Shown in pieces: positions 1 to 64,000 of a stretch of 64,000 nucleotides of DNA. Under the pieces are notes generated by a model. That model made no database searches, was not told the DNA's origin, and was given only the letters and a program-made list of their open reading frames with translations. Each line of letters opens with the position of its first letter. Position 1 is the stretch's first letter. Origin of the DNA: Puia sp. (GTDB lineage: Bacteria > Bacteroidota > Bacteroidia > Chitinophagales > Chitinophagaceae); assembly GCA_031292515.1 (NCBI GenBank), contig JARLGZ010000247.1, positions 104,193 to 168,192 on the forward strand, written 5' to 3'. Both the position numbers and the translations under genes were made by a program.

Positions 1-870
1 GTACATAGACTACCAGACGGGCGGGAAATTGTTTCATCGACCAGCTATTTTACTTATCGGACCGACACGACTGAAATTCTCGGGGACCAGATCGGTGCCG
101 ATTACCATGTTGTGCAAAATCGCGAGGCGTTTTCGTTCTTCGATGCCATTGCCGGAAAAGACGGGGTATATTATGAGACCGCTGGAGCATTGGGGAAAGG
201 CGAGCGGATTTTCATTACCGCGAAGCTACCCGGTTTCATCAAAATAGGGGCAGACGACCTAATCGAAAAGTACCTGTTTTTGACGACCTCACACGATGGG
301 AAATCGAGTATTACGGCCGCCTTCACCCCCGTTCGGATTGTTTGCAATAACACCCTGACCGCAGCGCTGCAGGATTGTTCCAACACCGTTACAATTAAAC
401 ATACCTTGAATGCATCTGCCCAGTTAAAATCCGCTCATCGGATCATGGGCATGATCAACACCCTTGCACCGATGTACGAGGAGCTTTTTAACGTTTGGGC
501 AAAAATTCCTGTCACCGTTAACGAGATGACCCGGATGATCGTATTGGCACTGGCTCCTAACAAGGAAACCATCGACAACGTTTTGAGCGGCCAAGAGGAC
601 GAGAATTCAAGCGCATTTAAGAATATCGTTCGTGATGCGCTCGGGTATGCCTTAATCAGCGAAACCCAACAGCTTACGGCTACCCGCCAAACGCTCTATG
701 GGGTGTACAACGCGGTCACCGGCTACTTTCAGAATGTGCGCGACTACAAGGATACCGACGCGAAAATGAAATCGATCATCTATGCGGGGACCGCTCAAGG
801 GCGCACCCAGACGATTTTTCGGTTGTGTGAGGGGTTTGCCAAGAGCGGGCCGTCCTCTATTGGTTTATAA
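1..870 (+). CDS. DUF932 / phage-plasmid-like protein (5' truncated by window edge)
   Basis: Frame 1 is open from base 1 (…YRTDTTEILGDQIGADYHVVQNREAF…) to the stop at 870; this resembles the DUF932 family common in plasmids and ICEs. Confidence 0.8.
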   Translation, partial: VHRLPDGREIVSSTSYFTYRTDTTEILGDQIGADYHVVQNREAFSFFDAIAGKDGVYYETAGALGKGERIFITAKLPGFIKIGADDLIEKYLFLTTSHDGKSSITAAFTPVRIVCNNTLTAALQDCSNTVTIKHTLNASAQLKSAHRIMGMINTLAPMYEELFNVWAKIPVTVNEMTRMIVLALAPNKETIDNVLSGQEDENSSAFKNIVRDALGYALISETQQLTATRQTLYGVYNAVTGYFQNVRDYKDTDAKMKSIIYAGTAQGRTQTIFRLCEGFAKSGPSSIGL

Positions 871-914
871 CATCAAAACCGGGGGCGCAGCCGGTAAAAG
901 GGGCGCACTTTTTT

Positions 915-1268
915 ATGAATCCACGGATAAAAAAAGCTACCATTGAAGCGGCCCAGTCCGTTAGCCGCACCCCAGATAGGGTATTGCACAACATTCCCTT
1001 GTTCGACGAACAAGAAATTGCACCGAGTATTTTCTACGGTATCGATCACCGGGGCTTTGCGAGGTTATACGATTTCGAATGGTTTTTGGGATACGCGGGT
1101 CCACCGGATTCGCCCCCCTATTCAAAATATGTCGTTTCCATTTTTGGCAAACTTTCGCCGCGGCGCAGTTGGAAACGGGCGAAATATGCGTGTCAGACAT
1201 CGGCGAATGGTGCTTTGCTTGAAAGGGGATTAGCCCTTTGTGCAAAACTGGCTGCTCGCCGGACGTAA
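915..1268 (+). CDS. Hypothetical protein; resembles the C-terminal half of the 20026..20745 product
   Basis: Shares the pattern 'IFYGID..G...LYD....Y.V.I.G......R..YACQTSANGALL' with '…IYFAIGQEGD…YRVQIHGE…RYRSQKAANNGLLF' in 20026..20745. Confidence 0.55.
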   Translation: MNPRIKKATIEAAQSVSRTPDRVLHNIPLFDEQEIAPSIFYGIDHRGFARLYDFEWFLGYAGPPDSPPYSKYVVSIFGKLSPRRSWKRAKYACQTSANGALLERGLALCAKLAARRT

Positions 1269-1329
1269 TCGCCCGAGGTATACGATCTTGGACGGAGGTT
1301 TCCCAATAGCTAATCATTAATTGCATAAT

Positions 1330-1779
1330 ATGAGCGTTGAATTGACAAATGGGAGCCCATATACGGTCCTCTCAATACCCGAATGGACAGGATTCGCAAA
1401 AAGGACAGAGATTGTTGTTGAAAATTGTTTCCCGAGAGAGGGCTTTTACGGCTATCGGGAGCGGGGGAGGCAGGATCTCGCTTATTCACCTGTTGTGGGC
1501 GAGTTAGAAATGTATCTTTTGTTTGAAGGTCATGACCTTCCTTTTACGCTCGACGTGGAATTAGGCTGCTCCCGTCTGCTCGGTGTTTTCAATTTTATCT
1601 GCGATTCCCCAGACGAACTAAGGAAGAACATTAAGCAGTATTGTATCAACCCATCTTTTGAAAAGTTTCGGCGAATGCTGTATATGTCGTGGAGATTACG
1701 CAACGCCCATGAGCCGAAGTCTACCTTTCTTTTCCCGGAATGCCTTACACAGTCCAAACTTTTTTGCTATCACCTTTGA
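1330..1779 (+). CDS. Hypothetical protein; resembles the N-terminal half of the 20026..20745 product
   Basis: Shares 'F.GH.LP….FNF…PDEL…I.QYC.NPS' with 'FAGHNLP…FNFHSADPDALKLFIQQHCLNRS'. Start chosen at the internal ATG. Confidence 0.55.
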   Translation: MSVELTNGSPYTVLSIPEWTGFAKRTEIVVENCFPREGFYGYRERGRQDLAYSPVVGELEMYLLFEGHDLPFTLDVELGCSRLLGVFNFICDSPDELRKNIKQYCINPSFEKFRRMLYMSWRLRNAHEPKSTFLFPECLTQSKLFCYHL

Positions 1780-1814
1780 CCCAACCCACATACCGGCATC
1801 ATCCTCGGCGCGGA

Positions 1815-1847
1815 AAAAGGATAGGCAGATCGAATGCCTATCCTTTT
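1815..1847 (+). terminator. Perfect 13-bp stem hairpin with GATCGAA loop
   Basis: AAAAGGATAGGCA-GATCGAA-TGCCTATCCTTTT, just downstream of a CDS stop and ending in TTTT. Confidence 0.7.
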
Positions 1848-1891
1848 AAAATGGACCTGAAAAAATCTACGAAGGGGTGAAAAGACTTTAC

Positions 1892-2029
1892 AAATGTACG
1901 GATTAGCCGACGACGACTTGCAAGGAACTACGGCATAAACACCAAGCCACCACGCAATCCGTTCCTTTATTCCGTTCCTCCTTGCTTCGAACCGGCTGAA
2001 TCCGTGCCGAGGGTGAATATTTTTTCACC
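1892..2029 (+). promoter_or_regulatory. Dispersed structured leader, copy 1 (large hairpin plus GGGTGAA..TTCACC mini-hairpin)
   Basis: ACGGATTAGCCG…GCAAGGAACTACGGCATAAA … TTTATTCCGTTCCTCCTTGC…CGGCTGAATCCGT forms a long imperfect inverted repeat; ATG of the next ORF is at 2045. Confidence 0.75.
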
Positions 2030-2044
2030 TACAAATTATTAATT

Positions 2045-2494
2045 ATGGAAAAAACAAAACAGGTAACTGATTGCATCCTTATTAAGGCCTCCGACACCAG
2101 CGAATGGGACTATTGCAACTTTGCGCTCATTTCTTGTCCTGCTGAATGGAAAATCTTGTTGAAAAGGCGGCTCGAACAGATCAAGCCTTTCGAAAGCGAT
2201 TCATCCTTTAGGGCGCTCGTATTTTGGGATTTCAACGTTGATTTCTTGCAAAATAGGACACGTGCATCGGACGATGAAATCGTTGACGAAGAGACTTTTT
2301 TCGAGGAGAAAAATTGGCAGTACGTAGTATTGAATAATAATGAATTTGATGAGATTGCCAGGCCAGAAAACAAAATCCGGGCTCATCAACTCGTTCTATA
2401 CAGTCGGGGAACGGCAAAATTCCAGGCTTGGGGGGAACACACAAACGAAGAATTTACCACGGAAGAATTCAGTATCGATGATCTCTTGGCATAG
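2045..2494 (+). CDS. Hypothetical acidic protein (149 aa) downstream of structured leader copy 1
   Basis: Intact ORF starting 16 nt after the leader hairpin. Confidence 0.65.
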   Translation: MEKTKQVTDCILIKASDTSEWDYCNFALISCPAEWKILLKRRLEQIKPFESDSSFRALVFWDFNVDFLQNRTRASDDEIVDEETFFEEKNWQYVVLNNNEFDEIARPENKIRAHQLVLYSRGTAKFQAWGEHTNEEFTTEEFSIDDLLA

Positions 2495-2690
2495 TTGCTT
2501 AGTGTCCTGCAAGAGGTAAAGCGTTCCTGTGTCGGCAGCGCATGCAGCAATGGAGGTGTGTCCGGCAGGGATTCAACCCCTGTCCAGATCTTTGCCCTCG
2601 AAAGGAGCGTGCGCTCCATCGGCAGGCTGTCGGGTCTTGGCTATTTCAGTTATTCCTGCCTTCGGGTCGGAGATTGACCACTGCTGCGGA

Positions 2691-2723
2691 AAACCGGAAG
2701 GCGGATCGAACGCCTTCCGGTTT
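2691..2723 (+). terminator. Perfect 13-bp stem hairpin with GATCGAA loop
   Basis: AAACCGGAAGGCG-GATCGAA-CGCCTTCCGGTTT; same loop as 1815..1847 with a different stem sequence. Confidence 0.65.
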
Positions 2724-3145
2724 ACGGGTGATTCGAGCAGCTGTGCTTCTTCTTGCTCCTTCATCTTATTCAAATGCCAATTAGTTACGAGCAGACCGTA
2801 GACATCCGCCCGTCTTGGCTTTAGGTGCTTTTCAGGTATAGTGCTGCGCGTGCATGAAAAGCCGACTTCAGAAAATGAAACCTTTTTTTCATCCGCTGAA
2901 CTCGGATAAATTTTGAATAAATGTTAAAAGACGGGTACAAAACTGTGTTTTTATACGGGGAACAGGCGTGTTAAAACGCCATTTTTTTATGTCAAAACGC
3001 TATTTTTTATGAAAGGGCAACTGGGTATTCGACATTTGGCAAGCCCCTGAAATAGTATCGTATGACTGAAATGAATAATTCGACTGTGGTATTTTAGAAC
3101 CACACAGGAATGGAGCGGCCTCAAAAAAAGTGAGTTTCCTATCGC

Positions 3146-3153
3146 TACATTTG
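3146..3153 (+). promoter_or_regulatory. Candidate Bacteroidota -7 element
   Basis: TACATTTG matches TAnnTTTG, about 58 nt upstream of the ATG at 3211. Confidence 0.45.
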
Positions 3154-3210
3154 AAATGCGACGGCATTTTTTGCTGGATGGCCAACTCCTAACCGCTCAA
3201 CCTGCTTCTT

Positions 3211-4659
3211 ATGAGATACATCGTAGGGCTTCTGCTACTACTATTATGCACATGTGGCGTGTATGCACAGGACCAAGCCGATCCTACAGCCAAAGTAGTC
3301 AACTTCCCTTCAAAGTTTTTTACTCGCATTCAGCAGAAAACCTCCACTCTTAGTGCAGAACTCACCCGACAGACCGAAAAATACCTGACAAAACTTGCGA
3401 AACGCGAAGACAAGCTGAGGCGGAAAATTGCAAAGTTGGATTCTGCCTCAGCCGCAAACTTACCTCCGAGTCAATACGCAGCACTGGCGAACAAGCTAAG
3501 AATGGATTCCGGACGCGCGGTGGCGTCTTCAGGTGAATACATGCCCGGCATTGATAGTTTAAAAGGGGGACTTTCGTTTCTGAGTCAAAATCCCAATATT
3601 CTGGGTGCAAATTCAGCCATGAAGGGTCAACTACGAAAATCGTTTACTCAATTCAATCAGCTTCAGGCCAAAATGCAAGATGCCGACGCCATCAAGCAGT
3701 ATGTTCAAGATCGGCAGGCTCAAATCAAACAATATCTCCTTAGTAAGTTCACGACCCTTCCTCCAGGTATCGCCAACCAAACGCAAGCTATCCGACAAGA
3801 GACGTATTACCTCTCTGCTCAACTAAAAGAGTATAAAGACATGTTGAATTCCCCCGATCAACTTACGGAAAAGGCCCTCGCCATTTTGGAGAAACTTCCG
3901 CAATTTCAAAATTATATGAAGGCCAATGGCCAATTGGGATCCCTGTTCAGCCTTCCGGGTAACTATAACAGTACCACGGCGCTGGAGGGTCTACAGAATA
4001 AAGATCAGGTTGTTGCTTTAATGACGGGACAGTTTTCCGGTGGTGGCCCCGATCCTCTTTCCATGATCCAGCAAAATGTGCAAGCTGGACAAAGCCAACT
4101 GGACAATTTCAAGAACAAATTAGCTGCCCTGGGACCTGGCAGCGGTGATATGGAAATGCCGAATTTTAAACCCTCCCGGCAAAAGACGAAAACTTTCCTA
4201 AAACGTCTGGAGTATTCGACCGACTTTCAAACTACCTCTACCAGTTATTATTTTCCAACAACCACTGATTTAGGGCTCAATGTTGGTTACCGAGTTTCAG
4301 ACAAGAGTACAATCGGTATTGGGGCAGCCTATAAAATTGGCTGGGGGAATGGCTTTCAGCACATGGCACTTAGCAGTCAAGGTGCAGATATCAGGTCGTT
4401 TATCGACGTGAAAATAAAGGGAGGTTTTTCAGCAACAGCCGGCCTCGAATACAATTACCAACAGCTTATTAGTTCCTTTCAACAGATCCGCAACCTATCG
4501 GACTGGTCAAAGAGCGGCTTGGTTGGAATTAGTAAAGCCGTGTCTATGAAAAATTCCGTTTTCAAACAGACAAAGCTCCAGCTATTGTGGGATGTTCTCA
4601 GCTTTTCACAACGCCCACGCTCGCAGCCTTTTAAATTTCGGGTTGGTTATTCATTTTAA
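3211..4659 (+). CDS. Secreted/outer-membrane protein with coiled-coil N-terminal part and probable beta-rich C-terminus
   Basis: Signal peptide MRYIVGLLLLLLCTCGVYAQ; C-terminus …FRVGYSF ends in an aromatic residue as outer-membrane barrels do; immediately upstream of the RHS genes. Confidence 0.65.
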   Translation: MRYIVGLLLLLLCTCGVYAQDQADPTAKVVNFPSKFFTRIQQKTSTLSAELTRQTEKYLTKLAKREDKLRRKIAKLDSASAANLPPSQYAALANKLRMDSGRAVASSGEYMPGIDSLKGGLSFLSQNPNILGANSAMKGQLRKSFTQFNQLQAKMQDADAIKQYVQDRQAQIKQYLLSKFTTLPPGIANQTQAIRQETYYLSAQLKEYKDMLNSPDQLTEKALAILEKLPQFQNYMKANGQLGSLFSLPGNYNSTTALEGLQNKDQVVALMTGQFSGGGPDPLSMIQQNVQAGQSQLDNFKNKLAALGPGSGDMEMPNFKPSRQKTKTFLKRLEYSTDFQTTSTSYYFPTTTDLGLNVGYRVSDKSTIGIGAAYKIGWGNGFQHMALSSQGADIRSFIDVKIKGGFSATAGLEYNYQQLISSFQQIRNLSDWSKSGLVGISKAVSMKNSVFKQTKLQLLWDVLSFSQRPRSQPFKFRVGYSF

Positions 4660-4668
4660 GTCCCTAAC

Positions 4669-7600
4669 ATGAAGAAGAAACATTTTATTACATTCCTTTT
4701 GTCCCTTATTTTGGCCTCGATTATCTGTGAAGGACAAGCTATTGTTAACACTCCTGATTTCGTTCCGCCACCGGCAGATGCCGCCACACTCGGCAAGTAC
4801 GGAGATGTTCCGGTTACGATGAGCAATGGTTCGACAACCATCACCGTGCCAATTTATGATATTAAAACGCCTCGCCTGTCACTTCCCATTGGTTTCAACT
4901 ACAACACTGCTGGCATTAAAGTCGACGATGTTGCCAGTTGGGTGGGTTTGGGCTGGTCCTTAAACGCAGGTGGAGTTATTACCCGCGCTGTTCGTGGTAT
5001 CGATGATCTGGCTACCAAAGGATATTACAATTCAACGGTTCCATTAGCGGTGACAACCTCCTCGACTACCAGTTGGAAATTTTTTCAGGACGTTATGAAT
5101 CAAACGCAGGACGCCGAACCCGACTATTTTTTTTACAACTTTGGTAAATATGCCGGAAAATTTATTTTCAATGAAAGCAAAGTCCCTACCATTATAAACT
5201 ATCAGGATCCATTGAGCATTAAATATACGGGGGCCAACAGCTTCACTATTACCGATGGAGAGGGAAACAACTACTATTTCAACGATGCCGAAACATCCCA
5301 AAGTGGCGTACATCCGTCAGCCGTTGTGCGCACTTACACCTCCTCTTGGTATCTTACCCGCATTGTCTCGAACGACCGGACAGACACAATTAGCTTTACG
5401 TATGCATCCGATGCTGTCTTAGGCCAAGAAACATTTGATTATTACGAGTCCGTAGGACCCTATTACACATCCAGCATTGTCCAAAACGTCTGCAATCTAA
5501 CCTTCAATGCCATAGGACAGGATGGTCGTGGAAGCATTGTGGGAGAGCCCTATACGAATAGCACGCCATTGCGCTTGCAAGAAATTAACTTCAAAAATGG
5601 AAAGGTTCATTTTTATTCTTCTGCCACGCGAGTGGATGTCGGCGGGGTTAGGTTGGATTCGGTCATTGTAAGTAGCTATGATTTCCCGACGAGAACGTAT
5701 ATCCCAATAAAGAAAGTCAAATCCGCTTACGATAACTTCTTTACCTCTCTTCCCAATGTTCCCGCTACATCCCCTTCTCCCTATCGTCTTCGATTGGATA
5801 GCGTAATGATGACGGGAGGGGATAATTACCCTGCAGGAAGGTACAAGTTTTTATATGATTCCACGATGTTGCCTTACATTACCAGCAATGCGAAAGACTG
5901 GTTTGGCTATTACAATGGTAAAATAACAAACGTTTCCCTTATTCCGACGCAAAATATCGTGTTTAGTTCCACACCATACACGGTTGGCAATGGGGACAGG
6001 AGTTGCAATCCTGATTCCATTCAGGCAGGGGTCCTAAAATGGATCTATTATCCTACGGGTGGCTATACGCACTTCACTTACGAGCCAAATAGTTATCAAG
6101 GCAGCTTTCAAGATTATTCGCAGACTGCTTTTGCAAGAGGGACTAGTGTGCAGGCCGATTCCGTGACGTTCACTCCTGCCATTACATCAAATGTTATGGG
6201 CACTCTTACGGTCACTTTTACCGGTTATAACTACTTCGACGTGCACACTCCGCCTTACATTCGAATCGTTAATGTCACCACTGGAGCTGTGGCCACCTAT
6301 TTCGCTATGAGTCCTCAAAACGGATCTGTGGCCTCTATTGCCTATCCACTCATTGCAGGCGATACCTACCGGCTGGCTGCTTATGCATTCGACGACAATA
6401 AGGTTCAATCAAATGTCAACTTGGAATGGCAAACTTTTGACGGCGTCACCGTCCCTGGGGGCGGCCTTCGAGTGAAGCAGACTACGGATTACGATTTTAA
6501 TGGTCGATTTGTTAAAAGTGATCTGTATAAATACGGTGTGGGCGAATCGGGATTTGGATTTCTGCCCTCGTCAGCCATCCTGCTAAACACCAATAGCACG
6601 ACGAGGACCTATCAATATACGTGCCCGGGATGGCCGCAATTTTGTGGCGCTGGACCTTCTGGCGGGTTGTCGAGGGAGACATTTTGTGGATATAGCTTAT
6701 ACGATCAATTTTCCCTTTCGGGACCTCCTGTGAGTTACAGCGAGGTCGCAAAATACCAAGTAGATTCCCTGGGCAATGCCATTGGCAAATCCATCTATGA
6801 CTATACCGTTTACCAAAACAACACTTTATTTGCCTCAGCAAGCTACCAGGAAGGATTTGACATCACGAACTCAGGATGGGCCGGAGGGTTACTGGTTGGT
6901 AAAAGAGATTATGCATGGAAGAGTGGCGTATTCTGGCCTGTTAAGACGACTTCCTTAACTTATACAGGTACGAGCTCCCAGATTGGACGGGGTCTTAAAT
7001 TGGGAGAAAAGAGCGTTTTTGTAAATAACACGCAGCCACTCGATTCTGCAAACGTACAAGGATCTTGCTGGAATGCCATCTATTACTGTTTTGACTATCC
7101 AATATATGGCGGTAGCCAAATGCCCGCTACCCAAACTGTATTGGACTATGACGTAACGGATTCAACAAAATATGTGGTGAGTACAAGGAATACAACTTAT
7201 AATTATGCATTGGGAGACCTTCAACCGGTGACCATTACGGAGAATAGAAGTGATACCGGCTTAAACGTCGTCACCAATTACTATCCGGCAGAATTAAGTT
7301 CTTTAACCGGACTTTCGTCAGGTGAAATAGCGGCCATTGACACCTTAATTGCTCAGCACAATATTACTCCTGTCCTTCAGACACAAACAAATTACGGAAA
7401 TACCGTAACCAGTATTGTAAAGAAACATTATTCGTTATGGAATTCGTTCATGGCACTTCCCGCTAGCGTAGAGGTTCAGAATGGAAGCGCTCCAAGCGAA
7501 ACGAGATTGCAGTTTCTAAAGTATGATCCTTACGGGAATGTGCAGTTAGTCGGCAAATCGGGAGACCTTAAAGTAAGGTACATCTGGGATTATAAAAACT

Positions 7601-8637
7601 CTGTACCGATTGCGGAAGTAAAGAATGGATCGGACACTGCCACAGCGTATACCAGCTTTGAAGCGGACGGCACCGGCAACTGGACACTGCCTGATACTAC
7701 CCGAGTGCGCGGAGATGGTTTTACAGGCACGGTATCGTATGATATGACGGGCAAAACCATTACAAAACTGACAAGTGGTAATTCTTATGTCGTCTCTTAT
7801 TGGGCAAAAAATGGCCCCTTAACGGTCAAATATTATGTTATGGGCCTTGCCTACCCCGCGACAGCAACAGTTGGTATGACCAAGAACGGATGGACGTATT
7901 ATGATTATATTATTCCGGCCACCTCTAAGATCTTACTCATCGGCACTACTTCACATATCGATGAATTGAGACTGTATGCAACCGCTGTGCTTATGAAAAC
8001 ATATACCTACCAGCCTCTTGCCGGAATTACGTGTGCTATCTCAGAGACGAATATTCCTACGTTCTATGAGTATGATCGCCTCAACCGATTAAAAGTTGTT
8101 CGTGATATCGACAGGAACGCTGTAAAGGTTTATGACTATGAGTACCAGGTAAGCCCGCATACGTTCTATAACACTGCAACGCTGCTGAATTATACTAGAA
8201 ACAATTGCGCCATTTGCCTGGTTGGAAGTACAGTTTCTTATACGGTGCCAGCTGGAATGTTCTCCTCTCTGATCAGTCAGGCAGATGCGCAGTCGAAAGC
8301 AATTACCTATGCAAATGTGGCGGGCCAGGCGTATGCCAACGCAAACGGTACTTGTACGACGCCTGCTATTGCACCTATTACGGCAACAAACAGTACTACC
8401 TCTACAATAATGGTAGCATTCGTCAACAATTGCACCGGCACGGAATATGATTTCAGGTTAAGCACTTCTACGGGTACAAATTGGAATACTGTTCCGCAAG
8501 GCACATATACGGTTAGCATTGGAGGTGGAACGGCAACGACGACTTATTATGTGAACGGATTTAGTCAGACAGGTAGTTCTGCAAGTTTCGGAAGTGTTCC
8601 AATGGTAAGTGGATACAATTATTTTCAGGTACATTAA
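4669..8637 (+). CDS. RHS/YD-repeat-like large surface protein
   Basis: 1322 aa with signal peptide and repeated YD-type motifs (e.g. YEYDRLNRLKVVRDIDRNAVKVYDYEYQ). Confidence 0.75.
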   Translation: MKKKHFITFLLSLILASIICEGQAIVNTPDFVPPPADAATLGKYGDVPVTMSNGSTTITVPIYDIKTPRLSLPIGFNYNTAGIKVDDVASWVGLGWSLNAGGVITRAVRGIDDLATKGYYNSTVPLAVTTSSTTSWKFFQDVMNQTQDAEPDYFFYNFGKYAGKFIFNESKVPTIINYQDPLSIKYTGANSFTITDGEGNNYYFNDAETSQSGVHPSAVVRTYTSSWYLTRIVSNDRTDTISFTYASDAVLGQETFDYYESVGPYYTSSIVQNVCNLTFNAIGQDGRGSIVGEPYTNSTPLRLQEINFKNGKVHFYSSATRVDVGGVRLDSVIVSSYDFPTRTYIPIKKVKSAYDNFFTSLPNVPATSPSPYRLRLDSVMMTGGDNYPAGRYKFLYDSTMLPYITSNAKDWFGYYNGKITNVSLIPTQNIVFSSTPYTVGNGDRSCNPDSIQAGVLKWIYYPTGGYTHFTYEPNSYQGSFQDYSQTAFARGTSVQADSVTFTPAITSNVMGTLTVTFTGYNYFDVHTPPYIRIVNVTTGAVATYFAMSPQNGSVASIAYPLIAGDTYRLAAYAFDDNKVQSNVNLEWQTFDGVTVPGGGLRVKQTTDYDFNGRFVKSDLYKYGVGESGFGFLPSSAILLNTNSTTRTYQYTCPGWPQFCGAGPSGGLSRETFCGYSLYDQFSLSGPPVSYSEVAKYQVDSLGNAIGKSIYDYTVYQNNTLFASASYQEGFDITNSGWAGGLLVGKRDYAWKSGVFWPVKTTSLTYTGTSSQIGRGLKLGEKSVFVNNTQPLDSANVQGSCWNAIYYCFDYPIYGGSQMPATQTVLDYDVTDSTKYVVSTRNTTYNYALGDLQPVTITENRSDTGLNVVTNYYPAELSSLTGLSSGEIAAIDTLIAQHNITPVLQTQTNYGNTVTSIVKKHYSLWNSFMALPASVEVQNGSAPSETRLQFLKYDPYGNVQLVGKSGDLKVRYIWDYKNSVPIAEVKNGSDTATAYTSFEADGTGNWTLPDTTRVRGDGFTGTVSYDMTGKTITKLTSGNSYVVSYWAKNGPLTVKYYVMGLAYPATATVGMTKNGWTYYDYIIPATSKILLIGTTSHIDELRLYATAVLMKTYTYQPLAGITCAISETNIPTFYEYDRLNRLKVVRDIDRNAVKVYDYEYQVSPHTFYNTATLLNYTRNNCAICLVGSTVSYTVPAGMFSSLISQADAQSKAITYANVAGQAYANANGTCTTPAIAPITATNSTTSTIMVAFVNNCTGTEYDFRLSTSTGTNWNTVPQGTYTVSIGGGTATTTYYVNGFSQTGSSASFGSVPMVSGYNYFQVH

Positions 8638-8651
8638 TTATAGTTACTATT

Positions 8652-9197
8652 ATGAAAAAGATCATTAATATATCCTTATTAGCGTTGACCTTTTCAACAA
8701 CCGGTATTTATTCACTGACGTTCAAAACCCCGGATGGGAATTCTGTTTCTCTTTCCACTTACGCCGGAAACAAAATGGTCATTGTGGTATTCAATCCAAC
8801 CGATAGGGATTTTACGGAGCTTAAGATGCTGGATTCTGTTTACCGGGATTTTCCAACTGTTCATTTTATTGCTGTTCCGGGTATAGACTTTGCCACCGGT
8901 CAGATTGATTCGGTGGCAAAGATCCAGGATTCTTCAATTTCAGTTTTAAAGGCAAATCTGGGACTGAGTATTGCTGTAACAGAGGCTTCCTTTGTGAAAA
9001 AATTTGATACGCTTACTCAACACCCCATTCTTCAATGGTGCACCCATCAGGCGCAGAATACCCACTTTGACCGTGATGTAGAAGCAGAGGGGCAACTTTT
9101 TTTCGTGAATGAAAGCGGAGTCTTGTATAGCGTCATGCCGAAGGAAACCAGTAAAGCACAGATCGAACAGATACTTAATACTACGATTATTCAATAA
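8652..9197 (+). CDS. Thioredoxin/peroxidase-fold-like secreted protein apparently lacking the catalytic Cys
   Basis: FKTPDGNSVSLSTYAGNKMVIVVFNPTDRDF… resembles the GPx/TlpA N-terminal motif, with T/D where Cys is expected. Confidence 0.5.
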   Translation: MKKIINISLLALTFSTTGIYSLTFKTPDGNSVSLSTYAGNKMVIVVFNPTDRDFTELKMLDSVYRDFPTVHFIAVPGIDFATGQIDSVAKIQDSSISVLKANLGLSIAVTEASFVKKFDTLTQHPILQWCTHQAQNTHFDRDVEAEGQLFFVNESGVLYSVMPKETSKAQIEQILNTTIIQ

Positions 9198-9242
9198 AGC
9201 CCATTGGCATTGTAATTCAGCTGGACATAAACCTCCATTATT

Positions 9243-12200
9243 ATGAAGAACGTTCTGTGTAATGCAACAATAAAGATTTGGGTAGCCATTGGTTTTTTGC
9301 TAGGTAACCTGTCGATTGCAGTAGGACAGGTGAACAACCCGGCGCCTTACGGGGCGAATACGCTCGTTAATTATGTTCGCTCCTGGACAGCCACAGCTCC
9401 CGTTCAAAGCGCTGATACACTTGTTAACAGACCACTAACTGATTCGAAGGAAGAAACAAAATACATAGATGGTGTGGGTAGACCCATCCAAACAGTTATC
9501 AAGCAAATTACTCCTGCTGGCCATGATCTTGTCACAAGTGTTGTTCGGTACGATCAATATGCCCGTGAACAGTATGATTATTTGCCGTTTTCAGCCAATT
9601 CCTTTCAGGCAGGAGATATTATTAATGACGGGGATTTTAAATTCACTCCGTTTCAGCAAGACTCTGTTTTTAACCAAGGACAATTTCCGGGTCAGAGCTA
9701 TTACTATGCGCAAACCAATTATGAGGCATCTCCCTTAAACAGAGTGGTCTCAAAGATGGCTCAAGGCGACAGATATGTAGGCAGTGGTCGTGGGACAGGT
9801 ATTCAATATTTGGTAAACGGCGCCGGTGATAGCGTCCATCTATGGAGCATAAGCAGTTCTCCAAATAGCTTGCCAGTGGATGCAGGTATCTTTCCGGCCG
9901 CAACTCTTTATAAGACTATAACAATTGATGAGAATAACCATCAAATAGTAGAGTACAAGGACTTGGACGGTCATACAATATTACGAAAAGTCCAAGCGCT
10001 TGCTAGTCCAGGAACGGGTCATGTGGGATGGTTAAACACTTATTACATTTACGATAGTCTGGAAAGCATTCGTTACGTTTTGTCCCCAAGAGCTGTTGAG
10101 CTGATCAATACAGGGGCCAGTTGGACCTTGACTCCATCGATTGCAAACGAGTTGTGCTATCGATATGAATACGATGGGAGAATGCGGATGATTATTAAAA
10201 AAGTTCCGGGTGCCGGGGAGATATGGATGGTTTATGATGCAAGGGATCGCGTAGTTATGACACAAGACTCCAATTTGCGTGTCAGCAGTCCGGCCAAGTG
10301 GCATGTATTTGTCTATGACAGTTTAAACAGGGTAACGCAGACCGGTTTGTTGACTGATGCTAATAATAGAGCGTACCACCAAAATTTGTCTTATAATAGC
10401 GTTAGCTATCCCAGCACCAGTGCTAATTTCGAATTGCTCACGCAGAATTATATGGATGATTATAGCTGGGTGGCGGGAAGTGGATCCGGCCTGGGCAGCG
10501 ACATCGATAGCAGTTTCTTTTCTAATAGCAATTATTTTATTACCACATATGCTACCATTCCTTATTATGCCGTGAGGATGTCAAGAAATATACAAATGAG
10601 GGGTATGATAACAGGTTTCAAAAGCGAGGTAGTGAACAGTGGAGGTACTTATCAGTACGGCGTTCTATTTTACGATGACCACAACCGAATTATCCAGACT
10701 CGTTCCACTAACTATAGCGGAGGAAAAGATACCGTATCTACTCAGTATAATTTTTACGGGGACGCCATTCGAAACTATGCAAAGCATCAAAAATCGGGTG
10801 CGACCAACCCGCAAGGACATACTGTGCTTACCAAACTTGAATATGATGCTGCCAACCGGTTGAAGCGGATTTGGAAAAATGTGGACAACACTAGCAGCGA
10901 CCAATTGATTGACAGTGTGCAATACAATGAATTGGGGCAAATGGCGACCAAATATCTCGGAAGAGGAATGGATAGTTTGGCATATGTCTTTAATATAAGA
11001 GGCTGGCTGTCTACAATCAATAGAGCTTATTTGACCGGTGGAAATGGCAATTTCTTCGGCGAAGAAGTCGGGTATGATACCTCTGTTTCTGTTGTCGGTT
11101 CAACTTCGTATACGAATCCTCAATTTAATGGAAACTTAGCCGGATCACTGTGGAAGAGCAAAGGGGATGGAGTGGCACGTAAATATGATTTTAGCTACGA
11201 TCTTGTCAATAGACTGACGGCTGGTTACTTTCGACAGAATACGAATGGCGATGCCAATTGGGACAATTCCACCATTAACTACAGCGTTGGCAATCTGAAA
11301 TACGATGCCAACGGGAATATTTTAACAATGTCTCAGATGGGCTTTAAAATGGGTACTTCTTCGACCATCGATTCCTTGAATTATATTTATAAGGCCAGAA
11401 GTAATAAAGACAGCCTGATAACGGATGTAATGAATGATACCGCTAGTAAACTCGGTGATTTTCACTATAAGAGCAAAGGCAGCTACGATTATCTTTACGA
11501 TGGCAATGGAAATATTACGTTGGATAATAACAAAGGAATCTCAGGGATTGTGTACAATTATTTAAATCTTCCCCAGCAAATTAGTATCCTTCATAAAGGA
11601 ACGATCACCTATGGCTACGATGCAGGCGGAAACAAACTATCTAAAACGGTGGTTGACAGCACCGTGACGCCGGTGAAGACCACCAAGACAATGTATCTAG
11701 GTGATTTTCAATACGCCAATGACACCCTTCAATTGATTGCACACGAGGAAGGACGTGTAAGGTGGGCTTATCATAAGTATACAACCGGGACCTCCGGTTA
11801 TGGATATGAATACGATTTCAATGAAAAGGATCATTTGGGCAACAATCGAGTTCTTTTGACGCAAGAGAAAGACACGGCACAATACATGGCGACAATGGAA
11901 GCCGCCTACCGGACGACAGAGAATGCCCTCTTCTACAATATCCCGGCTTCGAGTTATTATAGAGGTTCAGTATTGGGCATCCCTGCTGACGGAACGACCT
12001 CCCCCAATGATTCCATTGCCAGGGTGAACGGAAGTGGTCAGAAGGTAGGACCCGCTATAATTTTGAAAGTGATGGCGGGAGATACCGTTACCATTGGGTG
12101 CAAATCCTTCTACACGACGCAAACGGGAACAGGTACGAATTCATCCTTTAACGACGTGCTGAATTCGTTGGGGGCAGGTTTTCAGAACTTGACCAATGGG

Positions 12201-13571
12201 GCAGAAGGGACGGTGGCACAACTGACAGGTGTAGGGGCGCCGCTTTACAGTGCGCTCAATTCCTTTATTACAACCAAGGATCAAACGGTACCGAGTAAGC
12301 CCAGAGCCTATCTAAACTGGATGCTGATGGATAATCAGCTAAAATACGACAGTACCTATCCTCAAAGCGGCGCAATTCCAGTCAGCAATTACGCGGCCGG
12401 TACACTAGGTACGCCGGGATATGGCCCCTATGTTGTGGCAAAAAGTGGATATCTGTTTGTTTATGTCAGCAACGAAACCCAGGGTTGGGATGTATTTTTT
12501 GATAATCTGACTATATCGGTCCGGAGTGGTCGTTTAACGGAAGAAGCGCACTACTATCCATTTGGTTTGACGATGGCCGGGATTTCTGACAATGCCGTTA
12601 AGACGCAATATACAACGAATAAATACCGTTTCAATGGACAAGAATTGCAGAATAAGGAATTTTCAGATGCGTCTGGACTTGAACAATATGACTACGGGGA
12701 AAGGCCCCAAGATCCACAAACCGGCAGATGGAACGCGATTGATCCCGATTTGGAAATGTATGAATCGGTCAGTCCGTATAGCTTTGGCTTTAACAATCCT
12801 TCGAGATATTTTGATCAAGGAGGAAGCGATCCCGGTGATATGATCGTATTTTTTACGGGGATGAATCTAGGTCAGCCAAAAACTGCTTCGATCGGTTGGA
12901 TGATCAATCACATAGTCGGATTTATAAATGGCGGCTCTATCTATGAATATAGGAGCAGACCGATTGGCCATTTGCTTTTTTCATACGCTACTAAGGACGC
13001 CTATCAAGACGTACTTGACAACGTAGCTCAATATCCAAAGGGACGGATTGTTATTTATGGCTACAGTTATGGGGGCCAGTTGGCCAATTATTTGGCCAAA
13101 CGGCTTGAAAAGGTAGGAATACGGGTCACATTGCTAGTTACCGTTGATGCCGCTGCAGGTCTTAGTTCCAATTCTGTTGACAGAACTATTTCCGGAAATG
13201 TCGATCTAAATGTGAATTTCTTCCAGAAGAATTATTTATGGTATAAGGATCCTCTTCCGAACCACGGAGATCCTAACAAACCTTTGTCAAAGGGGACCAC
13301 AGTGCTTAATTTTGATCTTAGCAAGGAAAAGTTTATCGATGACAATGGGGAGGAAAAGAGTGTCTACCATGTAAGTGTAGATGAAGCATCGAAAATCGCC
13401 ACGGTAAATTACATTATGTCTGTCTTATATCCCCGGTATAAACCACCGATGTCGACAGAAGAGTTCTTAAATAAGGTAAGCGGTATGAATTTGTTTGATA
13501 ATACACAGAAGAAAGACGATTCCGGTAACGGAGGAGAGGTAGAATTTAAGTTTTTATTTGGCGTATATTAA
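9243..13571 (+). CDS. RHS repeat-associated core protein with C-terminal alpha/beta-hydrolase (lipase-like) domain
   Basis: RHS core 'YYPFGLTMAGIS…YRFNGQELQNKEF…YDYGERPQDPQTGRWNAIDPD', followed by a unique C-terminus with the GYSYGG nucleophile elbow. Confidence 0.85.
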   Translation: MKNVLCNATIKIWVAIGFLLGNLSIAVGQVNNPAPYGANTLVNYVRSWTATAPVQSADTLVNRPLTDSKEETKYIDGVGRPIQTVIKQITPAGHDLVTSVVRYDQYAREQYDYLPFSANSFQAGDIINDGDFKFTPFQQDSVFNQGQFPGQSYYYAQTNYEASPLNRVVSKMAQGDRYVGSGRGTGIQYLVNGAGDSVHLWSISSSPNSLPVDAGIFPAATLYKTITIDENNHQIVEYKDLDGHTILRKVQALASPGTGHVGWLNTYYIYDSLESIRYVLSPRAVELINTGASWTLTPSIANELCYRYEYDGRMRMIIKKVPGAGEIWMVYDARDRVVMTQDSNLRVSSPAKWHVFVYDSLNRVTQTGLLTDANNRAYHQNLSYNSVSYPSTSANFELLTQNYMDDYSWVAGSGSGLGSDIDSSFFSNSNYFITTYATIPYYAVRMSRNIQMRGMITGFKSEVVNSGGTYQYGVLFYDDHNRIIQTRSTNYSGGKDTVSTQYNFYGDAIRNYAKHQKSGATNPQGHTVLTKLEYDAANRLKRIWKNVDNTSSDQLIDSVQYNELGQMATKYLGRGMDSLAYVFNIRGWLSTINRAYLTGGNGNFFGEEVGYDTSVSVVGSTSYTNPQFNGNLAGSLWKSKGDGVARKYDFSYDLVNRLTAGYFRQNTNGDANWDNSTINYSVGNLKYDANGNILTMSQMGFKMGTSSTIDSLNYIYKARSNKDSLITDVMNDTASKLGDFHYKSKGSYDYLYDGNGNITLDNNKGISGIVYNYLNLPQQISILHKGTITYGYDAGGNKLSKTVVDSTVTPVKTTKTMYLGDFQYANDTLQLIAHEEGRVRWAYHKYTTGTSGYGYEYDFNEKDHLGNNRVLLTQEKDTAQYMATMEAAYRTTENALFYNIPASSYYRGSVLGIPADGTTSPNDSIARVNGSGQKVGPAIILKVMAGDTVTIGCKSFYTTQTGTGTNSSFNDVLNSLGAGFQNLTNGAEGTVAQLTGVGAPLYSALNSFITTKDQTVPSKPRAYLNWMLMDNQLKYDSTYPQSGAIPVSNYAAGTLGTPGYGPYVVAKSGYLFVYVSNETQGWDVFFDNLTISVRSGRLTEEAHYYPFGLTMAGISDNAVKTQYTTNKYRFNGQELQNKEFSDASGLEQYDYGERPQDPQTGRWNAIDPDLEMYESVSPYSFGFNNPSRYFDQGGSDPGDMIVFFTGMNLGQPKTASIGWMINHIVGFINGGSIYEYRSRPIGHLLFSYATKDAYQDVLDNVAQYPKGRIVIYGYSYGGQLANYLAKRLEKVGIRVTLLVTVDAAAGLSSNSVDRTISGNVDLNVNFFQKNYLWYKDPLPNHGDPNKPLSKGTTVLNFDLSKEKFIDDNGEEKSVYHVSVDEASKIATVNYIMSVLYPRYKPPMSTEEFLNKVSGMNLFDNTQKKDDSGNGGEVEFKFLFGVY

Positions 13572-13608
13572 GAGCATTTGATATAATAAAATCGTTTAAA
13601 TCATCGCT

Positions 13609-13878
13609 ATGAATACTTTTAATAAATTGCTATTAATTTTAGGTTTTATTCTACTGATTGGTGGATTTTTGATATTGTTCGGAAATTTTCCACATGGCGG
13701 CAAAGAGCTTCCAAACAATATGGTAATTAATGCACTGGTGTTGGGTTTTTGGTATGCCGAACCGGTTATCGGCCTGATTTTGTGTTTTACAGGCCAGGCG
13801 AAGACAATAAAATATACCGGCGTTTTCTTTTTTCTTGCGTCAATTTGCGCTTGGTTAATTTATGCGTTCAGCAAATAG
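13609..13878 (+). CDS. Small integral membrane protein; candidate immunity protein for the RHS toxin
   Basis: 89 aa, three or more hydrophobic segments, directly downstream of the RHS C-terminal domain. Confidence 0.5.
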   Translation: MNTFNKLLLILGFILLIGGFLILFGNFPHGGKELPNNMVINALVLGFWYAEPVIGLILCFTGQAKTIKYTGVFFFLASICAWLIYAFSK

Positions 13879-14214
13879 GATGGCAACCAATGAGAGGTTG
13901 ACTGTTTCCAAGTCTTGAAGACTGGTCTTTTTTGAAGGATTGCATAAATACCGAAAAATGTACAATTTTATAGGTTAGAAAGAAACCCGCAACCTGTGCG
14001 CCAGGACCCGGTGATTCCATGCCGGTCGGTGAACTGTTGTACCTGCGCCGGTTTGCAGTTTTCGCAAAATGGGAATCCAGAAAAGGGCCGCCTACCCACC
14101 ACCATACTATCCCGGGGCCAGCTCTCCAGCCACGACAATGGTATCCTTCGCACAAAGATTAAAAATGCGAACCGCATTCCGCGGAAATCCCCCACCGCAC
14201 AAGCTCATTCTTCC

Positions 14215-14427
14215 CTCTACCCTGAAATTACTATTGTCCTACGGCAAATACAAGTCTCCACTTCGCATCGCTTCGTTGCGTCTCCGAAAAAAATCTCCAC
14301 CCCCCAGCGGACGAGGACTTTTTTTGTCGGGGTTGTATTTTTTGCGGAGAACCCTTGTATTTCCCTCCGGCCAATTGAGTGAGGCTGGTCGCTACGGGTG
14401 AATGAATGAGGCACTCTGCCGATTTCG
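14215..14427 (+). promoter_or_regulatory. SSB leader, copy A (duplicated structured leader)
   Basis: Shares GGCTGGTCGCTACGGGTGAATGAATGAGGCACTCTGCCGATTTCG with 23540..23584; upstream arms ATTG..CC..CAAATACAAG and CTTGTATTTCC..GG.CAAT can pair. Confidence 0.6.
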
Positions 14428-14453
14428 ATTTCTTCACTCAAAAACACACTTTT

Positions 14454-14867
14454 ATGCACACGTTTACAGGCCGCATTACCCGAAATGCCAATTTGCACGA
14501 ATTTGATGGTGGAAAGTCCATCGTCAGTTTCACCATCGTCGAGAACAACAGCTACGTCAACAAAGACAAAAAGCTGGTTGAAAAACCCTATTTCGTCCAG
14601 TGCGAGATCTGGAACCGCAAAAACCTTGTCCGCCACCTGAAAAAAGGGATGCTCCTACAAGTGGAAGGCGAACTCGGTGTCCGGGCCTTCATCAAGGACA
14701 AAGATACCCACCACGCCAAAGCCGTAGGTGTCCAACAACTGACCGTTCGGGAACTCAAGTTCCTCGATAGCAAAAACAAGACGCAGGGCAGTTCGGAACA
14801 GCCCGCCGCTGCCACCACAACCCCTCCGGCTGTGACCGGCACCGATGCAGATGATCTCCCGTTCTAG
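14454..14867 (+). CDS. ssb: Single-stranded DNA-binding protein
   Basis: OB-fold SSB pattern MHTFTGRITRNANLHEF…VEKPYFVQCEIW…LLQVEGEL… with acidic C-terminal tip DADDLPF. Confidence 0.9.
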   Translation: MHTFTGRITRNANLHEFDGGKSIVSFTIVENNSYVNKDKKLVEKPYFVQCEIWNRKNLVRHLKKGMLLQVEGELGVRAFIKDKDTHHAKAVGVQQLTVRELKFLDSKNKTQGSSEQPAAATTTPPAVTGTDADDLPF

Positions 14868-14929
14868 TCATTCACCCGTCCGCGCCTCTCACAAGGGGCG
14901 CGCTTTTTTCACCTTTCAATCGAATTACA

Positions 14930-15619
14930 ATGACAACCAATTTTTTCACCTTGCTGGAGACCCTCGCCTTTTACGGGAATACAACCCTCCAACTCTCCCT
15001 TTCCAAAGAGACCGGCTGGACAGGCTATATCCATTTTACCGATCCTAATGCCGGTGAATCCTTTAACAACAAACTCATCCCCCTGACCTTTCAGGGGACC
15101 AGTGCCTATTTGAACGAGCACTTTATTTCAACCCTCCGCGAACCCGTCCGGCAGGTCCAAGAAGGTTTCGCCAACCGTACAGCGTTTGCCGCCAGTCTCA
15201 AAGCTGCCGAAGCGAGTTCCAAATCCTCGCCTGCCAAACCCGTTCCCAAATCCTCGGTTCCAGCCCTTCCCGCCAGATACGTCGAATCCATGAAGAAGGT
15301 GGACGAACTGGCCTCCAAGAAGCTCTACGGACAGGCCATTGGCGCACTTCCCTCCAAAGAGAAATTTCCCGGACAAGCCACGGCCATCGACAAACGACTG
15401 GCCGAACTGCGGACGCTGCACGGCGGCCTGTCTCTGTTCCCCGGTGAGCCTCCCCCTAACTCGGAAGCCAGCGTTTCGGCAGAACCGGTGACTACGGAGG
15501 ATCCTGTCGGCTCGTCAAATGACGAATCGGACGACGATCCCGCTGACAATGATCCCAACTGGGAGCCGGGGGAGGATGACGATCCCCTCGATTCGGCAGC
15601 AACCGAAGACGATGATTAA
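14930..15619 (+). CDS. PRTRC system protein E
   Basis: N-terminal sequence, acidic C-terminus and position in the PRTRC cluster. Confidence 0.8.
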   Translation: MTTNFFTLLETLAFYGNTTLQLSLSKETGWTGYIHFTDPNAGESFNNKLIPLTFQGTSAYLNEHFISTLREPVRQVQEGFANRTAFAASLKAAEASSKSSPAKPVPKSSVPALPARYVESMKKVDELASKKLYGQAIGALPSKEKFPGQATAIDKRLAELRTLHGGLSLFPGEPPPNSEASVSAEPVTTEDPVGSSNDESDDDPADNDPNWEPGEDDDPLDSAATEDDD

Positions 15620-15657
15620 CTCCGCCACAAACATTCCTTCATCAAAAACGTATCATC

Positions 15658-15870
15658 ATGTTTACACCCATGCCCCGCGTCTTTATACTCAAGCGGAACA
15701 ACAACGAGATAGAATTATCGGACCCCAACATCGACCTACCCCCGAAGGCCGTTCGTGACCTGTACTCGGCTACCTACCCGGAGCTGACAACAGCCACCTT
15801 CGAAGGACCGGTCCCCAAAGACGGCAAACTGATTTTCAAATTCGTTCCCACCATCGGGACCAAAGGATAA
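15658..15870 (+). CDS. PRTRC system protein C
   Basis: Small ORF with PRVFILKRNNNEIELSDPN…; between the E-like and F-like genes. Confidence 0.8.
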   Translation: MFTPMPRVFILKRNNNEIELSDPNIDLPPKAVRDLYSATYPELTTATFEGPVPKDGKLIFKFVPTIGTKG

Positions 15871-15939
15871 TCAATCTGCTATGAAAAAGAAACCCATTTC
15901 TTCACTCCGCTCTCTTGGGCGGCTAGAATCTCCACAACA

Positions 15940-17031
15940 ATGGAAACTGTATCAAAGCATCGGACAAACTCTCGAAAGGCTGGAGCAACTCCCGACCGCC
16001 GAACAAGCCCTGCAACGAAACACGCCTCCCGTACCACTTACACTCCTGAAACCCATTTCCTGAATGCGCGCTTTGAAAGGGGCTATCACCCCAATGCATG
16101 GCCACTCAAAGAACCGACCCTTATCCAGCAGGAGTTTTTTACCTCGGCAGGACATCTCGCCCGGTTGCACTCTCTCACCCTCCCGGATACCTCGGCGATT
16201 CCCTTTCCCCACAACATCGACACCTGCTATCGTAACCTTTGTCTTCAATTGGAGGACATCGATACCGACCTGGGCCTTGTGATCCTGCAAGGCCCGGGGG
16301 GAAAGGTCTGTCTGACTACGATCAAAGAACTAGACCTGCAACAGAACGCATGGTATGTAGCAGTACATCCGCTCTACCGGGAATGCCAACAACCCGTCTC
16401 GGACGGATACCGGCAACTGCTGCTCGCCATCCTGCAATTTCTGATCGAGAAAATCGGCTATGCGCCATATTGGGTGAAACATACCTTCATGGCCGACAAT
16501 TACGAAGCAACCCGCCGGTCCTTCGATGAAAACAAAGACGAAGAAGAAGAAGAAGCGGTGCAGGAATGGCGCACCGAAACCGCCCTGATCGAACAGGTAG
16601 GAAAGTATTTTCAGGAGCAGTTGCAACAGCCTCGTCCCTCCCTCACGGACTTGCTGCAAAGGTACCGTCCAATATCGGCGCGGGGCAAGGCCCTCCAAAA
16701 GCTGGCCACCCGCTTCGCCCGGCATGAACAACGCTACCCGCTCCGCCACCTTGCGAGGGAAATCCCCGCAGGCTGGCTCCAGCCCGGGGTCGAAGAACGT
16801 CTCCCGAGCCACTACTTCTTCTGTCTGGTCTACGACTACACCGGTCTATTTCCCGAATCGGTCAACGCCTCCATCGATTCGGAGTTTCAGGAAGCGTGCG
16901 TCTTCGATATTCCCATCGGGATGCAACACTTCGAACGCCGTCAGTCCCGGATCCACCATGACCTACGCTACGAAGAAGCCTGCCTCCAACTCATCGAACA
17001 ATTTGAACACTTCTTAACATCAAATCCATGA
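15940..17031 (+). CDS. PRTRC system protein F-like (start uncertain)
   Basis: Long ORF in PRTRC synteny. The first ~35 codons look out of frame; see finding on overlap with 15881..16063. Confidence 0.65.
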   Translation: METVSKHRTNSRKAGATPDRRTSPATKHASRTTYTPETHFLNARFERGYHPNAWPLKEPTLIQQEFFTSAGHLARLHSLTLPDTSAIPFPHNIDTCYRNLCLQLEDIDTDLGLVILQGPGGKVCLTTIKELDLQQNAWYVAVHPLYRECQQPVSDGYRQLLLAILQFLIEKIGYAPYWVKHTFMADNYEATRRSFDENKDEEEEEAVQEWRTETALIEQVGKYFQEQLQQPRPSLTDLLQRYRPISARGKALQKLATRFARHEQRYPLRHLAREIPAGWLQPGVEERLPSHYFFCLVYDYTGLFPESVNASIDSEFQEACVFDIPIGMQHFERRQSRIHHDLRYEEACLQLIEQFEHFLTSNP

Positions 17032-17750
17032 ACAATTTGAGTAATTCCTTTGCGCAACAATATATCCCGGAGACCGCCCTTGTCCTTTCAAAAAACAACG
17101 TGCGAGACGACCAGCCGGAATTTTTTGTCGAGGTCTATCCCCTCGGTCCGGACGGCTGTCCCCTTGCAGGCTATCCGCTCAGCCTGTCCGAAGCCAGTAC
17201 CTTGGGAAGAGCCTTCCTCTCTCAACAGGCCGGAGGCCGAACCTTCCTGCTTCCGCAGGGGCTACTTACTGACAACATCCTTTATCTTTCGGAGCAACCC
17301 GAGCCCACCGTGATCTGGTGGACAAAAGCCCAAACCGAGACCCTGTATTTTCAAGACCATCTTGGCATCCCTTCCGGTCCGACTGCTCTGCCACCCCTGC
17401 TTTGGAAAGCTGGCCGGGAACACCTTTCAATCTACGCGCTGCAAAAAAACCAACGTCCGAAACCTACTACACGCCTTTGCAAAGCCCCTTTTTTCAATGT
17501 CTATGCCTCCAACGAAGTCTGCATGGGAACGGTTCGAATTGACACATCCTCCTGCGATTGCCTAGAATCCTTCGTCGTCACCTGGGAACGGTATTTCTTC
17601 GATTCGGCATTTTCCCACCTGCTCGGCGAATCCTCGCCCATCGACGGCAACATCGTCGACTGCTGGTCATCCCTCGCAGGCACCAACAACCCTTTTCCTG
17701 TCCGTCTCCTGAAACCCACCCAACAAACCCTTCAATCCCTTTTGTCATGA
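17028..17750 (+). CDS. PRTRC system protein B
   Basis: Position immediately before the ThiF gene with an ATGA overlap; sequence character of PRTRC-B. Confidence 0.75.
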   Translation: MNNLSNSFAQQYIPETALVLSKNNVRDDQPEFFVEVYPLGPDGCPLAGYPLSLSEASTLGRAFLSQQAGGRTFLLPQGLLTDNILYLSEQPEPTVIWWTKAQTETLYFQDHLGIPSGPTALPPLLWKAGREHLSIYALQKNQRPKPTTRLCKAPFFNVYASNEVCMGTVRIDTSSCDCLESFVVTWERYFFDSAFSHLLGESSPIDGNIVDCWSSLAGTNNPFPVRLLKPTQQTLQSLLS

Positions 17751-18583
17751 ATGCTCACACACAACAAATTCAGCCACCCCCTCCGATCTCTACACTGCCC
17801 GCCGTACATTTTGTAGATCCCTACCTGCTCAACCCTACCAATCCGATTACGGTAAACGTCATCGGCGCGGGCGGTACCGGTAGCCATGTCATGACGGTTC
17901 TCGGCGCCTTAGAAGAAGCGCTCCGTGCATGGGGCCATCCCGGTTTGCAGGTCACTGCTTTCGATGACGATGAGATCACCGTGTCGAATATGGGCCGACA
18001 GGCTTTCTTTCGCAGCGAAATCGGCCAAAACAAAGCTGTGGCCATCGTCACCCGCATCAACCGGCATATCGGTACGCGCTGGCAGGCTTCTAAACTGCGC
18101 TGGAAGAAAACAAACAAGGAAGCCTTGCGCGGGGCGGTCCGCGCCAACCTGACCATCAGTTGTGTTGATAGGCCCGAGACTCGTTTTGACATCGAGACCT
18201 TGTTGGGTCGCCCCGGGGGAGGACATGGCCCGGATAATCCCCTCTATTGGATCGACTTTGGTAACAGCCGCTACACCGGCCAGGTGTTGTTGTCGACCCG
18301 CCGCGACATCAAACAACCACCCCTAGAAGGCTATCACGGAGTGGGCTATCTGCCATCCGTCACCCGCCAGTACGAAGACCTGCTGTATGCCGCGACAGAC
18401 AGCGACGAACCGAGTTGTTCCATGCTGGAAGCCCTCAACCGTCAGTCCTTGTTCATCAACCGCAGCCTCGCTTCGGTAGGGGGCATGTTGTTGGAAAACC
18501 TATTCCGACAATCGATCCTCGATTCCAAAGGATTTTTCCTCAACCTCTCTGACGGCGTGATGCGTCCGATCCCGATCGGCTAA
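17747..18583 (+). CDS. PRTRC system ThiF-family protein
   Basis: VNVIGAGGTGSHVMTVLGALEEAL…VTAFDDDEITVSNMGRQAFF is a ThiF/E1-like Rossmann motif. Confidence 0.9.
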   Translation: MNAHTQQIQPPPPISTLPAVHFVDPYLLNPTNPITVNVIGAGGTGSHVMTVLGALEEALRAWGHPGLQVTAFDDDEITVSNMGRQAFFRSEIGQNKAVAIVTRINRHIGTRWQASKLRWKKTNKEALRGAVRANLTISCVDRPETRFDIETLLGRPGGGHGPDNPLYWIDFGNSRYTGQVLLSTRRDIKQPPLEGYHGVGYLPSVTRQYEDLLYAATDSDEPSCSMLEALNRQSLFINRSLASVGGMLLENLFRQSILDSKGFFLNLSDGVMRPIPIG

Positions 18584-18829
18584 ACCCCGCAATTCCAGAC
18601 GGCTCCCCGCCGTCGGGACCCGGGGGTTAAAGGTAGAAAGCCGCCAACCTGCACCAGCCAGGCGGCCGGCTTTGGATCGTGGGACCACGCCCAACGTCCT
18701 GTTCTCAATAAGCTTCGTTTGGAAATACAATCGGGTAGGGGTGTCCATATCCATACAGGATTGCTACGCCGCCCAAGAGGGCCATTCGAAATCTCCCTCG
18801 CTCAAAACTGGGTAGGAAAAAACAATGCA

Positions 18830-18972
18830 AAAATACGGGCCACCCGGGAGAGAGAACGGTCAAGGAGTTCGGCATAAAAACACAACACCCGCTCACCAAG
18901 CTCTCTTTTATATTCCGCTCCTCCTTGCCCCTTTCCCGGGTGACCCGTGCCCCAGGGCAAAATTTTTTCACC
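18830..18972 (+). promoter_or_regulatory. Dispersed structured leader, copy 2
   Basis: ACGGGCCACCCGGGA … TCCCGGGTGACCCGT with central TCAAGGAGTTCGGCATAAA…TTTATATTCCGCTCCTCCTTG; ATG at 18988. Confidence 0.75.
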
Positions 18973-18987
18973 CAAAACAGCAATCCC

Positions 18988-19209
18988 ATGCTTATCACAC
19001 GCATCAGCCAACTCGATGGCCAGGAGTACACGATGGACCTCAACATCACCCTTGCAGAACTCGCCCGCATCCGGGCCGGTCAGCTCGTCCAAACCGTCGT
19101 TCCCCACCTCCCCAGGGAGGAACGCGAATTTCTCATCAGCGGCATCACCCCCGATGCCTGGGAAAAGACCTTCGGCGGAGTAGATACCGAACCTCCTGCC
19201 CACCAGTAA
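18988..19209 (+). CDS. Small hypothetical protein downstream of structured leader copy 2
   Basis: MLITRISQLDGQEYTMDLNITLAELARI…; starts 15 nt after the leader. Confidence 0.6.
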   Translation: MLITRISQLDGQEYTMDLNITLAELARIRAGQLVQTVVPHLPREEREFLISGITPDAWEKTFGGVDTEPPAHQ

Positions 19210-19277
19210 TCGATTTCCCCGCGACTGCCTCTCCCCGAGAGGTGGTCGCTTTTTTTGTCACCTTTTAATCTTTTCGT

Positions 19278-19565
19278 ATGTCCACTTCCAAAACACCGTC
19301 CATCGATCGCTTCGCAGACCGTCCAGCTACCGAACAACGCCTTAGCCCGCAAATCACCGCCTTCCGTCAACCGTTCCTTCCCGTCAACCCGATCCCCTTC
19401 CTGGAAGCTCTTGCCACCGGGTGCCGCGAACTAGGAACGGAATGGATCCGGTCCGACGCAGCGCAGGCGCTCCTGCACATCCTGCTGCAGCAGTCCTACG
19501 GTCAACGTTACCTGGTCGACAGCGACGAGGAATTCTTTCGGTTGCTGACGATTTTCGAGCCGTAA
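19278..19565 (+). CDS. Hypothetical protein (95 aa)
   Basis: Intact ORF followed by a GC-rich hairpin and T-run. Confidence 0.5.
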   Translation: MSTSKTPSIDRFADRPATEQRLSPQITAFRQPFLPVNPIPFLEALATGCRELGTEWIRSDAAQALLHILLQQSYGQRYLVDSDEEFFRLLTIFEP

Positions 19566-19861
19566 CGCGGATTTTCCTTCCCGGCCGCCACTCGGCGACC
19601 GGGATTTTTTCTGAATAGCCAAGGTGGGAATCGACAGGGAAAGCAATGAATTCCCCAAGATACGGACGCGCCGGGAAAGGTTTCGCGCAAGATGACCTTC
19701 AAAGAAATTCAACAGATCTTCAACTTCGTTTTCAATCACCCGGAATTGATCGCCATTCAAGACGAAACGTAAGTCCATGGCCGGTGGCACGACAAAGCGA
19801 CACCGGCCTTTTTTATTGCTGCTAACAACAATACCGAGAAGAGAAAAAGAACATCGATAAT

Positions 19862-20010
19862 TCACAAATGTACGGTCAGGGCCGGGCGCTCGGAGAAAGG
19901 AACTACGGCATAAACACCTATCCCAACCCCAAGGCCCTCTTTTATTCCGTTCCTCCTTTCCGGCGGCCGGCCCAACCCGTGTGACCAGGTGGTCAATCGA
20001 TTTCTTCATC
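19862..20010 (+). promoter_or_regulatory. Dispersed structured leader, copy 3
   Basis: CAAATGTACGG…GGGCCGG…AAAGGAACTACGGCATAAA…TTTATTCCGTTCCTCCTTT…CCGGCCC; ATG at 20026. Confidence 0.7.
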
Positions 20011-20025
20011 TTTTAATCTTTTAGT

Positions 20026-20745
20026 ATGTCATTCAAATTTAAGATTCATGGTCAGTACACGATGGTCTGCGCCGCCAGTTCCGTTACCACCCTTTTCGAA
20101 ATCGTCGTTACCTCCGTCAAGGAATTCCGACCGTACTACCGTATCGTCCGAAAGTGGCAGGAAGGTACGTGGTCAGTCCTTACGGATAGATACAGATTCC
20201 CTGTGCCGAATGAACACGATCTGGCAGACTACCTGGTCTTTGCAGGCCACAACTTACCCATCAATGTCTACATCCGCGTTGGCCACTGGCGGCATATCGC
20301 CCCGTTTAATTTTCACTCCGCAGATCCGGACGCATTGAAGCTGTTCATCCAGCAACACTGTTTGAATCGGTCGCTCCCACACGAAGCCCGAATCCGGGTC
20401 TTCGATGCCCGAGGTTCCCAGGAAGACTGCATCGCGCTCTTCCCGCCAGACCGGGAGCTGTGGGGCAAAAACCTTTTCCAGGAACGGGAAGTGTTGCCGG
20501 GGATCTATTTCGCGATAGGTCAGGAAGGGGATTCGGTGCTCCATGATGGCAAGTATTGCCTGGCGATGGCTTACTGTTATAGCTCGGGGGAATCGAACTA
20601 CCGCGTACAGATTCACGGCGAAATCCTTTGCGGAGGCAAGAAGTTTGTTCGCAACCGCTACCGCTCACAGAAAGCCGCCAACAACGGACTGCTTTTTCAT
20701 GCAAACCGGTTGCACCAACTCCGAAAGGAGAGCAGTGGCAACTGA
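20026..20745 (+). CDS. Hypothetical two-domain protein (fusion equivalent of the 915 and 1330 ORFs)
   Basis: Internal similarity to the two left-end ORFs. Confidence 0.65.
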   Translation: MSFKFKIHGQYTMVCAASSVTTLFEIVVTSVKEFRPYYRIVRKWQEGTWSVLTDRYRFPVPNEHDLADYLVFAGHNLPINVYIRVGHWRHIAPFNFHSADPDALKLFIQQHCLNRSLPHEARIRVFDARGSQEDCIALFPPDRELWGKNLFQEREVLPGIYFAIGQEGDSVLHDGKYCLAMAYCYSSGESNYRVQIHGEILCGGKKFVRNRYRSQKAANNGLLFHANRLHQLRKESSGN

Positions 20746-20823
20746 TCGTTCGATGGGTCGAATGCGGGTGGCGCTTTGCGCCACCTTTTTTTATGCTGTC
20801 CACCCACCACAGGAAAAATAATC

Positions 20824-20970
20824 TCACAAGTTACGGGTTGCCGGGGAACCTTTTAACGCAAGGAACTACGGCATAAACGCAAATCCGCCCACAGACCCCC
20901 TTTTATTCCGTTCCTCCTTGGCGTCTTCCCCGCCGAACCCCTGCGAAGCGGTGAAAATATTTTTCATCGT
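20824..20970 (+). promoter_or_regulatory. Dispersed structured leader, copy 4
   Basis: ACGGGTTGCCGGGGAA…GCAAGGAACTACGGCATAAA…TTTATTCCGTTCCTCCTTGGC…TTCCCCGCCGAACCCC; ATG at 20984. Confidence 0.7.
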
Positions 20971-20983
20971 AAAATTTCTTATT

Positions 20984-21541
20984 ATGAATCACAACAGCAA
21001 GAAAGAAACTTTTGGAGAGAGGGAGGATGATCTTATGATCTACTTTAACTGGTCGGCCAATGCACTGGTGCCGGTGAATCCGGGAGCGGCTGATACTTAC
21101 TTGAAGGAGAATCGACCGGTTATCCTAAAAATTGCGCAGTTCCTATTGCAACACCTGCATTATATTCCTACTCGTGTTTACAGGGGTATTATCTTAAAGG
21201 AGCCCGTCACCGTTGTCGCGCCCAAAAAAGGGCTGGAATATCTGTCCTTTTCTGCTGATCGCAAGGTAGCCGAACACTTCGCCGATGTGAAAGGATTCGG
21301 TAGTGACGTTGTTAATGTCGCCGCTCAATTAGGTACACATGGCTATGTAATAGAATATTCTCCCAAGATCAGCGAGGTACTGTTTCACTACCACTTGCTT
21401 TCTCGTTTTCCCTATGCGCAAGCCTTCAACTCGCTAGGCATCGATGGACACCAAGAAGTGGAATTTTTAAAGTCTCAGCAAGAGATAATGATTCTCCAGC
21501 CCCAAGATCCATTCACGACTATAACAAAGCAAGGGAAATAG
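20984..21541 (+). CDS. Putative R-S-E type ADP-ribosyltransferase-fold protein
   Basis: RVYRGI (R), YLSFSADRKVAEHFAD (S-x-S) and QEVEF (E-x-E) appear in the ART order. Confidence 0.6.
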   Translation: MNHNSKKETFGEREDDLMIYFNWSANALVPVNPGAADTYLKENRPVILKIAQFLLQHLHYIPTRVYRGIILKEPVTVVAPKKGLEYLSFSADRKVAEHFADVKGFGSDVVNVAAQLGTHGYVIEYSPKISEVLFHYHLLSRFPYAQAFNSLGIDGHQEVEFLKSQQEIMILQPQDPFTTITKQGK

Positions 21542-21863
21542 GATTCGAGGCCGTCTTCTAACTAGGAGACGGCCTTACAAGCCATATATTTTTTAGTTGA
21601 TTATCCGGAGGTTCTGGCCTCTTTACAGACAACCGGAGATAAAAGTAAATCCCCAAATCCACGGTGCCGTCGCTCGCGCCCCAGGGAACGATGGCCCGAG
21701 CGATTCATCCACAGTGATCGTGCCGGATTCGTTGAGTGGCATTGCCACGAAGGTCCGGGCTGATTGTAAAACGACTATTTCGGGGCAAGCCTGAACGCAC
21801 GTTTTTTTTGTTTTAACCGCGGGGGATCCGCGGACTGTTTTATCTGACGCATCGGATTCAAAC

Positions 21864-22103
21864 GGCTGGGCGTTGAAAACCGGGAGGGCGGATCGAACGC
21901 CACCCGGTTTGAAACAATGGCGACGGTGCTACTAGCAGCGGTGGGGGAAAAAAGGGTCACAAATTTACGGGTTAGTCGGAATCGTAGAGCAAGGAACTAC
22001 GGCATAAAAACACAAGGCCCCCCACAAAGCCCTCTTTTATATTCCGTTCCTCCTTGCAACGTTCCGGCTGAACCCGTGCCCAGGGTGAAATTTTTTCACC
22101 TTT
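21864..22103 (+). repeat. ~240-bp near-identical direct repeat, copy A
   Basis: GGCTGGGCG(T/C)TGAAAACCGGGAGGGCGGATCGAACG… through the structured leader; matches 24093..24331 with a few substitutions. Confidence 0.9.
21957..22100 (+). promoter_or_regulatory. Dispersed structured leader, copy 5
   Basis: CAAATTTACGGGTTAGTCGGAA…GCAAGGAACTACGGCATAAA…TTTATATTCCGTTCCTCCTTGC…TTCCGGCTGAACCCGT; ATG at 22119. Confidence 0.8.
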
Positions 22104-22118
22104 TAATCTTTATTTATT

Positions 22119-22490
22119 ATGGACCAGCTACTCTTCCAGCGCATGTTCGACTTCCTGATCAGAAAAATTCGAATCGCTTCCCAATTCATCCGCGATTTTC
22201 GTTATCAGCTCCGCTGCGAAATCGCCAACGAACATCTGCTCAGCACCGATACGGTTGAATTCTACGCAATGGAACCCATCCTGCGACGCTACGGCAATGA
22301 GGCGCTCCACCTGCAGGGAGATGCTCTTGAATCCTATGTCACCGAAACTGCTTGGCAACGCAACCGACCCCTACAGGAGATTTATGAATTTCAACGGTGG
22401 TATTATGATCACTACGTGCCCCGTTCCTTTAAAAAGCAACTGCGCAAAGGGTACCTGAAGCGAATGCTTCAACAATTCTTCTACGCTTAG
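22119..22490 (+). CDS. Hypothetical protein (123 aa) downstream of structured leader copy 5
   Basis: Intact ORF starting 18 nt after the leader, followed by a terminator-like hairpin. Confidence 0.65.
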   Translation: MDQLLFQRMFDFLIRKIRIASQFIRDFRYQLRCEIANEHLLSTDTVEFYAMEPILRRYGNEALHLQGDALESYVTETAWQRNRPLQEIYEFQRWYYDHYVPRSFKKQLRKGYLKRMLQQFFYA

Positions 22491-22555
22491 TCATCCCCAA
22501 ACGCCGGCCTAACAGGTCGGCGTTTTTTTATTTCTTAACCTTTTAATTACTTTTT

Positions 22556-23221
22556 ATGCCTTACAGAGAAATTTGGATTCCCAACGAACTATTCCTCGAA
22601 CACAATGGCGTTTGCATTTACCTGACGTATAAAAACGACGAACAGGAAGTCCTAGACTATCACTTCGGAACCGCTTCCGATACGAAAGTGAGCAACGACG
22701 ACGAAACACTTTTCGATATTCGGGACCTGTCCAATTGGCCCGGCGAAACCCAGGGCGCTAATATGGACATCCTGATTCGATCGGTACTCATCGAAGCAAT
22801 TGAACTGGGTCTGTTAAATGACTGTTTCCTGGCAGCCATCGGAAGACAAGGTGACCTGGAAAATGCCGAGTACTGCAAACCCGTTGATCGCCGGGAATTT
22901 CATGCAAAGGAATTTACCCGTCTTCTATCTACCATCCACCTGACGCTGCTTTACCGGATTGAAGCATTGTTTCGATCAATGGATCCGGCCGCCGGCGTCC
23001 CGACCCCGCTCGCCCATCCGGTTCCCTACGAGGGATGCGAAGATTACGAGATCCATTCCTTAATCGACTGCCCAATCGGATCGGGTTACCATGTTGGTTT
23101 GTCGTATTTGCAATCGATCGACGGTTTCCCACATCCCGAACAGTGGTTTGTGGAAAGTCTACCCAACGACGTGTTGGTGTTGTTGTTGCAATCGCTGGAA
23201 CAACAGTTGTCGGAGGACTGA
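22556..23221 (+). CDS. Hypothetical protein (221 aa)
   Basis: Intact ORF; no family recognised. Confidence 0.6.
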   Translation: MPYREIWIPNELFLEHNGVCIYLTYKNDEQEVLDYHFGTASDTKVSNDDETLFDIRDLSNWPGETQGANMDILIRSVLIEAIELGLLNDCFLAAIGRQGDLENAEYCKPVDRREFHAKEFTRLLSTIHLTLLYRIEALFRSMDPAAGVPTPLAHPVPYEGCEDYEIHSLIDCPIGSGYHVGLSYLQSIDGFPHPEQWFVESLPNDVLVLLLQSLEQQLSED

Positions 23222-23379
23222 CACTTCTGAGGGCCGGGGGATTCCTCTCCTGGCTTTTTCACTTTCATAGCAACATCTTCTACCTTCGGCAGGCACCTCG
23301 TACTTGCTCACTTCTCAATGCAAATGCTGCCGCCTTGCGTTCCGCATTCCCACTCCTTGCTCAGTCATTCTTCTTCCCC

Positions 23380-23584
23380 TGAATTTACGATTGCCCGCCG
23401 TGGAAATGAAAGTTTGCACTCCACTCCGTTTCGTTCCATGCTGGAAAAAATCTCCACCCGCCTGGCTCTCTGACGCCCAAGCCAGCGGGTCGTATTTTTT
23501 CGGGCGCACCCTTGCATTTCCCTCTGGTCAATGACGTAGGGCTGGTCGCTACGGGTGAATGAATGAGGCACTCTGCCGATTTCG
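23380..23584 (+). promoter_or_regulatory. SSB leader, copy B
   Basis: Conserved 3' 45 nt with 14383..14427; upstream arms ATTGCCC…GGAAATG and GCATTTCC…GGTCAAT can pair. Confidence 0.6.
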
Positions 23585-23614
23585 CATTAAATCACTTTAC
23601 AAAAAAATCAATTT

Positions 23615-23992
23615 ATGGAACAGATCAAAGGAATCGTTGTCGCCAATGCAACTGTCAATGATGTCAAAGAAACCACCGTTGTCAACTTCAGGATCGCCGA
23701 AAACAGAAAGTACAAAGACAGGCAGGGTAATCTGCAGGAAGCTACCCGGTTTTTTGATTGCGCGTGGTGGGGCGTTGATTCGGTTGCAAAACACCTTACC
23801 AAAGGCAAACTCGTCTTCATCGAAGGGTTCATTAATGCAAGGGCCTATATCAAGAAGGACACCGACGAGGCAGTTGCGCAGTTGACCTTGAAAGTAACCC
23901 GTTTGCAGATGTTCGATATTGTCAAAAAGGGAGCAGCCACCGATGGCGCGGACAAAGAGTTCGTGGCACCGGATGACGATCGTCCGTTTTAG
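23615..23992 (+). CDS. ssb: Second single-stranded DNA-binding protein
   Basis: MEQIKGIVVANATVNDV…FFDCAWWG…LVFIEGFINARAY… with acidic tip DDDRPF. Confidence 0.88.
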   Translation: MEQIKGIVVANATVNDVKETTVVNFRIAENRKYKDRQGNLQEATRFFDCAWWGVDSVAKHLTKGKLVFIEGFINARAYIKKDTDEAVAQLTLKVTRLQMFDIVKKGAATDGADKEFVAPDDDRPF

Positions 23993-24092
23993 CATGCGTG
24001 ACGTGCGTCTCGAGAACAACCCGGGACGCACTTTTTTATGTCTCAACCGCAGGAGTTCAAGGCTTATTGTTTTATCGGCTACGTCATATTAT

Positions 24093-24331
24093 GGCTGGGC
24101 GCTGAAAACCGGGAGGGCGGATCGAACGCCACCCGGTTTGAAACAATGGCGACGGTGCTACTAGCAGCGGTGGGGGAAAAAAGGGTCACAAATTTACGGG
24201 TTAGCCGGAATCGTAGAGCAAGGAACTACGGCATAAAAACACAAGGCCCCCCACAAAGCCCTCTTTTATATTCCGTTCCTCCTTGCAACGTTCCGGCTGA
24301 ACCCGTGCCCGGGGTGAAAATTTTTTCACCT
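24093..24331 (+). repeat. ~240-bp near-identical direct repeat, copy B
   Basis: Matches 21864..22103. Confidence 0.9.
24186..24330 (+). promoter_or_regulatory. Dispersed structured leader, copy 6
   Basis: As copy 5, with GCCGG in place of GTCGG in the left arm (restores Watson-Crick pairing); ATG at 24347. Confidence 0.8.
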
Positions 24332-24346
24332 TCAAATTTCCTCATT

Positions 24347-24661
24347 ATGAAAAAGCAATCCACAGACAAAAACGTCACGGCTCCCGAACAGAAAGTCAAA
24401 GGCATCAGTGAAATTATTGCCGACTACCTGACCGACTTGGGATTTACACACTACGGCACGGCCGGCCAGGGCTTGGTTTTTACAAAGCCCGTTTTTGACG
24501 CACTTCCCTCCGACTTATTCGTGCTGGTTCACGGCCCGTTCGTCAGGATCTACCTCGGCATCAAAGAGCAGGTTCAAATCCGCGCTCGGAAATTACTGCT
24601 TTGTACAGCTACCGAACTGGAGGAGGCGATTGAATCCTTGAAAAAGCAGCGCTTTCTGTAA
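24347..24661 (+). CDS. Small hypothetical protein downstream of structured leader copy 6
   Basis: MKKQSTDKNVTAPEQKVKGISEIIADYL…; followed by hairpin GCCGGCAG…CTGCCGGC. Confidence 0.65.
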   Translation: MKKQSTDKNVTAPEQKVKGISEIIADYLTDLGFTHYGTAGQGLVFTKPVFDALPSDLFVLVHGPFVRIYLGIKEQVQIRARKLLLCTATELEEAIESLKKQRFL

Positions 24662-24725
24662 AAAAGCGGCCGGCAGGTCGGGTGATCTGCCGGCCTTCTT
24701 TCATTTTATATTAAAACTAAAATAT

Positions 24726-25178
24726 ATGGAAAATGTTAAGCGACCTTCCGACACTTTAATTAAATGTGCTACCAACGTGTTTCTCGCGATGGCCTACCGT
24801 GAATCCATCTTGGCGATCGTCACCGATCTCCAGCAACAGGTGCTGCAGGAGCGTGCCTTCAACGTTACCGATTCCGGCCAGCGAATCCACCAGGACAATC
24901 TCACCTTTATGCTCGACGACAACGAATTCAACATCTACCTTTCCAATCTTCACCAACGGTACCTTGCGGCAGGCTTCCAAGTGGCCTTTGGTGAATGCCC
25001 ACTTGATGGCGCTCACTTCTTGCTACGTCAAACAAGAAAAAAGTTGATTGATGCCAGTAAAGAGCTCAACCTGCCCCACGATATCCAACTGATCAATCGC
25101 TCGGAGAAATTCATATCCGCCTACGTCGAGATTCTTCTTCGGTTTTTGGTTCCCTTCGTTAACGCGACCCTAAAATAG
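24726..25178 (+). CDS. Hypothetical protein (150 aa)
   Basis: Intact ORF. Confidence 0.55.
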   Translation: MENVKRPSDTLIKCATNVFLAMAYRESILAIVTDLQQQVLQERAFNVTDSGQRIHQDNLTFMLDDNEFNIYLSNLHQRYLAAGFQVAFGECPLDGAHFLLRQTRKKLIDASKELNLPHDIQLINRSEKFISAYVEILLRFLVPFVNATLK

Positions 25179-25302
25179 AAATACGGACCTTCATCGAAGC
25201 GCCCCCTCTATCTGTAAATCTTATTGCCTGGACAACAAACCGGAGGTTTTGAAGAAAATACCGGCTGCGCGCCGCCTCCCGCCGCAGGCTGCCCGCTTAC
25301 CT

Positions 25303-25340
25303 ATTTCCTGCCAGGGTCTTCGAAAACCCTGGCAGGAAAT
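25303..25340. repeat. Perfect 14-bp-arm inverted repeat
   Basis: ATTTCCTGCCAGGG-tcttcgaaaa-CCCTGGCAGGAAAT. Confidence 0.85.
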
Positions 25341-25528
25341 GTTGTTGCCCCGTTTCCGTCAGATAGGTCAGCACGGCCATACGCACGACCTGGAAGAGGA
25401 AAAGCAGGTCCAAGTAAATTGGTCAAAAAAATTCATTTAATTGGAATAACTACTCGCCTGACTTTTTTTCTGCATCTCATTAAACGATAGCCACACATGG
25501 CGATCAAACAGGATGCACTTTTTGCCAC

Positions 25529-26044
25529 ATGGCAGATAAGGCATTCACTTTAAACTTGATTGCTATGGGATGGATTGAAATAGGGGATTGTGAGTTTGCT
25601 TTTTGGCGGACATCGCGCGGCCTGGTAAAAGGGGCCAAAGTGGTTGTTCTACTACTTATTTTTTCCCCCCTTTTTCTGGCTGGAGTGGGCATTACCTGGC
25701 TGTTTATACCCCTCAGCGCTCCGGGCCATCAGTGGTTGATCGGTACGTTGGCAGGAGCCTTTGCCGCTTACTGGATCCTCTTTTTTTTAAAAGGGATTGT
25801 AATTGGTCTTCGGAAGAAAGGGGCTTATGCATGGATTGCCTTGTTTCTTTTTTGCGTAGCATTCGCTTGCGCACTACCCGGCATGATCATTTTTCCTTTC
25901 ATCCAATATTTCACTGGACACCATAGACTGATTAGCTATTTGGTGGATGGCTGTTTCTGTTATTATATTTATGGACAATACAATTTTCTAAACTCCCGGT
26001 TGCCTCTTTTCAAGTATCGGCCGGTTGTCGTTCAGACAACTTGA
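25529..26044 (+). CDS. Integral membrane protein (hypothetical)
   Basis: 171 aa with several hydrophobic segments; followed by AAAAGACCCTGCC…GGTAGGGTCTTTTT terminator. Confidence 0.6.
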   Translation: MADKAFTLNLIAMGWIEIGDCEFAFWRTSRGLVKGAKVVVLLLIFSPLFLAGVGITWLFIPLSAPGHQWLIGTLAGAFAAYWILFFLKGIVIGLRKKGAYAWIALFLFCVAFACALPGMIIFPFIQYFTGHHRLISYLVDGCFCYYIYGQYNFLNSRLPLFKYRPVVVQTT

Positions 26045-26229
26045 AAATCGTTTTTGATCCCTATTCTGATTAAAAGACCCTGCCAATGGTAGGGTCTTTT
26101 TCATCTCTATTCTGTTTGGAACAAGTTCAGTTTGCTTCCATCAGCGTTGCCGGAAGCCAGGGAAAATAGTCGATGCAGAAAAAAGAAGGGCTAGTCCGCC
26201 CTTCTTTCTCAAATTGTCTCTTCCCGTTT

Positions 26230-26517
26230 TCAAGCCGGATTTTTTCCTCCCGTCAGGTCCCGCGAACTTGGAATAAACTCTTCCGGGACTTCGGCCTTGG
26301 CGAGCATCTCCTTACAACAAGTCCGCAGCCCATCAATGGCGTCGGCCGGTACAATTGATTTCCCGTCTTCACTGGAAAGCCCGCGTTCGACGAGTTGACA
26401 GATGAGCAATACATCCCGCCGAGTCACTTTAAAAGATAATTTTACCGCCTCACTCATCCAGGGTGATCGAAGAACGACACCATAAAAATTCGACAATTCT
26501 TTGTTTACCATACGCAC
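26230..26517 (-). CDS. Hypothetical protein (95 aa)
   Basis: Intact minus-strand ORF between convergent terminator and an intergenic region. Confidence 0.5.
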   Translation of the reverse strand: MRMVNKELSNFYGVVLRSPWMSEAVKLSFKVTRRDVLLICQLVERGLSSEDGKSIVPADAIDGLRTCCKEMLAKAEVPEEFIPSSRDLTGGKNPA

Positions 26518-26623
26518 TTTTTTATGGTTTAAAAATTAAAACTTCCACTCAAAGATATTGTTGTCAACTTGAAACCACCTCATTAGAATTTGGTGAGGCG
26601 ATTTTTTCATGGAGCGGGCATAC

Positions 26624-26631
26624 TACATTTG
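26624..26631 (+). promoter_or_regulatory. Candidate Bacteroidota -7 element
   Basis: TACATTTG upstream of the toprim gene. Confidence 0.45.
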
Positions 26632-26669
26632 AAGGGTAAACAGATTTGTGAAATTGAAAATTGTGTAGC

Positions 26670-27581
26670 ATGAAAAATCTTAATCAGCGCATTCCTACGC
26701 GCGAAGAAGTCAATTCCATTGACATCGTTTCCTTTTTAGAAAGTATCGACGTCTATCCCACCCGGATCAGCTATCCTCATTATTGGTACAAGTCGCTTCT
26801 CTCCAAAAAAAAGACCTCCAATTTTCGTGTACAGCGAAAGTTGAATTTGTGGAACGACTTCGATCTGAACGAAGGTGGGACCCTCGTTCAATTCTGCGAG
26901 CGGTACTACAACTGCTCCGAGGAGGAAGTATTGAAAAAATTTATCGGCATCGAAAAATTGAAAGAGGTGCCTCGTGTGGCGCCTCGTTATTTTAAAAGCG
27001 ATACCTCGCAGATTTCAAATCTACAGATTCGTCCATTGGTCACACGACCTTTGCTTGCGTTTCTTTCTTCCCGACGAATTGACCATGCGATAGCCCAAAA
27101 CTTTTGCGCAGAGGCGCACTATGAGATTGGTGAAATGAAATATTATGCAATCAGTTTCGAAAACCGATCGGGAGGTTTTGAATTGCAAAACAAATTTTTT
27201 CGGGGTCAGGATGGCCCGATCGACTTCACTTTGATTGACAACAAAACAGGATTGCTTTGTGTCTTTGTCGACTTTTTAGACTTCCTATCGTTCGTGACTA
27301 TTTGCAAAGGCCAGCCTATTCCGCAGGCTGATTTTCTTATTCTCAATGAACTTGGTTTGATGGATGCATGCCAGGATGTCATTTGTAGCCATCAAAAAAC
27401 GCTGCTGTATTTTCCGAATACGCCGGCAGCTACGAAGGCCGTTCAGCGGGCGGTTTCTTGGAGTAATTCTATTGCAGATCAGCGAGCCATTTACAGCCAT
27501 TACGAGAGCGTGAACCAATGGTTATGCCAGATTGGTCATAGCCGGGAAGTCAGCCTCTTTAATGGGTTATCAACACAGTAA
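26670..27581 (+). CDS. Toprim/primase-like mobile-element protein
   Basis: N-terminus resembles the CHC2-like/toprim proteins found next to mob genes in Bacteroidota elements (…LNLWNDFDLNEGGTLVQFCERY…). Confidence 0.65.
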   Translation: MKNLNQRIPTREEVNSIDIVSFLESIDVYPTRISYPHYWYKSLLSKKKTSNFRVQRKLNLWNDFDLNEGGTLVQFCERYYNCSEEEVLKKFIGIEKLKEVPRVAPRYFKSDTSQISNLQIRPLVTRPLLAFLSSRRIDHAIAQNFCAEAHYEIGEMKYYAISFENRSGGFELQNKFFRGQDGPIDFTLIDNKTGLLCVFVDFLDFLSFVTICKGQPIPQADFLILNELGLMDACQDVICSHQKTLLYFPNTPAATKAVQRAVSWSNSIADQRAIYSHYESVNQWLCQIGHSREVSLFNGLSTQ

Positions 27582-27620
27582 ATACATGTTCAAGAACAGC
27601 CTAACCCCCGCGAATGGCTA

Positions 27621-27765
27621 AGGGTAGGGGAGGGTGGGAAACCCCGTCCCCTACCCTGTCGCTGCTGATCCACGAGACCTGCCCGCAGGCGGTCAGGGCC
27701 AGGTTGACTGTGACACGCTCGCCCGGCAAGATGTTCCATTGTGACACGGTCACAATGGTCTTGCC
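27621..27765. other. Candidate oriT region (two adjacent inverted repeats)
   Basis: AGGGTAGGGG…CCCCTACCCT (27621..27657) and GGCAAGA-tgtt-CCATTGTGAC-acg-GTCACAATGG-TCTTGCC (27725..27765), just upstream of the MobC/relaxase genes. Confidence 0.55.
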
Positions 27766-27855
27766 CCTTCACCTCCACAGTCGGTTGGGGAATACAACGA
27801 GCACTGCCTCCGAAGTCGGCAGTGCTTAATACAAATCGAATCAAAAGGAAATCAT

Positions 27856-28257
27856 ATGAAAAAATCATCATCCTCCAATCAGCCACGAAAGGCCTGGTTA
27901 TCGTTCCGCCTCAATGAGGAGGAGCAGCAATTGTTAAACGAGCGCTTTAAAAATTCTGGATGCCGGCAATTGTCCGACTACATCCGCCGCATGGTGCTTC
28001 AAAAACCGGTGAATGTAAAATTCAGAAATGCGTCTGTCGATGACTTTTTGACAGACATGTTGCAACTTAAAAAGGAGTTGAATCAAATTGGAAACAACTT
28101 CAACCAGGCCGTTCATCAGCTCTATACACTGGAAAGATTGGGTGACTTTGAACATTGGATTCTTACCAACGAGCAAGACAAAGCCCGTCTATTTGGGCAG
28201 ATAGAAATTATTTTATCACGTGTTGAAAAACTCTATGCACTATGGTCGCAAAAATAG
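27856..28257 (+). CDS. MobC-like relaxosome accessory protein
   Basis: KAWLSFRLNEEEQQLLNERFKNSGCRQLSDYIRRMVL…LKKELNQIGNNFNQAVHQL is a MobC/RHH pattern; overlaps the relaxase start. Confidence 0.85.
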   Translation: MKKSSSSNQPRKAWLSFRLNEEEQQLLNERFKNSGCRQLSDYIRRMVLQKPVNVKFRNASVDDFLTDMLQLKKELNQIGNNFNQAVHQLYTLERLGDFEHWILTNEQDKARLFGQIEIILSRVEKLYALWSQK

Positions 28258-29603
28258 CAACCAACTCCAGGTTGGACAAATCATTAAACTACAATGAGAA
28301 AAAATTGGAGAATGGACAGGCAGAATTGATTCTTGCCAACGGCTTTCTGAAAGACATGGATCGGCTTACTTTTTATGAAAAGATGGAACGATTCGAGCGG
28401 CAAAATGACTTGAATCCCGATTCGAAAGTAAACACGATGCATACGAAGGTTTCTTTTGATCCGTCCGAAAAGGAAACGCTTACCAATGAGCAATTGGCAA
28501 AAATTGCGGAGCGTTACATGCAAGGGATTGGTTTCGGTGACCAACCTTATTTGGTATATTACCACAAAGACACGGATGTTCCCCACATTCACATCCTCTC
28601 GACGATGATCGATTCGGAGGGCAATCGTATCCGCGATTTTAATATCGCCAAGGACAAAAGTGAGCCGACAAGAAAAGCAATCGAGGAAGAATTCGGCCTG
28701 GTAAAAGCCGCCGACCATGCTAAAAAGGTTGAATATGAATTGGCGCCCGTGAATGCTGAGAAAATCATTCATGGAGAGAAACCAACCAAACAGGCCATTC
28801 AAAATACGCTGCACTCCGTATTGAAAGAATACAATGTGACCTCGTTGTCTGAGTTGAATGCTGTGCTTCGCCAATATAATATTATGGCAGATCCGGGGGA
28901 GGAAGGATCTCGGACAAAACAGTATCGTGGGTTAAGTTATAAGGTCTTGGACGAAAAGGGTGACACGGCGGGTATCCCGATTAAGGCAAGCGATTTTTAT
29001 TTTAAGCCCACCTTGGACAAACTGGAAGAGAAATTTGAGTCTGACCGGTCCGAACGAAAAGAGAAGCTGTCGGATCTCCGGTCGAAAATCGATGTGACGC
29101 TTGCCCAGCAGCCCGAGAACTTGAAATCTTTTTTAGATGCACTTTCCCAGGCGAATATAGATGTTGTTGTCTGGCAGGGGGAAGGAGGAAGGATTTATGG
29201 GATGACGTATGTTGACCATGATCTAAAGATCGGCGCCAAGGGGAGCGACCTGGGAAAAGCGTATTCAGGCGGCGCTATCTCGGAAAGGTTCGGCAACCAG
29301 GAGGCGCTACAACCCGATTCTCCCTTTCTCTCCAAAGATGCCGGAAAATATCCATCGAACAACGAACAAAGCTGGGATGGTTTTAGCGATGGTGTCCCAA
29401 AACCGCAGAAATGGCCTGCTGACATAGAGCCAACCGGCGACAAAATGGATGCATTGTTCTGGAAGGCAGCACCAGAAACCCAGGATTGGAATTTGAAATC
29501 TCCGCAGGTGCTTTCTGGACTATTGAAATTGGACGGCGGCGGAGAAGATATCCCCAAAGAACTTAAAAAGGACAAGAGACAACGTCGAAGGAAATCACTG
29601 TAA
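28242..29603 (+). CDS. MobB/VirD2-like relaxase (mobilization protein)
   Basis: LNYNEKKLENGQAEL… and VYYHKDTDVPHIHILSTMID (HxH-type relaxase motif). Confidence 0.9.
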   Translation: MVAKIATNSRLDKSLNYNEKKLENGQAELILANGFLKDMDRLTFYEKMERFERQNDLNPDSKVNTMHTKVSFDPSEKETLTNEQLAKIAERYMQGIGFGDQPYLVYYHKDTDVPHIHILSTMIDSEGNRIRDFNIAKDKSEPTRKAIEEEFGLVKAADHAKKVEYELAPVNAEKIIHGEKPTKQAIQNTLHSVLKEYNVTSLSELNAVLRQYNIMADPGEEGSRTKQYRGLSYKVLDEKGDTAGIPIKASDFYFKPTLDKLEEKFESDRSERKEKLSDLRSKIDVTLAQQPENLKSFLDALSQANIDVVVWQGEGGRIYGMTYVDHDLKIGAKGSDLGKAYSGGAISERFGNQEALQPDSPFLSKDAGKYPSNNEQSWDGFSDGVPKPQKWPADIEPTGDKMDALFWKAAPETQDWNLKSPQVLSGLLKLDGGGEDIPKELKKDKRQRRRKSL

Positions 29604-29614
29604 ACATTTTAACC

Positions 29615-31603
29615 ATGCAATTACAGCACGAAAGAGACTTTCGGGAAGTCCGATGGCTTGCCGCGTCTATCAGTATATTCATTCTTCTGACACACTATTA
29701 TTATAGTTGCTATCAAGCTTTTGAGAGTTGGCATTTTACCAGCGCGGGCTTGTATAAACTCGTTCGAAATCTTTCCCACGGAGGACTGTTTCAAAAGGTT
29801 TTTTTATGCAAAGTGCTTTCGATTCTTTTCATCTCGATGACGCATTTAGGAGTTGCCGTAGGTGGCCGGGGGGTATCCCGGCTCAGGCTTTTGTTTTATC
29901 TTGTTTCGGGAAGTTGCCTTTATTTTATGGGATCGTGGCTCCTTTACCTGGAATGGGACATCTCTCGACTTGCAATTATTTACATTGTTGTCACGACCAT
30001 AGGCTGGCTGATCCTTTACCGATCGACAGCCATCATCGCAGGAAGTATCAGCTTGGTCGTCGCCAAAGATGTCTTTAACAAATTCAATGAGTCGTTTCCG
30101 CAGCAAGAGGATTTAAGTAAAAGCCCCTTTAGCGTAAACATCCGGGCCAAATACCGATTCAGAAACAGTGTGCGAGATAGTTGGCTCAATATCAGGGAGG
30201 TTTTCAAAGGGAGTATTATTCTGGGCCTTCCCGGATCGGGAAAAACGCGGTATTTTTTTCGACCCATTATTAACCAATTAATCGAAAAGGAATTCTGTGG
30301 GATGGTGTTTGATTTCAAGTTCGATGATCTGAGTCGTCTCGCCTACAACGCATTAAAAAAGCATGAAAAAAACCTCACCTCCCCACCGGCTTTTTACGTC
30401 ATTAATTTTGAGGACCTCAGCCGTACGCACCGGTGCAATCCCCTTGATCCGGAAGCAATGCACGATATCTCCGACGCCCTGGAATCCGCGAAAATAATTC
30501 TCTTGGCTATCAACCGTCAATGGATACAACGCCAAGGGGAATTTTTTGTGGAATCGGCAATTAGTTTTATCACTGCCAACATCTGGTTTCTCCGTAAATA
30601 TGAGGATGGGAAATATTGTACGTTACCGCATTTAATTGAATTAATCCAATCCGACTACAATAGGCTATTCAGCGTGCTGCGAAGTTTTCCTGAAATATCG
30701 ACCTTAATCAATACGTTTGTTTCTGCTTTTTTAAGTGATACAATGGACCAGCTTGAGGGACAAGTGGCAAGCGCCCGCATTGCACTGTCTTCTCTGGCTT
30801 CCCCCAATCTCTATTATGTACTCGGCGCCTCCGATTTTACCCTGGACATCAACAACCCGGCAGACCCAAAACTTGTTTGTATGGGATCCAATCCTCAGAA
30901 GCAGATGTTGTATGGGGCGGTGTTGTCGCTGTATATCTCCCGGATGATCAAAATCATTAATAAAAAGGGACAGCGACCTTGTTTCCTGGTGATGGATGAA
31001 TACCCTACAATCTACTTCCCCGGAATGGATACCCTTTTGGCGACGGGCAGACAACATATGATTGCCCCTTTTTTGGGGGTGCAACAGATCGATCAGTTGC
31101 GCAAAGAATATGGCCGGGAGCACGCCGATGTCATCTTTAATCTGCCGGCAAATATCATGGCTAGTATGTCAAACGGGGACACCGATAAACTCGTTTCTGA
31201 ACGAATCGGCCGGATTATTCAGCCGCATAAATCTTTCTCCATCAACAGCAGGGATTCATCTACCAGCCAAAGCGAACACCTGGATTATGCAATACCGGCA
31301 TCCAAAATAAGTACTTTCAGCAGTGGCGAATTCGTAGGCATCGTAGCGGATAGTCCTGATGAGAAGGTTTCCTTGAAGGCTTTTCACTGTGAAATCCAAC
31401 CCGATTTGGAAATGGAAAAAGATTACCAGGAGAATTCGGTGGATCTTCCAATTATTCGGACATTGGGACGATATGAAATAGAGGACAATTTCAATCAAAT
31501 AAAAGCCGACATTCAAAAAATACTGACAAAACAAATGGAACGAATGGCTAAGTCCCCCGTTCTTTCAAAACTCATTATTAATAAATCTGCAGATCGGCGA
31601 TGA
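29615..31603 (+). CDS. VirD4/TraG-like type IV coupling ATPase
   Basis: Walker A GLPGSGKTRYFF, FLVMDEYPTIYFPGMDTLLATGRQ Walker B region, N-terminal TM segments. Confidence 0.9.
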   Translation: MQLQHERDFREVRWLAASISIFILLTHYYYSCYQAFESWHFTSAGLYKLVRNLSHGGLFQKVFLCKVLSILFISMTHLGVAVGGRGVSRLRLLFYLVSGSCLYFMGSWLLYLEWDISRLAIIYIVVTTIGWLILYRSTAIIAGSISLVVAKDVFNKFNESFPQQEDLSKSPFSVNIRAKYRFRNSVRDSWLNIREVFKGSIILGLPGSGKTRYFFRPIINQLIEKEFCGMVFDFKFDDLSRLAYNALKKHEKNLTSPPAFYVINFEDLSRTHRCNPLDPEAMHDISDALESAKIILLAINRQWIQRQGEFFVESAISFITANIWFLRKYEDGKYCTLPHLIELIQSDYNRLFSVLRSFPEISTLINTFVSAFLSDTMDQLEGQVASARIALSSLASPNLYYVLGASDFTLDINNPADPKLVCMGSNPQKQMLYGAVLSLYISRMIKIINKKGQRPCFLVMDEYPTIYFPGMDTLLATGRQHMIAPFLGVQQIDQLRKEYGREHADVIFNLPANIMASMSNGDTDKLVSERIGRIIQPHKSFSINSRDSSTSQSEHLDYAIPASKISTFSSGEFVGIVADSPDEKVSLKAFHCEIQPDLEMEKDYQENSVDLPIIRTLGRYEIEDNFNQIKADIQKILTKQMERMAKSPVLSKLIINKSADRR

Positions 31604-31662
31604 CAGACGGCTTGTTGAGTAGAGGGTGCCAGGGACCGAATATATCCGTACGGCAATCTTTG

Positions 31663-31932
31663 TCATTTTGCCAGGGCTTCCATGGCCGCTGTACGAGTGG
31701 CGAGAAATAGATAATTGCGAGCCTTTTGTATAGTTTGAAAATGTTCCATTTTCTTGTAAAAGGTTCCTAGTACTTTATCCGCGATCCTATTGCCGACATC
31801 TTCGTTTGTCACGATGGAACCTGCAAACCCACTAAGCTCATCGAAATATGTGGCATGGAATAATTCACGTGCTTTACCATCGCCCGTTAGCATCGCCTGG
31901 TATGCAACTTCCTCGAAAGATTGGCTATTCAT
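31663..31932 (-). pseudogene. Short sigma-70 region-2-like ORF, possibly a truncated sigma factor
   Basis: 89 aa resembling the N-terminal part of Bacteroidota ECF sigma factors, no region 4. Confidence 0.35.
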
Positions 31933-32011
31933 TGTTTCAATATATGAAAAGTTTTAAATATTGTTGCTCCAACATCCAAAATTTCCGGCAGTGAACGAGA
32001 GCCTCCTTATC

Positions 32012-32797
32012 TTAGGTCAGATAATCTACCCTTGGTGGCTGGTGTAAGGTGGGCAGAAAAAGTGCATCTCGACGAGCGTTTCTAACGGAGGTCGTCCAGG
32101 ACAGGGGTGCGGTGAATGCTAGGCCAGTTGTCGTATTTTTAATGACTTCTTTTGTCCATTTTTGATAACGCTTAGATGGACCGCGTTTGCGTTTTTGTCT
32201 TTGTAAAATGGTTGTAAACACCGTTTGTTCGGGAACCATTATTTTTTTGAAAAGGCTTTTTAAAGCATCCGATTTGGTATTCAAAACGGTTTGCCTTTTG
32301 ATATTTAGTGCTGCTGCTATTTCACCTATACTTTTTCTGTCTAAATAGAGAAATTCAATAACCTGGCGTTGCCGAGGTGTAAGGATGGAGATCGTTTTCA
32401 GTACTTCAAGAATTTGAGATTGATGTCGCTCTTCCGCGCACTTAGGTGGTTCTACATCCTCGTTGTCAATACCCCAATCGGAAGGATCCTGCGTTTTGGC
32501 CATTATAGTTATGACATTTCTTTTTTTCTTTCTTTCGCGGAATAGATCAATTGCTGCATTTTTTGCAACCTTGTTGAGCCATGCTTGGGCATGTTTTGCA
32601 CTGGTAAGGGATGAACGATGCTTGAAGAATTTAAAGAACGTTTCCGAGACAATATCCTGCGCATCTTCTTTTGACATTCCTTTGCAGTACAATCTGCGAA
32701 CCAGGTTGGCATATTGCGTTAAATAAAATTCAGCGATCATGGAATTGTCTGACGCTAAGAAGGAGGCTTCCTGGGGACGATGAGTGAGGAATTCCAA
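32012..32797 (-). CDS. ECF-type RNA polymerase sigma factor
   Basis: Region 2 (EFYLTQYANLVRRLYCKGMSKEDAQDIVSETFFKFFKH) and region 4 (LTPRQRQVIEFLYLDRKSIGEIAAALNIKRQTV). Confidence 0.85.
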   Translation of the reverse strand: MEFLTHRPQEASFLASDNSMIAEFYLTQYANLVRRLYCKGMSKEDAQDIVSETFFKFFKHRSSLTSAKHAQAWLNKVAKNAAIDLFRERKKKRNVITIMAKTQDPSDWGIDNEDVEPPKCAEERHQSQILEVLKTISILTPRQRQVIEFLYLDRKSIGEIAAALNIKRQTVLNTKSDALKSLFKKIMVPEQTVFTTILQRQKRKRGPSKRYQKWTKEVIKNTTTGLAFTAPLSWTTSVRNARRDALFLPTLHQPPRVDYLT

Positions 32798-33133
32798 TGA
32801 AGTAGATTTTGGTTATCGGAAAATGGGTGAGAAGACGAGTGGTGTCACGAAAATCCCGGCTAAAATCTTTATTGCTCGAGATTGACTAGAAGCCAATTTG
32901 AATTGCGTGGGGAAAATTAGATAACTGGATTGCTACGACAAGGTCGCCAGCGATTCCATCAGAAAGAAATAATTTCTTCTATCGTCGGAGAAATGTTTGG
33001 AGGGATAATCGGGTCTCAATGGATTGATTTGGAATCTAAAATATAGGTTTATTCAGTAAATCCATCAGAAATTGTAAATTGTTTTGGTTTTTTAACAATT
33101 CTTTTCGCCGAGCAGATGGAAAGAAAGTACATT

Positions 33134-35857
33134 TCATTTTGAGCGCCGGGGAAACTGGTAGGACAGTGAAAACAACCAATGTCGACCCAGCGCATTGGTT
33201 GTCGTTTCAGTGATTTGGCTTCCCAAAATAGACCGGCTGAGCCCAATGTTCTGGTTGAATAAATCATCTATTTGCCAGCTAATGATCAGTAGATTGTGGA
33301 CAGCGTACCTTCTGAGGCCGAACCCATAAATGAATGTGGAATTGATGCCGTCAAAGGGGGTTAACTTTTGGCGCCATGTATAAGCTACCGTATTTAAGAA
33401 CTCAAATTTGGGGAACAAAAATACGCTTCCTCGCAACAGGTGATCTTGCTGCCAGAAGTGGGTATTTCCCAGGATGTTGATGGAACTGGACGTCGTACTA
33501 TAGGAAAGATTGAATCTGGCCTCAAAAGCATATTTGTCGGCGACCGATTTGATGACGAATAGTCCGGCACGGGCGGTTGCATTGCGATTATTACTCAGAT
33601 CTTGGTTTACAAACGAATAGTTGGCAGCCAGGGAGATTGCCGAAGTAACGCCGAACTCGATCCCGGATGACATTAGGGTCCGGGAGGCAAAAGTGCTTGC
33701 CGTAAAATTTCGGCTACCGGGCACATTTACGGGCTGACTAATCTGACGACCCAATGAGTCTATTTCGGTTTTTACACTAATATCCGATGTTGTATAGTTG
33801 TACTGTAAACCCACGCTGACAAAAAACGGCCTTGTTTTGAAAAAACTCATGTTTAATGCACGGCCGACTCCTGTTTTCAGGGTAGGATTTCCTTCGTTAA
33901 TGTGCAGCGGGTCGGTATTGTTTTGGACCTGCTGCAGTTGTGTGGGATTGGGAGCTTGAAAGCTGGTTCCGTAGTAAAGGGAAAGACGGTCATAAGGGTC
34001 AAAATTGTAAAGGAGCGTCGCCCTGGGCGCAAAAAAAAGAAAATAATAATCTATTGAATTGTGTTGGGCTTGATCGTTTTGAGTGATTGTGTAGGATTGA
34101 ACATCAGCCATTATACTGTAAGAAAAGGATCTGTTTTGACCTTGAACACCTACAGACATGTGTTGATCCAATGTGACATCCTTATACTCGCTGCTTAGAC
34201 TGTCAATAATATTGTTGTATTTCTGGCCTGACCGACTAAAGGTACCGATTGTTGCATTGTTTGTTGAGGAAGAAAAATTATAAGAGAGTGCCACATTTAA
34301 CAATTTGGTGACCGGTTCCACGTAATCCATCGACCCTGAAATCGCAATCGTCCTATTGGACAGATCTTTTCGTTGGTCGATCGTATCGGACGCCATCGGG
34401 GGGACGCCGGTGAAGGTGGCGATGGAATACAGGAGCCCATTTCCTTTGTCCGAGGAACTTGCCAAGCCAAGACTCAACGAGAGATTTCTGCCTGATTTGT
34501 TGAAAAACTGTCTCCAGGTTCCGTATAAACTGACGTAATAGTTGCTGGTTTTGTCGTCTATTGTACGTAGACTCTTATTAATCAGGCTGTCATTGAACCA
34601 ACTGGATCCGGAGCTGACAAGCCGATTTCCGCCAATGGAAGTCTGGCCTTGGGCGTAGATTTGCAAGGCTGACAAGGAATCTAGTTTGTCTTCGATCAAT
34701 ACAGCGGATTGCTGCTTGGATTGGTAATTCGAAGAGCGATTGGTCTGCTCCTGGAGGTAGATTGAGTCTGGCAAAAGTTGGCGATTCAATAAGACGCTAG
34801 TTGGATTAGTAGTAGTATAGCCATACTGACCGTTTGCGTTTATATGAACACCCACACCCCAATCGTTTGCATAGTGAAGACCCGCGCCAGCAACAAGGGG
34901 AATGCCGATACCTGCCGATCCGCCCAACGGGTCGTTATTGTCTCGCTGCAAATTTAAGCCCGCGCTATGGTCAGCTACAGTTGTATTTACTTGACTGCTT
35001 CCCACATTATCCATCATTCCGATTACAACGAACTGCCGTTTTTTTTTGAATCCTGCCTCTACCGCCGAAGCATCATAATAACCGGATGGGTTACCACCCG
35101 CCTGTATTTTTTTTAGGGTAACCTGTTTACTGTTGTCTTTTAGCACCAGGTTAACGGTAGTACTTCTTTTTCCATCATCGACACCGGTAAAGTCAGCCTG
35201 GAGCGATTTTTTTTCCAAGACCTGCACCTTTGCGATCATATCGGCGGTGAGATTTTTTGTTACCGCTCCCGGCGACCCCCCGAAAATCTCTTCTCCATCC
35301 ACCAGCAATTTATCGACTTTTTTGCCGCCGATTAACAGAGAGCCGTCGTCGTTTACCTGGATTCCAGGCAGTTTGGCCAAAAGCGCCGAAACCGCAGCAT
35401 TTTCCGCAACGCGAAAATGCGCTGTATTATAGTCCATCGTGTCACCATGCATGACCGCGGCGGGTACTTTTGCACTGACAACTGCCGGCGTTAAGGTGTC
35501 TTCGAGATTGTGTAGGATGAATAATCCCAAATCTGGTCTTTCCGGCGTCAAATCGATAATACTGTCCAAGGTTTTATGTCCTACGGCGGTGATCGTCAGT
35601 TTAAATCGACCTTTCGTAAGGATAGTAAGATGAAAACTGCCGTTTATTTCGGATACAGTGGACATGGCGGTTTCGGAACCACGAGGCCATATCGATACGG
35701 ATGCCGAAGAAATGCCTTTGAACGTCGCCCCATCGATCACACGACCAGAAACGAATTGGGCCGTTGCATAATTGAATCCCAGAAAGGATCCCGCCAAAAG
35801 CAACAAGCGTCTCAAAAATGATATTTCGGGTGAGATATAATTGCATATGATTCTCAA
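33134..35857 (-). CDS. TonB-dependent receptor/outer-membrane beta-barrel protein with N-terminal carboxypeptidase-regulatory-like domain
   Basis: ISGRVIDGATFKGISSASVSIW…, plug-like LLAKLPGIQVNDDGSLLIGGKKVDKLLVDGEEIFGG, long C-terminal barrel. Confidence 0.85.
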   Translation of the reverse strand: MRIICNYISPEISFLRRLLLLAGSFLGFNYATAQFVSGRVIDGATFKGISSASVSIWPRGSETAMSTVSEINGSFHLTILTKGRFKLTITAVGHKTLDSIIDLTPERPDLGLFILHNLEDTLTPAVVSAKVPAAVMHGDTMDYNTAHFRVAENAAVSALLAKLPGIQVNDDGSLLIGGKKVDKLLVDGEEIFGGSPGAVTKNLTADMIAKVQVLEKKSLQADFTGVDDGKRSTTVNLVLKDNSKQVTLKKIQAGGNPSGYYDASAVEAGFKKKRQFVVIGMMDNVGSSQVNTTVADHSAGLNLQRDNNDPLGGSAGIGIPLVAGAGLHYANDWGVGVHINANGQYGYTTTNPTSVLLNRQLLPDSIYLQEQTNRSSNYQSKQQSAVLIEDKLDSLSALQIYAQGQTSIGGNRLVSSGSSWFNDSLINKSLRTIDDKTSNYYVSLYGTWRQFFNKSGRNLSLSLGLASSSDKGNGLLYSIATFTGVPPMASDTIDQRKDLSNRTIAISGSMDYVEPVTKLLNVALSYNFSSSTNNATIGTFSRSGQKYNNIIDSLSSEYKDVTLDQHMSVGVQGQNRSFSYSIMADVQSYTITQNDQAQHNSIDYYFLFFAPRATLLYNFDPYDRLSLYYGTSFQAPNPTQLQQVQNNTDPLHINEGNPTLKTGVGRALNMSFFKTRPFFVSVGLQYNYTTSDISVKTEIDSLGRQISQPVNVPGSRNFTASTFASRTLMSSGIEFGVTSAISLAANYSFVNQDLSNNRNATARAGLFVIKSVADKYAFEARFNLSYSTTSSSINILGNTHFWQQDHLLRGSVFLFPKFEFLNTVAYTWRQKLTPFDGINSTFIYGFGLRRYAVHNLLIISWQIDDLFNQNIGLSRSILGSQITETTTNALGRHWLFSLSYQFPRRSK

Positions 35858-36009
35858 AACTGGAACTTATGTCCTGTAATTTATTTATTCGAGGTGCAGC
35901 CTCAATGCAGGACTGTGGTCAACTTTGCCTACGGCTTCCAACTTCTGGTTGTAAACAAGTTACGGGACCATTATGCGCAATTTTTAAGGGAGAGTGAGAT
36001 AGTAATGTA

Positions 36010-36885
36010 TTGATAATTAAAATATTACATGCTTATATTTCTTTTCCAGGAAAAAGGGTGTGGAAGACCAGAGGTTTCGCCGATTTCAATTTGTATGGGC
36101 TCAGTGCGTGTATTTCTTCTTTTCCCAGGGTGATTTCACCCTATCCTATTTTCGGTGGTTCTGTACCTTCAATAAAACTGTCTTACATGGCTTTGCCCCC
36201 CTTTCACGTACCAATGCTTGATGCGAATTTTATTTTGCGACGAACTTACGAGCTATCAAAATTATTACTCGACGCAATGACGGTAGTTGTTTTTATCGCC
36301 TCTGTGAAGTTGTGCCGACGTTCCTATCAACCACTCTATATGAAATCTCTACCAATCTATTTTTTGGTGGATGTAATCACAGAAGTAATAGCACAGTCAT
36401 TCCCTCATATTATGAATTTGACCTATTTTATTTTTATGTTTTTTGAACAGGCCTATTTTTCCTATTTTCTTTCACAAATAATTGCGACTCCTGGTGTCCG
36501 AAAACTTATCCTGGCATTGTTCCTTTCTTTTTTGATCCTGGTGTTACTGTCTGATATATTTATTGGCCATATTGTAACATTCGGTATCGGGGCCATATTA
36601 GAGGGTTTGTCAATCATTGTTCCTTGCTTTCTGTATTTTAAAAGATTGTTCTTACAGACTAGCACCATTGAACTTAAACGGGAGCCTTCCTTTTGGATGG
36701 TGACGGGCATTTTGTTTTACTTTCTGGTGCTAATCCCGGTAATTTGGTTTTCTGGCTCCTATTTTTATTTGGGAAATTACGACCTCTCACAGGTTTTATT
36801 TGGTTTCAACAATTTCTCTCAAATCATATCCTATACATTATTTATAAAAGCTATGACATGTCGTCAGAAAAAATTTTACTCGTAA
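36010..36885 (+). CDS. Membrane sensor-like protein (module 1)
   Basis: Multi-TM protein overlapping the kinase gene; resembles 38670..39308. Confidence 0.6.
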   Translation: MIIKILHAYISFPGKRVWKTRGFADFNLYGLSACISSFPRVISPYPIFGGSVPSIKLSYMALPPFHVPMLDANFILRRTYELSKLLLDAMTVVVFIASVKLCRRSYQPLYMKSLPIYFLVDVITEVIAQSFPHIMNLTYFIFMFFEQAYFSYFLSQIIATPGVRKLILALFLSFLILVLLSDIFIGHIVTFGIGAILEGLSIIVPCFLYFKRLFLQTSTIELKREPSFWMVTGILFYFLVLIPVIWFSGSYFYLGNYDLSQVLFGFNNFSQIISYTLFIKAMTCRQKKFYS

Positions 36886-37679
36886 CTTTTTTGGGCGTAA
36901 TCATTTTCATATGTGTTCTGGTTGGGTTTATTTATCTTATATTATTGCTCCATCAACGAAAAAAGCAGACGTATCAGCGAGGATTGGAACTTCTCAAAAC
37001 CCAATATGAACGAGAGGCATTGAGAAGCCAAGTGGAAGTGCATGAACAGACACTGGAACAGATATCCAGAGATCTTCACGATAATATTGGTCACTACGTG
37101 ACGTTGGCGAAATTATACTTAAATACAATAGGGGATGAATTGGGTGAGATTGGTGCAAGAAAAGTAGAACATGCGGTAGATCTGCTAACAAAGTCCCTGG
37201 AAGATATGCGCGATTTGTCGAGAAGCCTCAGCCTGGATTTAATTCATACGGCGGGTTTACCGGAAGCGATTGCAAAACAAGTTGAAAAATTGGAGAATGC
37301 ATCGCACTTCAGGATTAGCTTCCGTATATTCGGCAACTATCAGTATTTAGACGAACAGAAGGAGATCATTTTGTTTCGTATTTTACAGGAGGCCATAAGC
37401 AATGTCGTTCGTCACGCAAAAGCTAACTCGATAGCGATTACCTTGGAATGCACAACGATTTCAGTTGTTCTTATTATACAAGATGATGGTTTGGGTTTTG
37501 TAGTAGAAGATCTTTTTGAAAAGGATAAACCGAGCAAGCATATCGGCGGCCTGAGCAATATGAGAGCTCGCGCCCAGTTGATTAATGCAATTTTTGTCAT
37601 TGAAAGTGAACTGGGACACGGCACAAGAGTAAGAATTTCAATTCCATACAATAATACTTATTCTAAGATTGATGGATAA
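36858..37679 (+). CDS. Sensor histidine kinase (HisKA_3/HATPase), module 1
   Basis: ISRDLHDNIGHYVTLAKLYL H-box; ILQEAISNVVRHAKANS and DDGLGF N/G boxes. Confidence 0.9.
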   Translation: MSSEKILLVTFLGVIIFICVLVGFIYLILLLHQRKKQTYQRGLELLKTQYEREALRSQVEVHEQTLEQISRDLHDNIGHYVTLAKLYLNTIGDELGEIGARKVEHAVDLLTKSLEDMRDLSRSLSLDLIHTAGLPEAIAKQVEKLENASHFRISFRIFGNYQYLDEQKEIILFRILQEAISNVVRHAKANSIAITLECTTISVVLIIQDDGLGFVVEDLFEKDKPSKHIGGLSNMRARAQLINAIFVIESELGHGTRVRISIPYNNTYSKIDG

Positions 37680-38337
37680 TACGATAAAAATAGCATTGAT
37701 CGACGACCACGTACTCCTGCGCGATGCGTTGGCAACAATCATCAATCAATTTGAGCGATGCCAAGTAATGCTGGTGGCCCGAACCGGGAAAGAGCTGATT
37801 GACAGCATTCGCAGTGAAAATCTTCCGGATCTTGTTTTGCTGGATATCAATATGCCTGAAATTGACGGCTACGAAACAGCAGAATGGTTGCGAAAGCGAT
37901 ATCCGAATGTTTATATCCTAATTTTAACGATGTATGACTCGGAGTTGGCCCTGATTCGGTTGTTGCAGTTGGGGGTAAGAGGTTTTCTAAAAAAAGATAT
38001 TCATCCCAGTGAGTTAAAAAATGCAATTCTGACAACGATGGCTTCCGGGTATTACTATTCGGGACAAACATCTAGTAAGTTGGCTGCTTTATTAAAAACC
38101 GGTGATACAAAAGCGTCATTGGTTAATAAGGTCACCCTTCCTGCCAATGAACTTCGGTTTCTTGAGCTTGCCAGCACAGAAATGACCTATAAGGAAATTG
38201 CACAAGCAATGGAAATCAGTCCTCGGACAATTGATAACTACCGGGATTCACTTTTTGAAAAGTTGGATGTTAAGAGTAGGGTAGGGCTTGTTTTATACGC
38301 AATAAGAAGTGGCGTTGTCCGATTGGACATCGATTAG
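37669..38337 (+). CDS. LuxR/NarL-family response regulator, module 1
   Basis: Receiver DLVLLDINMPEIDGYE; C-terminal HTH ELASTEMTYKEIAQAMEISPRTIDNYRDSLFEKLDVKSR. Confidence 0.9.
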   Translation: MMDNTIKIALIDDHVLLRDALATIINQFERCQVMLVARTGKELIDSIRSENLPDLVLLDINMPEIDGYETAEWLRKRYPNVYILILTMYDSELALIRLLQLGVRGFLKKDIHPSELKNAILTTMASGYYYSGQTSSKLAALLKTGDTKASLVNKVTLPANELRFLELASTEMTYKEIAQAMEISPRTIDNYRDSLFEKLDVKSRVGLVLYAIRSGVVRLDID

Positions 38338-38572
38338 GAACCTCAAAAAACTGAGACGTCTGTCTTAAATTGGCGGCGGCGAGATACCACTAATTTGAAC
38401 TATTCTCAAAACTTTAAGGTAAGCTACCAGGTGGGGATTGAAGATACTGAGGCAACAACACAAGCTCGCCACTCGATAAGTATGGTCTTGGTCGGTAGTA
38501 CTGGCATCGGACCTGAATTTTGAAGAACAGCCTCCCCGCAGTCTGCATGCGGTAAAGCCGCCTACATTTGAT

Positions 38573-38580
38573 TCATTACA
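38573..38580 (+). promoter_or_regulatory. Candidate Bacteroidota -7 element
   Basis: TACATTTG upstream of module 2. Confidence 0.4.
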
Positions 38581-38669
38581 TTGGCGCCGAATCCCCGGGT
38601 TTCTTTTTTTTGAGCAAAGGGTGTTTTAACCTTTTTGTTTGCGCGTTGGCCCTGTAATTTCAACAACAT

Positions 38670-39308
38670 ATGGGCAACGAATTTAATATATCAGATTGGC
38701 TGTCATGGATTTGCGGTGTTGCGTTACTTATAATTTCTACCATCTATTGTTTTCGAAGGGATGCCCCGCGGTTTTTGCGGGCATTTCCATTTTACTGCCT
38801 TGCAAATGTCCTAAGTGAAGGGATTGTATTTGTATACCCCAAAGCTCAAGCGATAGGCTATTTTATTTTTACCATTATCGAGCTCCTTTATTTTACGTTT
38901 CTCCTTTCCACGATAGTCAAGAGTCGAAAAATAGCGTTTATGGCTTGGACCCTGGATATCTTTTTTTTAATCTATCTCCTTTTCTTTGTATGGCGTCACC
39001 GAATAATTCCTTTTGGAATGCCTGAGATCGTGGAAGCGGCGATTTTGCTGCCGTTTTCAGCAATGTGTTATGTTGGCATTTTGACCGATGCAGAAGCGCC
39101 AGAGATTCGACATCTGCCAACGTTTTGGCTGGTTACCGGATGTCTCTTGTATTTTATGTTTCTGATTCCCTTCGTACTGATTTCGGAATATTACAGTCGA
39201 ATTGGAAAGTCGGAACTTTCAAGAGCCATTTTCTCCATGAATGGCATCGTTCTTATTGCTTGTTATTTCTTTTATTTTAAATCAATAACATGTTGGAGAA
39301 CGACGTAG
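38670..39308 (+). CDS. Membrane sensor-like protein (module 2)
   Basis: Multi-TM; same order and character as 36010..36885. Confidence 0.6.
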   Translation: MGNEFNISDWLSWICGVALLIISTIYCFRRDAPRFLRAFPFYCLANVLSEGIVFVYPKAQAIGYFIFTIIELLYFTFLLSTIVKSRKIAFMAWTLDIFFLIYLLFFVWRHRIIPFGMPEIVEAAILLPFSAMCYVGILTDAEAPEIRHLPTFWLVTGCLLYFMFLIPFVLISEYYSRIGKSELSRAIFSMNGIVLIACYFFYFKSITCWRTT

Positions 39309-40105
39309 TATTTGCGCTCTTTATTGTGGTCGTGTTTTATGCATTGGTGCTTTTTGGATTTATTTCCTTGCTTGTCCCCCATGTCAATCGCGTTAAATAT
39401 ATTTCTTTTCAAGCAAAACTTCATGAAATGCAGGCCAGGTACGACAGGGAATTGTTGAGGAGCCAACTTGAAATTCAGGAAGAAACATTAACTATATTAG
39501 GAAGAGAGCTTCATGACAATATTGGTCAAAAAATCTACCTCTCTCGCCTTTATCTCAGTAGCTTAGACCCGCAAGTGCGAAATAATTCTGAAGCTTTGAA
39601 AGCCATAGATTCTTCACTAACAGAGGCGGCAGAAGATTTGCACGGCCTTTTGCGAAATTTTAGCATGGATTTAATTAAGAAAGGAGATTTGAGAAAGGCG
39701 ATAGAGGGCTTGGTTTTTCAGCTGCGAAGAGTCGCTATTTTCAAAATTGTTTTTCTTGAAACGGGGTTCTATGAAAGTCTTCCTGAACAGAAGGAAATAT
39801 TTGTATTTAGAATCCTCCAAGAAGCTATCAATAATATCATTCGACACGCGGCCGCCAAAAGTATTGAAATTCAACTTACCTGCTCGGCCGAAAGTGTTGT
39901 TTTATCGATTCGAGATGACGGACTTGGTTTCGATATGGCGTCTTATCCTGTAGCCTGGAGAAGTGTGGAGGGCAGGAATGGCATTGAAAATATGATCGAG
40001 AGAGCCAAATTAATCGATGCGAAACTTGCGATTGACAGCAAACCATACCAGGGCACCCTGGTGCGAATTGAAGTTTCTACAAAAAATAACCAAAATGAGA
40101 ATTGA
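39290..40105 (+). CDS. Sensor histidine kinase, module 2
   Basis: LGRELHDNIGQKIYLSRLYL; ILQEAINNIIRHAAAKS; DDGLGF. Confidence 0.9.
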   Translation: MLENDVVFALFIVVVFYALVLFGFISLLVPHVNRVKYISFQAKLHEMQARYDRELLRSQLEIQEETLTILGRELHDNIGQKIYLSRLYLSSLDPQVRNNSEALKAIDSSLTEAAEDLHGLLRNFSMDLIKKGDLRKAIEGLVFQLRRVAIFKIVFLETGFYESLPEQKEIFVFRILQEAINNIIRHAAAKSIEIQLTCSAESVVLSIRDDGLGFDMASYPVAWRSVEGRNGIENMIERAKLIDAKLAIDSKPYQGTLVRIEVSTKNNQNEN

Positions 40106-40760
40106 ATCCAGCGAGATAAAAGTTGCCCTGGCTGACGATCACGCAATGGTAAACGATGCCCTGGCGACGATTATTGGTTCGTTTGACGGATACAAGATAA
40201 TGCTGAAAGCCATAAATGGGAAAGAACTAATCGATCAACTTCAGGTGAACAATCTTCCCGATTTAATCATTTTAGACATCAATATGCCCGTAATGGACGG
40301 GTATGATACGGCGCGGTGGCTTAATGTTCGGTACCCGCATATAAAGGTGGTTGCTTTGACGATGTTCGATTCCGAATTTTCAACCGTCAGACTGATTCAG
40401 CTTGGTGTCAGAGGAGTCGTTAAAAAAAAGATGAACGTTCATGAGCTGAAAAGGGCGATCGACACGGTGGTCGAAAGCGGGTATTACTTTTCGAATAACC
40501 GTTTGGTAACCTTATTGAGCCCAATATCTTCAAAGATCTTGTTGGCCAACAATATTATGCTTGCAGAGAATGAATTGCTCTTTTTGAAGTTGACTTGTTG
40601 CGACCTAACCTATAAGGAGATAGCGAATGAAATGGGACTCAGTGTTCGAACCGTTGAAAATTATCGGGATGCACTTTTTACAAAATTAAATGTAAAAAGT
40701 CGAACTGGTCTGGTAACATATGCGATCAAAAACGGAGTGGTTAGTGCTGATAACTATTGA
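40095..40760 (+). CDS. LuxR/NarL-family response regulator, module 2
   Basis: DLIILDINMPVMDGYDTARWL; HTH LTYKEIANEMGLSVRTVENYRDALFTKLNVKSRTGL. Confidence 0.9.
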   Translation: MRIESSEIKVALADDHAMVNDALATIIGSFDGYKIMLKAINGKELIDQLQVNNLPDLIILDINMPVMDGYDTARWLNVRYPHIKVVALTMFDSEFSTVRLIQLGVRGVVKKKMNVHELKRAIDTVVESGYYFSNNRLVTLLSPISSKILLANNIMLAENELLFLKLTCCDLTYKEIANEMGLSVRTVENYRDALFTKLNVKSRTGLVTYAIKNGVVSADNY

Positions 40761-40986
40761 CGAGCCCGATTATAAGTCTTTCATCAATGTTTCACGGGAA
40801 TTAAGTATAGAATCGATAATTTACTTGTCCAATACCGAATTAGTATTCAGCACAGAGTTGTATAGCCACCGGTGTAATATGTAAAAGGCACTATTAGATC
40901 TGACAACTATAAAATAAAAGTTACATTTAGCCTTACATGTATTTAAATTGGTGTTCGTTGAATTTTTATCTTTGAAAAAAAGAAAT

Positions 40987-41151
40987 ATGGCAAAAACTAA
41001 TTTCTCGGCAGCACAATTGAAAATACTAAATGAGTTAGCCGAAATATTGAAGAAGTGTCAGAGCGCTGATATCCACATAACGGGAGTTACGGAATACGAA
41101 ATAAGTCAATTCAAAGATGCTAATGGAAAGCCATATGTGGGCATTTCCTGA
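40987..41151 (+). CDS. Small hypothetical protein
   Basis: MAKTNFSAAQLKILNELAEILKKC…. Confidence 0.4.
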   Translation: MAKTNFSAAQLKILNELAEILKKCQSADIHITGVTEYEISQFKDANGKPYVGIS

Positions 41152-41298
41152 AAGAGTGACCTAAAGAAATATAATCTACCCTTGTCAAAAATTCAAAAGC
41201 CTGGTTGTAAGACCAAGTACTCGTTTAGAAGGAAATATTGTCTGATTAAATTGTGTCGATTACATGTAATACAAACCTTTTAAATATGTAAGTAAAAT

Positions 41299-44200
41299 TT
41301 ATTGTTTAACCATATCTACTTCGATTATGGAATACGTTCCTTGGTTGGCCGTCTGGATAACAGAAATTCGGTACGAGGTGTTGTTTACGTCGATTTCAAC
41401 GGATATAAGGCGGGCGTATTCCCTGGGTACATACCCTACCTGTATTCCCCGGGCTAATATCTTTATGGCGTACGGATCAAATTCATTGGTCCGTTCTCGT
41501 TCGTAGTTCAATTCGTCATGGACGTTAATCGTTCGTGATACATCCATTCTCTCTTGCACAAAAGGTATTCCACGAATATTAAAATTGAAAGAAACCGGCA
41601 CCTCTTCAAATCTCCGGGAGGTGACCTTGTTCGCAATTGCAATGACGTTGGACTGTTCAAATCTGTTGAATCCATAGGGTAAAATATCTTCATTGGTTAG
41701 ATTTGCTAACCACCGGATAAAATCTCGCCCGGTCAAATTTCCCGAATTAGCTGCCAATGTAAATGCTGCTTCCCTGCTCTTAATCCCCATTGACATTGCT
41801 AAACAGGCTGTCTTATTGTTGGTTCCATATTTTAGAAAACTAGCAAGATTGCTAATATTCTCTTGTAAAGTTTCCCGGACTATCCCCAACTTATAGACCA
41901 AAATAGTCGTAAATGACGTTACGCCCCAAGCATATCTATAATAAAAACCGTCTGCTAGTAAAATATGGAGATGACTGACGTCATTTGATAGTGAGCGCCA
42001 TATTTCCTGAAGTTCCTCAATCTGTTGACGGCCAATCCAGGCATTGGCCGCCGGTAAAATCTCCGTGGCGCTTCGACCCAACTTACTTAGTTTCTCGGAT
42101 TTTATTTCATCGACAGTGCCTTCGCTGAATAACATAAATATTTGCTCCAAAAGGCTTAGGTAGTCATCGGTTTGAACGAGGTTCGTCATAGTTTCCAGGC
42201 GCTGGTCGATAAAAGTACTGATCGCTTGATTGCTTTTCAGGGTAAAACCTGTTTTTCCAAATACCGCCAGCAAATTTTCGTCAACAGTTAGACGGATTGT
42301 TGCTGCTATGGAAGTGAAAGAGCTTCTAACTGGCTGCAGGTCGTAGTTTCTCAAATCTGCTTGAACTTTAAATAAGCTATTACCGATAATCCGCTCTATG
42401 AGTACCTGATCATCGGTTCCAATAGTCTCTTCCGCCAGCAAATCCATCAGATACGATTCAACAATTAGTTCCATAAACCGTTGAAATTGATCTTGGCTTA
42501 TTCGCCGTCTCCTCAACCACTCCAATATTACCAGAAAAATACTATAGCCAGGTTCAATATTTGCTTTGTCAGTATATTTTGAATATTCTCTTTTATCGCG
42601 GGATGACTTGACGACAAAAATAACCTGGCCTTCGGTTTCCTTTCCTGCTCTGCCGGCCCGACCAACAATATTCCAAAAATCTCGGTAGGTAAGAGGAACT
42701 CCGACAGTGATAAGTGTTGAATGGACAATAAGATACTTGATAGGAAAGTTGATACCTTGCCCCACTGTATTGGTAGAAAGCAGCACACGTAGCTTGCCGG
42801 ACGAATAATCCAGCTCGACGGAACGGCGTACAGCCTCCGGCATATCTCCATAATGGATACCGATCCCTCGCTCTATACATCGGGTGACAGTAGAATCTGG
42901 CCCGAACCATTTCCGTGCATAGAACCAAGATTCTGATTCTTGGTCTACCGAAAACCATTCCGGAATACCATCGGCGACTTCAGACTGCGCGGACAAGATT
43001 GTCAACAAGGCTGCCCCTACACGAGTTGTATCCCTTACCTGAGCGCAAAAAACCAGGCAGTTTCCGGTAGCTGACAGTACAAATGCTAGACTGGCGGATG
43101 TTTGTGCTTTATTATCGCCATCGGGATAACGGCCTCCAAATTGGCGTTTTCGAATAATTCGTGGAACAAACGCTTCAGTGGGCCTTCGAGTTCCTTCCGG
43201 ATCCGTGGTCAAGTTTCTGTAGGTAATTCTTCCATTGTCTCCCGACCACGAGAAATTTCCGATCAATTTTCGGGTTGGCTCCCATTCTTCTGCCGGTGTT
43301 GAATCCGGGAAAAGCAAAGACCTGATCACCTTGTCGCTTTCCCCATTCAACCAGGTGGAATATTCGTTGGCATTGAGTGGTGGCATGACGGCTGAAATAA
43401 ATAAGATCCGAGCTGGTTCGGCAGCCATTTTAAATCGGACGACTAGAAACTCCGTCAGACTTGCTCTTGTCGTAACATCTCCGACAATATGGCCTTCGTC
43501 AACAACCACCAATGAGATTTGGTTAAAATAGTTGGGATTCTGCCGAAAAAGAAAATCCAGTTTTTCAGGCGTTGCGATGAGTACGTCGGTATCTTCCAAA
43601 ATGATTTCTTGAAATTCATCCATTTCGTAACTACCTGATAACGCCGAGACAGAGAACCCCAATTTATTAAGAATATTAGCCAACTCGTCCTCTTTTTCGT
43701 TTGTAAGCGCTCTAAAAGGGGCGACGTATATGCATTTTTTACCCGGATGTTTTATGAGGGCGTTCACGATGGCAAGTTCAGCGACGAATGTCTTGCCGGC
43801 GCTCGTTGGCATTTGAATAATGAAGTTGCTTTGCTCGCGCAGCAATCCCATTTCGATCGCGCGTAATTGAGAGGTCCACAGCTCAAATTTGGAGATACGG
43901 CGATCGATTTCTTTAACCACAGTCCGCTCGTACGGATCGTTGGTAAGAATTTTCAGGTATTTTATCCATATTGAGTTGTTGGCGAACTCGCCACCGTCGC
44001 CAGTGATTCTATTCCACACCGACCGCTCTTCATATAAAACTGCTCTAGCACACAATAAATGGAGTAACTGAGTGATATGTATCCGAAAATCACGAGTGTA
44101 GAAACCGAGGGCGTTCGAAAGATGAACATTGATGTCTAGTCTTGCCCCGTCCAAGATATTGGCGTACCAGATCGTCATGGCATTGTTAAATAATTCAATT

Positions 44201-44727
44201 CCTGCTTGACTGAGTTCGTCAATCTGCAAAGAGCGGGGGTTTCTGATGTCTCTTCTCGCCCAAGGAACCTTCTTTAGAAGAAAATCACGGATTTGGGAAA
44301 TGATATAGTTATCGTCGTCGATAACAATGCCGTCTTCCCCGGGCTGAAAAGCATACGGTTCTGTGTTTCGTAAAAGGCACAAAGCGTTGGCTTGATAGCC
44401 TGCCAAGTCGTAACAGAGAGCAGAAAGTATTAAACAATACGCCTTATCGTATTGAGTACTGACTAGATGTAAGTTTTCAAATACCTCCGCGCTTTGCTTC
44501 AAAGCGCCCATAGCCGTCCGGGTAGGCATTCGTTCAATAATCAGGGTGGCACCGTTGCTGGAAAGGAACAATGCCCTGTTCCAGAGATAATTTTCCTGAT
44601 AGGTTGAATTAAAGGAAACGCTCAACTTCTTTGCCGTGGTTTGGTTTTTGTAGTTGATAAACGTAGCATCGTCGAGCACATTTTGCATTCGCTGGCTTAC
44701 CAGGGTTAGATATTCTTCTTTATTCAT
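41299..44727 (-). CDS. hamB: Hachiman HamB-like SF2 helicase
   Basis: MPTSAGKTFVAELAIVNAL Walker A, VVVDEGHIVGD DExH box, VGRAGRAGKETEGQVIFV motif VI; next to a HamA-like gene with ATGA overlap. Confidence 0.85.
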   Translation of the reverse strand: MNKEEYLTLVSQRMQNVLDDATFINYKNQTTAKKLSVSFNSTYQENYLWNRALFLSSNGATLIIERMPTRTAMGALKQSAEVFENLHLVSTQYDKAYCLILSALCYDLAGYQANALCLLRNTEPYAFQPGEDGIVIDDDNYIISQIRDFLLKKVPWARRDIRNPRSLQIDELSQAGIELFNNAMTIWYANILDGARLDINVHLSNALGFYTRDFRIHITQLLHLLCARAVLYEERSVWNRITGDGGEFANNSIWIKYLKILTNDPYERTVVKEIDRRISKFELWTSQLRAIEMGLLREQSNFIIQMPTSAGKTFVAELAIVNALIKHPGKKCIYVAPFRALTNEKEDELANILNKLGFSVSALSGSYEMDEFQEIILEDTDVLIATPEKLDFLFRQNPNYFNQISLVVVDEGHIVGDVTTRASLTEFLVVRFKMAAEPARILFISAVMPPLNANEYSTWLNGESDKVIRSLLFPDSTPAEEWEPTRKLIGNFSWSGDNGRITYRNLTTDPEGTRRPTEAFVPRIIRKRQFGGRYPDGDNKAQTSASLAFVLSATGNCLVFCAQVRDTTRVGAALLTILSAQSEVADGIPEWFSVDQESESWFYARKWFGPDSTVTRCIERGIGIHYGDMPEAVRRSVELDYSSGKLRVLLSTNTVGQGINFPIKYLIVHSTLITVGVPLTYRDFWNIVGRAGRAGKETEGQVIFVVKSSRDKREYSKYTDKANIEPGYSIFLVILEWLRRRRISQDQFQRFMELIVESYLMDLLAEETIGTDDQVLIERIIGNSLFKVQADLRNYDLQPVRSSFTSIAATIRLTVDENLLAVFGKTGFTLKSNQAISTFIDQRLETMTNLVQTDDYLSLLEQIFMLFSEGTVDEIKSEKLSKLGRSATEILPAANAWIGRQQIEELQEIWRSLSNDVSHLHILLADGFYYRYAWGVTSFTTILVYKLGIVRETLQENISNLASFLKYGTNNKTACLAMSMGIKSREAAFTLAANSGNLTGRDFIRWLANLTNEDILPYGFNRFEQSNVIAIANKVTSRRFEEVPVSFNFNIRGIPFVQERMDVSRTINVHDELNYERERTNEFDPYAIKILARGIQVGYVPREYARLISVEIDVNNTSYRISVIQTANQGTYSIIEVDMVKQ

Positions 44728-45557
44728 ACAGAAGGAGGAAATATTTCATGTACAGTTCTTTCTGAGACTAACGCATAGATGTCTTTTACTAATCGATCCA
44801 AGTGCTCAATAAGTACTACCGTAACGCCCAAAGGAATTAGAGAGGGGGGCAGCGAATCCAGCGCAGTCAGAATGTCAATTTTATACTTGCTCTTTTCAAC
44901 TATGATGTAGAGTTCAAATTTTCTGCTGTAGTTATCGGGGTGCAAAACGATGTCGAGATACTTCGCAGCGGAATCAAAATCATTTTGACCAGCATATAAT
45001 CGAACGAGAAAATCAGCAATTCCTTCGCTGGCTTCTTGTTCATCCTTCTTTAGGCTATTATGCGCCAATACGGTAACAAAATGTCGATTTGGTGCTTCCC
45101 CTTCTAGCTGAATATTCTGGCGGGTTTTTATTTCGTAATAATAGATATCATTTATGGTGGGTCCAGTATTGTGCGCGATCATATCCGTGCAGAAAACGGA
45201 TCGATCCTTGTTAAATTTATGGCGCATCTTGTGGATAGGGACAGTCAACCCTTCAAAATAGCTTACGATTAGGCTCGCCAGGATCTCCCCAAAATCACCT
45301 TGGCGGACGTTTCGGACCAGTGTAGTCGTGTCGGCTGGAAAAACCTTCCTTTCCAAATAAGATCTGAGATCTGCTTCGCTGAGCGTGGTGAAAAGCCTCC
45401 GAAGGTGTTCGAGGTTTCGATAACCCTGCAGGACATTGTCAGCCAAATATTCTTGTATAGCAGTATTCGGGGAAACTTTTTCGGTGACGTCTATGAGCCG
45501 AAAAGAAGAATAGCCAGGGGGGTGTTTAAGATTGTAGGATAACCAATCGTTGATCAT
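44724..45557 (-). CDS. hamA: Hachiman HamA-like (DUF1837) nuclease
   Basis: RQGDFGEILASLIVSYFEG…PIHKMRHKFNKDRSVFCTDMIAHN…YYEIKTRQN. Confidence 0.82.
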   Translation of the reverse strand: MINDWLSYNLKHPPGYSSFRLIDVTEKVSPNTAIQEYLADNVLQGYRNLEHLRRLFTTLSEADLRSYLERKVFPADTTTLVRNVRQGDFGEILASLIVSYFEGLTVPIHKMRHKFNKDRSVFCTDMIAHNTGPTINDIYYYEIKTRQNIQLEGEAPNRHFVTVLAHNSLKKDEQEASEGIADFLVRLYAGQNDFDSAAKYLDIVLHPDNYSRKFELYIIVEKSKYKIDILTALDSLPPSLIPLGVTVVLIEHLDRLVKDIYALVSERTVHEIFPPSV

Positions 45558-45926
45558 GCTGTAATATATATGATTCTGCGGTTTTCAAATCGATATTCTT
45601 GTATAATTGTGAGGTAGGAAGGGTGGTTTTTGTAGTAGTCCCGAAAAATGTATACCAATATACCAGAAGCTCTTTTAGGGGAGGAGCCTTCCTGTGACAA
45701 AAGGAACTTGAAAAAAATGTCACAAATTTTCTGGAGGGGACTCTTTCTTAATTTCATTGCATAGAAATCTTTTGGTTTAGGTACCTCATTTGAAGGAAAA
45801 GCCTAAAAGCCCAAGATATTGGTTTTCGATATAAGCTCGGTCATATTGTTAAAATATTGCCCAAAGTTAAACATAAGAGAATCAACTAACAACGGTGTTT
45901 TGACTAGTGTCGTTGACTCGAGCAAG

Positions 45927-45980
45927 AAAAGGTGTTTTCACCCATATCGTTTAGTTAAGCAAAAAAAGGTTCTGTGTAAC
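45927..45980 (+). repeat. Inverted repeat, left copy
   Basis: GGTGTTTTCACCCATATCGTTTAGTTAAGCAAAAAAAGGT; reverse complement of 47401..47452 with small differences. Confidence 0.85.
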
Positions 45981-46127
45981 GAACCAAATCGGATTCGATT
46001 TATTTTTCTGGCGGTTACGTCGCCACCTATCGATACAAAGGAACTATCTCCCTTGCCGCCCGGAGTCCTTTACCTTATAAGGATTTTTGACCCTTAACTA
46101 AACGGCAGGGCTTAAACTCCGATTTTT

Positions 46128-46547
46128 CTAGCGACTCAAACACTCCACCGACTCAATCAACCTTCGAATATCCCGCTCATGTCTTTTCCGAAATAAGGAA
46201 CTCTCCAACACCTTCTGGAATAAATAATTCCTCGCACGAATGTCAACCGAATAAGATACTTCCGTTGAGCGCTCATCCTCGCCCCAGGCCAATTTCCAAA
46301 CCCCAAGCCCGACAATTGGACCTTCTATGTAGTGGAAATAAATCTGGTTCCGTTCCGGTCTTTTTTCAATCCTGATCTTGATCGTAACAAACCACAGGGG
46401 GTGAAAGACGACCACATCCCCAGGCAATATCTTGGCAGGCACATGCCACCAATCCGGATAAGACCCATGATCCATCAAAGTCTTGAAAACCCTCTCCAAT
46501 TCTGCAACAACAACCTCTGAAACCACTATTGAGACGATTTTTCGCAT
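46128..46547 (-). CDS. SRPBCC (START/polyketide-cyclase-like) protein
   Basis: VAELERVFKTLMDHGSYPDWWHVPAKI… pattern. Confidence 0.65.
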   Translation of the reverse strand: MRKIVSIVVSEVVVAELERVFKTLMDHGSYPDWWHVPAKILPGDVVVFHPLWFVTIKIRIEKRPERNQIYFHYIEGPIVGLGVWKLAWGEDERSTEVSYSVDIRARNYLFQKVLESSLFRKRHERDIRRLIESVECLSR

Positions 46548-46554
46548 GCTGCTT

Positions 46555-47286
46555 TCATTTGAATGGCATCAATCCCTTATATACCCACTTATATGTTCCT
46601 CCTGTCGCCCGGATAACGCTATCCAGTTCCAGGGGAGATTCGTTCCAGGACCCATCCAACCAACTGTAATCCACTTCGCCGACCATCGCGGCATATACAG
46701 TATCTGACTTATGAAGGTCCACCCTCGTCATTTTGCCCAGGTACACCGAAGGCGTATAGCTTGAGACGCCCGCTAAGATAAAGGATTTGAAATCATCCAA
46801 CGAGCTAAAAAGAGAAGATTTGAACTCTCCCAACCGTGCACTGGCACAGAACAACTTTTGACCATCAGCATAATTCACCTGGATATTGACTTGATCCCCT
46901 AGATGCTTTATCGACGGCGTCACCATCGGTAGCGCATCCGCCAGCAACCACGGTCCCAACTTTGCGATCAACGTCAAATTCGAATTCCGATCGGTAATAT
47001 ACACCGAGGGAACAGCCGCCCCATTGGAATGATCGAATACACCAGCCCTGTAAGCACAGGAGGTCGTTTGATAGTTAAAAATTGGCGGAATAGGTGCAAT
47101 GGTTATTTTGTCAATGTCAAGGATGCAGAATGAAATGATCCCCCAGCCGTTAAAGACCTGTGGCTGAAGCCATGGCACAGGAAGGTGTTTTTTAAGCTCG
47201 TCAGGCCTAATCCGGAAATTAAAAATGTACCGCTCAACCAATTTCGCGTCGATTGTCCAGGGAATCAATGACCGCTTGAATTTCAT
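46555..47286 (-). CDS. DUF2071 (YqjF-like) protein
   Basis: WTIDAKLVERYIFNFRIRPDELKKHLPVPWLQPQVFNGWGIISFCILDI…. Confidence 0.65.
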   Translation of the reverse strand: MKFKRSLIPWTIDAKLVERYIFNFRIRPDELKKHLPVPWLQPQVFNGWGIISFCILDIDKITIAPIPPIFNYQTTSCAYRAGVFDHSNGAAVPSVYITDRNSNLTLIAKLGPWLLADALPMVTPSIKHLGDQVNIQVNYADGQKLFCASARLGEFKSSLFSSLDDFKSFILAGVSSYTPSVYLGKMTRVDLHKSDTVYAAMVGEVDYSWLDGSWNESPLELDSVIRATGGTYKWVYKGLMPFK

Positions 47287-47400
47287 AAAAATAGTTTAGT
47301 GTTAATGAGGATTTAGGTACCACGCCGGTCCACCAAGGGTTACAGCGCAGCACGTGAACATGCTCACCCTCAAAATACCCCACTTTTTCTGCGTGCAAAA

Positions 47401-47452
47401 CCGTGAAAACACCTTTTTTTTGCTTAATTAAACGATATGGGTGTTTTCACGG
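47401..47452 (-). repeat. Inverted repeat, right copy
   Basis: CCGTGAAAACACCTTTTTTTTGCTTAATTAAACGATATGGGTGTTTTCACGG; also palindromic at its own ends. Confidence 0.85.
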
Positions 47453-47560
47453 TATGGCGAGTGTTGATAATGAAGTAATTTAGTTGAGATATATAAGAAG
47501 GGGGACACCGTATCTGGTCTGTATTTGTTGTGCGGTCGGGTACCTTAGTAAGTAGTGAGC

Positions 47561-48229
47561 CTATGGCTTTGTTATTCCTTTGTTCACGGCATATAGTGCC
47601 AGGCCGACCCGAGACCCTACGTTTAGCTTTTTAAAGAGTCGATCACGATAAATTTCGACAGTCCGAGGGCTGATCGACATCTGCTCAGCTATTTCTTTAT
47701 AGGTGAGTTCTTGGCAAGCCATTCTAAGAAATTGGGTCTCTCTAGATGTCAATTCGATGTCGCCTGAATTCTCCGGTGATTGTCCTTTAAGTCCTGATAT
47801 TACGATATTACCGATTTCCTGAGAAAAATATTCACCTTTTTCCACCACAGTCCGAATAGTAAAAAGCAACTCATCAACATTGACGCCTTTTGCCAAATAA
47901 GCATTAGCGCCGAGTTTCAGGCATCGTACAATGGTCTGTTGGTCGAAGAACATGCTTAATATGACAATTTTAATTTCCGGACAATTTTCCCTTAGCCAGC
48001 TGATCGTTTCATACCCATCCATTTGCGACATATTGATGTCTAGGAGAACTAACTGGGGCCGCTGTGATTCCGACAAAGCCTCTAACAATCCTACAAAACT
48101 CCGCCCATTATCTGCTTCTAAAACAATTCTGCACCCAGTATCTGAAACTTGGACATAGGCTTTTAACAACTCGCGTAGGAGTTGATGATCGTCGACAATT
48201 GCCAACTTTATCGATGGTAAATTATTCAT
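47561..48229 (-). CDS. LuxR/NarL-family response regulator (orphan)
   Basis: LVLLDINMSQMDGYETISWL; HTH ELTYKEIAEQMSISPRTVEIYRDRLFKKLNVGSR; no adjacent kinase. Confidence 0.9.
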   Translation of the reverse strand: MNNLPSIKLAIVDDHQLLRELLKAYVQVSDTGCRIVLEADNGRSFVGLLEALSESQRPQLVLLDINMSQMDGYETISWLRENCPEIKIVILSMFFDQQTIVRCLKLGANAYLAKGVNVDELLFTIRTVVEKGEYFSQEIGNIVISGLKGQSPENSGDIELTSRETQFLRMACQELTYKEIAEQMSISPRTVEIYRDRLFKKLNVGSRVGLALYAVNKGITKP

Positions 48230-48589
48230 TAATTAAGCCGCTGATAAGACTTCACGGCGAATAGGGACTTTTAACCATTCCGGATAGTTGTATATTTTTA
48301 TACCTGACATCTTTCGATTGCAAAAAATATACGACGGGGAAATAGGCGTACGTTTGCTTTCGTTGCGTCCATAATTTGGATTTAGAAAAACGATATTTTC
48401 ATGAGCTGAGGATGCGGAGCTTCGGGTAGAGTTCTGGGACGGGTTTGAAGCGCGTGGTCTTTGTGAAATGGAAGTCGAGTTTGATATTTTGCACGTCCGT
48501 GGAGTTTCTATGAGTCGCTAGAATGTATTTGGCTTTTTGGTACTGAGCTCCTGCGGTGATTGACTAAAAATTTATTTAAGTCTATCGAG

Positions 48590-49714
48590 CTAGAGCAAAC
48601 CTTCTATCTCAGAGATGCGTCGTTCTTCATAAATTTTATAGTTGGAAAAATTGCTTAACGCCTCTATCCAGGCATCGTTCAATATTTTGGATATGGGAGG
48701 ATTGAATTTGCTTATCTGATCCGGATAAGAACGTAAATCGACCGTCTGACAAGCCTTGTACACTGTTTGACCGAGAGCTTCGATTAGCTTTTGAGGGAAA
48801 ATGTAGATGTAGTTTGATGGCATGGGATTGTTGACATGCTGCAAGAATTCCTGCCAAAGGCCATTTATTTGATGTCCTTCCTTTTGGAAACCTAGTTGAT
48901 TCAACATATAAAGAATAGCCCGCATTCGCGCCTCATCCGACGGGTGACTCGGGAAGTCCGAGTAGATCCGGTCCTTGCCACTGCTATGTGTAGATATCTT
49001 TAAATTCGTATAGGCATAAGCTGGACCAACTAAATAAGTGGCAATGAAATCACAGATAAACTCCATGATCCATCTATTGTTCCAGTTGGCACGTTTTTCG
49101 CGATAAAAAGCAAGAAGCGACGGATCGCGCTGTTCATCCACTACACGCTGCTCTTCATCCCTGTAAAATGCATCCAGGACTGGCAGAAAGTCGCGCCGAA
49201 ACTCAGATCTATACTGCAACTCGATTAAATGACCAATCTCGTGATACAGATCGGGCAGATTGAGCAAGTTCTTCTCCTCACCGGTCGGTACTGCGATGAC
49301 ATTGTAGGTCGGTAAGGCCCAATAATAAGTATCGGAATTACTTATTGTCGTTATGAAGGGTTCCTTCTGAAGGCAGTTAATCTCCCGATAAATTCGACTG
49401 ATCTTCTTCTTGAAATAGATTTCTGGCTTACCGTAGTTGATGATCGGGAGGAAACGAAACAACTCGATCGTTTGCAGTCGCTCCGCAAACGTATTGTATT
49501 TGACAACGTTGGAGCTGATTAACGGAGGAATTGCCAGATCTCCGGAATTCAGCAGCTTCGTAACTTCAGCATGCAACGCTTCCAACAACTGGATTGTTCG
49601 AGAAAGAAAATCCTTGTCTACATCTTTGTGGATGCTATCTTCTTTGAGTCGGGTAAGCATTTTCTGTACAGCATTGGACTGGTCAGCAAAAATGCCATGG
49701 TAAAAGTTTGTCAT
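48590..49714 (-). CDS. Gluzincin-type zinc metallopeptidase
   Basis: LPDLYHEIGHLIELQ (HExxH) and downstream EFICDFIATYL (ExxxD). Confidence 0.7.
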   Translation of the reverse strand: MTNFYHGIFADQSNAVQKMLTRLKEDSIHKDVDKDFLSRTIQLLEALHAEVTKLLNSGDLAIPPLISSNVVKYNTFAERLQTIELFRFLPIINYGKPEIYFKKKISRIYREINCLQKEPFITTISNSDTYYWALPTYNVIAVPTGEEKNLLNLPDLYHEIGHLIELQYRSEFRRDFLPVLDAFYRDEEQRVVDEQRDPSLLAFYREKRANWNNRWIMEFICDFIATYLVGPAYAYTNLKISTHSSGKDRIYSDFPSHPSDEARMRAILYMLNQLGFQKEGHQINGLWQEFLQHVNNPMPSNYIYIFPQKLIEALGQTVYKACQTVDLRSYPDQISKFNPPISKILNDAWIEALSNFSNYKIYEERRISEIEGLL

Positions 49715-50160
49715 CCTCGCGCCATTCTTAATTTTCTGAATAAACTATTCCGTTCGGTATCCAACGTCGTGACGAGCATATCCATCAACTTCAAATCATT
49801 TTCGGTCACCGGCTTCTGTTCCTGCAAGGTGTGATGAAGACGTTTTAGATCCTCATCAACATAAGCCGCTTCTTTCCTTAATTTTTCCTTATAATCGTCC
49901 TTCACCTCTACGGGCATGAATACCTCTTTTTCTTCTAGTCCACTTTTAGTCTGGTCAAAGATATCTGCGATAAAAAGAAGTAAGATGGCACTTGCTTCCT
50001 CAACATCTTTTGCTGATATGTTGAGGTTTGGATATTTACGCTTTGTCGCAGCATCGCGAAGCAGATTGTCCTTCTTGAACACAACCACAGAGTCGTTTAC
50101 CTTTTCCGAGGTAAGGACCAGTTGGTCATATTGGTTCGACAGCGAACTAATATCACTCAT
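49711..50160 (-). CDS. Small charged helical protein of the pAgo operon
   Basis: 149 aa; ATGA overlap with 48590..49714, 17 nt after the pAgo stop. Confidence 0.65.
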   Translation of the reverse strand: MSDISSLSNQYDQLVLTSEKVNDSVVVFKKDNLLRDAATKRKYPNLNISAKDVEEASAILLLFIADIFDQTKSGLEEKEVFMPVEVKDDYKEKLRKEAAYVDEDLKRLHHTLQEQKPVTENDLKLMDMLVTTLDTERNSLFRKLRMARG

Positions 50161-50177
50161 AAAAAATATATTTACTG

Positions 50178-52571
50178 TTAATCAATTAATGTTTCGTCCA
50201 ATTCTTCTTCGTCTTCTTCCAAAATGTCTGCAGTCGCCGTCAGTGGCTTCAACAATGTATCGATCAGCTTGATCGTTACCGGTAGCGAATTGCTCCTATC
50301 GGGGGCGGAGTACGCCAGCATCGATTGACAGAATACGTCTTCCATAACCTTCAGAAAATCGACATTTCCCGATGCAAGACAGAGATGCTGAGGTTTAGCC
50401 GTCCCCCTCAAAGCGAATGGGTATCCTGTATTGAAAAGGAAGCCCTCGCTATTATTTACGACTTTGTAAACTCCGGCCTCGGGGTTGTCGATTCTGTCGT
50501 AATTGTCGGTCAGCAAAGCCACCCGGAAGGGAACTGCGCTTTGCTTGTACAGGTCCACCACCCCGTATTTTATTCGCTTCTGGTCCACGATCCCATCTCC
50601 TGCCAGCTGCTCGACTACCTGTTCGAGCGCCTTTTGGTCCTCACTGAAGCTCCTGCCGTCTCTCAGGATAACAATGCCATTCGGATCGGAGGCATACCTG
50701 GGAATATAAATCTTCAACTTCTCATAGATCATTCCAAAAAGAAAATCCGCTTTCAATTTCTCCGCTCGACTCCCGCTCGTCTTCTTTGGAACCTGAAGTG
50801 GTATAAAGAATATGTTCTCCCCGTTCTTAAAAAAGAAGGTAAAGCCGGCGTACCGTCCATGGACATCTATGCCAACATAAACGTCGTAGTGTAAATCTTT
50901 CGCGAGGGCATAAGGCCATTTTCGATTCATAATCAAGTGTTCCATGTCCAGGTTGAATAGATAAGTCCTAAAGCGAGGTTTCAACTCCTCCGGTACGCGG
51001 TATTCTATCACCTCCCGGTTGAGTGAAGACTCGAAAGGTTGGAAAAAATGCATGATCTTTGACGCAGATGCACATTGCACCTTCAAATTTGGATAGAATT
51101 TACTTTTCAGGCAGTCATGAAATGTCGTTGCCAACCTCTTTGCGTCCCGTCCTTGATCGGGGATCACGAACAGCGCAAAGCCACTGAGGGCGTTAGCCTG
51201 TCGAAGTGCTTTTTCGATCTCCTGGACCTGATAAGTCGCCGATAATCCTTCAATGGCTTTGAACCGGACGATCCTAAATTCCTTGAACCTTGGCGCCAAC
51301 TTTTTCAGTTGGTACTCTGCGTTCTTTTTAAATGCTTCAACTTGTTCCTTGACCATATAGTCAGGAACGATCAGCCATTGCTCATCAAACTCGGTTTCAG
51401 TTAAAATGCCGTTGTCCTGCAGGAATTGCTTGCGTTCTTTCCCATACTCCCGCTTGTCTACATTTCCCCCCTTGCTATAATGGCCAGGCTTCAGGATTTG
51501 GTCGTTTTTGTATTTTAGGGCTGGCATTGGGAAACTCCGTATCAACTCCTCTGCTGGTCTTTTTTCAATTATAAGCCGCTGAGCGTTGAATGACAGTCCT
51601 TGAAAAAAGGTTTGAATGCTGCTAACGATCCCGTCAAACCTCCGAGCGGGGTCTTTGATAGAAAATTTGTGCAGCGCGCTGACCTGTTTATCCTGCGTGC
51701 TAAGAATCAGCTTGGCGATTGACGTAGCTCCGCTATGGGGTTCCATTGAGCGGCCCGGGTAGGTATAGAGGAAGGCCAAATGATGGTCTTTTAATAGCTT
51801 GTGCGCCGGAAAACGGTGTCGTTGGGTTTTGTTTACAATAAATTCAAATACATTCGTTTCCACGCCGTCGTAAGTAAAAAAGTGCTCCCTCAGCGGGTTG
51901 CCAAATCCTTTAAATTCGGCGGCGTACCAGTCATCGCCATTCTGGTAGACCACCCGGCGGCCGAAAAGTTTCTTTTCAAGTATGTCTACATTCTGCTCAT
52001 TAATGTAATGGGAAAGATAGTGTTTGTCGATATAGCGGGTTGTGAGATTGAGGCATACATACATAGCGCCATCCCACCAAACGAGCCGGTAAGAAAAGCC
52101 TCCATACACTTCGATCGAAGAATCCTCATTTGACTGCAATGGCTTTCGGTAGAGGAAATGGGTGTTTGTCAGTTTCCAAATACCTTTATTTGCTCCCAAC
52201 TGTTTTCGGATTTCAAAATCCAAGAAATTCATCACGAGCGATCGGTTAGATGCCTGGAGGACCTGGTGAGGGTCAATGCGATATACTTCGGAAAGCCCCA
52301 CTACCGTGACAATGATTGGACCTACATCGACTCTCATTTCCGGCAGCTCACGATTCTGCGGGATGGCGATGTACCAGCCACCGTTTCGCTTGACCACAGC
52401 CACGGGTCCCTGGGTGAGAGAAGCTACCCTCTCTCCAACCTTGCGGATATGCTTATTAAATAGATCTTCCTTGTCAGGGGTCCACTTAAGATCGGTCTTG
52501 ACCAGTTTGTAGGAAAAATCCAGCTCATGCAAATTGGTTAGCCTGAACAAATTCTGTAAATGCTTTTTCAT
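50178..52571 (-). CDS. Long prokaryotic Argonaute (PIWI domain) with apparently intact catalytic residues
   Basis: PIWI motifs VYVGIDVHGRYAGF (D), SGSRAEKLKADFL (candidate E), VILRDGRSF (D), SLPVTIKLIDTLL (final D). N-terminus called at MKKHLQ; ORF opens at 52583. Confidence 0.82.
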   Translation of the reverse strand: MKKHLQNLFRLTNLHELDFSYKLVKTDLKWTPDKEDLFNKHIRKVGERVASLTQGPVAVVKRNGGWYIAIPQNRELPEMRVDVGPIIVTVVGLSEVYRIDPHQVLQASNRSLVMNFLDFEIRKQLGANKGIWKLTNTHFLYRKPLQSNEDSSIEVYGGFSYRLVWWDGAMYVCLNLTTRYIDKHYLSHYINEQNVDILEKKLFGRRVVYQNGDDWYAAEFKGFGNPLREHFFTYDGVETNVFEFIVNKTQRHRFPAHKLLKDHHLAFLYTYPGRSMEPHSGATSIAKLILSTQDKQVSALHKFSIKDPARRFDGIVSSIQTFFQGLSFNAQRLIIEKRPAEELIRSFPMPALKYKNDQILKPGHYSKGGNVDKREYGKERKQFLQDNGILTETEFDEQWLIVPDYMVKEQVEAFKKNAEYQLKKLAPRFKEFRIVRFKAIEGLSATYQVQEIEKALRQANALSGFALFVIPDQGRDAKRLATTFHDCLKSKFYPNLKVQCASASKIMHFFQPFESSLNREVIEYRVPEELKPRFRTYLFNLDMEHLIMNRKWPYALAKDLHYDVYVGIDVHGRYAGFTFFFKNGENIFFIPLQVPKKTSGSRAEKLKADFLFGMIYEKLKIYIPRYASDPNGIVILRDGRSFSEDQKALEQVVEQLAGDGIVDQKRIKYGVVDLYKQSAVPFRVALLTDNYDRIDNPEAGVYKVVNNSEGFLFNTGYPFALRGTAKPQHLCLASGNVDFLKVMEDVFCQSMLAYSAPDRSNSLPVTIKLIDTLLKPLTATADILEEDEEELDETLID

Positions 52572-53529
52572 CGTAAACATCATTTAAGTATAAAAAGGCG
52601 CAAATCGATCTAAAATTGCAAATCTTGCAGGAACCGTCATTATCAGTGCCCTCAAAATCCCTGATGTCCGGCTCTTCGTTTTCGCCTAGCAATAAAGCGA
52701 TATCCTCGCTGGTGAGATGGATCTCGTCGATCATCTCGTTTGCACGTTCCGCTGTGAAAGGGTGTGATTTCACCACGCCCTTAAAAAGATTCACTTCGAA
52801 TAGGCGAATATCTTCATGGCGGTAAGGCTTTTTATCCGGCGTGGCCAGCCGTTTCAGGTAAACAACAATCCCACAAATCGTCAACTGCCGCGCATAATTG
52901 GCGGTATGGCTTCTCGATAATTTCCAGTCTATAATCACTGGCTTCCAGTCGTGTAAAGCCAACAAGTCGATCTGAGGTTTGACTACCGCCCGCTCGATCT
53001 CCACCATCCATGTATAAACGTTGGGGGTAAGTCTATTGCATTGCTGAAGAAACCCTAGCAAAGTCTGGCCATCTGGCATCCGAATTTCCGGCAATCCTAA
53101 AATAGCTGCCCGAATATTATCGTAGGCCTCGACCACCTCCCTCTCCTCAAAAGGCTTTCCCAATTCATGGATGTCCAGGATGCAAAACTCAGGTGCAGTT
53201 TCCAGTTTGCCATCCACGGGGTCGGTATAGATGGCAAGACGCGAATACTCGAATTGCTTTTTGGCGAGTTCCACGGCCTGCTCAGCTAGGGCTGTAAAAT
53301 CCATCGGCTTTTTCTCAGAAATCCTTGGAATAATTTCAGTTTCCATGAATCGGTCTACGACACTACCCTGCCACATTGAAATATTTTGCATCTTTTTCAA
53401 CTCATGGACCTTGCGCGGTAACTGCTTTGTGCGCGATTTAGAGGCTATTAATTGCGAGAAGTAGTACTTCCGGTTACACTCACTCAATGTATTTCTGGCG
53501 GTATTGTCCCAGGGAATTTTTCTTTCCAT
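52525..53529 (-). CDS. Cas4/RecB-like PD-(D/E)XK nuclease
   Basis: CNRKYYFSQL near N-terminus, QIDLLALHDWKPVIIDWKLSRS (D…DWK) and C-terminal CKICNFRSICAF Cys cluster. Confidence 0.78.
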   Translation of the reverse strand: MERKIPWDNTARNTLSECNRKYYFSQLIASKSRTKQLPRKVHELKKMQNISMWQGSVVDRFMETEIIPRISEKKPMDFTALAEQAVELAKKQFEYSRLAIYTDPVDGKLETAPEFCILDIHELGKPFEEREVVEAYDNIRAAILGLPEIRMPDGQTLLGFLQQCNRLTPNVYTWMVEIERAVVKPQIDLLALHDWKPVIIDWKLSRSHTANYARQLTICGIVVYLKRLATPDKKPYRHEDIRLFEVNLFKGVVKSHPFTAERANEMIDEIHLTSEDIALLLGENEEPDIRDFEGTDNDGSCKICNFRSICAFLYLNDVYDEKAFTEFVQANQFA

Positions 53530-53532
53530 AAC

Positions 53533-54126
53533 TTAAGTATTAACCAACTCTTCCAGCCGAGTTAAATATTTGTTCAGCGCTTCTTTATTCTCGAATAACT
53601 CATTCCCGTTGCTCTCGGTCCCATTGCCAACATGTCCAGTGGGGAATAACGGGCTACCTTTTCGGTAGGCGGGTTCGTATCCCAACATATCCTTGAGCGA
53701 CATCTGTTGCTGGAGCAGGTCAAAAGTCTTCAGTATAGCTTCTTTTACCACTGCGTAAGAAAGCTTTAGTTCCACAATCAATTTCTTCAACAGTTGTATC
53801 GGCACATTGTTGGGATACACCGTATCGTTTCGGAGTGCCTCGGTGATTGTTGGCGAGATGCCTGTCCGCTCCGTGAGCATTGCGTCTGTGAGCTGCCGTT
53901 CCTGTACCGCGGAACGGATTAGCTCCCCAAAGGACGGCTGTTTCAGCACAGTGGTTAGCCGGCCTATGAACAACTTTTTTTGGGCGGCCGATACATCGCC
54001 TTTGTTTTCTTCCAGTACTCTGGATAATTCTTGCTGGAGGCGCTCGTCACCCATTGCCTGCACCTGGTCCAGATAAATCAACCGAAGCGCCTCGTCGAAG
54101 AGATCTATTTTGTTTTCAGTACCCAT
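53533..54126 (-). CDS. HTH-containing regulator-like protein of the pAgo operon
   Basis: LTDAMLTERTGISPTITEALRNDTVYPNNVPIQLLKKLIVELKL resembles an XRE-type HTH; follows the sigma factor. Confidence 0.5.
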   Translation of the reverse strand: MGTENKIDLFDEALRLIYLDQVQAMGDERLQQELSRVLEENKGDVSAAQKKLFIGRLTTVLKQPSFGELIRSAVQERQLTDAMLTERTGISPTITEALRNDTVYPNNVPIQLLKKLIVELKLSYAVVKEAILKTFDLLQQQMSLKDMLGYEPAYRKGSPLFPTGHVGNGTESNGNELFENKEALNKYLTRLEELVNT

Positions 54127-54131
54127 ATGCT

Positions 54132-54728
54132 CTATTTAGTTTCATTCAACTGTTTGAGAAGTTTTTCTTTTGCCCGGTGATATTTCACCTTTAGTTGATT
54201 ATTTTCTACTCCGAGCAAATCGGCGATTTGATCATATGAGTAGTTTTGGGCCCTGAGCAGCAATAGTTCCTGATCAATCTGAGGAAGCGTTTCCAGGGCT
54301 GTCCTAAGCTCGCGGATGAGAGGGCTTTCGCTAATTTCCGAAGCATAGAAGCTGGAAAACGCTTGCTTGCTTAAAGCCTCTCGGACATGGCTGGGCAAAT
54401 AGTTTTCCTCTTCCAGATCAAAGAAATCCAGTTCAGGTATGTTCTTCGATCGCAACTCCCGCAGACGCTGCCGGAGGAAATTGCCATAAACTTTGAACAG
54501 AAAGCTGTCAAATTTCGCCTGGGAGACAAAATCATAGTTTGAAAGCTTTAAAACCAACGTTTGTAATGTCTTGTATACAATATCCCAGGCATCGTCCTCA
54601 TCCATTTTCCACTTGTCTACTCCAAACCGGGCAAAAGGTCGTGCATAACGTTCGTAAAGCAATTCAAGTCCCACCGGATCCTTATCCTGGATATACTTAA
54701 GTATCGTCCGATAGTCGTAGTTATTCAT
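54132..54728 (-). CDS. ECF-type sigma-70 family factor
   Basis: LYERYARPFARFGVDKWKMDEDDAWDIVYKTLQTLVLKL… and LPQIDQELLLLRAQNYSYDQIADLLGVENNQLKVKYHRAKEKL. Confidence 0.8.
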   Translation of the reverse strand: MNNYDYRTILKYIQDKDPVGLELLYERYARPFARFGVDKWKMDEDDAWDIVYKTLQTLVLKLSNYDFVSQAKFDSFLFKVYGNFLRQRLRELRSKNIPELDFFDLEEENYLPSHVREALSKQAFSSFYASEISESPLIRELRTALETLPQIDQELLLLRAQNYSYDQIADLLGVENNQLKVKYHRAKEKLLKQLNETK

Positions 54729-54754
54729 TCCCTATTTAGTATAATGCATTTAGG

Positions 54755-56881
54755 TTACATGGTTTCTAAAACTGCCCGGATTTCGCCAAAACTGACCTCT
54801 GCCCCCAGTGCTAACCTTAACTCATGAACTGACCAGTCGGGCCGCTCACGCGATAAGGCTGCGATGCGTTCGGCTTTTTGGGGATTTACCAGCTGGTGCA
54901 GCCGAATTTCGCCTGTCTTTAGAAAACCGGTCAGGTGATTTTCTATGATCCCCGCCGAGAGATTTCTTTTATTGGCTATCATATTGATATCCAATCCCTT
55001 TAGGAACAATGCAAGGGTCTTTTCCTGGGTGGATGGTTTCCCGGATTTGGGTTCTACTCTTTTCATTTCCAAGGACAAAGATGAAATTCCCTTTCGTTGC
55101 CTACTAATCATGTCAACGATCACAGGAGTATCCTGTCCATCTCCCAAAGCCGTTGCTACCCGGCCGGCCGTCGTTAGCTCCCATTTTTTTGTTTCGAGAA
55201 GATTGAGCATTCTATTCAACTCCAAGATCACGGGCCTATTCTTTATTGTATCGGTAGTCGTAGCAGCAAATTGATGCAACGGGTCTGTCATCTCCAAGGT
55301 CAGCAGGTTAGAAAAATAGGCGATCGCTTGATGGACACGAACACCAACAGCTCGGTATTGGTCCTGATCCGCCACGGCTAACAATCCAAGAATTTGGCGT
55401 TCAAAAGTGGAGGCGAGCGACTGGAGACTATTTGTCACCGTTTCCCAAGTCTTTGAGAATGGTAGCCCTGGGTATTTTTCTACAAAGGATTCAATGCTTT
55501 CGTGGCATTTCTCGAAGCGTAGCAATCGGATAAGAAGTTCGTGCTGAAACTCCACTTTAGCTTCTGCGAGGTCATTGGCCGACGGTTCTCGACTCTTTAT
55601 TTGATTATAAAAGGCCAGAATACGCGAATCGATTAGGATAGCGGACCGGTCTAATGGCTCTTTGAGAAAAATGCCGTCCAGTGTTCGCAGACGGCTCAAT
55701 GCAACATACACCTGTCCGGTGGCAAATGCTTCATTGGCGTCAATAACCGCCTTGTCAAACGTCATCCCCTGGCTTTTGTGGATCGTAATAGCCCAGGCAA
55801 GTAAGACTGGAAATTGACGGAAGGTCCCCAATTCGACAAGTTCAAACTCACCTGTTGTCGAATTGCGCTGAAATCCGCGGTTAATCCATACTGCTCGTTC
55901 GAGCTCGATCATCTCTCCCGAGGCTATGCTAATCATCAATTTGTCATCTCCAATTTTTGCGATAATCCCGGCTTTCCCATTAAAATATTCCCTTTTCTCA
56001 CTGGCATCGTTTTTGGTAAAAATGATATGTGCACCGATCTTTAATTCCAACCGCCGAGGCACAGGATCCACGATTTCTGAAAATTCGCCTTCTATTATTG
56101 CCTCCATCGTGACTAAAATGTCATCTATACCCTTTAAAGCTTTGTTGTTGAGGGTTTCTGCAGTCGCTCGATGAGTTGTCAAAAAAACTGCTTCCGACGG
56201 AGAGAGATTATTTCCTATCCAACGCTCATTAAGCAATCGAAAATCCTCATCACTGCAAGTATTTTCACGGATGGAACTGAGCAACCCAATAAAACGGTCA
56301 TCCGCCTGTCTGTAAACGGAAGTAAGCTCAATAACTATGTATCTCAACCTTTTGACTGAATAGGACTCATAAAAGAACGGCGATGCATAATATTTACTAA
56401 GGATAGCTGAGGACCGTTCATCTAAAATCGGAGCAAGTTGAAACAGGTCGCCCACTAGGACTAGCTGAACACCGCCAAATGGAGTCGCCGGGGTATTTCG
56501 ATAGTGGCGTAGAACACGGTCGATGCCATCCATCACATCCGCTCTCACCATGGACACCTCGTCGATGATGAGCAATTCCAGTTCTCGCATAACAGAGCGC
56601 TTTTCCTCGTTATAAATCGGGAAAGACTCATTGAAAAAACGCTCCTCCAATATTTCAAAGGGAAATTGGAAAAATGAATGAATGGTGATGCCTCCGGCGT
56701 TCACCGCTGCGATACCGGTCGGAGCCACGACGACCAGCTTTTTGCTACATTGTTCACGCAACAATGAAAGGAAGGTAGTCTTACCAGTACCCGCCTTGCC
56801 CGTTACGAACAAGGACCGATTTGTAAAACAACTAAACTCCATCGCCAATCTTAGTGGCTCATTTACGATTTTGGTTTTCAT
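54755..56881 (-). CDS. Pif1/RecD-like helicase
   Basis: SLFVTGKAGTGKTTFLSLLRE, VVVAPTGIAAVNAGGITIHSFFQFPF, LLIIDEVSMVRADVMDGID, AWAITIHKSQGMTFDKAVID, YVALSRLRTLDGIFL. Confidence 0.88.
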   Translation of the reverse strand: MKTKIVNEPLRLAMEFSCFTNRSLFVTGKAGTGKTTFLSLLREQCSKKLVVVAPTGIAAVNAGGITIHSFFQFPFEILEERFFNESFPIYNEEKRSVMRELELLIIDEVSMVRADVMDGIDRVLRHYRNTPATPFGGVQLVLVGDLFQLAPILDERSSAILSKYYASPFFYESYSVKRLRYIVIELTSVYRQADDRFIGLLSSIRENTCSDEDFRLLNERWIGNNLSPSEAVFLTTHRATAETLNNKALKGIDDILVTMEAIIEGEFSEIVDPVPRRLELKIGAHIIFTKNDASEKREYFNGKAGIIAKIGDDKLMISIASGEMIELERAVWINRGFQRNSTTGEFELVELGTFRQFPVLLAWAITIHKSQGMTFDKAVIDANEAFATGQVYVALSRLRTLDGIFLKEPLDRSAILIDSRILAFYNQIKSREPSANDLAEAKVEFQHELLIRLLRFEKCHESIESFVEKYPGLPFSKTWETVTNSLQSLASTFERQILGLLAVADQDQYRAVGVRVHQAIAYFSNLLTLEMTDPLHQFAATTTDTIKNRPVILELNRMLNLLETKKWELTTAGRVATALGDGQDTPVIVDMISRQRKGISSLSLEMKRVEPKSGKPSTQEKTLALFLKGLDINMIANKRNLSAGIIENHLTGFLKTGEIRLHQLVNPQKAERIAALSRERPDWSVHELRLALGAEVSFGEIRAVLETM

Positions 56882-56992
56882 TCAATTAATTATGCATTCC
56901 AACCAGACAACTCGGCTACGGCAGCCAGATACCTTATCACAGACTTTTCGTAAAGCTATAGAGAACTCGCCCAATTAACCTGACCGGCCTTC

Positions 56993-57000
56993 CAAAGTTA
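56993..57000 (-). promoter_or_regulatory. Candidate -7 element for the helicase/pAgo operon
   Basis: CAAAGTTA on + is TAACTTTG on -, matching TAnnTTTG. Confidence 0.35.
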
Positions 57001-57131
57001 AAGAAAACATCAGCTTTTAAGAGTTGGCGTTTTCTTCGGCGCGCGTCTTTCCCCTGTTTCTGCGGAACGAAGGGGAATGGATACTAACACTGGCTGAATT
57101 GAATGCGCTTGCCATATCGCCTTTCTTTAGT

Positions 57132-57139
57132 TACATTTG
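57132..57139 (+). promoter_or_regulatory. Candidate -7 element for the TIR gene
   Basis: TACATTTG about 20 nt before ATG 57160. Confidence 0.45.
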
Positions 57140-57159
57140 AACCCTTTAAATAAGTCCCA

Positions 57160-58035
57160 ATGTATAATTTATTGGTTTCAGGACAAGAGAATGTTTGGGA
57201 CGCCCAAAACTACTCTTTGGATATAAGTCGATGTATCCGCTCAAGTGAGTATACTAACGATGTCCTGGCGGAGCGATTCGGGTCTTTTACTGGGTCGACT
57301 ATCGAAAAGCTAAAAGCCTTCCCTTGCATTTTTGCATACGAAAGCTTTGGTGGACAGCCAAAATTTGGTTATTTAAAAGGCATAAAAAGACGAGTAGACC
57401 AAATCATCATAGAGTGTGAGTATATTAAGATTGACCCTTGGATGGATGTGACAACCCTCCATTCAATTCAGTCAAAATTGGATATTTACGGATGGGAATT
57501 GATGCGGACTCATTGGGCGTTGAAAGATGTGGATCTGGCCGAAGAACTGTTGACGCTAAATATTGACATTCCAGCACGGGAATCGATTAGTCCTCCGACA
57601 GTCAATCCCGAAAATCATATTTTCAAGGTGGCATTTAGTTTTCCGGGTGAGGTCCGCCCTTTGGTCGAACAAATCATGAAAGAATTAGTAAAGAAAATGG
57701 ACCCCAACGACATTTTTTACGATAATCACTTCAAAGCATATCTGGCTCGCCCCAACTTGGACGTGCTATTGGGGAAGATATATACCAAACAGGCTAAGTT
57801 AATTGTGGTTTTTCTTTCCAAGGATTACGACCGAAAGCCTTGGCCACAATTGGAGTACAGGAGAGTTCGAGAAATCATTTTTAACCAGCAGGACCATAAA
57901 GTGATGTATATCCGTATCGACGATGCTCCTATCGAAGGTTTATTGAAAACAGACGGCTATATTGATGCCAACCGACATTCTGCGAAAGAAATTGCCGACT
58001 TTATTTTTTTAAGAGCAAAAGCTCAACCGTTGTAG
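57160..58035 (+). CDS. TIR-domain protein (C-terminal TIR)
   Basis: HIFKVAFSFPGEVRPLVEQIMKELVKKMDPNDIFYDNHFKAYL…KLIVVFLSKDYDRKPWPQLEYRRVREIIF; candidate catalytic Glu in WPQLEYR. Confidence 0.78.
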   Translation: MYNLLVSGQENVWDAQNYSLDISRCIRSSEYTNDVLAERFGSFTGSTIEKLKAFPCIFAYESFGGQPKFGYLKGIKRRVDQIIIECEYIKIDPWMDVTTLHSIQSKLDIYGWELMRTHWALKDVDLAEELLTLNIDIPARESISPPTVNPENHIFKVAFSFPGEVRPLVEQIMKELVKKMDPNDIFYDNHFKAYLARPNLDVLLGKIYTKQAKLIVVFLSKDYDRKPWPQLEYRRVREIIFNQQDHKVMYIRIDDAPIEGLLKTDGYIDANRHSAKEIADFIFLRAKAQPL

Positions 58036-58642
58036 CTTTATCGTTACTATTTCATGCGACGTCGTTGAAATATATTTAAAAGGTAAGAAATTTACTCACT
58101 CGCTTCAATCGATAGATCGATTTTCGCCTATTGGTGGAGGATATCGAGGTCGAACCGGTGACCTCTAAAATGCATGCAAAAGTTCTTAATTAGCCCGAGG
58201 TAAGGGTCTATTGCTGTAATTAATGCGATATGCCGGTCATACGACCCCGAAAATCAGGTTGGCGTTGTGGAATAGTGAAAAATAGGAAAGTTCACGTAAT
58301 TATGAAAAATTAGTTGCTTCTGCTCAAGTGGACAAAATCTTGTACGTGATTTGTACGTCTGGCTTTATAAGTCTTTGATAAATAATGTGTTTCATTTTTT
58401 GTATTGGGAAGTAGCCTCATTTTCCTTTCTTATCCCTTCCTTGTAAATGCTTGATTATATTGAGTTTTATTTTCTCATTTCTTCACTTTTTGGCTTTTTC
58501 TGACATTATATTTGTTGCCCGGCTGTTGCCCAAACGCAATTTTTTGTTGCCCAATCCGTTTTAGACAGCAATTGGGAGAAATTATGCTACATACAGCTAC
58601 AAATAGCTACTAATAGCAACTATTAACAACATAATCAATACC

Positions 58643-58990
58643 ATGAGTAGTAATATCAGGATAGAAAAGACTTGCCAGTACTGCGGGGTAAAATTTATCG
58701 CTAAGACTACCGTTACTAAATTCTGCTCAGACAATTGTGCAAAAAGGGCGTATAAGGCCAGAAACAGGGATGAGAAGATTCAGGGCGCTATTTATAAAGA
58801 AGAGCTAGAAAAGGTATTTAACCCTGAAATCAAGGAAAGGGACTTCTTGAGTATCCGGGAGACCTGCCAACTGATCGGAATGAGCCGATGGACGATATAC
58901 AGACTTATTAGCAGCGGAAAGTTAATAGCTCATAAAATCGGGAATCGTACCATCATTACACGTATCGATATCAACAACCTTTTTAAATAA
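58643..58990 (+). CDS. Excisionase-like HTH protein with N-terminal zinc ribbon
   Basis: CQYCGVKF…KFCSDNCAKRAYKARNR then FLSIRETCQLIGMSRWTIYRLISSGKLIAHKIGNRTIITRIDI. Confidence 0.8.
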   Translation: MSSNIRIEKTCQYCGVKFIAKTTVTKFCSDNCAKRAYKARNRDEKIQGAIYKEELEKVFNPEIKERDFLSIRETCQLIGMSRWTIYRLISSGKLIAHKIGNRTIITRIDINNLFK

Positions 58991-58997
58991 AAAGCTC

Positions 58998-60545
58998 ATG
59001 AGCATAGAACTAAGGCAACGTAAAAAAGGCAAGAAAATCAGCCTTTATCTTGATTGTTATTATGAGGGGAAAAGGAACTATGAATACTTAAAGCTCTATT
59101 TATTCCCTGAACCCGAAAATGGCAAGTTGGCAGCAGAGAACAAGTTGCATAATAGAAATACGCTGAAGTTGGCTGAAGCGATTAAGGCTAGAAGAATGGT
59201 AGAATTTCAAAATGGTTTATATGGTTTTCAGGATAGACAGAAAGCGAAGGGTAGTTTCCTAAATTATATGGAAATATTGGCCGAAAAAAGAAGAGACAGT
59301 GATGGGAATTATGGGAACTGGATCAGTACGATAAAACAATTAAGGGAGTTTGAAAAAAAAGATATCTCCTTTGCCGAGATAAATAAACAATGGTTGGAGA
59401 GTTGGCAGGAATATTTGAAAACCAAAGCCAAAACAAAATCGGAAAAGAGGTTATCTGCCAATACGCAATTTTCGTACTATTCAAAAACAGTTGCGGCGAT
59501 CAAGGAGGCTATTAGAGATGGTATTATCAAGAACGATCCATCTGCCGAGCTGGACAGGATTAAGCAGGAAGATGTAAACAGGGAGTTTTTAACGTACGAC
59601 GAATTAAAAAAAGTAGCTCAATATGAATGCGATGTTCCCCTGTTAAAAGAAGCGTTCCTTTTCAGTGCTTTAACAGGTCTTCGATGGGGTGATATTGAGA
59701 AATTGCAATGGGGCGAAGTCCAACATTCGGCAGAAAACGGGTATTATATTCGATTGAGGCAAGAAAAAACGAATGGCTTTATAACATTACCCATTGGTGA
59801 ACAGGCAAGATCCTTATTAGGAAAGGAGAAGGGAATAGAGGATTTAGTTTTTGAAGGATTAAGGTACTCAGCATGGAACAACTCGAAAATTAAAGATTGG
59901 ATATCGAAGGCAGGAATACAAAAAAATATAACTTTTCATTGTGCCAGACATACCTATGCAACCTTGCTTATTACTAAGGGGGTTGATATTTATACGGTAT
60001 CTAAATTGCTAGGCCATAAGAGCATTAAGAATACTGAGATATATGCAAAGATTGTCGATGAAAAGAAGATAGAGGCTGGGCTTTCCCCTTTTAACCCCGA
60101 AAGTGTGGCTATCGAAGCAGGGAGGCTGATGTTATTACGAATTCATGAGTTAATGAAGATGGATGTAGATTTTGCGTTTGAAACTACCCTGGCTACCAGG
60201 AGCTACGTTTCTTTGGTCAAAGCCGCTCAAGAAGGCGGGTATAGGGTTAAACTTCTTTTTATCTGGCTCGATTCTCCTTTAACAGCCATACAACGAGTCG
60301 CCGATCGCGTCGCTGAAGGCGGTCATAATATTCCCAAGGACATTATCGAACGTCGTTATTTTAGAGGTATTTTTAACCTGATCAATTTGTATATACCGGT
60401 CTGTGATAGTTGGATAGTTGTCAATAATAAGAATGTTGTCCCGGAAATGATCGCCAAAGGAAGCCTTGATGAGGAAAATATGATTCTAAATCATTATATT
60501 TGGGATGTAATTAATGCTCAAAGTAAAGCATATGGAAATCAATAA
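58998..60545 (+). CDS. Tyrosine recombinase/integrase fused in frame to a zeta-toxin C-terminal remnant
   Basis: Integrase motifs ALTGLRWGDIEKL, HCARHTYATLLITKG, LLGHKSIKNTEIYAKI; then GLSPFNPESVAIEAGRLML…FAFETTLATRSY…RVADRVAEGGHNIPKDIIERRYFRG typical of zeta toxins. Confidence 0.85.
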   Translation: MSIELRQRKKGKKISLYLDCYYEGKRNYEYLKLYLFPEPENGKLAAENKLHNRNTLKLAEAIKARRMVEFQNGLYGFQDRQKAKGSFLNYMEILAEKRRDSDGNYGNWISTIKQLREFEKKDISFAEINKQWLESWQEYLKTKAKTKSEKRLSANTQFSYYSKTVAAIKEAIRDGIIKNDPSAELDRIKQEDVNREFLTYDELKKVAQYECDVPLLKEAFLFSALTGLRWGDIEKLQWGEVQHSAENGYYIRLRQEKTNGFITLPIGEQARSLLGKEKGIEDLVFEGLRYSAWNNSKIKDWISKAGIQKNITFHCARHTYATLLITKGVDIYTVSKLLGHKSIKNTEIYAKIVDEKKIEAGLSPFNPESVAIEAGRLMLLRIHELMKMDVDFAFETTLATRSYVSLVKAAQEGGYRVKLLFIWLDSPLTAIQRVADRVAEGGHNIPKDIIERRYFRGIFNLINLYIPVCDSWIVVNNKNVVPEMIAKGSLDEENMILNHYIWDVINAQSKAYGNQ

Positions 60546-60717
60546 GTCAGAACTTGATGAGTTTGCCGACAAAGTCTTGCAAGGGATGACCGAAGCGTCA
60601 CGTAAGTTAGTAGAGGAAAGCGCTGCAAACGGGCGTTCGCTTGTCATTTCTGAAGACGGCGAAGTCAAAAGAATTCCCGCCAAAGATTTATTGCCCCGAG
60701 TTTCCGGAAAGGGTTGA
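60532..60717 (+). CDS. Small protein overlapping the end of the zeta remnant (possible zeta-partner/antitoxin)
   Basis: MEINKSELDEFADKVLQGMTEASRKLVEES…; overlaps the previous stop. Confidence 0.5.
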   Translation: MEINKSELDEFADKVLQGMTEASRKLVEESAANGRSLVISEDGEVKRIPAKDLLPRVSGKG

Positions 60718-60940
60718 TTTTTGTTACTAATCTGCCACCAATTCCTCTAAAACACCCTAAAAACCGGGCGTTTTCATTTTCTGTATTGTCACCTGTAAAC
60801 ATTAAGCTAATTAATGTTACAAACTGATAATCAATAGGGGAGATTATTGGCGAAATTTTGATGGTATCAGCAAGTTCTGGGAAAGAAAATGAAAAAAGGT
60901 AAAGCGTAGAGCGGGAATCAAATGGTCAGCGGCACTCTAT

Positions 60941-61690
60941 TCACGCTTGCGAAATAAGGTAATGATAGCTCTTTGTAAAATCTGACTTGACGTTCTTACA
61001 AAGATGCTTTGCCCAAGCAGGGGCATTTTCCCCTCGGAGCCTCGCAAAAAGCGCTAAGACGTATCCCCAATCCATTTGAGTCAAGTACCCTGACTTTCGC
61101 CAACCATGAGAGTGGAAATCCTGATGGGTGGTAAAGGCGGCATTGGCATTGAAGATGCCGAGACCAAAAATGACTGTATTGACATCTGTCAGTTGCTCGT
61201 CATTTTCCAGTAGACGTTCCTCCCCTAATAATTTGATGTGTGACAGCTCGTGGGCAAGCGTTGCGATCATAAACTCTGGTTTCCGAAGCTTTTTTTCCTC
61301 CAGCGCAATATGAAATTTCCCATCGTCCTGGCGGCCCATATAGCGGCCACTAGCTGATTTGACGCCATCTCCTTTTTTCTCACCGGTGGTGAAGATGCTA
61401 TGGCCGAGATCTCCTGTGGATATTTCACGGATGCCTTCTTCATAAAAGAGAAGCTCGATCTCTGCGGGGTCGATCTCCATCTGGCGGGCGATGATGTCGC
61501 GTCCGGTCTGAGGGTTACCGTTGTACTGGATGGGAAAATCGGTGTGATGGGGTATCAGGACGCGGCGCTCCCGGATCGAGTCTTTGCCGAAAGTGCCGAC
61601 TAGCCAATCGAAGGCATGTTCAAGCCATTCACGCCTTTGTTCCGGTATGGGGCATGGGGGTTTTCGATCTTTTTTTGAAAAGCCAAACAT
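60941..61690 (-). CDS. Hypothetical protein with HExxH zinc-protease-like motif
   Basis: FMIATLAHELSHIKLLGEERLLENDEQLTD. Confidence 0.55.
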   Translation of the reverse strand: MFGFSKKDRKPPCPIPEQRREWLEHAFDWLVGTFGKDSIRERRVLIPHHTDFPIQYNGNPQTGRDIIARQMEIDPAEIELLFYEEGIREISTGDLGHSIFTTGEKKGDGVKSASGRYMGRQDDGKFHIALEEKKLRKPEFMIATLAHELSHIKLLGEERLLENDEQLTDVNTVIFGLGIFNANAAFTTHQDFHSHGWRKSGYLTQMDWGYVLALFARLRGENAPAWAKHLCKNVKSDFTKSYHYLISQA

Positions 61691-61806
61691 CGATGGTCAA
61701 GATACAAAAATTGTCAATTCCTTCTATAATTCGTTTTTTAGGGTGATCTAACTTTCGGAGAATTGCTTACTTTTAATAAGGGAGGTGTTACCATGAATTT
61801 TTTGCG

Positions 61807-62463
61807 TTGGACAAAAGGGATTTTCGTGCCAGGGTTAAAAAAAACAACACACCAGTTTGGGTGGCTAGGGATGCAGCGGGGCAGGCCGAGACTCTGAAGG
61901 ACAGGTATGGGGAAGATTTTATAGCTTTTCTATACCGGCGGGACTTGTATGAGGTTCTTAACCGAGAAACCTTGGCGCTTTTGCAACCAAACGGAAACAA
62001 TAATTTTTTGGATCACGGCTACTGGAACGATAAACATCCCTTTAACTTCCCCGGCCCTTTCTATACGGGACAGACGGATACCTGCGGTACGGGCGTACCT
62101 GTGGCGCCGGACAATGTACTGTTTGACGGATATTGCTGCGAGTACGTCTTTCGGCAACCGAGAAACTATACGGAATTAATAGGCGTTATGGACGCCGCCG
62201 CGATAGAAGTCTTAGATAGTTATGCTTGCGACGGGAACAGGCATTGGACGTGGCAGACGTGCCGCGAATGGTGGCGAGATAGGGACGAGCTCATTCATTA
62301 CCTGCTCCATGACCCGGAATATTTGAAAGCAAATGGGGAAAGGGGAATGCTATATGTTGACTATCTGAATTCGGCTGCAAAGCAGGACCTTCAAAAATAT
62401 TGCTTCTTCCCGGAAAACGATTCCTATCCATCGGAGGATGTAATGCGGTTGCCGGAATTATGA
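61807..62463 (+). CDS. Hypothetical protein (218 aa)
   Basis: Intact ORF. Confidence 0.5.
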   Translation: MDKRDFRARVKKNNTPVWVARDAAGQAETLKDRYGEDFIAFLYRRDLYEVLNRETLALLQPNGNNNFLDHGYWNDKHPFNFPGPFYTGQTDTCGTGVPVAPDNVLFDGYCCEYVFRQPRNYTELIGVMDAAAIEVLDSYACDGNRHWTWQTCREWWRDRDELIHYLLHDPEYLKANGERGMLYVDYLNSAAKQDLQKYCFFPENDSYPSEDVMRLPEL

Positions 62464-62728
62464 AGGTTTCTATATCATCCACGTCATAAAAGAAGGCTGA
62501 CTTCTGCCGAATTAATCGGCAAACATAATAAATCAGGTTACTAATTTGGGACTAAAATTGGGAAAACCCGCAATTGATGGGCATTTTTCATTTTCGGTAT
62601 TGTCACCAGATAATATTAAACAAATTGATTTTATGAATTGATTATCAGCATGGGTATTCATTGGCGAAATAATAATCACAACGAGATGTTCCGGGAGAGA
62701 AATTACTGATTACTTAGATTTATGCAAG

Positions 62729-63169
62729 ATGGGCATTATAAATCAGCCTGAAAATAGCAAGCTAATTTCCCTACTAAATAAGTGGGCAAAGGACATGTCG
62801 AAAGACAACTATGTTAAAGTGAGAAAGGAATTGATGGATGGAAACGCATTTCTGATGCTTACAACAGGTAAGAATGAAGCAATTCCAGAAGGGTGGAATT
62901 CATATTCGGAACCGTCATGCATTAAGTTAGGCAGCGTCTATACTGTGGACGGAATTAGGGTATTGGGTGTATTTACGGATTCAGATTCCGTTTTACGATG
63001 GTCAAAAGGTAAACAAGTCCATTGTACTTCTCTTCGCTCTCAGGCTGTGTTTGAGATTTGCGAGCGAAATGGGATTAAAAGAATTGTCATTAATAGTGGT
63101 TCGGACAATATATTCCCCATGAGCTATTACTTAGAGGGTGAAGTCCCAAAGGACGAGAAATATTGGTAA
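62729..63169 (+). CDS. SseB-N-terminal-domain-like protein
   Basis: VRVLGVFTDSDSVLRWSKG…FEICERNGIKRIVINSGSDNIFPM pattern. Confidence 0.5.
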   Translation: MGIINQPENSKLISLLNKWAKDMSKDNYVKVRKELMDGNAFLMLTTGKNEAIPEGWNSYSEPSCIKLGSVYTVDGIRVLGVFTDSDSVLRWSKGKQVHCTSLRSQAVFEICERNGIKRIVINSGSDNIFPMSYYLEGEVPKDEKYW

Positions 63170-63283
63170 ATTGTTGTGTAGGATGCTTATTTGTTTGATA
63201 AACAGATATTTAGAGGAGAAGTTTTTTCGAAAATGACACAATGAAAAATCGTAAATTTGTGATAAACAATAATACTCGTTAAT

Positions 63284-63535
63284 ATGAAGGCCGGAGCCAT
63301 AAGAGATAGATTATACGATTACATCAGGGTGGCTGATGATGAAAAAATTAAAGCCATTTATATGATGTTGGAAGATGATATTGCGGAACAGATCGAATGG
63401 TGGAATAATCCTGTTCTCGTTTCCGAATTGGAAAAAGAATACGAATCATGGGATTCCGGGAAAGACAGGGGTTATTCGCTGGCAGATATTAAAACTGAAA
63501 TAGCCAGTCGTAAGGGAAAAAAGCATGGTAGATGA
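63284..63535 (+). CDS. Antitoxin of a RelB/ParD-like addiction module
   Basis: 83 aa ending YSLADIKTEIASRKGKKHGR; stop overlaps the toxin start. Confidence 0.7.
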   Translation: MKAGAIRDRLYDYIRVADDEKIKAIYMMLEDDIAEQIEWWNNPVLVSELEKEYESWDSGKDRGYSLADIKTEIASRKGKKHGR

Positions 63536-63834
63536 CCTACAAGATTGAGTTTCTGCCGCGTGCCCGGAAAGAACTTTTGGACGCCTGGGATTGGTACGAT
63601 GACAGATGGAGCGATTTAGGCGATAGGTTCATGCGTGAGATTGAAAAGAAACTGCAGCAGATCGAGAAAACGCCAGAGCGGTATACGGAACGCAGAAAGG
63701 GTTTTCGTCAGACCAAAATTAATGTTTTCCCCTACCTGATTAATCGGATACAAAAGCGAAAAAAAATCATTGCAATAAGTTCTATTTTCCACACTAGCAG
63801 AAATCCCAGGAAAAAATATACGGGGAGCAAATAA
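63532..63834 (+). CDS. RelE/ParE-family toxin
   Basis: YKIEFLPRARKELLDAWDWYDDRWSDLGDRFMREIEKKLQQIEKTPERYTERRKGFRQTKINVFPYLI. Confidence 0.8.
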   Translation: MTYKIEFLPRARKELLDAWDWYDDRWSDLGDRFMREIEKKLQQIEKTPERYTERRKGFRQTKINVFPYLINRIQKRKKIIAISSIFHTSRNPRKKYTGSK

Positions 63835-64000
63835 ATTACAAGCTCGTGAGTACGTTCTACGAGGCTGTAAAGTAAACTGTGTCAAAGTCCTTAAATAAGA
63901 GGAACTTTAAACACAGTAAATATGAAAAAGACAAACAAGCCATTCGAGTTCGACTATGAGGAGGTGAAGAATAAGGCACTTGCCCAACTCAAAACAGGTA

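What the first reader, a model, noticed from the sequence alone, without database searches (positions are those of the whole stretch)
1892..24330. Six dispersed hairpins with the geometry of single-stranded-DNA (Frpo/ssi-like) promoters in a Bacteroidota mobile element
Seen: about 140-bp elements at 1892, 18830, 19862, 20824, 21957 and 24186 each precede a small ORF on + (ATGs at 2045, 18988, 20026, 20984, 22119, 24347). Each folds as a long imperfect hairpin: outer arm ACGG.TT.GCCGGAA…, conserved inner arm GCAAGGAACTACGGCATAAA, opposite TTTAT(AT)TCCGTTCCTCCTTGC…TTCCGGCTGAACCCGT. On the bottom strand, the base of the left arm reads CCG-TACATTTG (copies 1, 3), CCG-TAAATTTG (5, 6), CCG-TATTTTTG (2) and a degenerate TAACTTG (4). 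These match the Bacteroidota -7 consensus TAnnTTTG. A TTG lies 22 to 25 nt upstream inside the stem in five copies. On duplex DNA this motif points away from the downstream gene. If the bottom strand is single-stranded and folded, the left arm becomes the non-template strand and the right arm plus gene becomes the template. The motif then points into the gene, with the -7 at the stem/single-strand junction. Known: F-plasmid Frpo/ssi hairpins act as ssDNA promoters for leading-region genes (ssb, psiB, anti-defence). Inference: this is a Bacteroidota equivalent for early expression in the recipient.
Basis: partly seen in the sequence, partly recalled or inferred. Interest (0 to 1): 0.93.

Follow-up and report, generated by a model that had tools for sequence, protein, structure and literature searches.

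The report
Single-strand DNA promoters in Bacteroidota ICEs
A family of DNA hairpins found across Bacteroidota conjugative elements appears to become a working promoter only while the DNA is entering a new cell as a single strand, which would let early survival genes be switched on at once; everything about this is computed, none of it yet tested in the laboratory.

Summary
The six hairpins are real (six covariance-model hits, no others in the window). The genome holds 13, and relatives occur across Bacteroidota (93 stretches in species genomes; 24 of 396 sampled phylum genomes), typically just ahead of a gene, including ArdC, SSB and RadC/JAB genes. Base pairing is kept by heavy covariation around a nearly invariant apical box. 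The folded bottom strand rebuilds the Bacteroidota housekeeping promoter: TAnnTTTG sits at the stem base, mostly unpaired; the -33 TTG lies about 20 nt away along the template arm, even where linear spacing is 30-38 nt; a further helix starts near the predicted start site, enclosing a bubble of open-complex size. The top strand shows no TAnnTTTG enrichment. Within 10 kb of relaxase genes 17/17 hairpins point toward the relaxase, and a conserved oriT (inverted repeat plus CATCTTG^C, near the MOBP nick consensus) places the nick on the bottom strand, so the folding strand is the predicted transferred strand. I conclude these are most likely single-strand promoters for leading-region genes: they work like F-plasmid Frpo but share no detectable sequence with known plasmids and use another sigma-factor code. 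Transcription from ssDNA is inferred, not shown.

The parts
1890..2007 (-). Hairpin copy 1 (folds on bottom strand); -7-like TACATTTG on bottom strand complementary to 1891-1898; gene ATG at 2045 on +
   Evidence: CM hit 107.8 bits; fold z -2.9; outer helix GGTGAAAAGA/TTTTTTCACC
18827..18950 (-). Hairpin copy 2; bottom TATTTTTG complementary to 18828-18835; gene ATG at 18988
   Evidence: CM hit 103.3 bits; fold z -5.5
19864..19982 (-). Hairpin copy 3; bottom TACATTTG complementary to 19865-19872; gene ATG at 20026
   Evidence: CM hit 97.5 bits; fold z -3.5
20825..20944 (-). Hairpin copy 4; degenerate bottom TAACTTG complementary to 20827-20833; gene ATG at 20984. Bottom z -4.6, top strand z only -0.7
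   Evidence: CM hit 107.6 bits; folds
21959..22079 (-). Hairpin copy 5; bottom TAAATTTG complementary to 21960-21967; gene ATG at 22119
   Evidence: CM hit 131.6 bits; fold z -4.3
24188..24308 (-). Hairpin copy 6; bottom TAAATTTG complementary to 24189-24196; gene ATG at 24347; nearest to oriT
   Evidence: CM hit 135.2 bits; fold z -6.9
27726..27733 (-). Predicted nick motif: bottom strand CATCTTG^C (MOBP consensus (C/T)ATCCTG(C/T), one change); the transferred strand would be the bottom strand, running leftward into the hairpin region
   Evidence: Conserved in the same orientation in 14 of 21 relaxase upstream regions; consensus from PMC3772185
27736..27758 (.). oriT inverted repeat CCATTGTGAC-acg-GTCACAATGG next to the nick motif
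27856..28257 (+). MobC/NikA-like mobilization protein gene
   Evidence: PF21983 1.6e-15, PF19514 1e-14
28242..29603 (+). Relaxase gene (MobA/VirD2-like nuclease domain)
   Evidence: PF03432 1.2e-28
29615..31603 (+). Coupling protein gene (YWFCY + TraG/VirD4)
   Evidence: PF14293 5.3e-23, PF02534 4.3e-20
2045..2494 (+). Gene behind copy 1, no family
18988..19209 (+). Small gene behind copy 2, directly after the PRTRC-like genes, no family
20026..20745 (+). Gene behind copy 3, no family
20984..21541 (+). Gene behind copy 4, no family
22119..22490 (+). Gene behind copy 5, no family
24347..24661 (+). Gene behind copy 6, no family; its start resembles that of the gene behind a hairpin copy on contig C85

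Best explanation
The hairpins are single-strand-specific promoters in the leading region of an integrative and conjugative element. When the bottom strand enters the recipient as single-stranded DNA it folds: the two arms form a duplex carrying the -33 element (CCTTG/CAAGG at the start of the conserved apical box) about 20 nt from the -7 element; TAnnTTTG stays mostly unpaired as non-template strand; a second helix beyond it forms the downstream duplex. The result mimics an already melted promoter for the Bacteroidota housekeeping sigma factor, and RNA polymerase reads the rest of the incoming strand as template into the adjacent gene. Once the complementary strand is made the hairpin is lost, the -7 element points the other way, and expression stops. 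Shown by computation: fold, covariation, motif, spacing, bubble, orientation, nick motif. Inferred: transcription, timing and shut-off.
For: (1) Covariation: 99 sequences, 91.8% of cells paired, 372 double changes against 113 in shuffles, 0/500 shuffles reach it; all six pairs next to the -7 element covary. (2) Motif: exact TAnnTTTG on the bottom strand: 56 hits in the -70..-35 bin of 94 non-redundant hairpins against 0-6 in every other bin; no comparable peak on the top strand within 350 nt. (3) Spacing: linear TTG-TAnnTTTG distance is split into 21-26 (n=40) and 30-38 (n=16), but the template arm is mostly 18-22 in both groups (medians 20 and 18.5), which suits the -33/-7 promoter of PMC7366714 with the -7 box at -12 to -5 (PMC9723704). 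(4) Downstream helix: score 8.58 against 5.93 for permuted flanks, p about 1e-19; starts at median 0 / +1 in promoter numbering. (5) Strand: arms without the core are more stable on the bottom strand in 80 against 32; G.T 74 against A.C 31 in bottom letters, p 0.007, and a G.T pair in the core in 87 of 94. (6) Orientation: 17/17 hairpins within 10 kb of a relaxase gene are codirectional and point to it, in 11 elements of 7 genomes. (7) oriT: GCAAGATG + inverted repeat in one orientation in 14 of 21 regions. (8) Cargo: ArdC, SSB, RadC/JAB, DUF932 behind hairpins elsewhere. (9) Left neighbours are codirectional in 63 of 85 cases, so a leftward duplex promoter would usually serve no gene.
Against: No transcription data. 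TTG itself is not universal (copy 3, U1 and U2 lack it). The apical box is conserved far beyond what a -33 element needs, so another binding partner or function is likely and unexplained. Part of the bottom-strand stability bias is compositional (60% in mismatched-arm controls), and the alignment used for the G.T count was fitted to bottom-strand pairing. In window copies a small local hairpin GGTGAAA..TTTTTTCACC competes with the downstream helix. Six of 45 hairpins are opposite to the nearest relaxase within 100 kb, all 17 kb or more away. The two ssb genes of this element (14406, 23615) are not directly behind a hairpin. Orientation toward the relaxase would also be met by an ordinary leader. 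Sequences are related, so counts are not independent.
Confidence: 0.78

Rival explanations
1. Single-strand initiation (ssi/sso) sites: the folded T-strand recruits RNA polymerase or a primase to make a primer for the complementary strand; gene expression is secondary.
For: Same anatomy would serve; F Frpo is described as also making primer RNA (title of Masai and Arai 1997, as cited in PMC11541004); strong conservation of the apical box could be a replication-protein site.
Against: Nine copies on the window's contig, most just ahead of a gene with a median predicted leader of about 32 nt in the family; one priming site would do. Not exclusive with the promoter reading.
Confidence: 0.1
2. A structured RNA leader on the + strand mRNA (riboregulator or translation control), transcribed from an ordinary duplex promoter upstream.
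For: Hairpin precedes ATGs; covariation is equally expected of an RNA.
Against: No TAnnTTTG enrichment on the top strand upstream of the hairpins; the bottom strand folds better and carries G.T where the top has A.C; conservation of the unpaired TAnnTTTG unexplained; no Rfam family.
Confidence: 0.06
3. An ordinary duplex promoter pointing leftward (TTG...TAnnTTTG on the bottom strand) that drives a divergent gene or an antisense RNA.
For: Motif is a real -7 match; in 40 of 56 cases linear spacing is 21-26.
Against: 63 of 85 left neighbours are not divergent; in the window the likely genes up to 31.6 kb are on +; in 16 of 56 linear spacing is 30-38; does not explain arms, downstream helix or apical box.
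Confidence: 0.04
4. Recombination sites folded from single strands, such as integron attC sites.
For: Hairpins of similar length next to small ORFs, with variable arms.
Against: Hairpins precede the gene rather than end a cassette; arm ends read ACGGGTT..AACCCGT in the window type, not RYYYAAC/GTTRRRY (attC boxes from own knowledge); conservation tracks a promoter motif.
Confidence: 0.02

Closest known systems
Frpo / ssi single-stranded promoters of F and ColIb-P9 (Masai and Arai 1997; PMC9849209; PMC11541004)
   Same: Leading region of a conjugative element; the transferred strand folds into a stem that rebuilds the two promoter elements; several copies ahead of early genes; genes oriented so that the transferred strand is template
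   Different: No sequence match in a plasmid collection; TAnnTTTG / TTG code instead of TATAAT / TTGACA; a second helix enclosing a bubble of open-complex size; near-invariant apical box; found in chromosomal ICEs of Bacteroidota
Single-strand origins (sso), e.g. of ICEBs1 (PMC4595007)
   Same: Single-strand element of an integrative and conjugative element
   Different: Here many copies, each directly ahead of a gene, with promoter geometry
Integron attC sites
   Same: Single-strand hairpins beside small ORFs
   Different: No R/L box pattern at the arm ends examined; position and conservation fit promoters

Membership tests
[quoted passage not shown]
   Bottom-strand z -2.9 to -6.9; covariation
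Frpo/ssi single-stranded promoter | Fold rebuilds the two elements of the host housekeeping promoter at correct spacing | tested here: met
   TAnnTTTG plus CCTTG/CAAGG about 20 nt away on the template arm; TTG missing in some copies
Frpo/ssi single-stranded promoter | Lies in the leading region on the strand transferred first, with that strand as template | tested here: met
   Predicted oriT/nick orientation and relaxase orientation; nick not mapped experimentally
Frpo/ssi single-stranded promoter | Precedes ssb, anti-SOS or anti-defence genes | tested here: inconclusive
   ArdC, SSB, RadC/JAB behind hairpins elsewhere; genes behind the six window copies have no known family
Frpo/ssi single-stranded promoter | Sequence homology with F/IncI Frpo | tested here: not met
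   No match of hairpin copy 6 in a collection of 72,556 plasmids; a core query gave only 22-29 nt chance matches. Frpo itself was not aligned directly
Frpo/ssi single-stranded promoter | RNA polymerase starts on the ssDNA; early expression in recipients | not testable with these tools
   Needs in vitro transcription or time-resolved RNA-seq
Integron attC site | RYYYAAC ... GTTRRRY boxes at the arm ends | tested here: not met
   Window-type arm ends read by eye as ACGGGTTAGCC..GGCTGAACCCGT
Rfam RNA family | Match to a curated covariance model | tested here: not met
   No family at gathering threshold in the window; none at hairpin positions at E up to 1 in four loci

The most novel reading that the evidence does not exclude
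A phylum-wide class of single-strand promoters, not detectably related in sequence to Frpo, in which the incoming strand folds into a complete pre-melted promoter (upstream duplex, bubble of about 12 nt, downstream duplex) topped by a near-invariant apical module that probably binds a dedicated factor, used as a multi-copy switch for whole sets of leading-region genes.
Probability: 0.5. Interest if true: 0.92.

Novelty: new variant of a known kind. Interest (0 to 1): 0.86.

Why it matters
No report of single-strand promoters in Bacteroidota was found in the papers searched, and published Frpo searches rely on BLAST to known Frpo and on TTGACA/TATAAT, which would miss these. If true, the principle has been met with different sequence and a different sigma-factor code, it marks leading regions and candidate anti-defence genes in Bacteroidota ICEs (many genes behind these hairpins have no known family), and it gives a natural series of pre-melted templates for studying the Bacteroidota polymerase.

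Tried and rejected
The MOBP nick consensus YATCCTGY searched exactly in the window gave no useful site beside the relaxase; the one-base variant CATCTTGC next to an inverted repeat did. Plasmid and phage collections hold no family member. A first G.T/A.C count on crude arm alignments was not significant (20 against 13; 35:12 and 18:8 in helices); the count on the structural alignment gave p 0.007. PADLOC, NCBIfam and Pfam gave no name for the genes behind the window hairpins. The repeat ahead of both ssb genes was tested as a second hairpin class and does not fold clearly better than shuffles. attC, RNA-leader and leftward-promoter readings were considered and set lower, as given under rivals.

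Full report
OBSERVATION. A covariance model (R1) built in bottom-strand sense from ten copies finds exactly these six places in the window and 13 in the genome: nine on the window's contig, three on C85 and one on C145. Bottom strands fold with z-scores from -2.9 to -6.9. Copy 4 shows the strand preference well: z -4.6 on the bottom strand, -0.7 on the top.

FAMILY. A pattern of the apical box found 93 stretches in genomes of Pedobacter, Mucilaginibacter, Chitinophagaceae, Cytophagales and Flavobacteriaceae; two hits carry Proteobacteria labels on MAGs, probably mis-binned. In an even sample of the phylum 24 of 396 genomes have a match to R1. In 99 aligned sequences 91.8% of cells are paired and double changes are three times the shuffled number, with 0 of 500 shuffles reaching the score. 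The base of the stem covaries at every pair while the apical box, GCAAGGAACTACGGCATAAA with TTTATTCCGTTCCTCCTTGC, is nearly invariant. No Rfam family matches the hairpins.

PROMOTER ANATOMY. Bacteroidota lack the classical sigma-70; their primary promoter has TAnnTTTG at -7 (positions -12 to -5 in Flavobacterium psychrophilum, PMC9723704) and TTTG near -33 with variable spacing (PMC7366714). Around 94 non-redundant hairpins exact TAnnTTTG stands on the bottom strand at the stem base 56 times, against 0-6 in other bins; the top strand shows no comparable peak within 350 nt on either side. The first T often pairs as the last base pair of the stem and the rest is mostly unpaired. The linear distance from TTG to TAnnTTTG falls into two groups, 21-26 and 30-38, because the non-template arm carries a bulge of variable length; measured along the template arm it is mostly 18-22 in both. 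A constant -33/-7 spacing therefore exists only in the folded strand. Beyond the -7 element the flanks pair again, far better than permuted flanks (8.58 against 5.93, p about 1e-19), and this helix begins at median position 0 / +1. In window copy 1 it is GGTGAAAAGA/TTTTTTCACC. The whole is a duplex, a bubble of about 12 nt and a downstream duplex, the layout of a melted promoter.

WHICH STRAND FOLDS. With DNA parameters the bottom strand is more stable in 85 of 94; with the invariant core removed, in 80 against 32, where mismatched arms give 60%. In structural columns G.T outnumbers A.C 74 to 31 in bottom letters (expected 117:87, p 0.007), and one core pair is G.T in 87 of 94, an A.C mismatch on the top strand. 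A caveat is that this alignment was made with a bottom-strand model.

CONJUGATION CONTEXT. The window's element has MobC, a PF03432 relaxase and a TraG-type coupling protein at 27.9-31.6 kb, and an integrase gene at 58998; TraM of a Bacteroidota transfer system lies on the same contig about 55-83 kb left of the hairpins. In 46 genomes, all 17 hairpins within 10 kb of a relaxase are codirectional with it and point to it (11 separate elements, 7 genomes); up to 100 kb 39 of 45 are codirectional. Several elements repeat one order: transfer genes leftward, hairpin genes rightward, relaxase rightward; in others the hairpin lies within about 3-8 kb past TraM, in the same direction. Upstream of the mobilization genes 14 of 21 regions carry GCAAGATG followed by an inverted repeat, always in the same orientation. 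Read on the bottom strand this is inverted repeat, then CATCTTG^C, one base from the MOBP consensus (C/T)ATCCTG(C/T), with the repeat 5' of the nick as in RP4 (PMC3772185). The bottom strand is therefore the predicted transferred strand; its 5' end would be at 27726 and it reaches hairpin 6 after about 3.4 kb.

GENES. Proteins behind hairpins elsewhere include ArdC (anti-restriction), SSB, RadC/JAB, DUF932, DUF6876, DUF6934 and DUF6943; a MobC gene lies about 0.4 kb behind one. Those behind the six window copies match no family and are candidates for new establishment or anti-defence functions.

MECHANISM. The best explanation is a promoter that exists only on the incoming single strand. Shown here by computation: fold, covariation, motif, spacing, bubble, orientation, nick motif. 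Inferred: transcription and its timing. Rivals (priming site, RNA leader, leftward duplex promoter, attC-like site) each leave the folded spacing, the bubble or the strand data unexplained, except that a priming role could coexist.

KNOWN AND NEW. It works like Frpo of F (PMC9849209; PMC11541004) but has no detectable sequence relation to known plasmid sequences, uses another sigma-factor code and adds the downstream helix and apical box. Papers found do not describe it in Bacteroidota; subscription papers and preprints were not searchable. I file it as a new variant of the single-strand promoter kind, not as a member of the Frpo sequence family.

LIMITS. Counts are over related sequences; genome samples come partly from MAGs; the orientation data are a necessary condition and do not by themselves exclude an RNA leader; the apical box is conserved far beyond a -33 element and its partner is unknown.

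Noticed in passing
window 41299-45557: Hachiman-like defence pair (HamB helicase, HamA DUF1837) on the same contig region as the element.
   Followed up: partly
window 50178-53529: Long prokaryotic Argonaute (class II) with a Cas4-like nuclease gene; a helicase-like gene lies just beyond (54755-56881, by its N-terminus).
   Followed up: partly
window 14330-14427 and 23487-23584: A 98-nt repeat (87% alike) stands before both ssb genes of the element; it does not fold clearly better than shuffles and is not the hairpin family; unexplained leader.
   Followed up: partly
window 21864-22096 and 24093-24325: 233-bp segment duplicated at 98% identity, including an upstream terminator-like repeat and the hairpin: recent duplication of a promoter unit.
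   Followed up: no
window 14930-18583: PRTRC-like cluster (PRTRC B, weak PRTRC E, ThiF) inside the leading region.
   Followed up: no
L044, L046-L048, L049, L072, L074, L080 hairpins: A sub-type with a conserved pyrimidine tract (CTTTCTTTTTTTCC..TTTTTTCTTTT) just downstream of the hairpin, before DUF6876- or DUF6943-type genes; its complement pairs with an A-rich run left of the hairpin in several copies.
   Followed up: partly
window 36010-40760: Tandem histidine-kinase / response-regulator-like gene pairs with small membrane proteins (judged from sequence only), cargo of unknown role.
   Followed up: no
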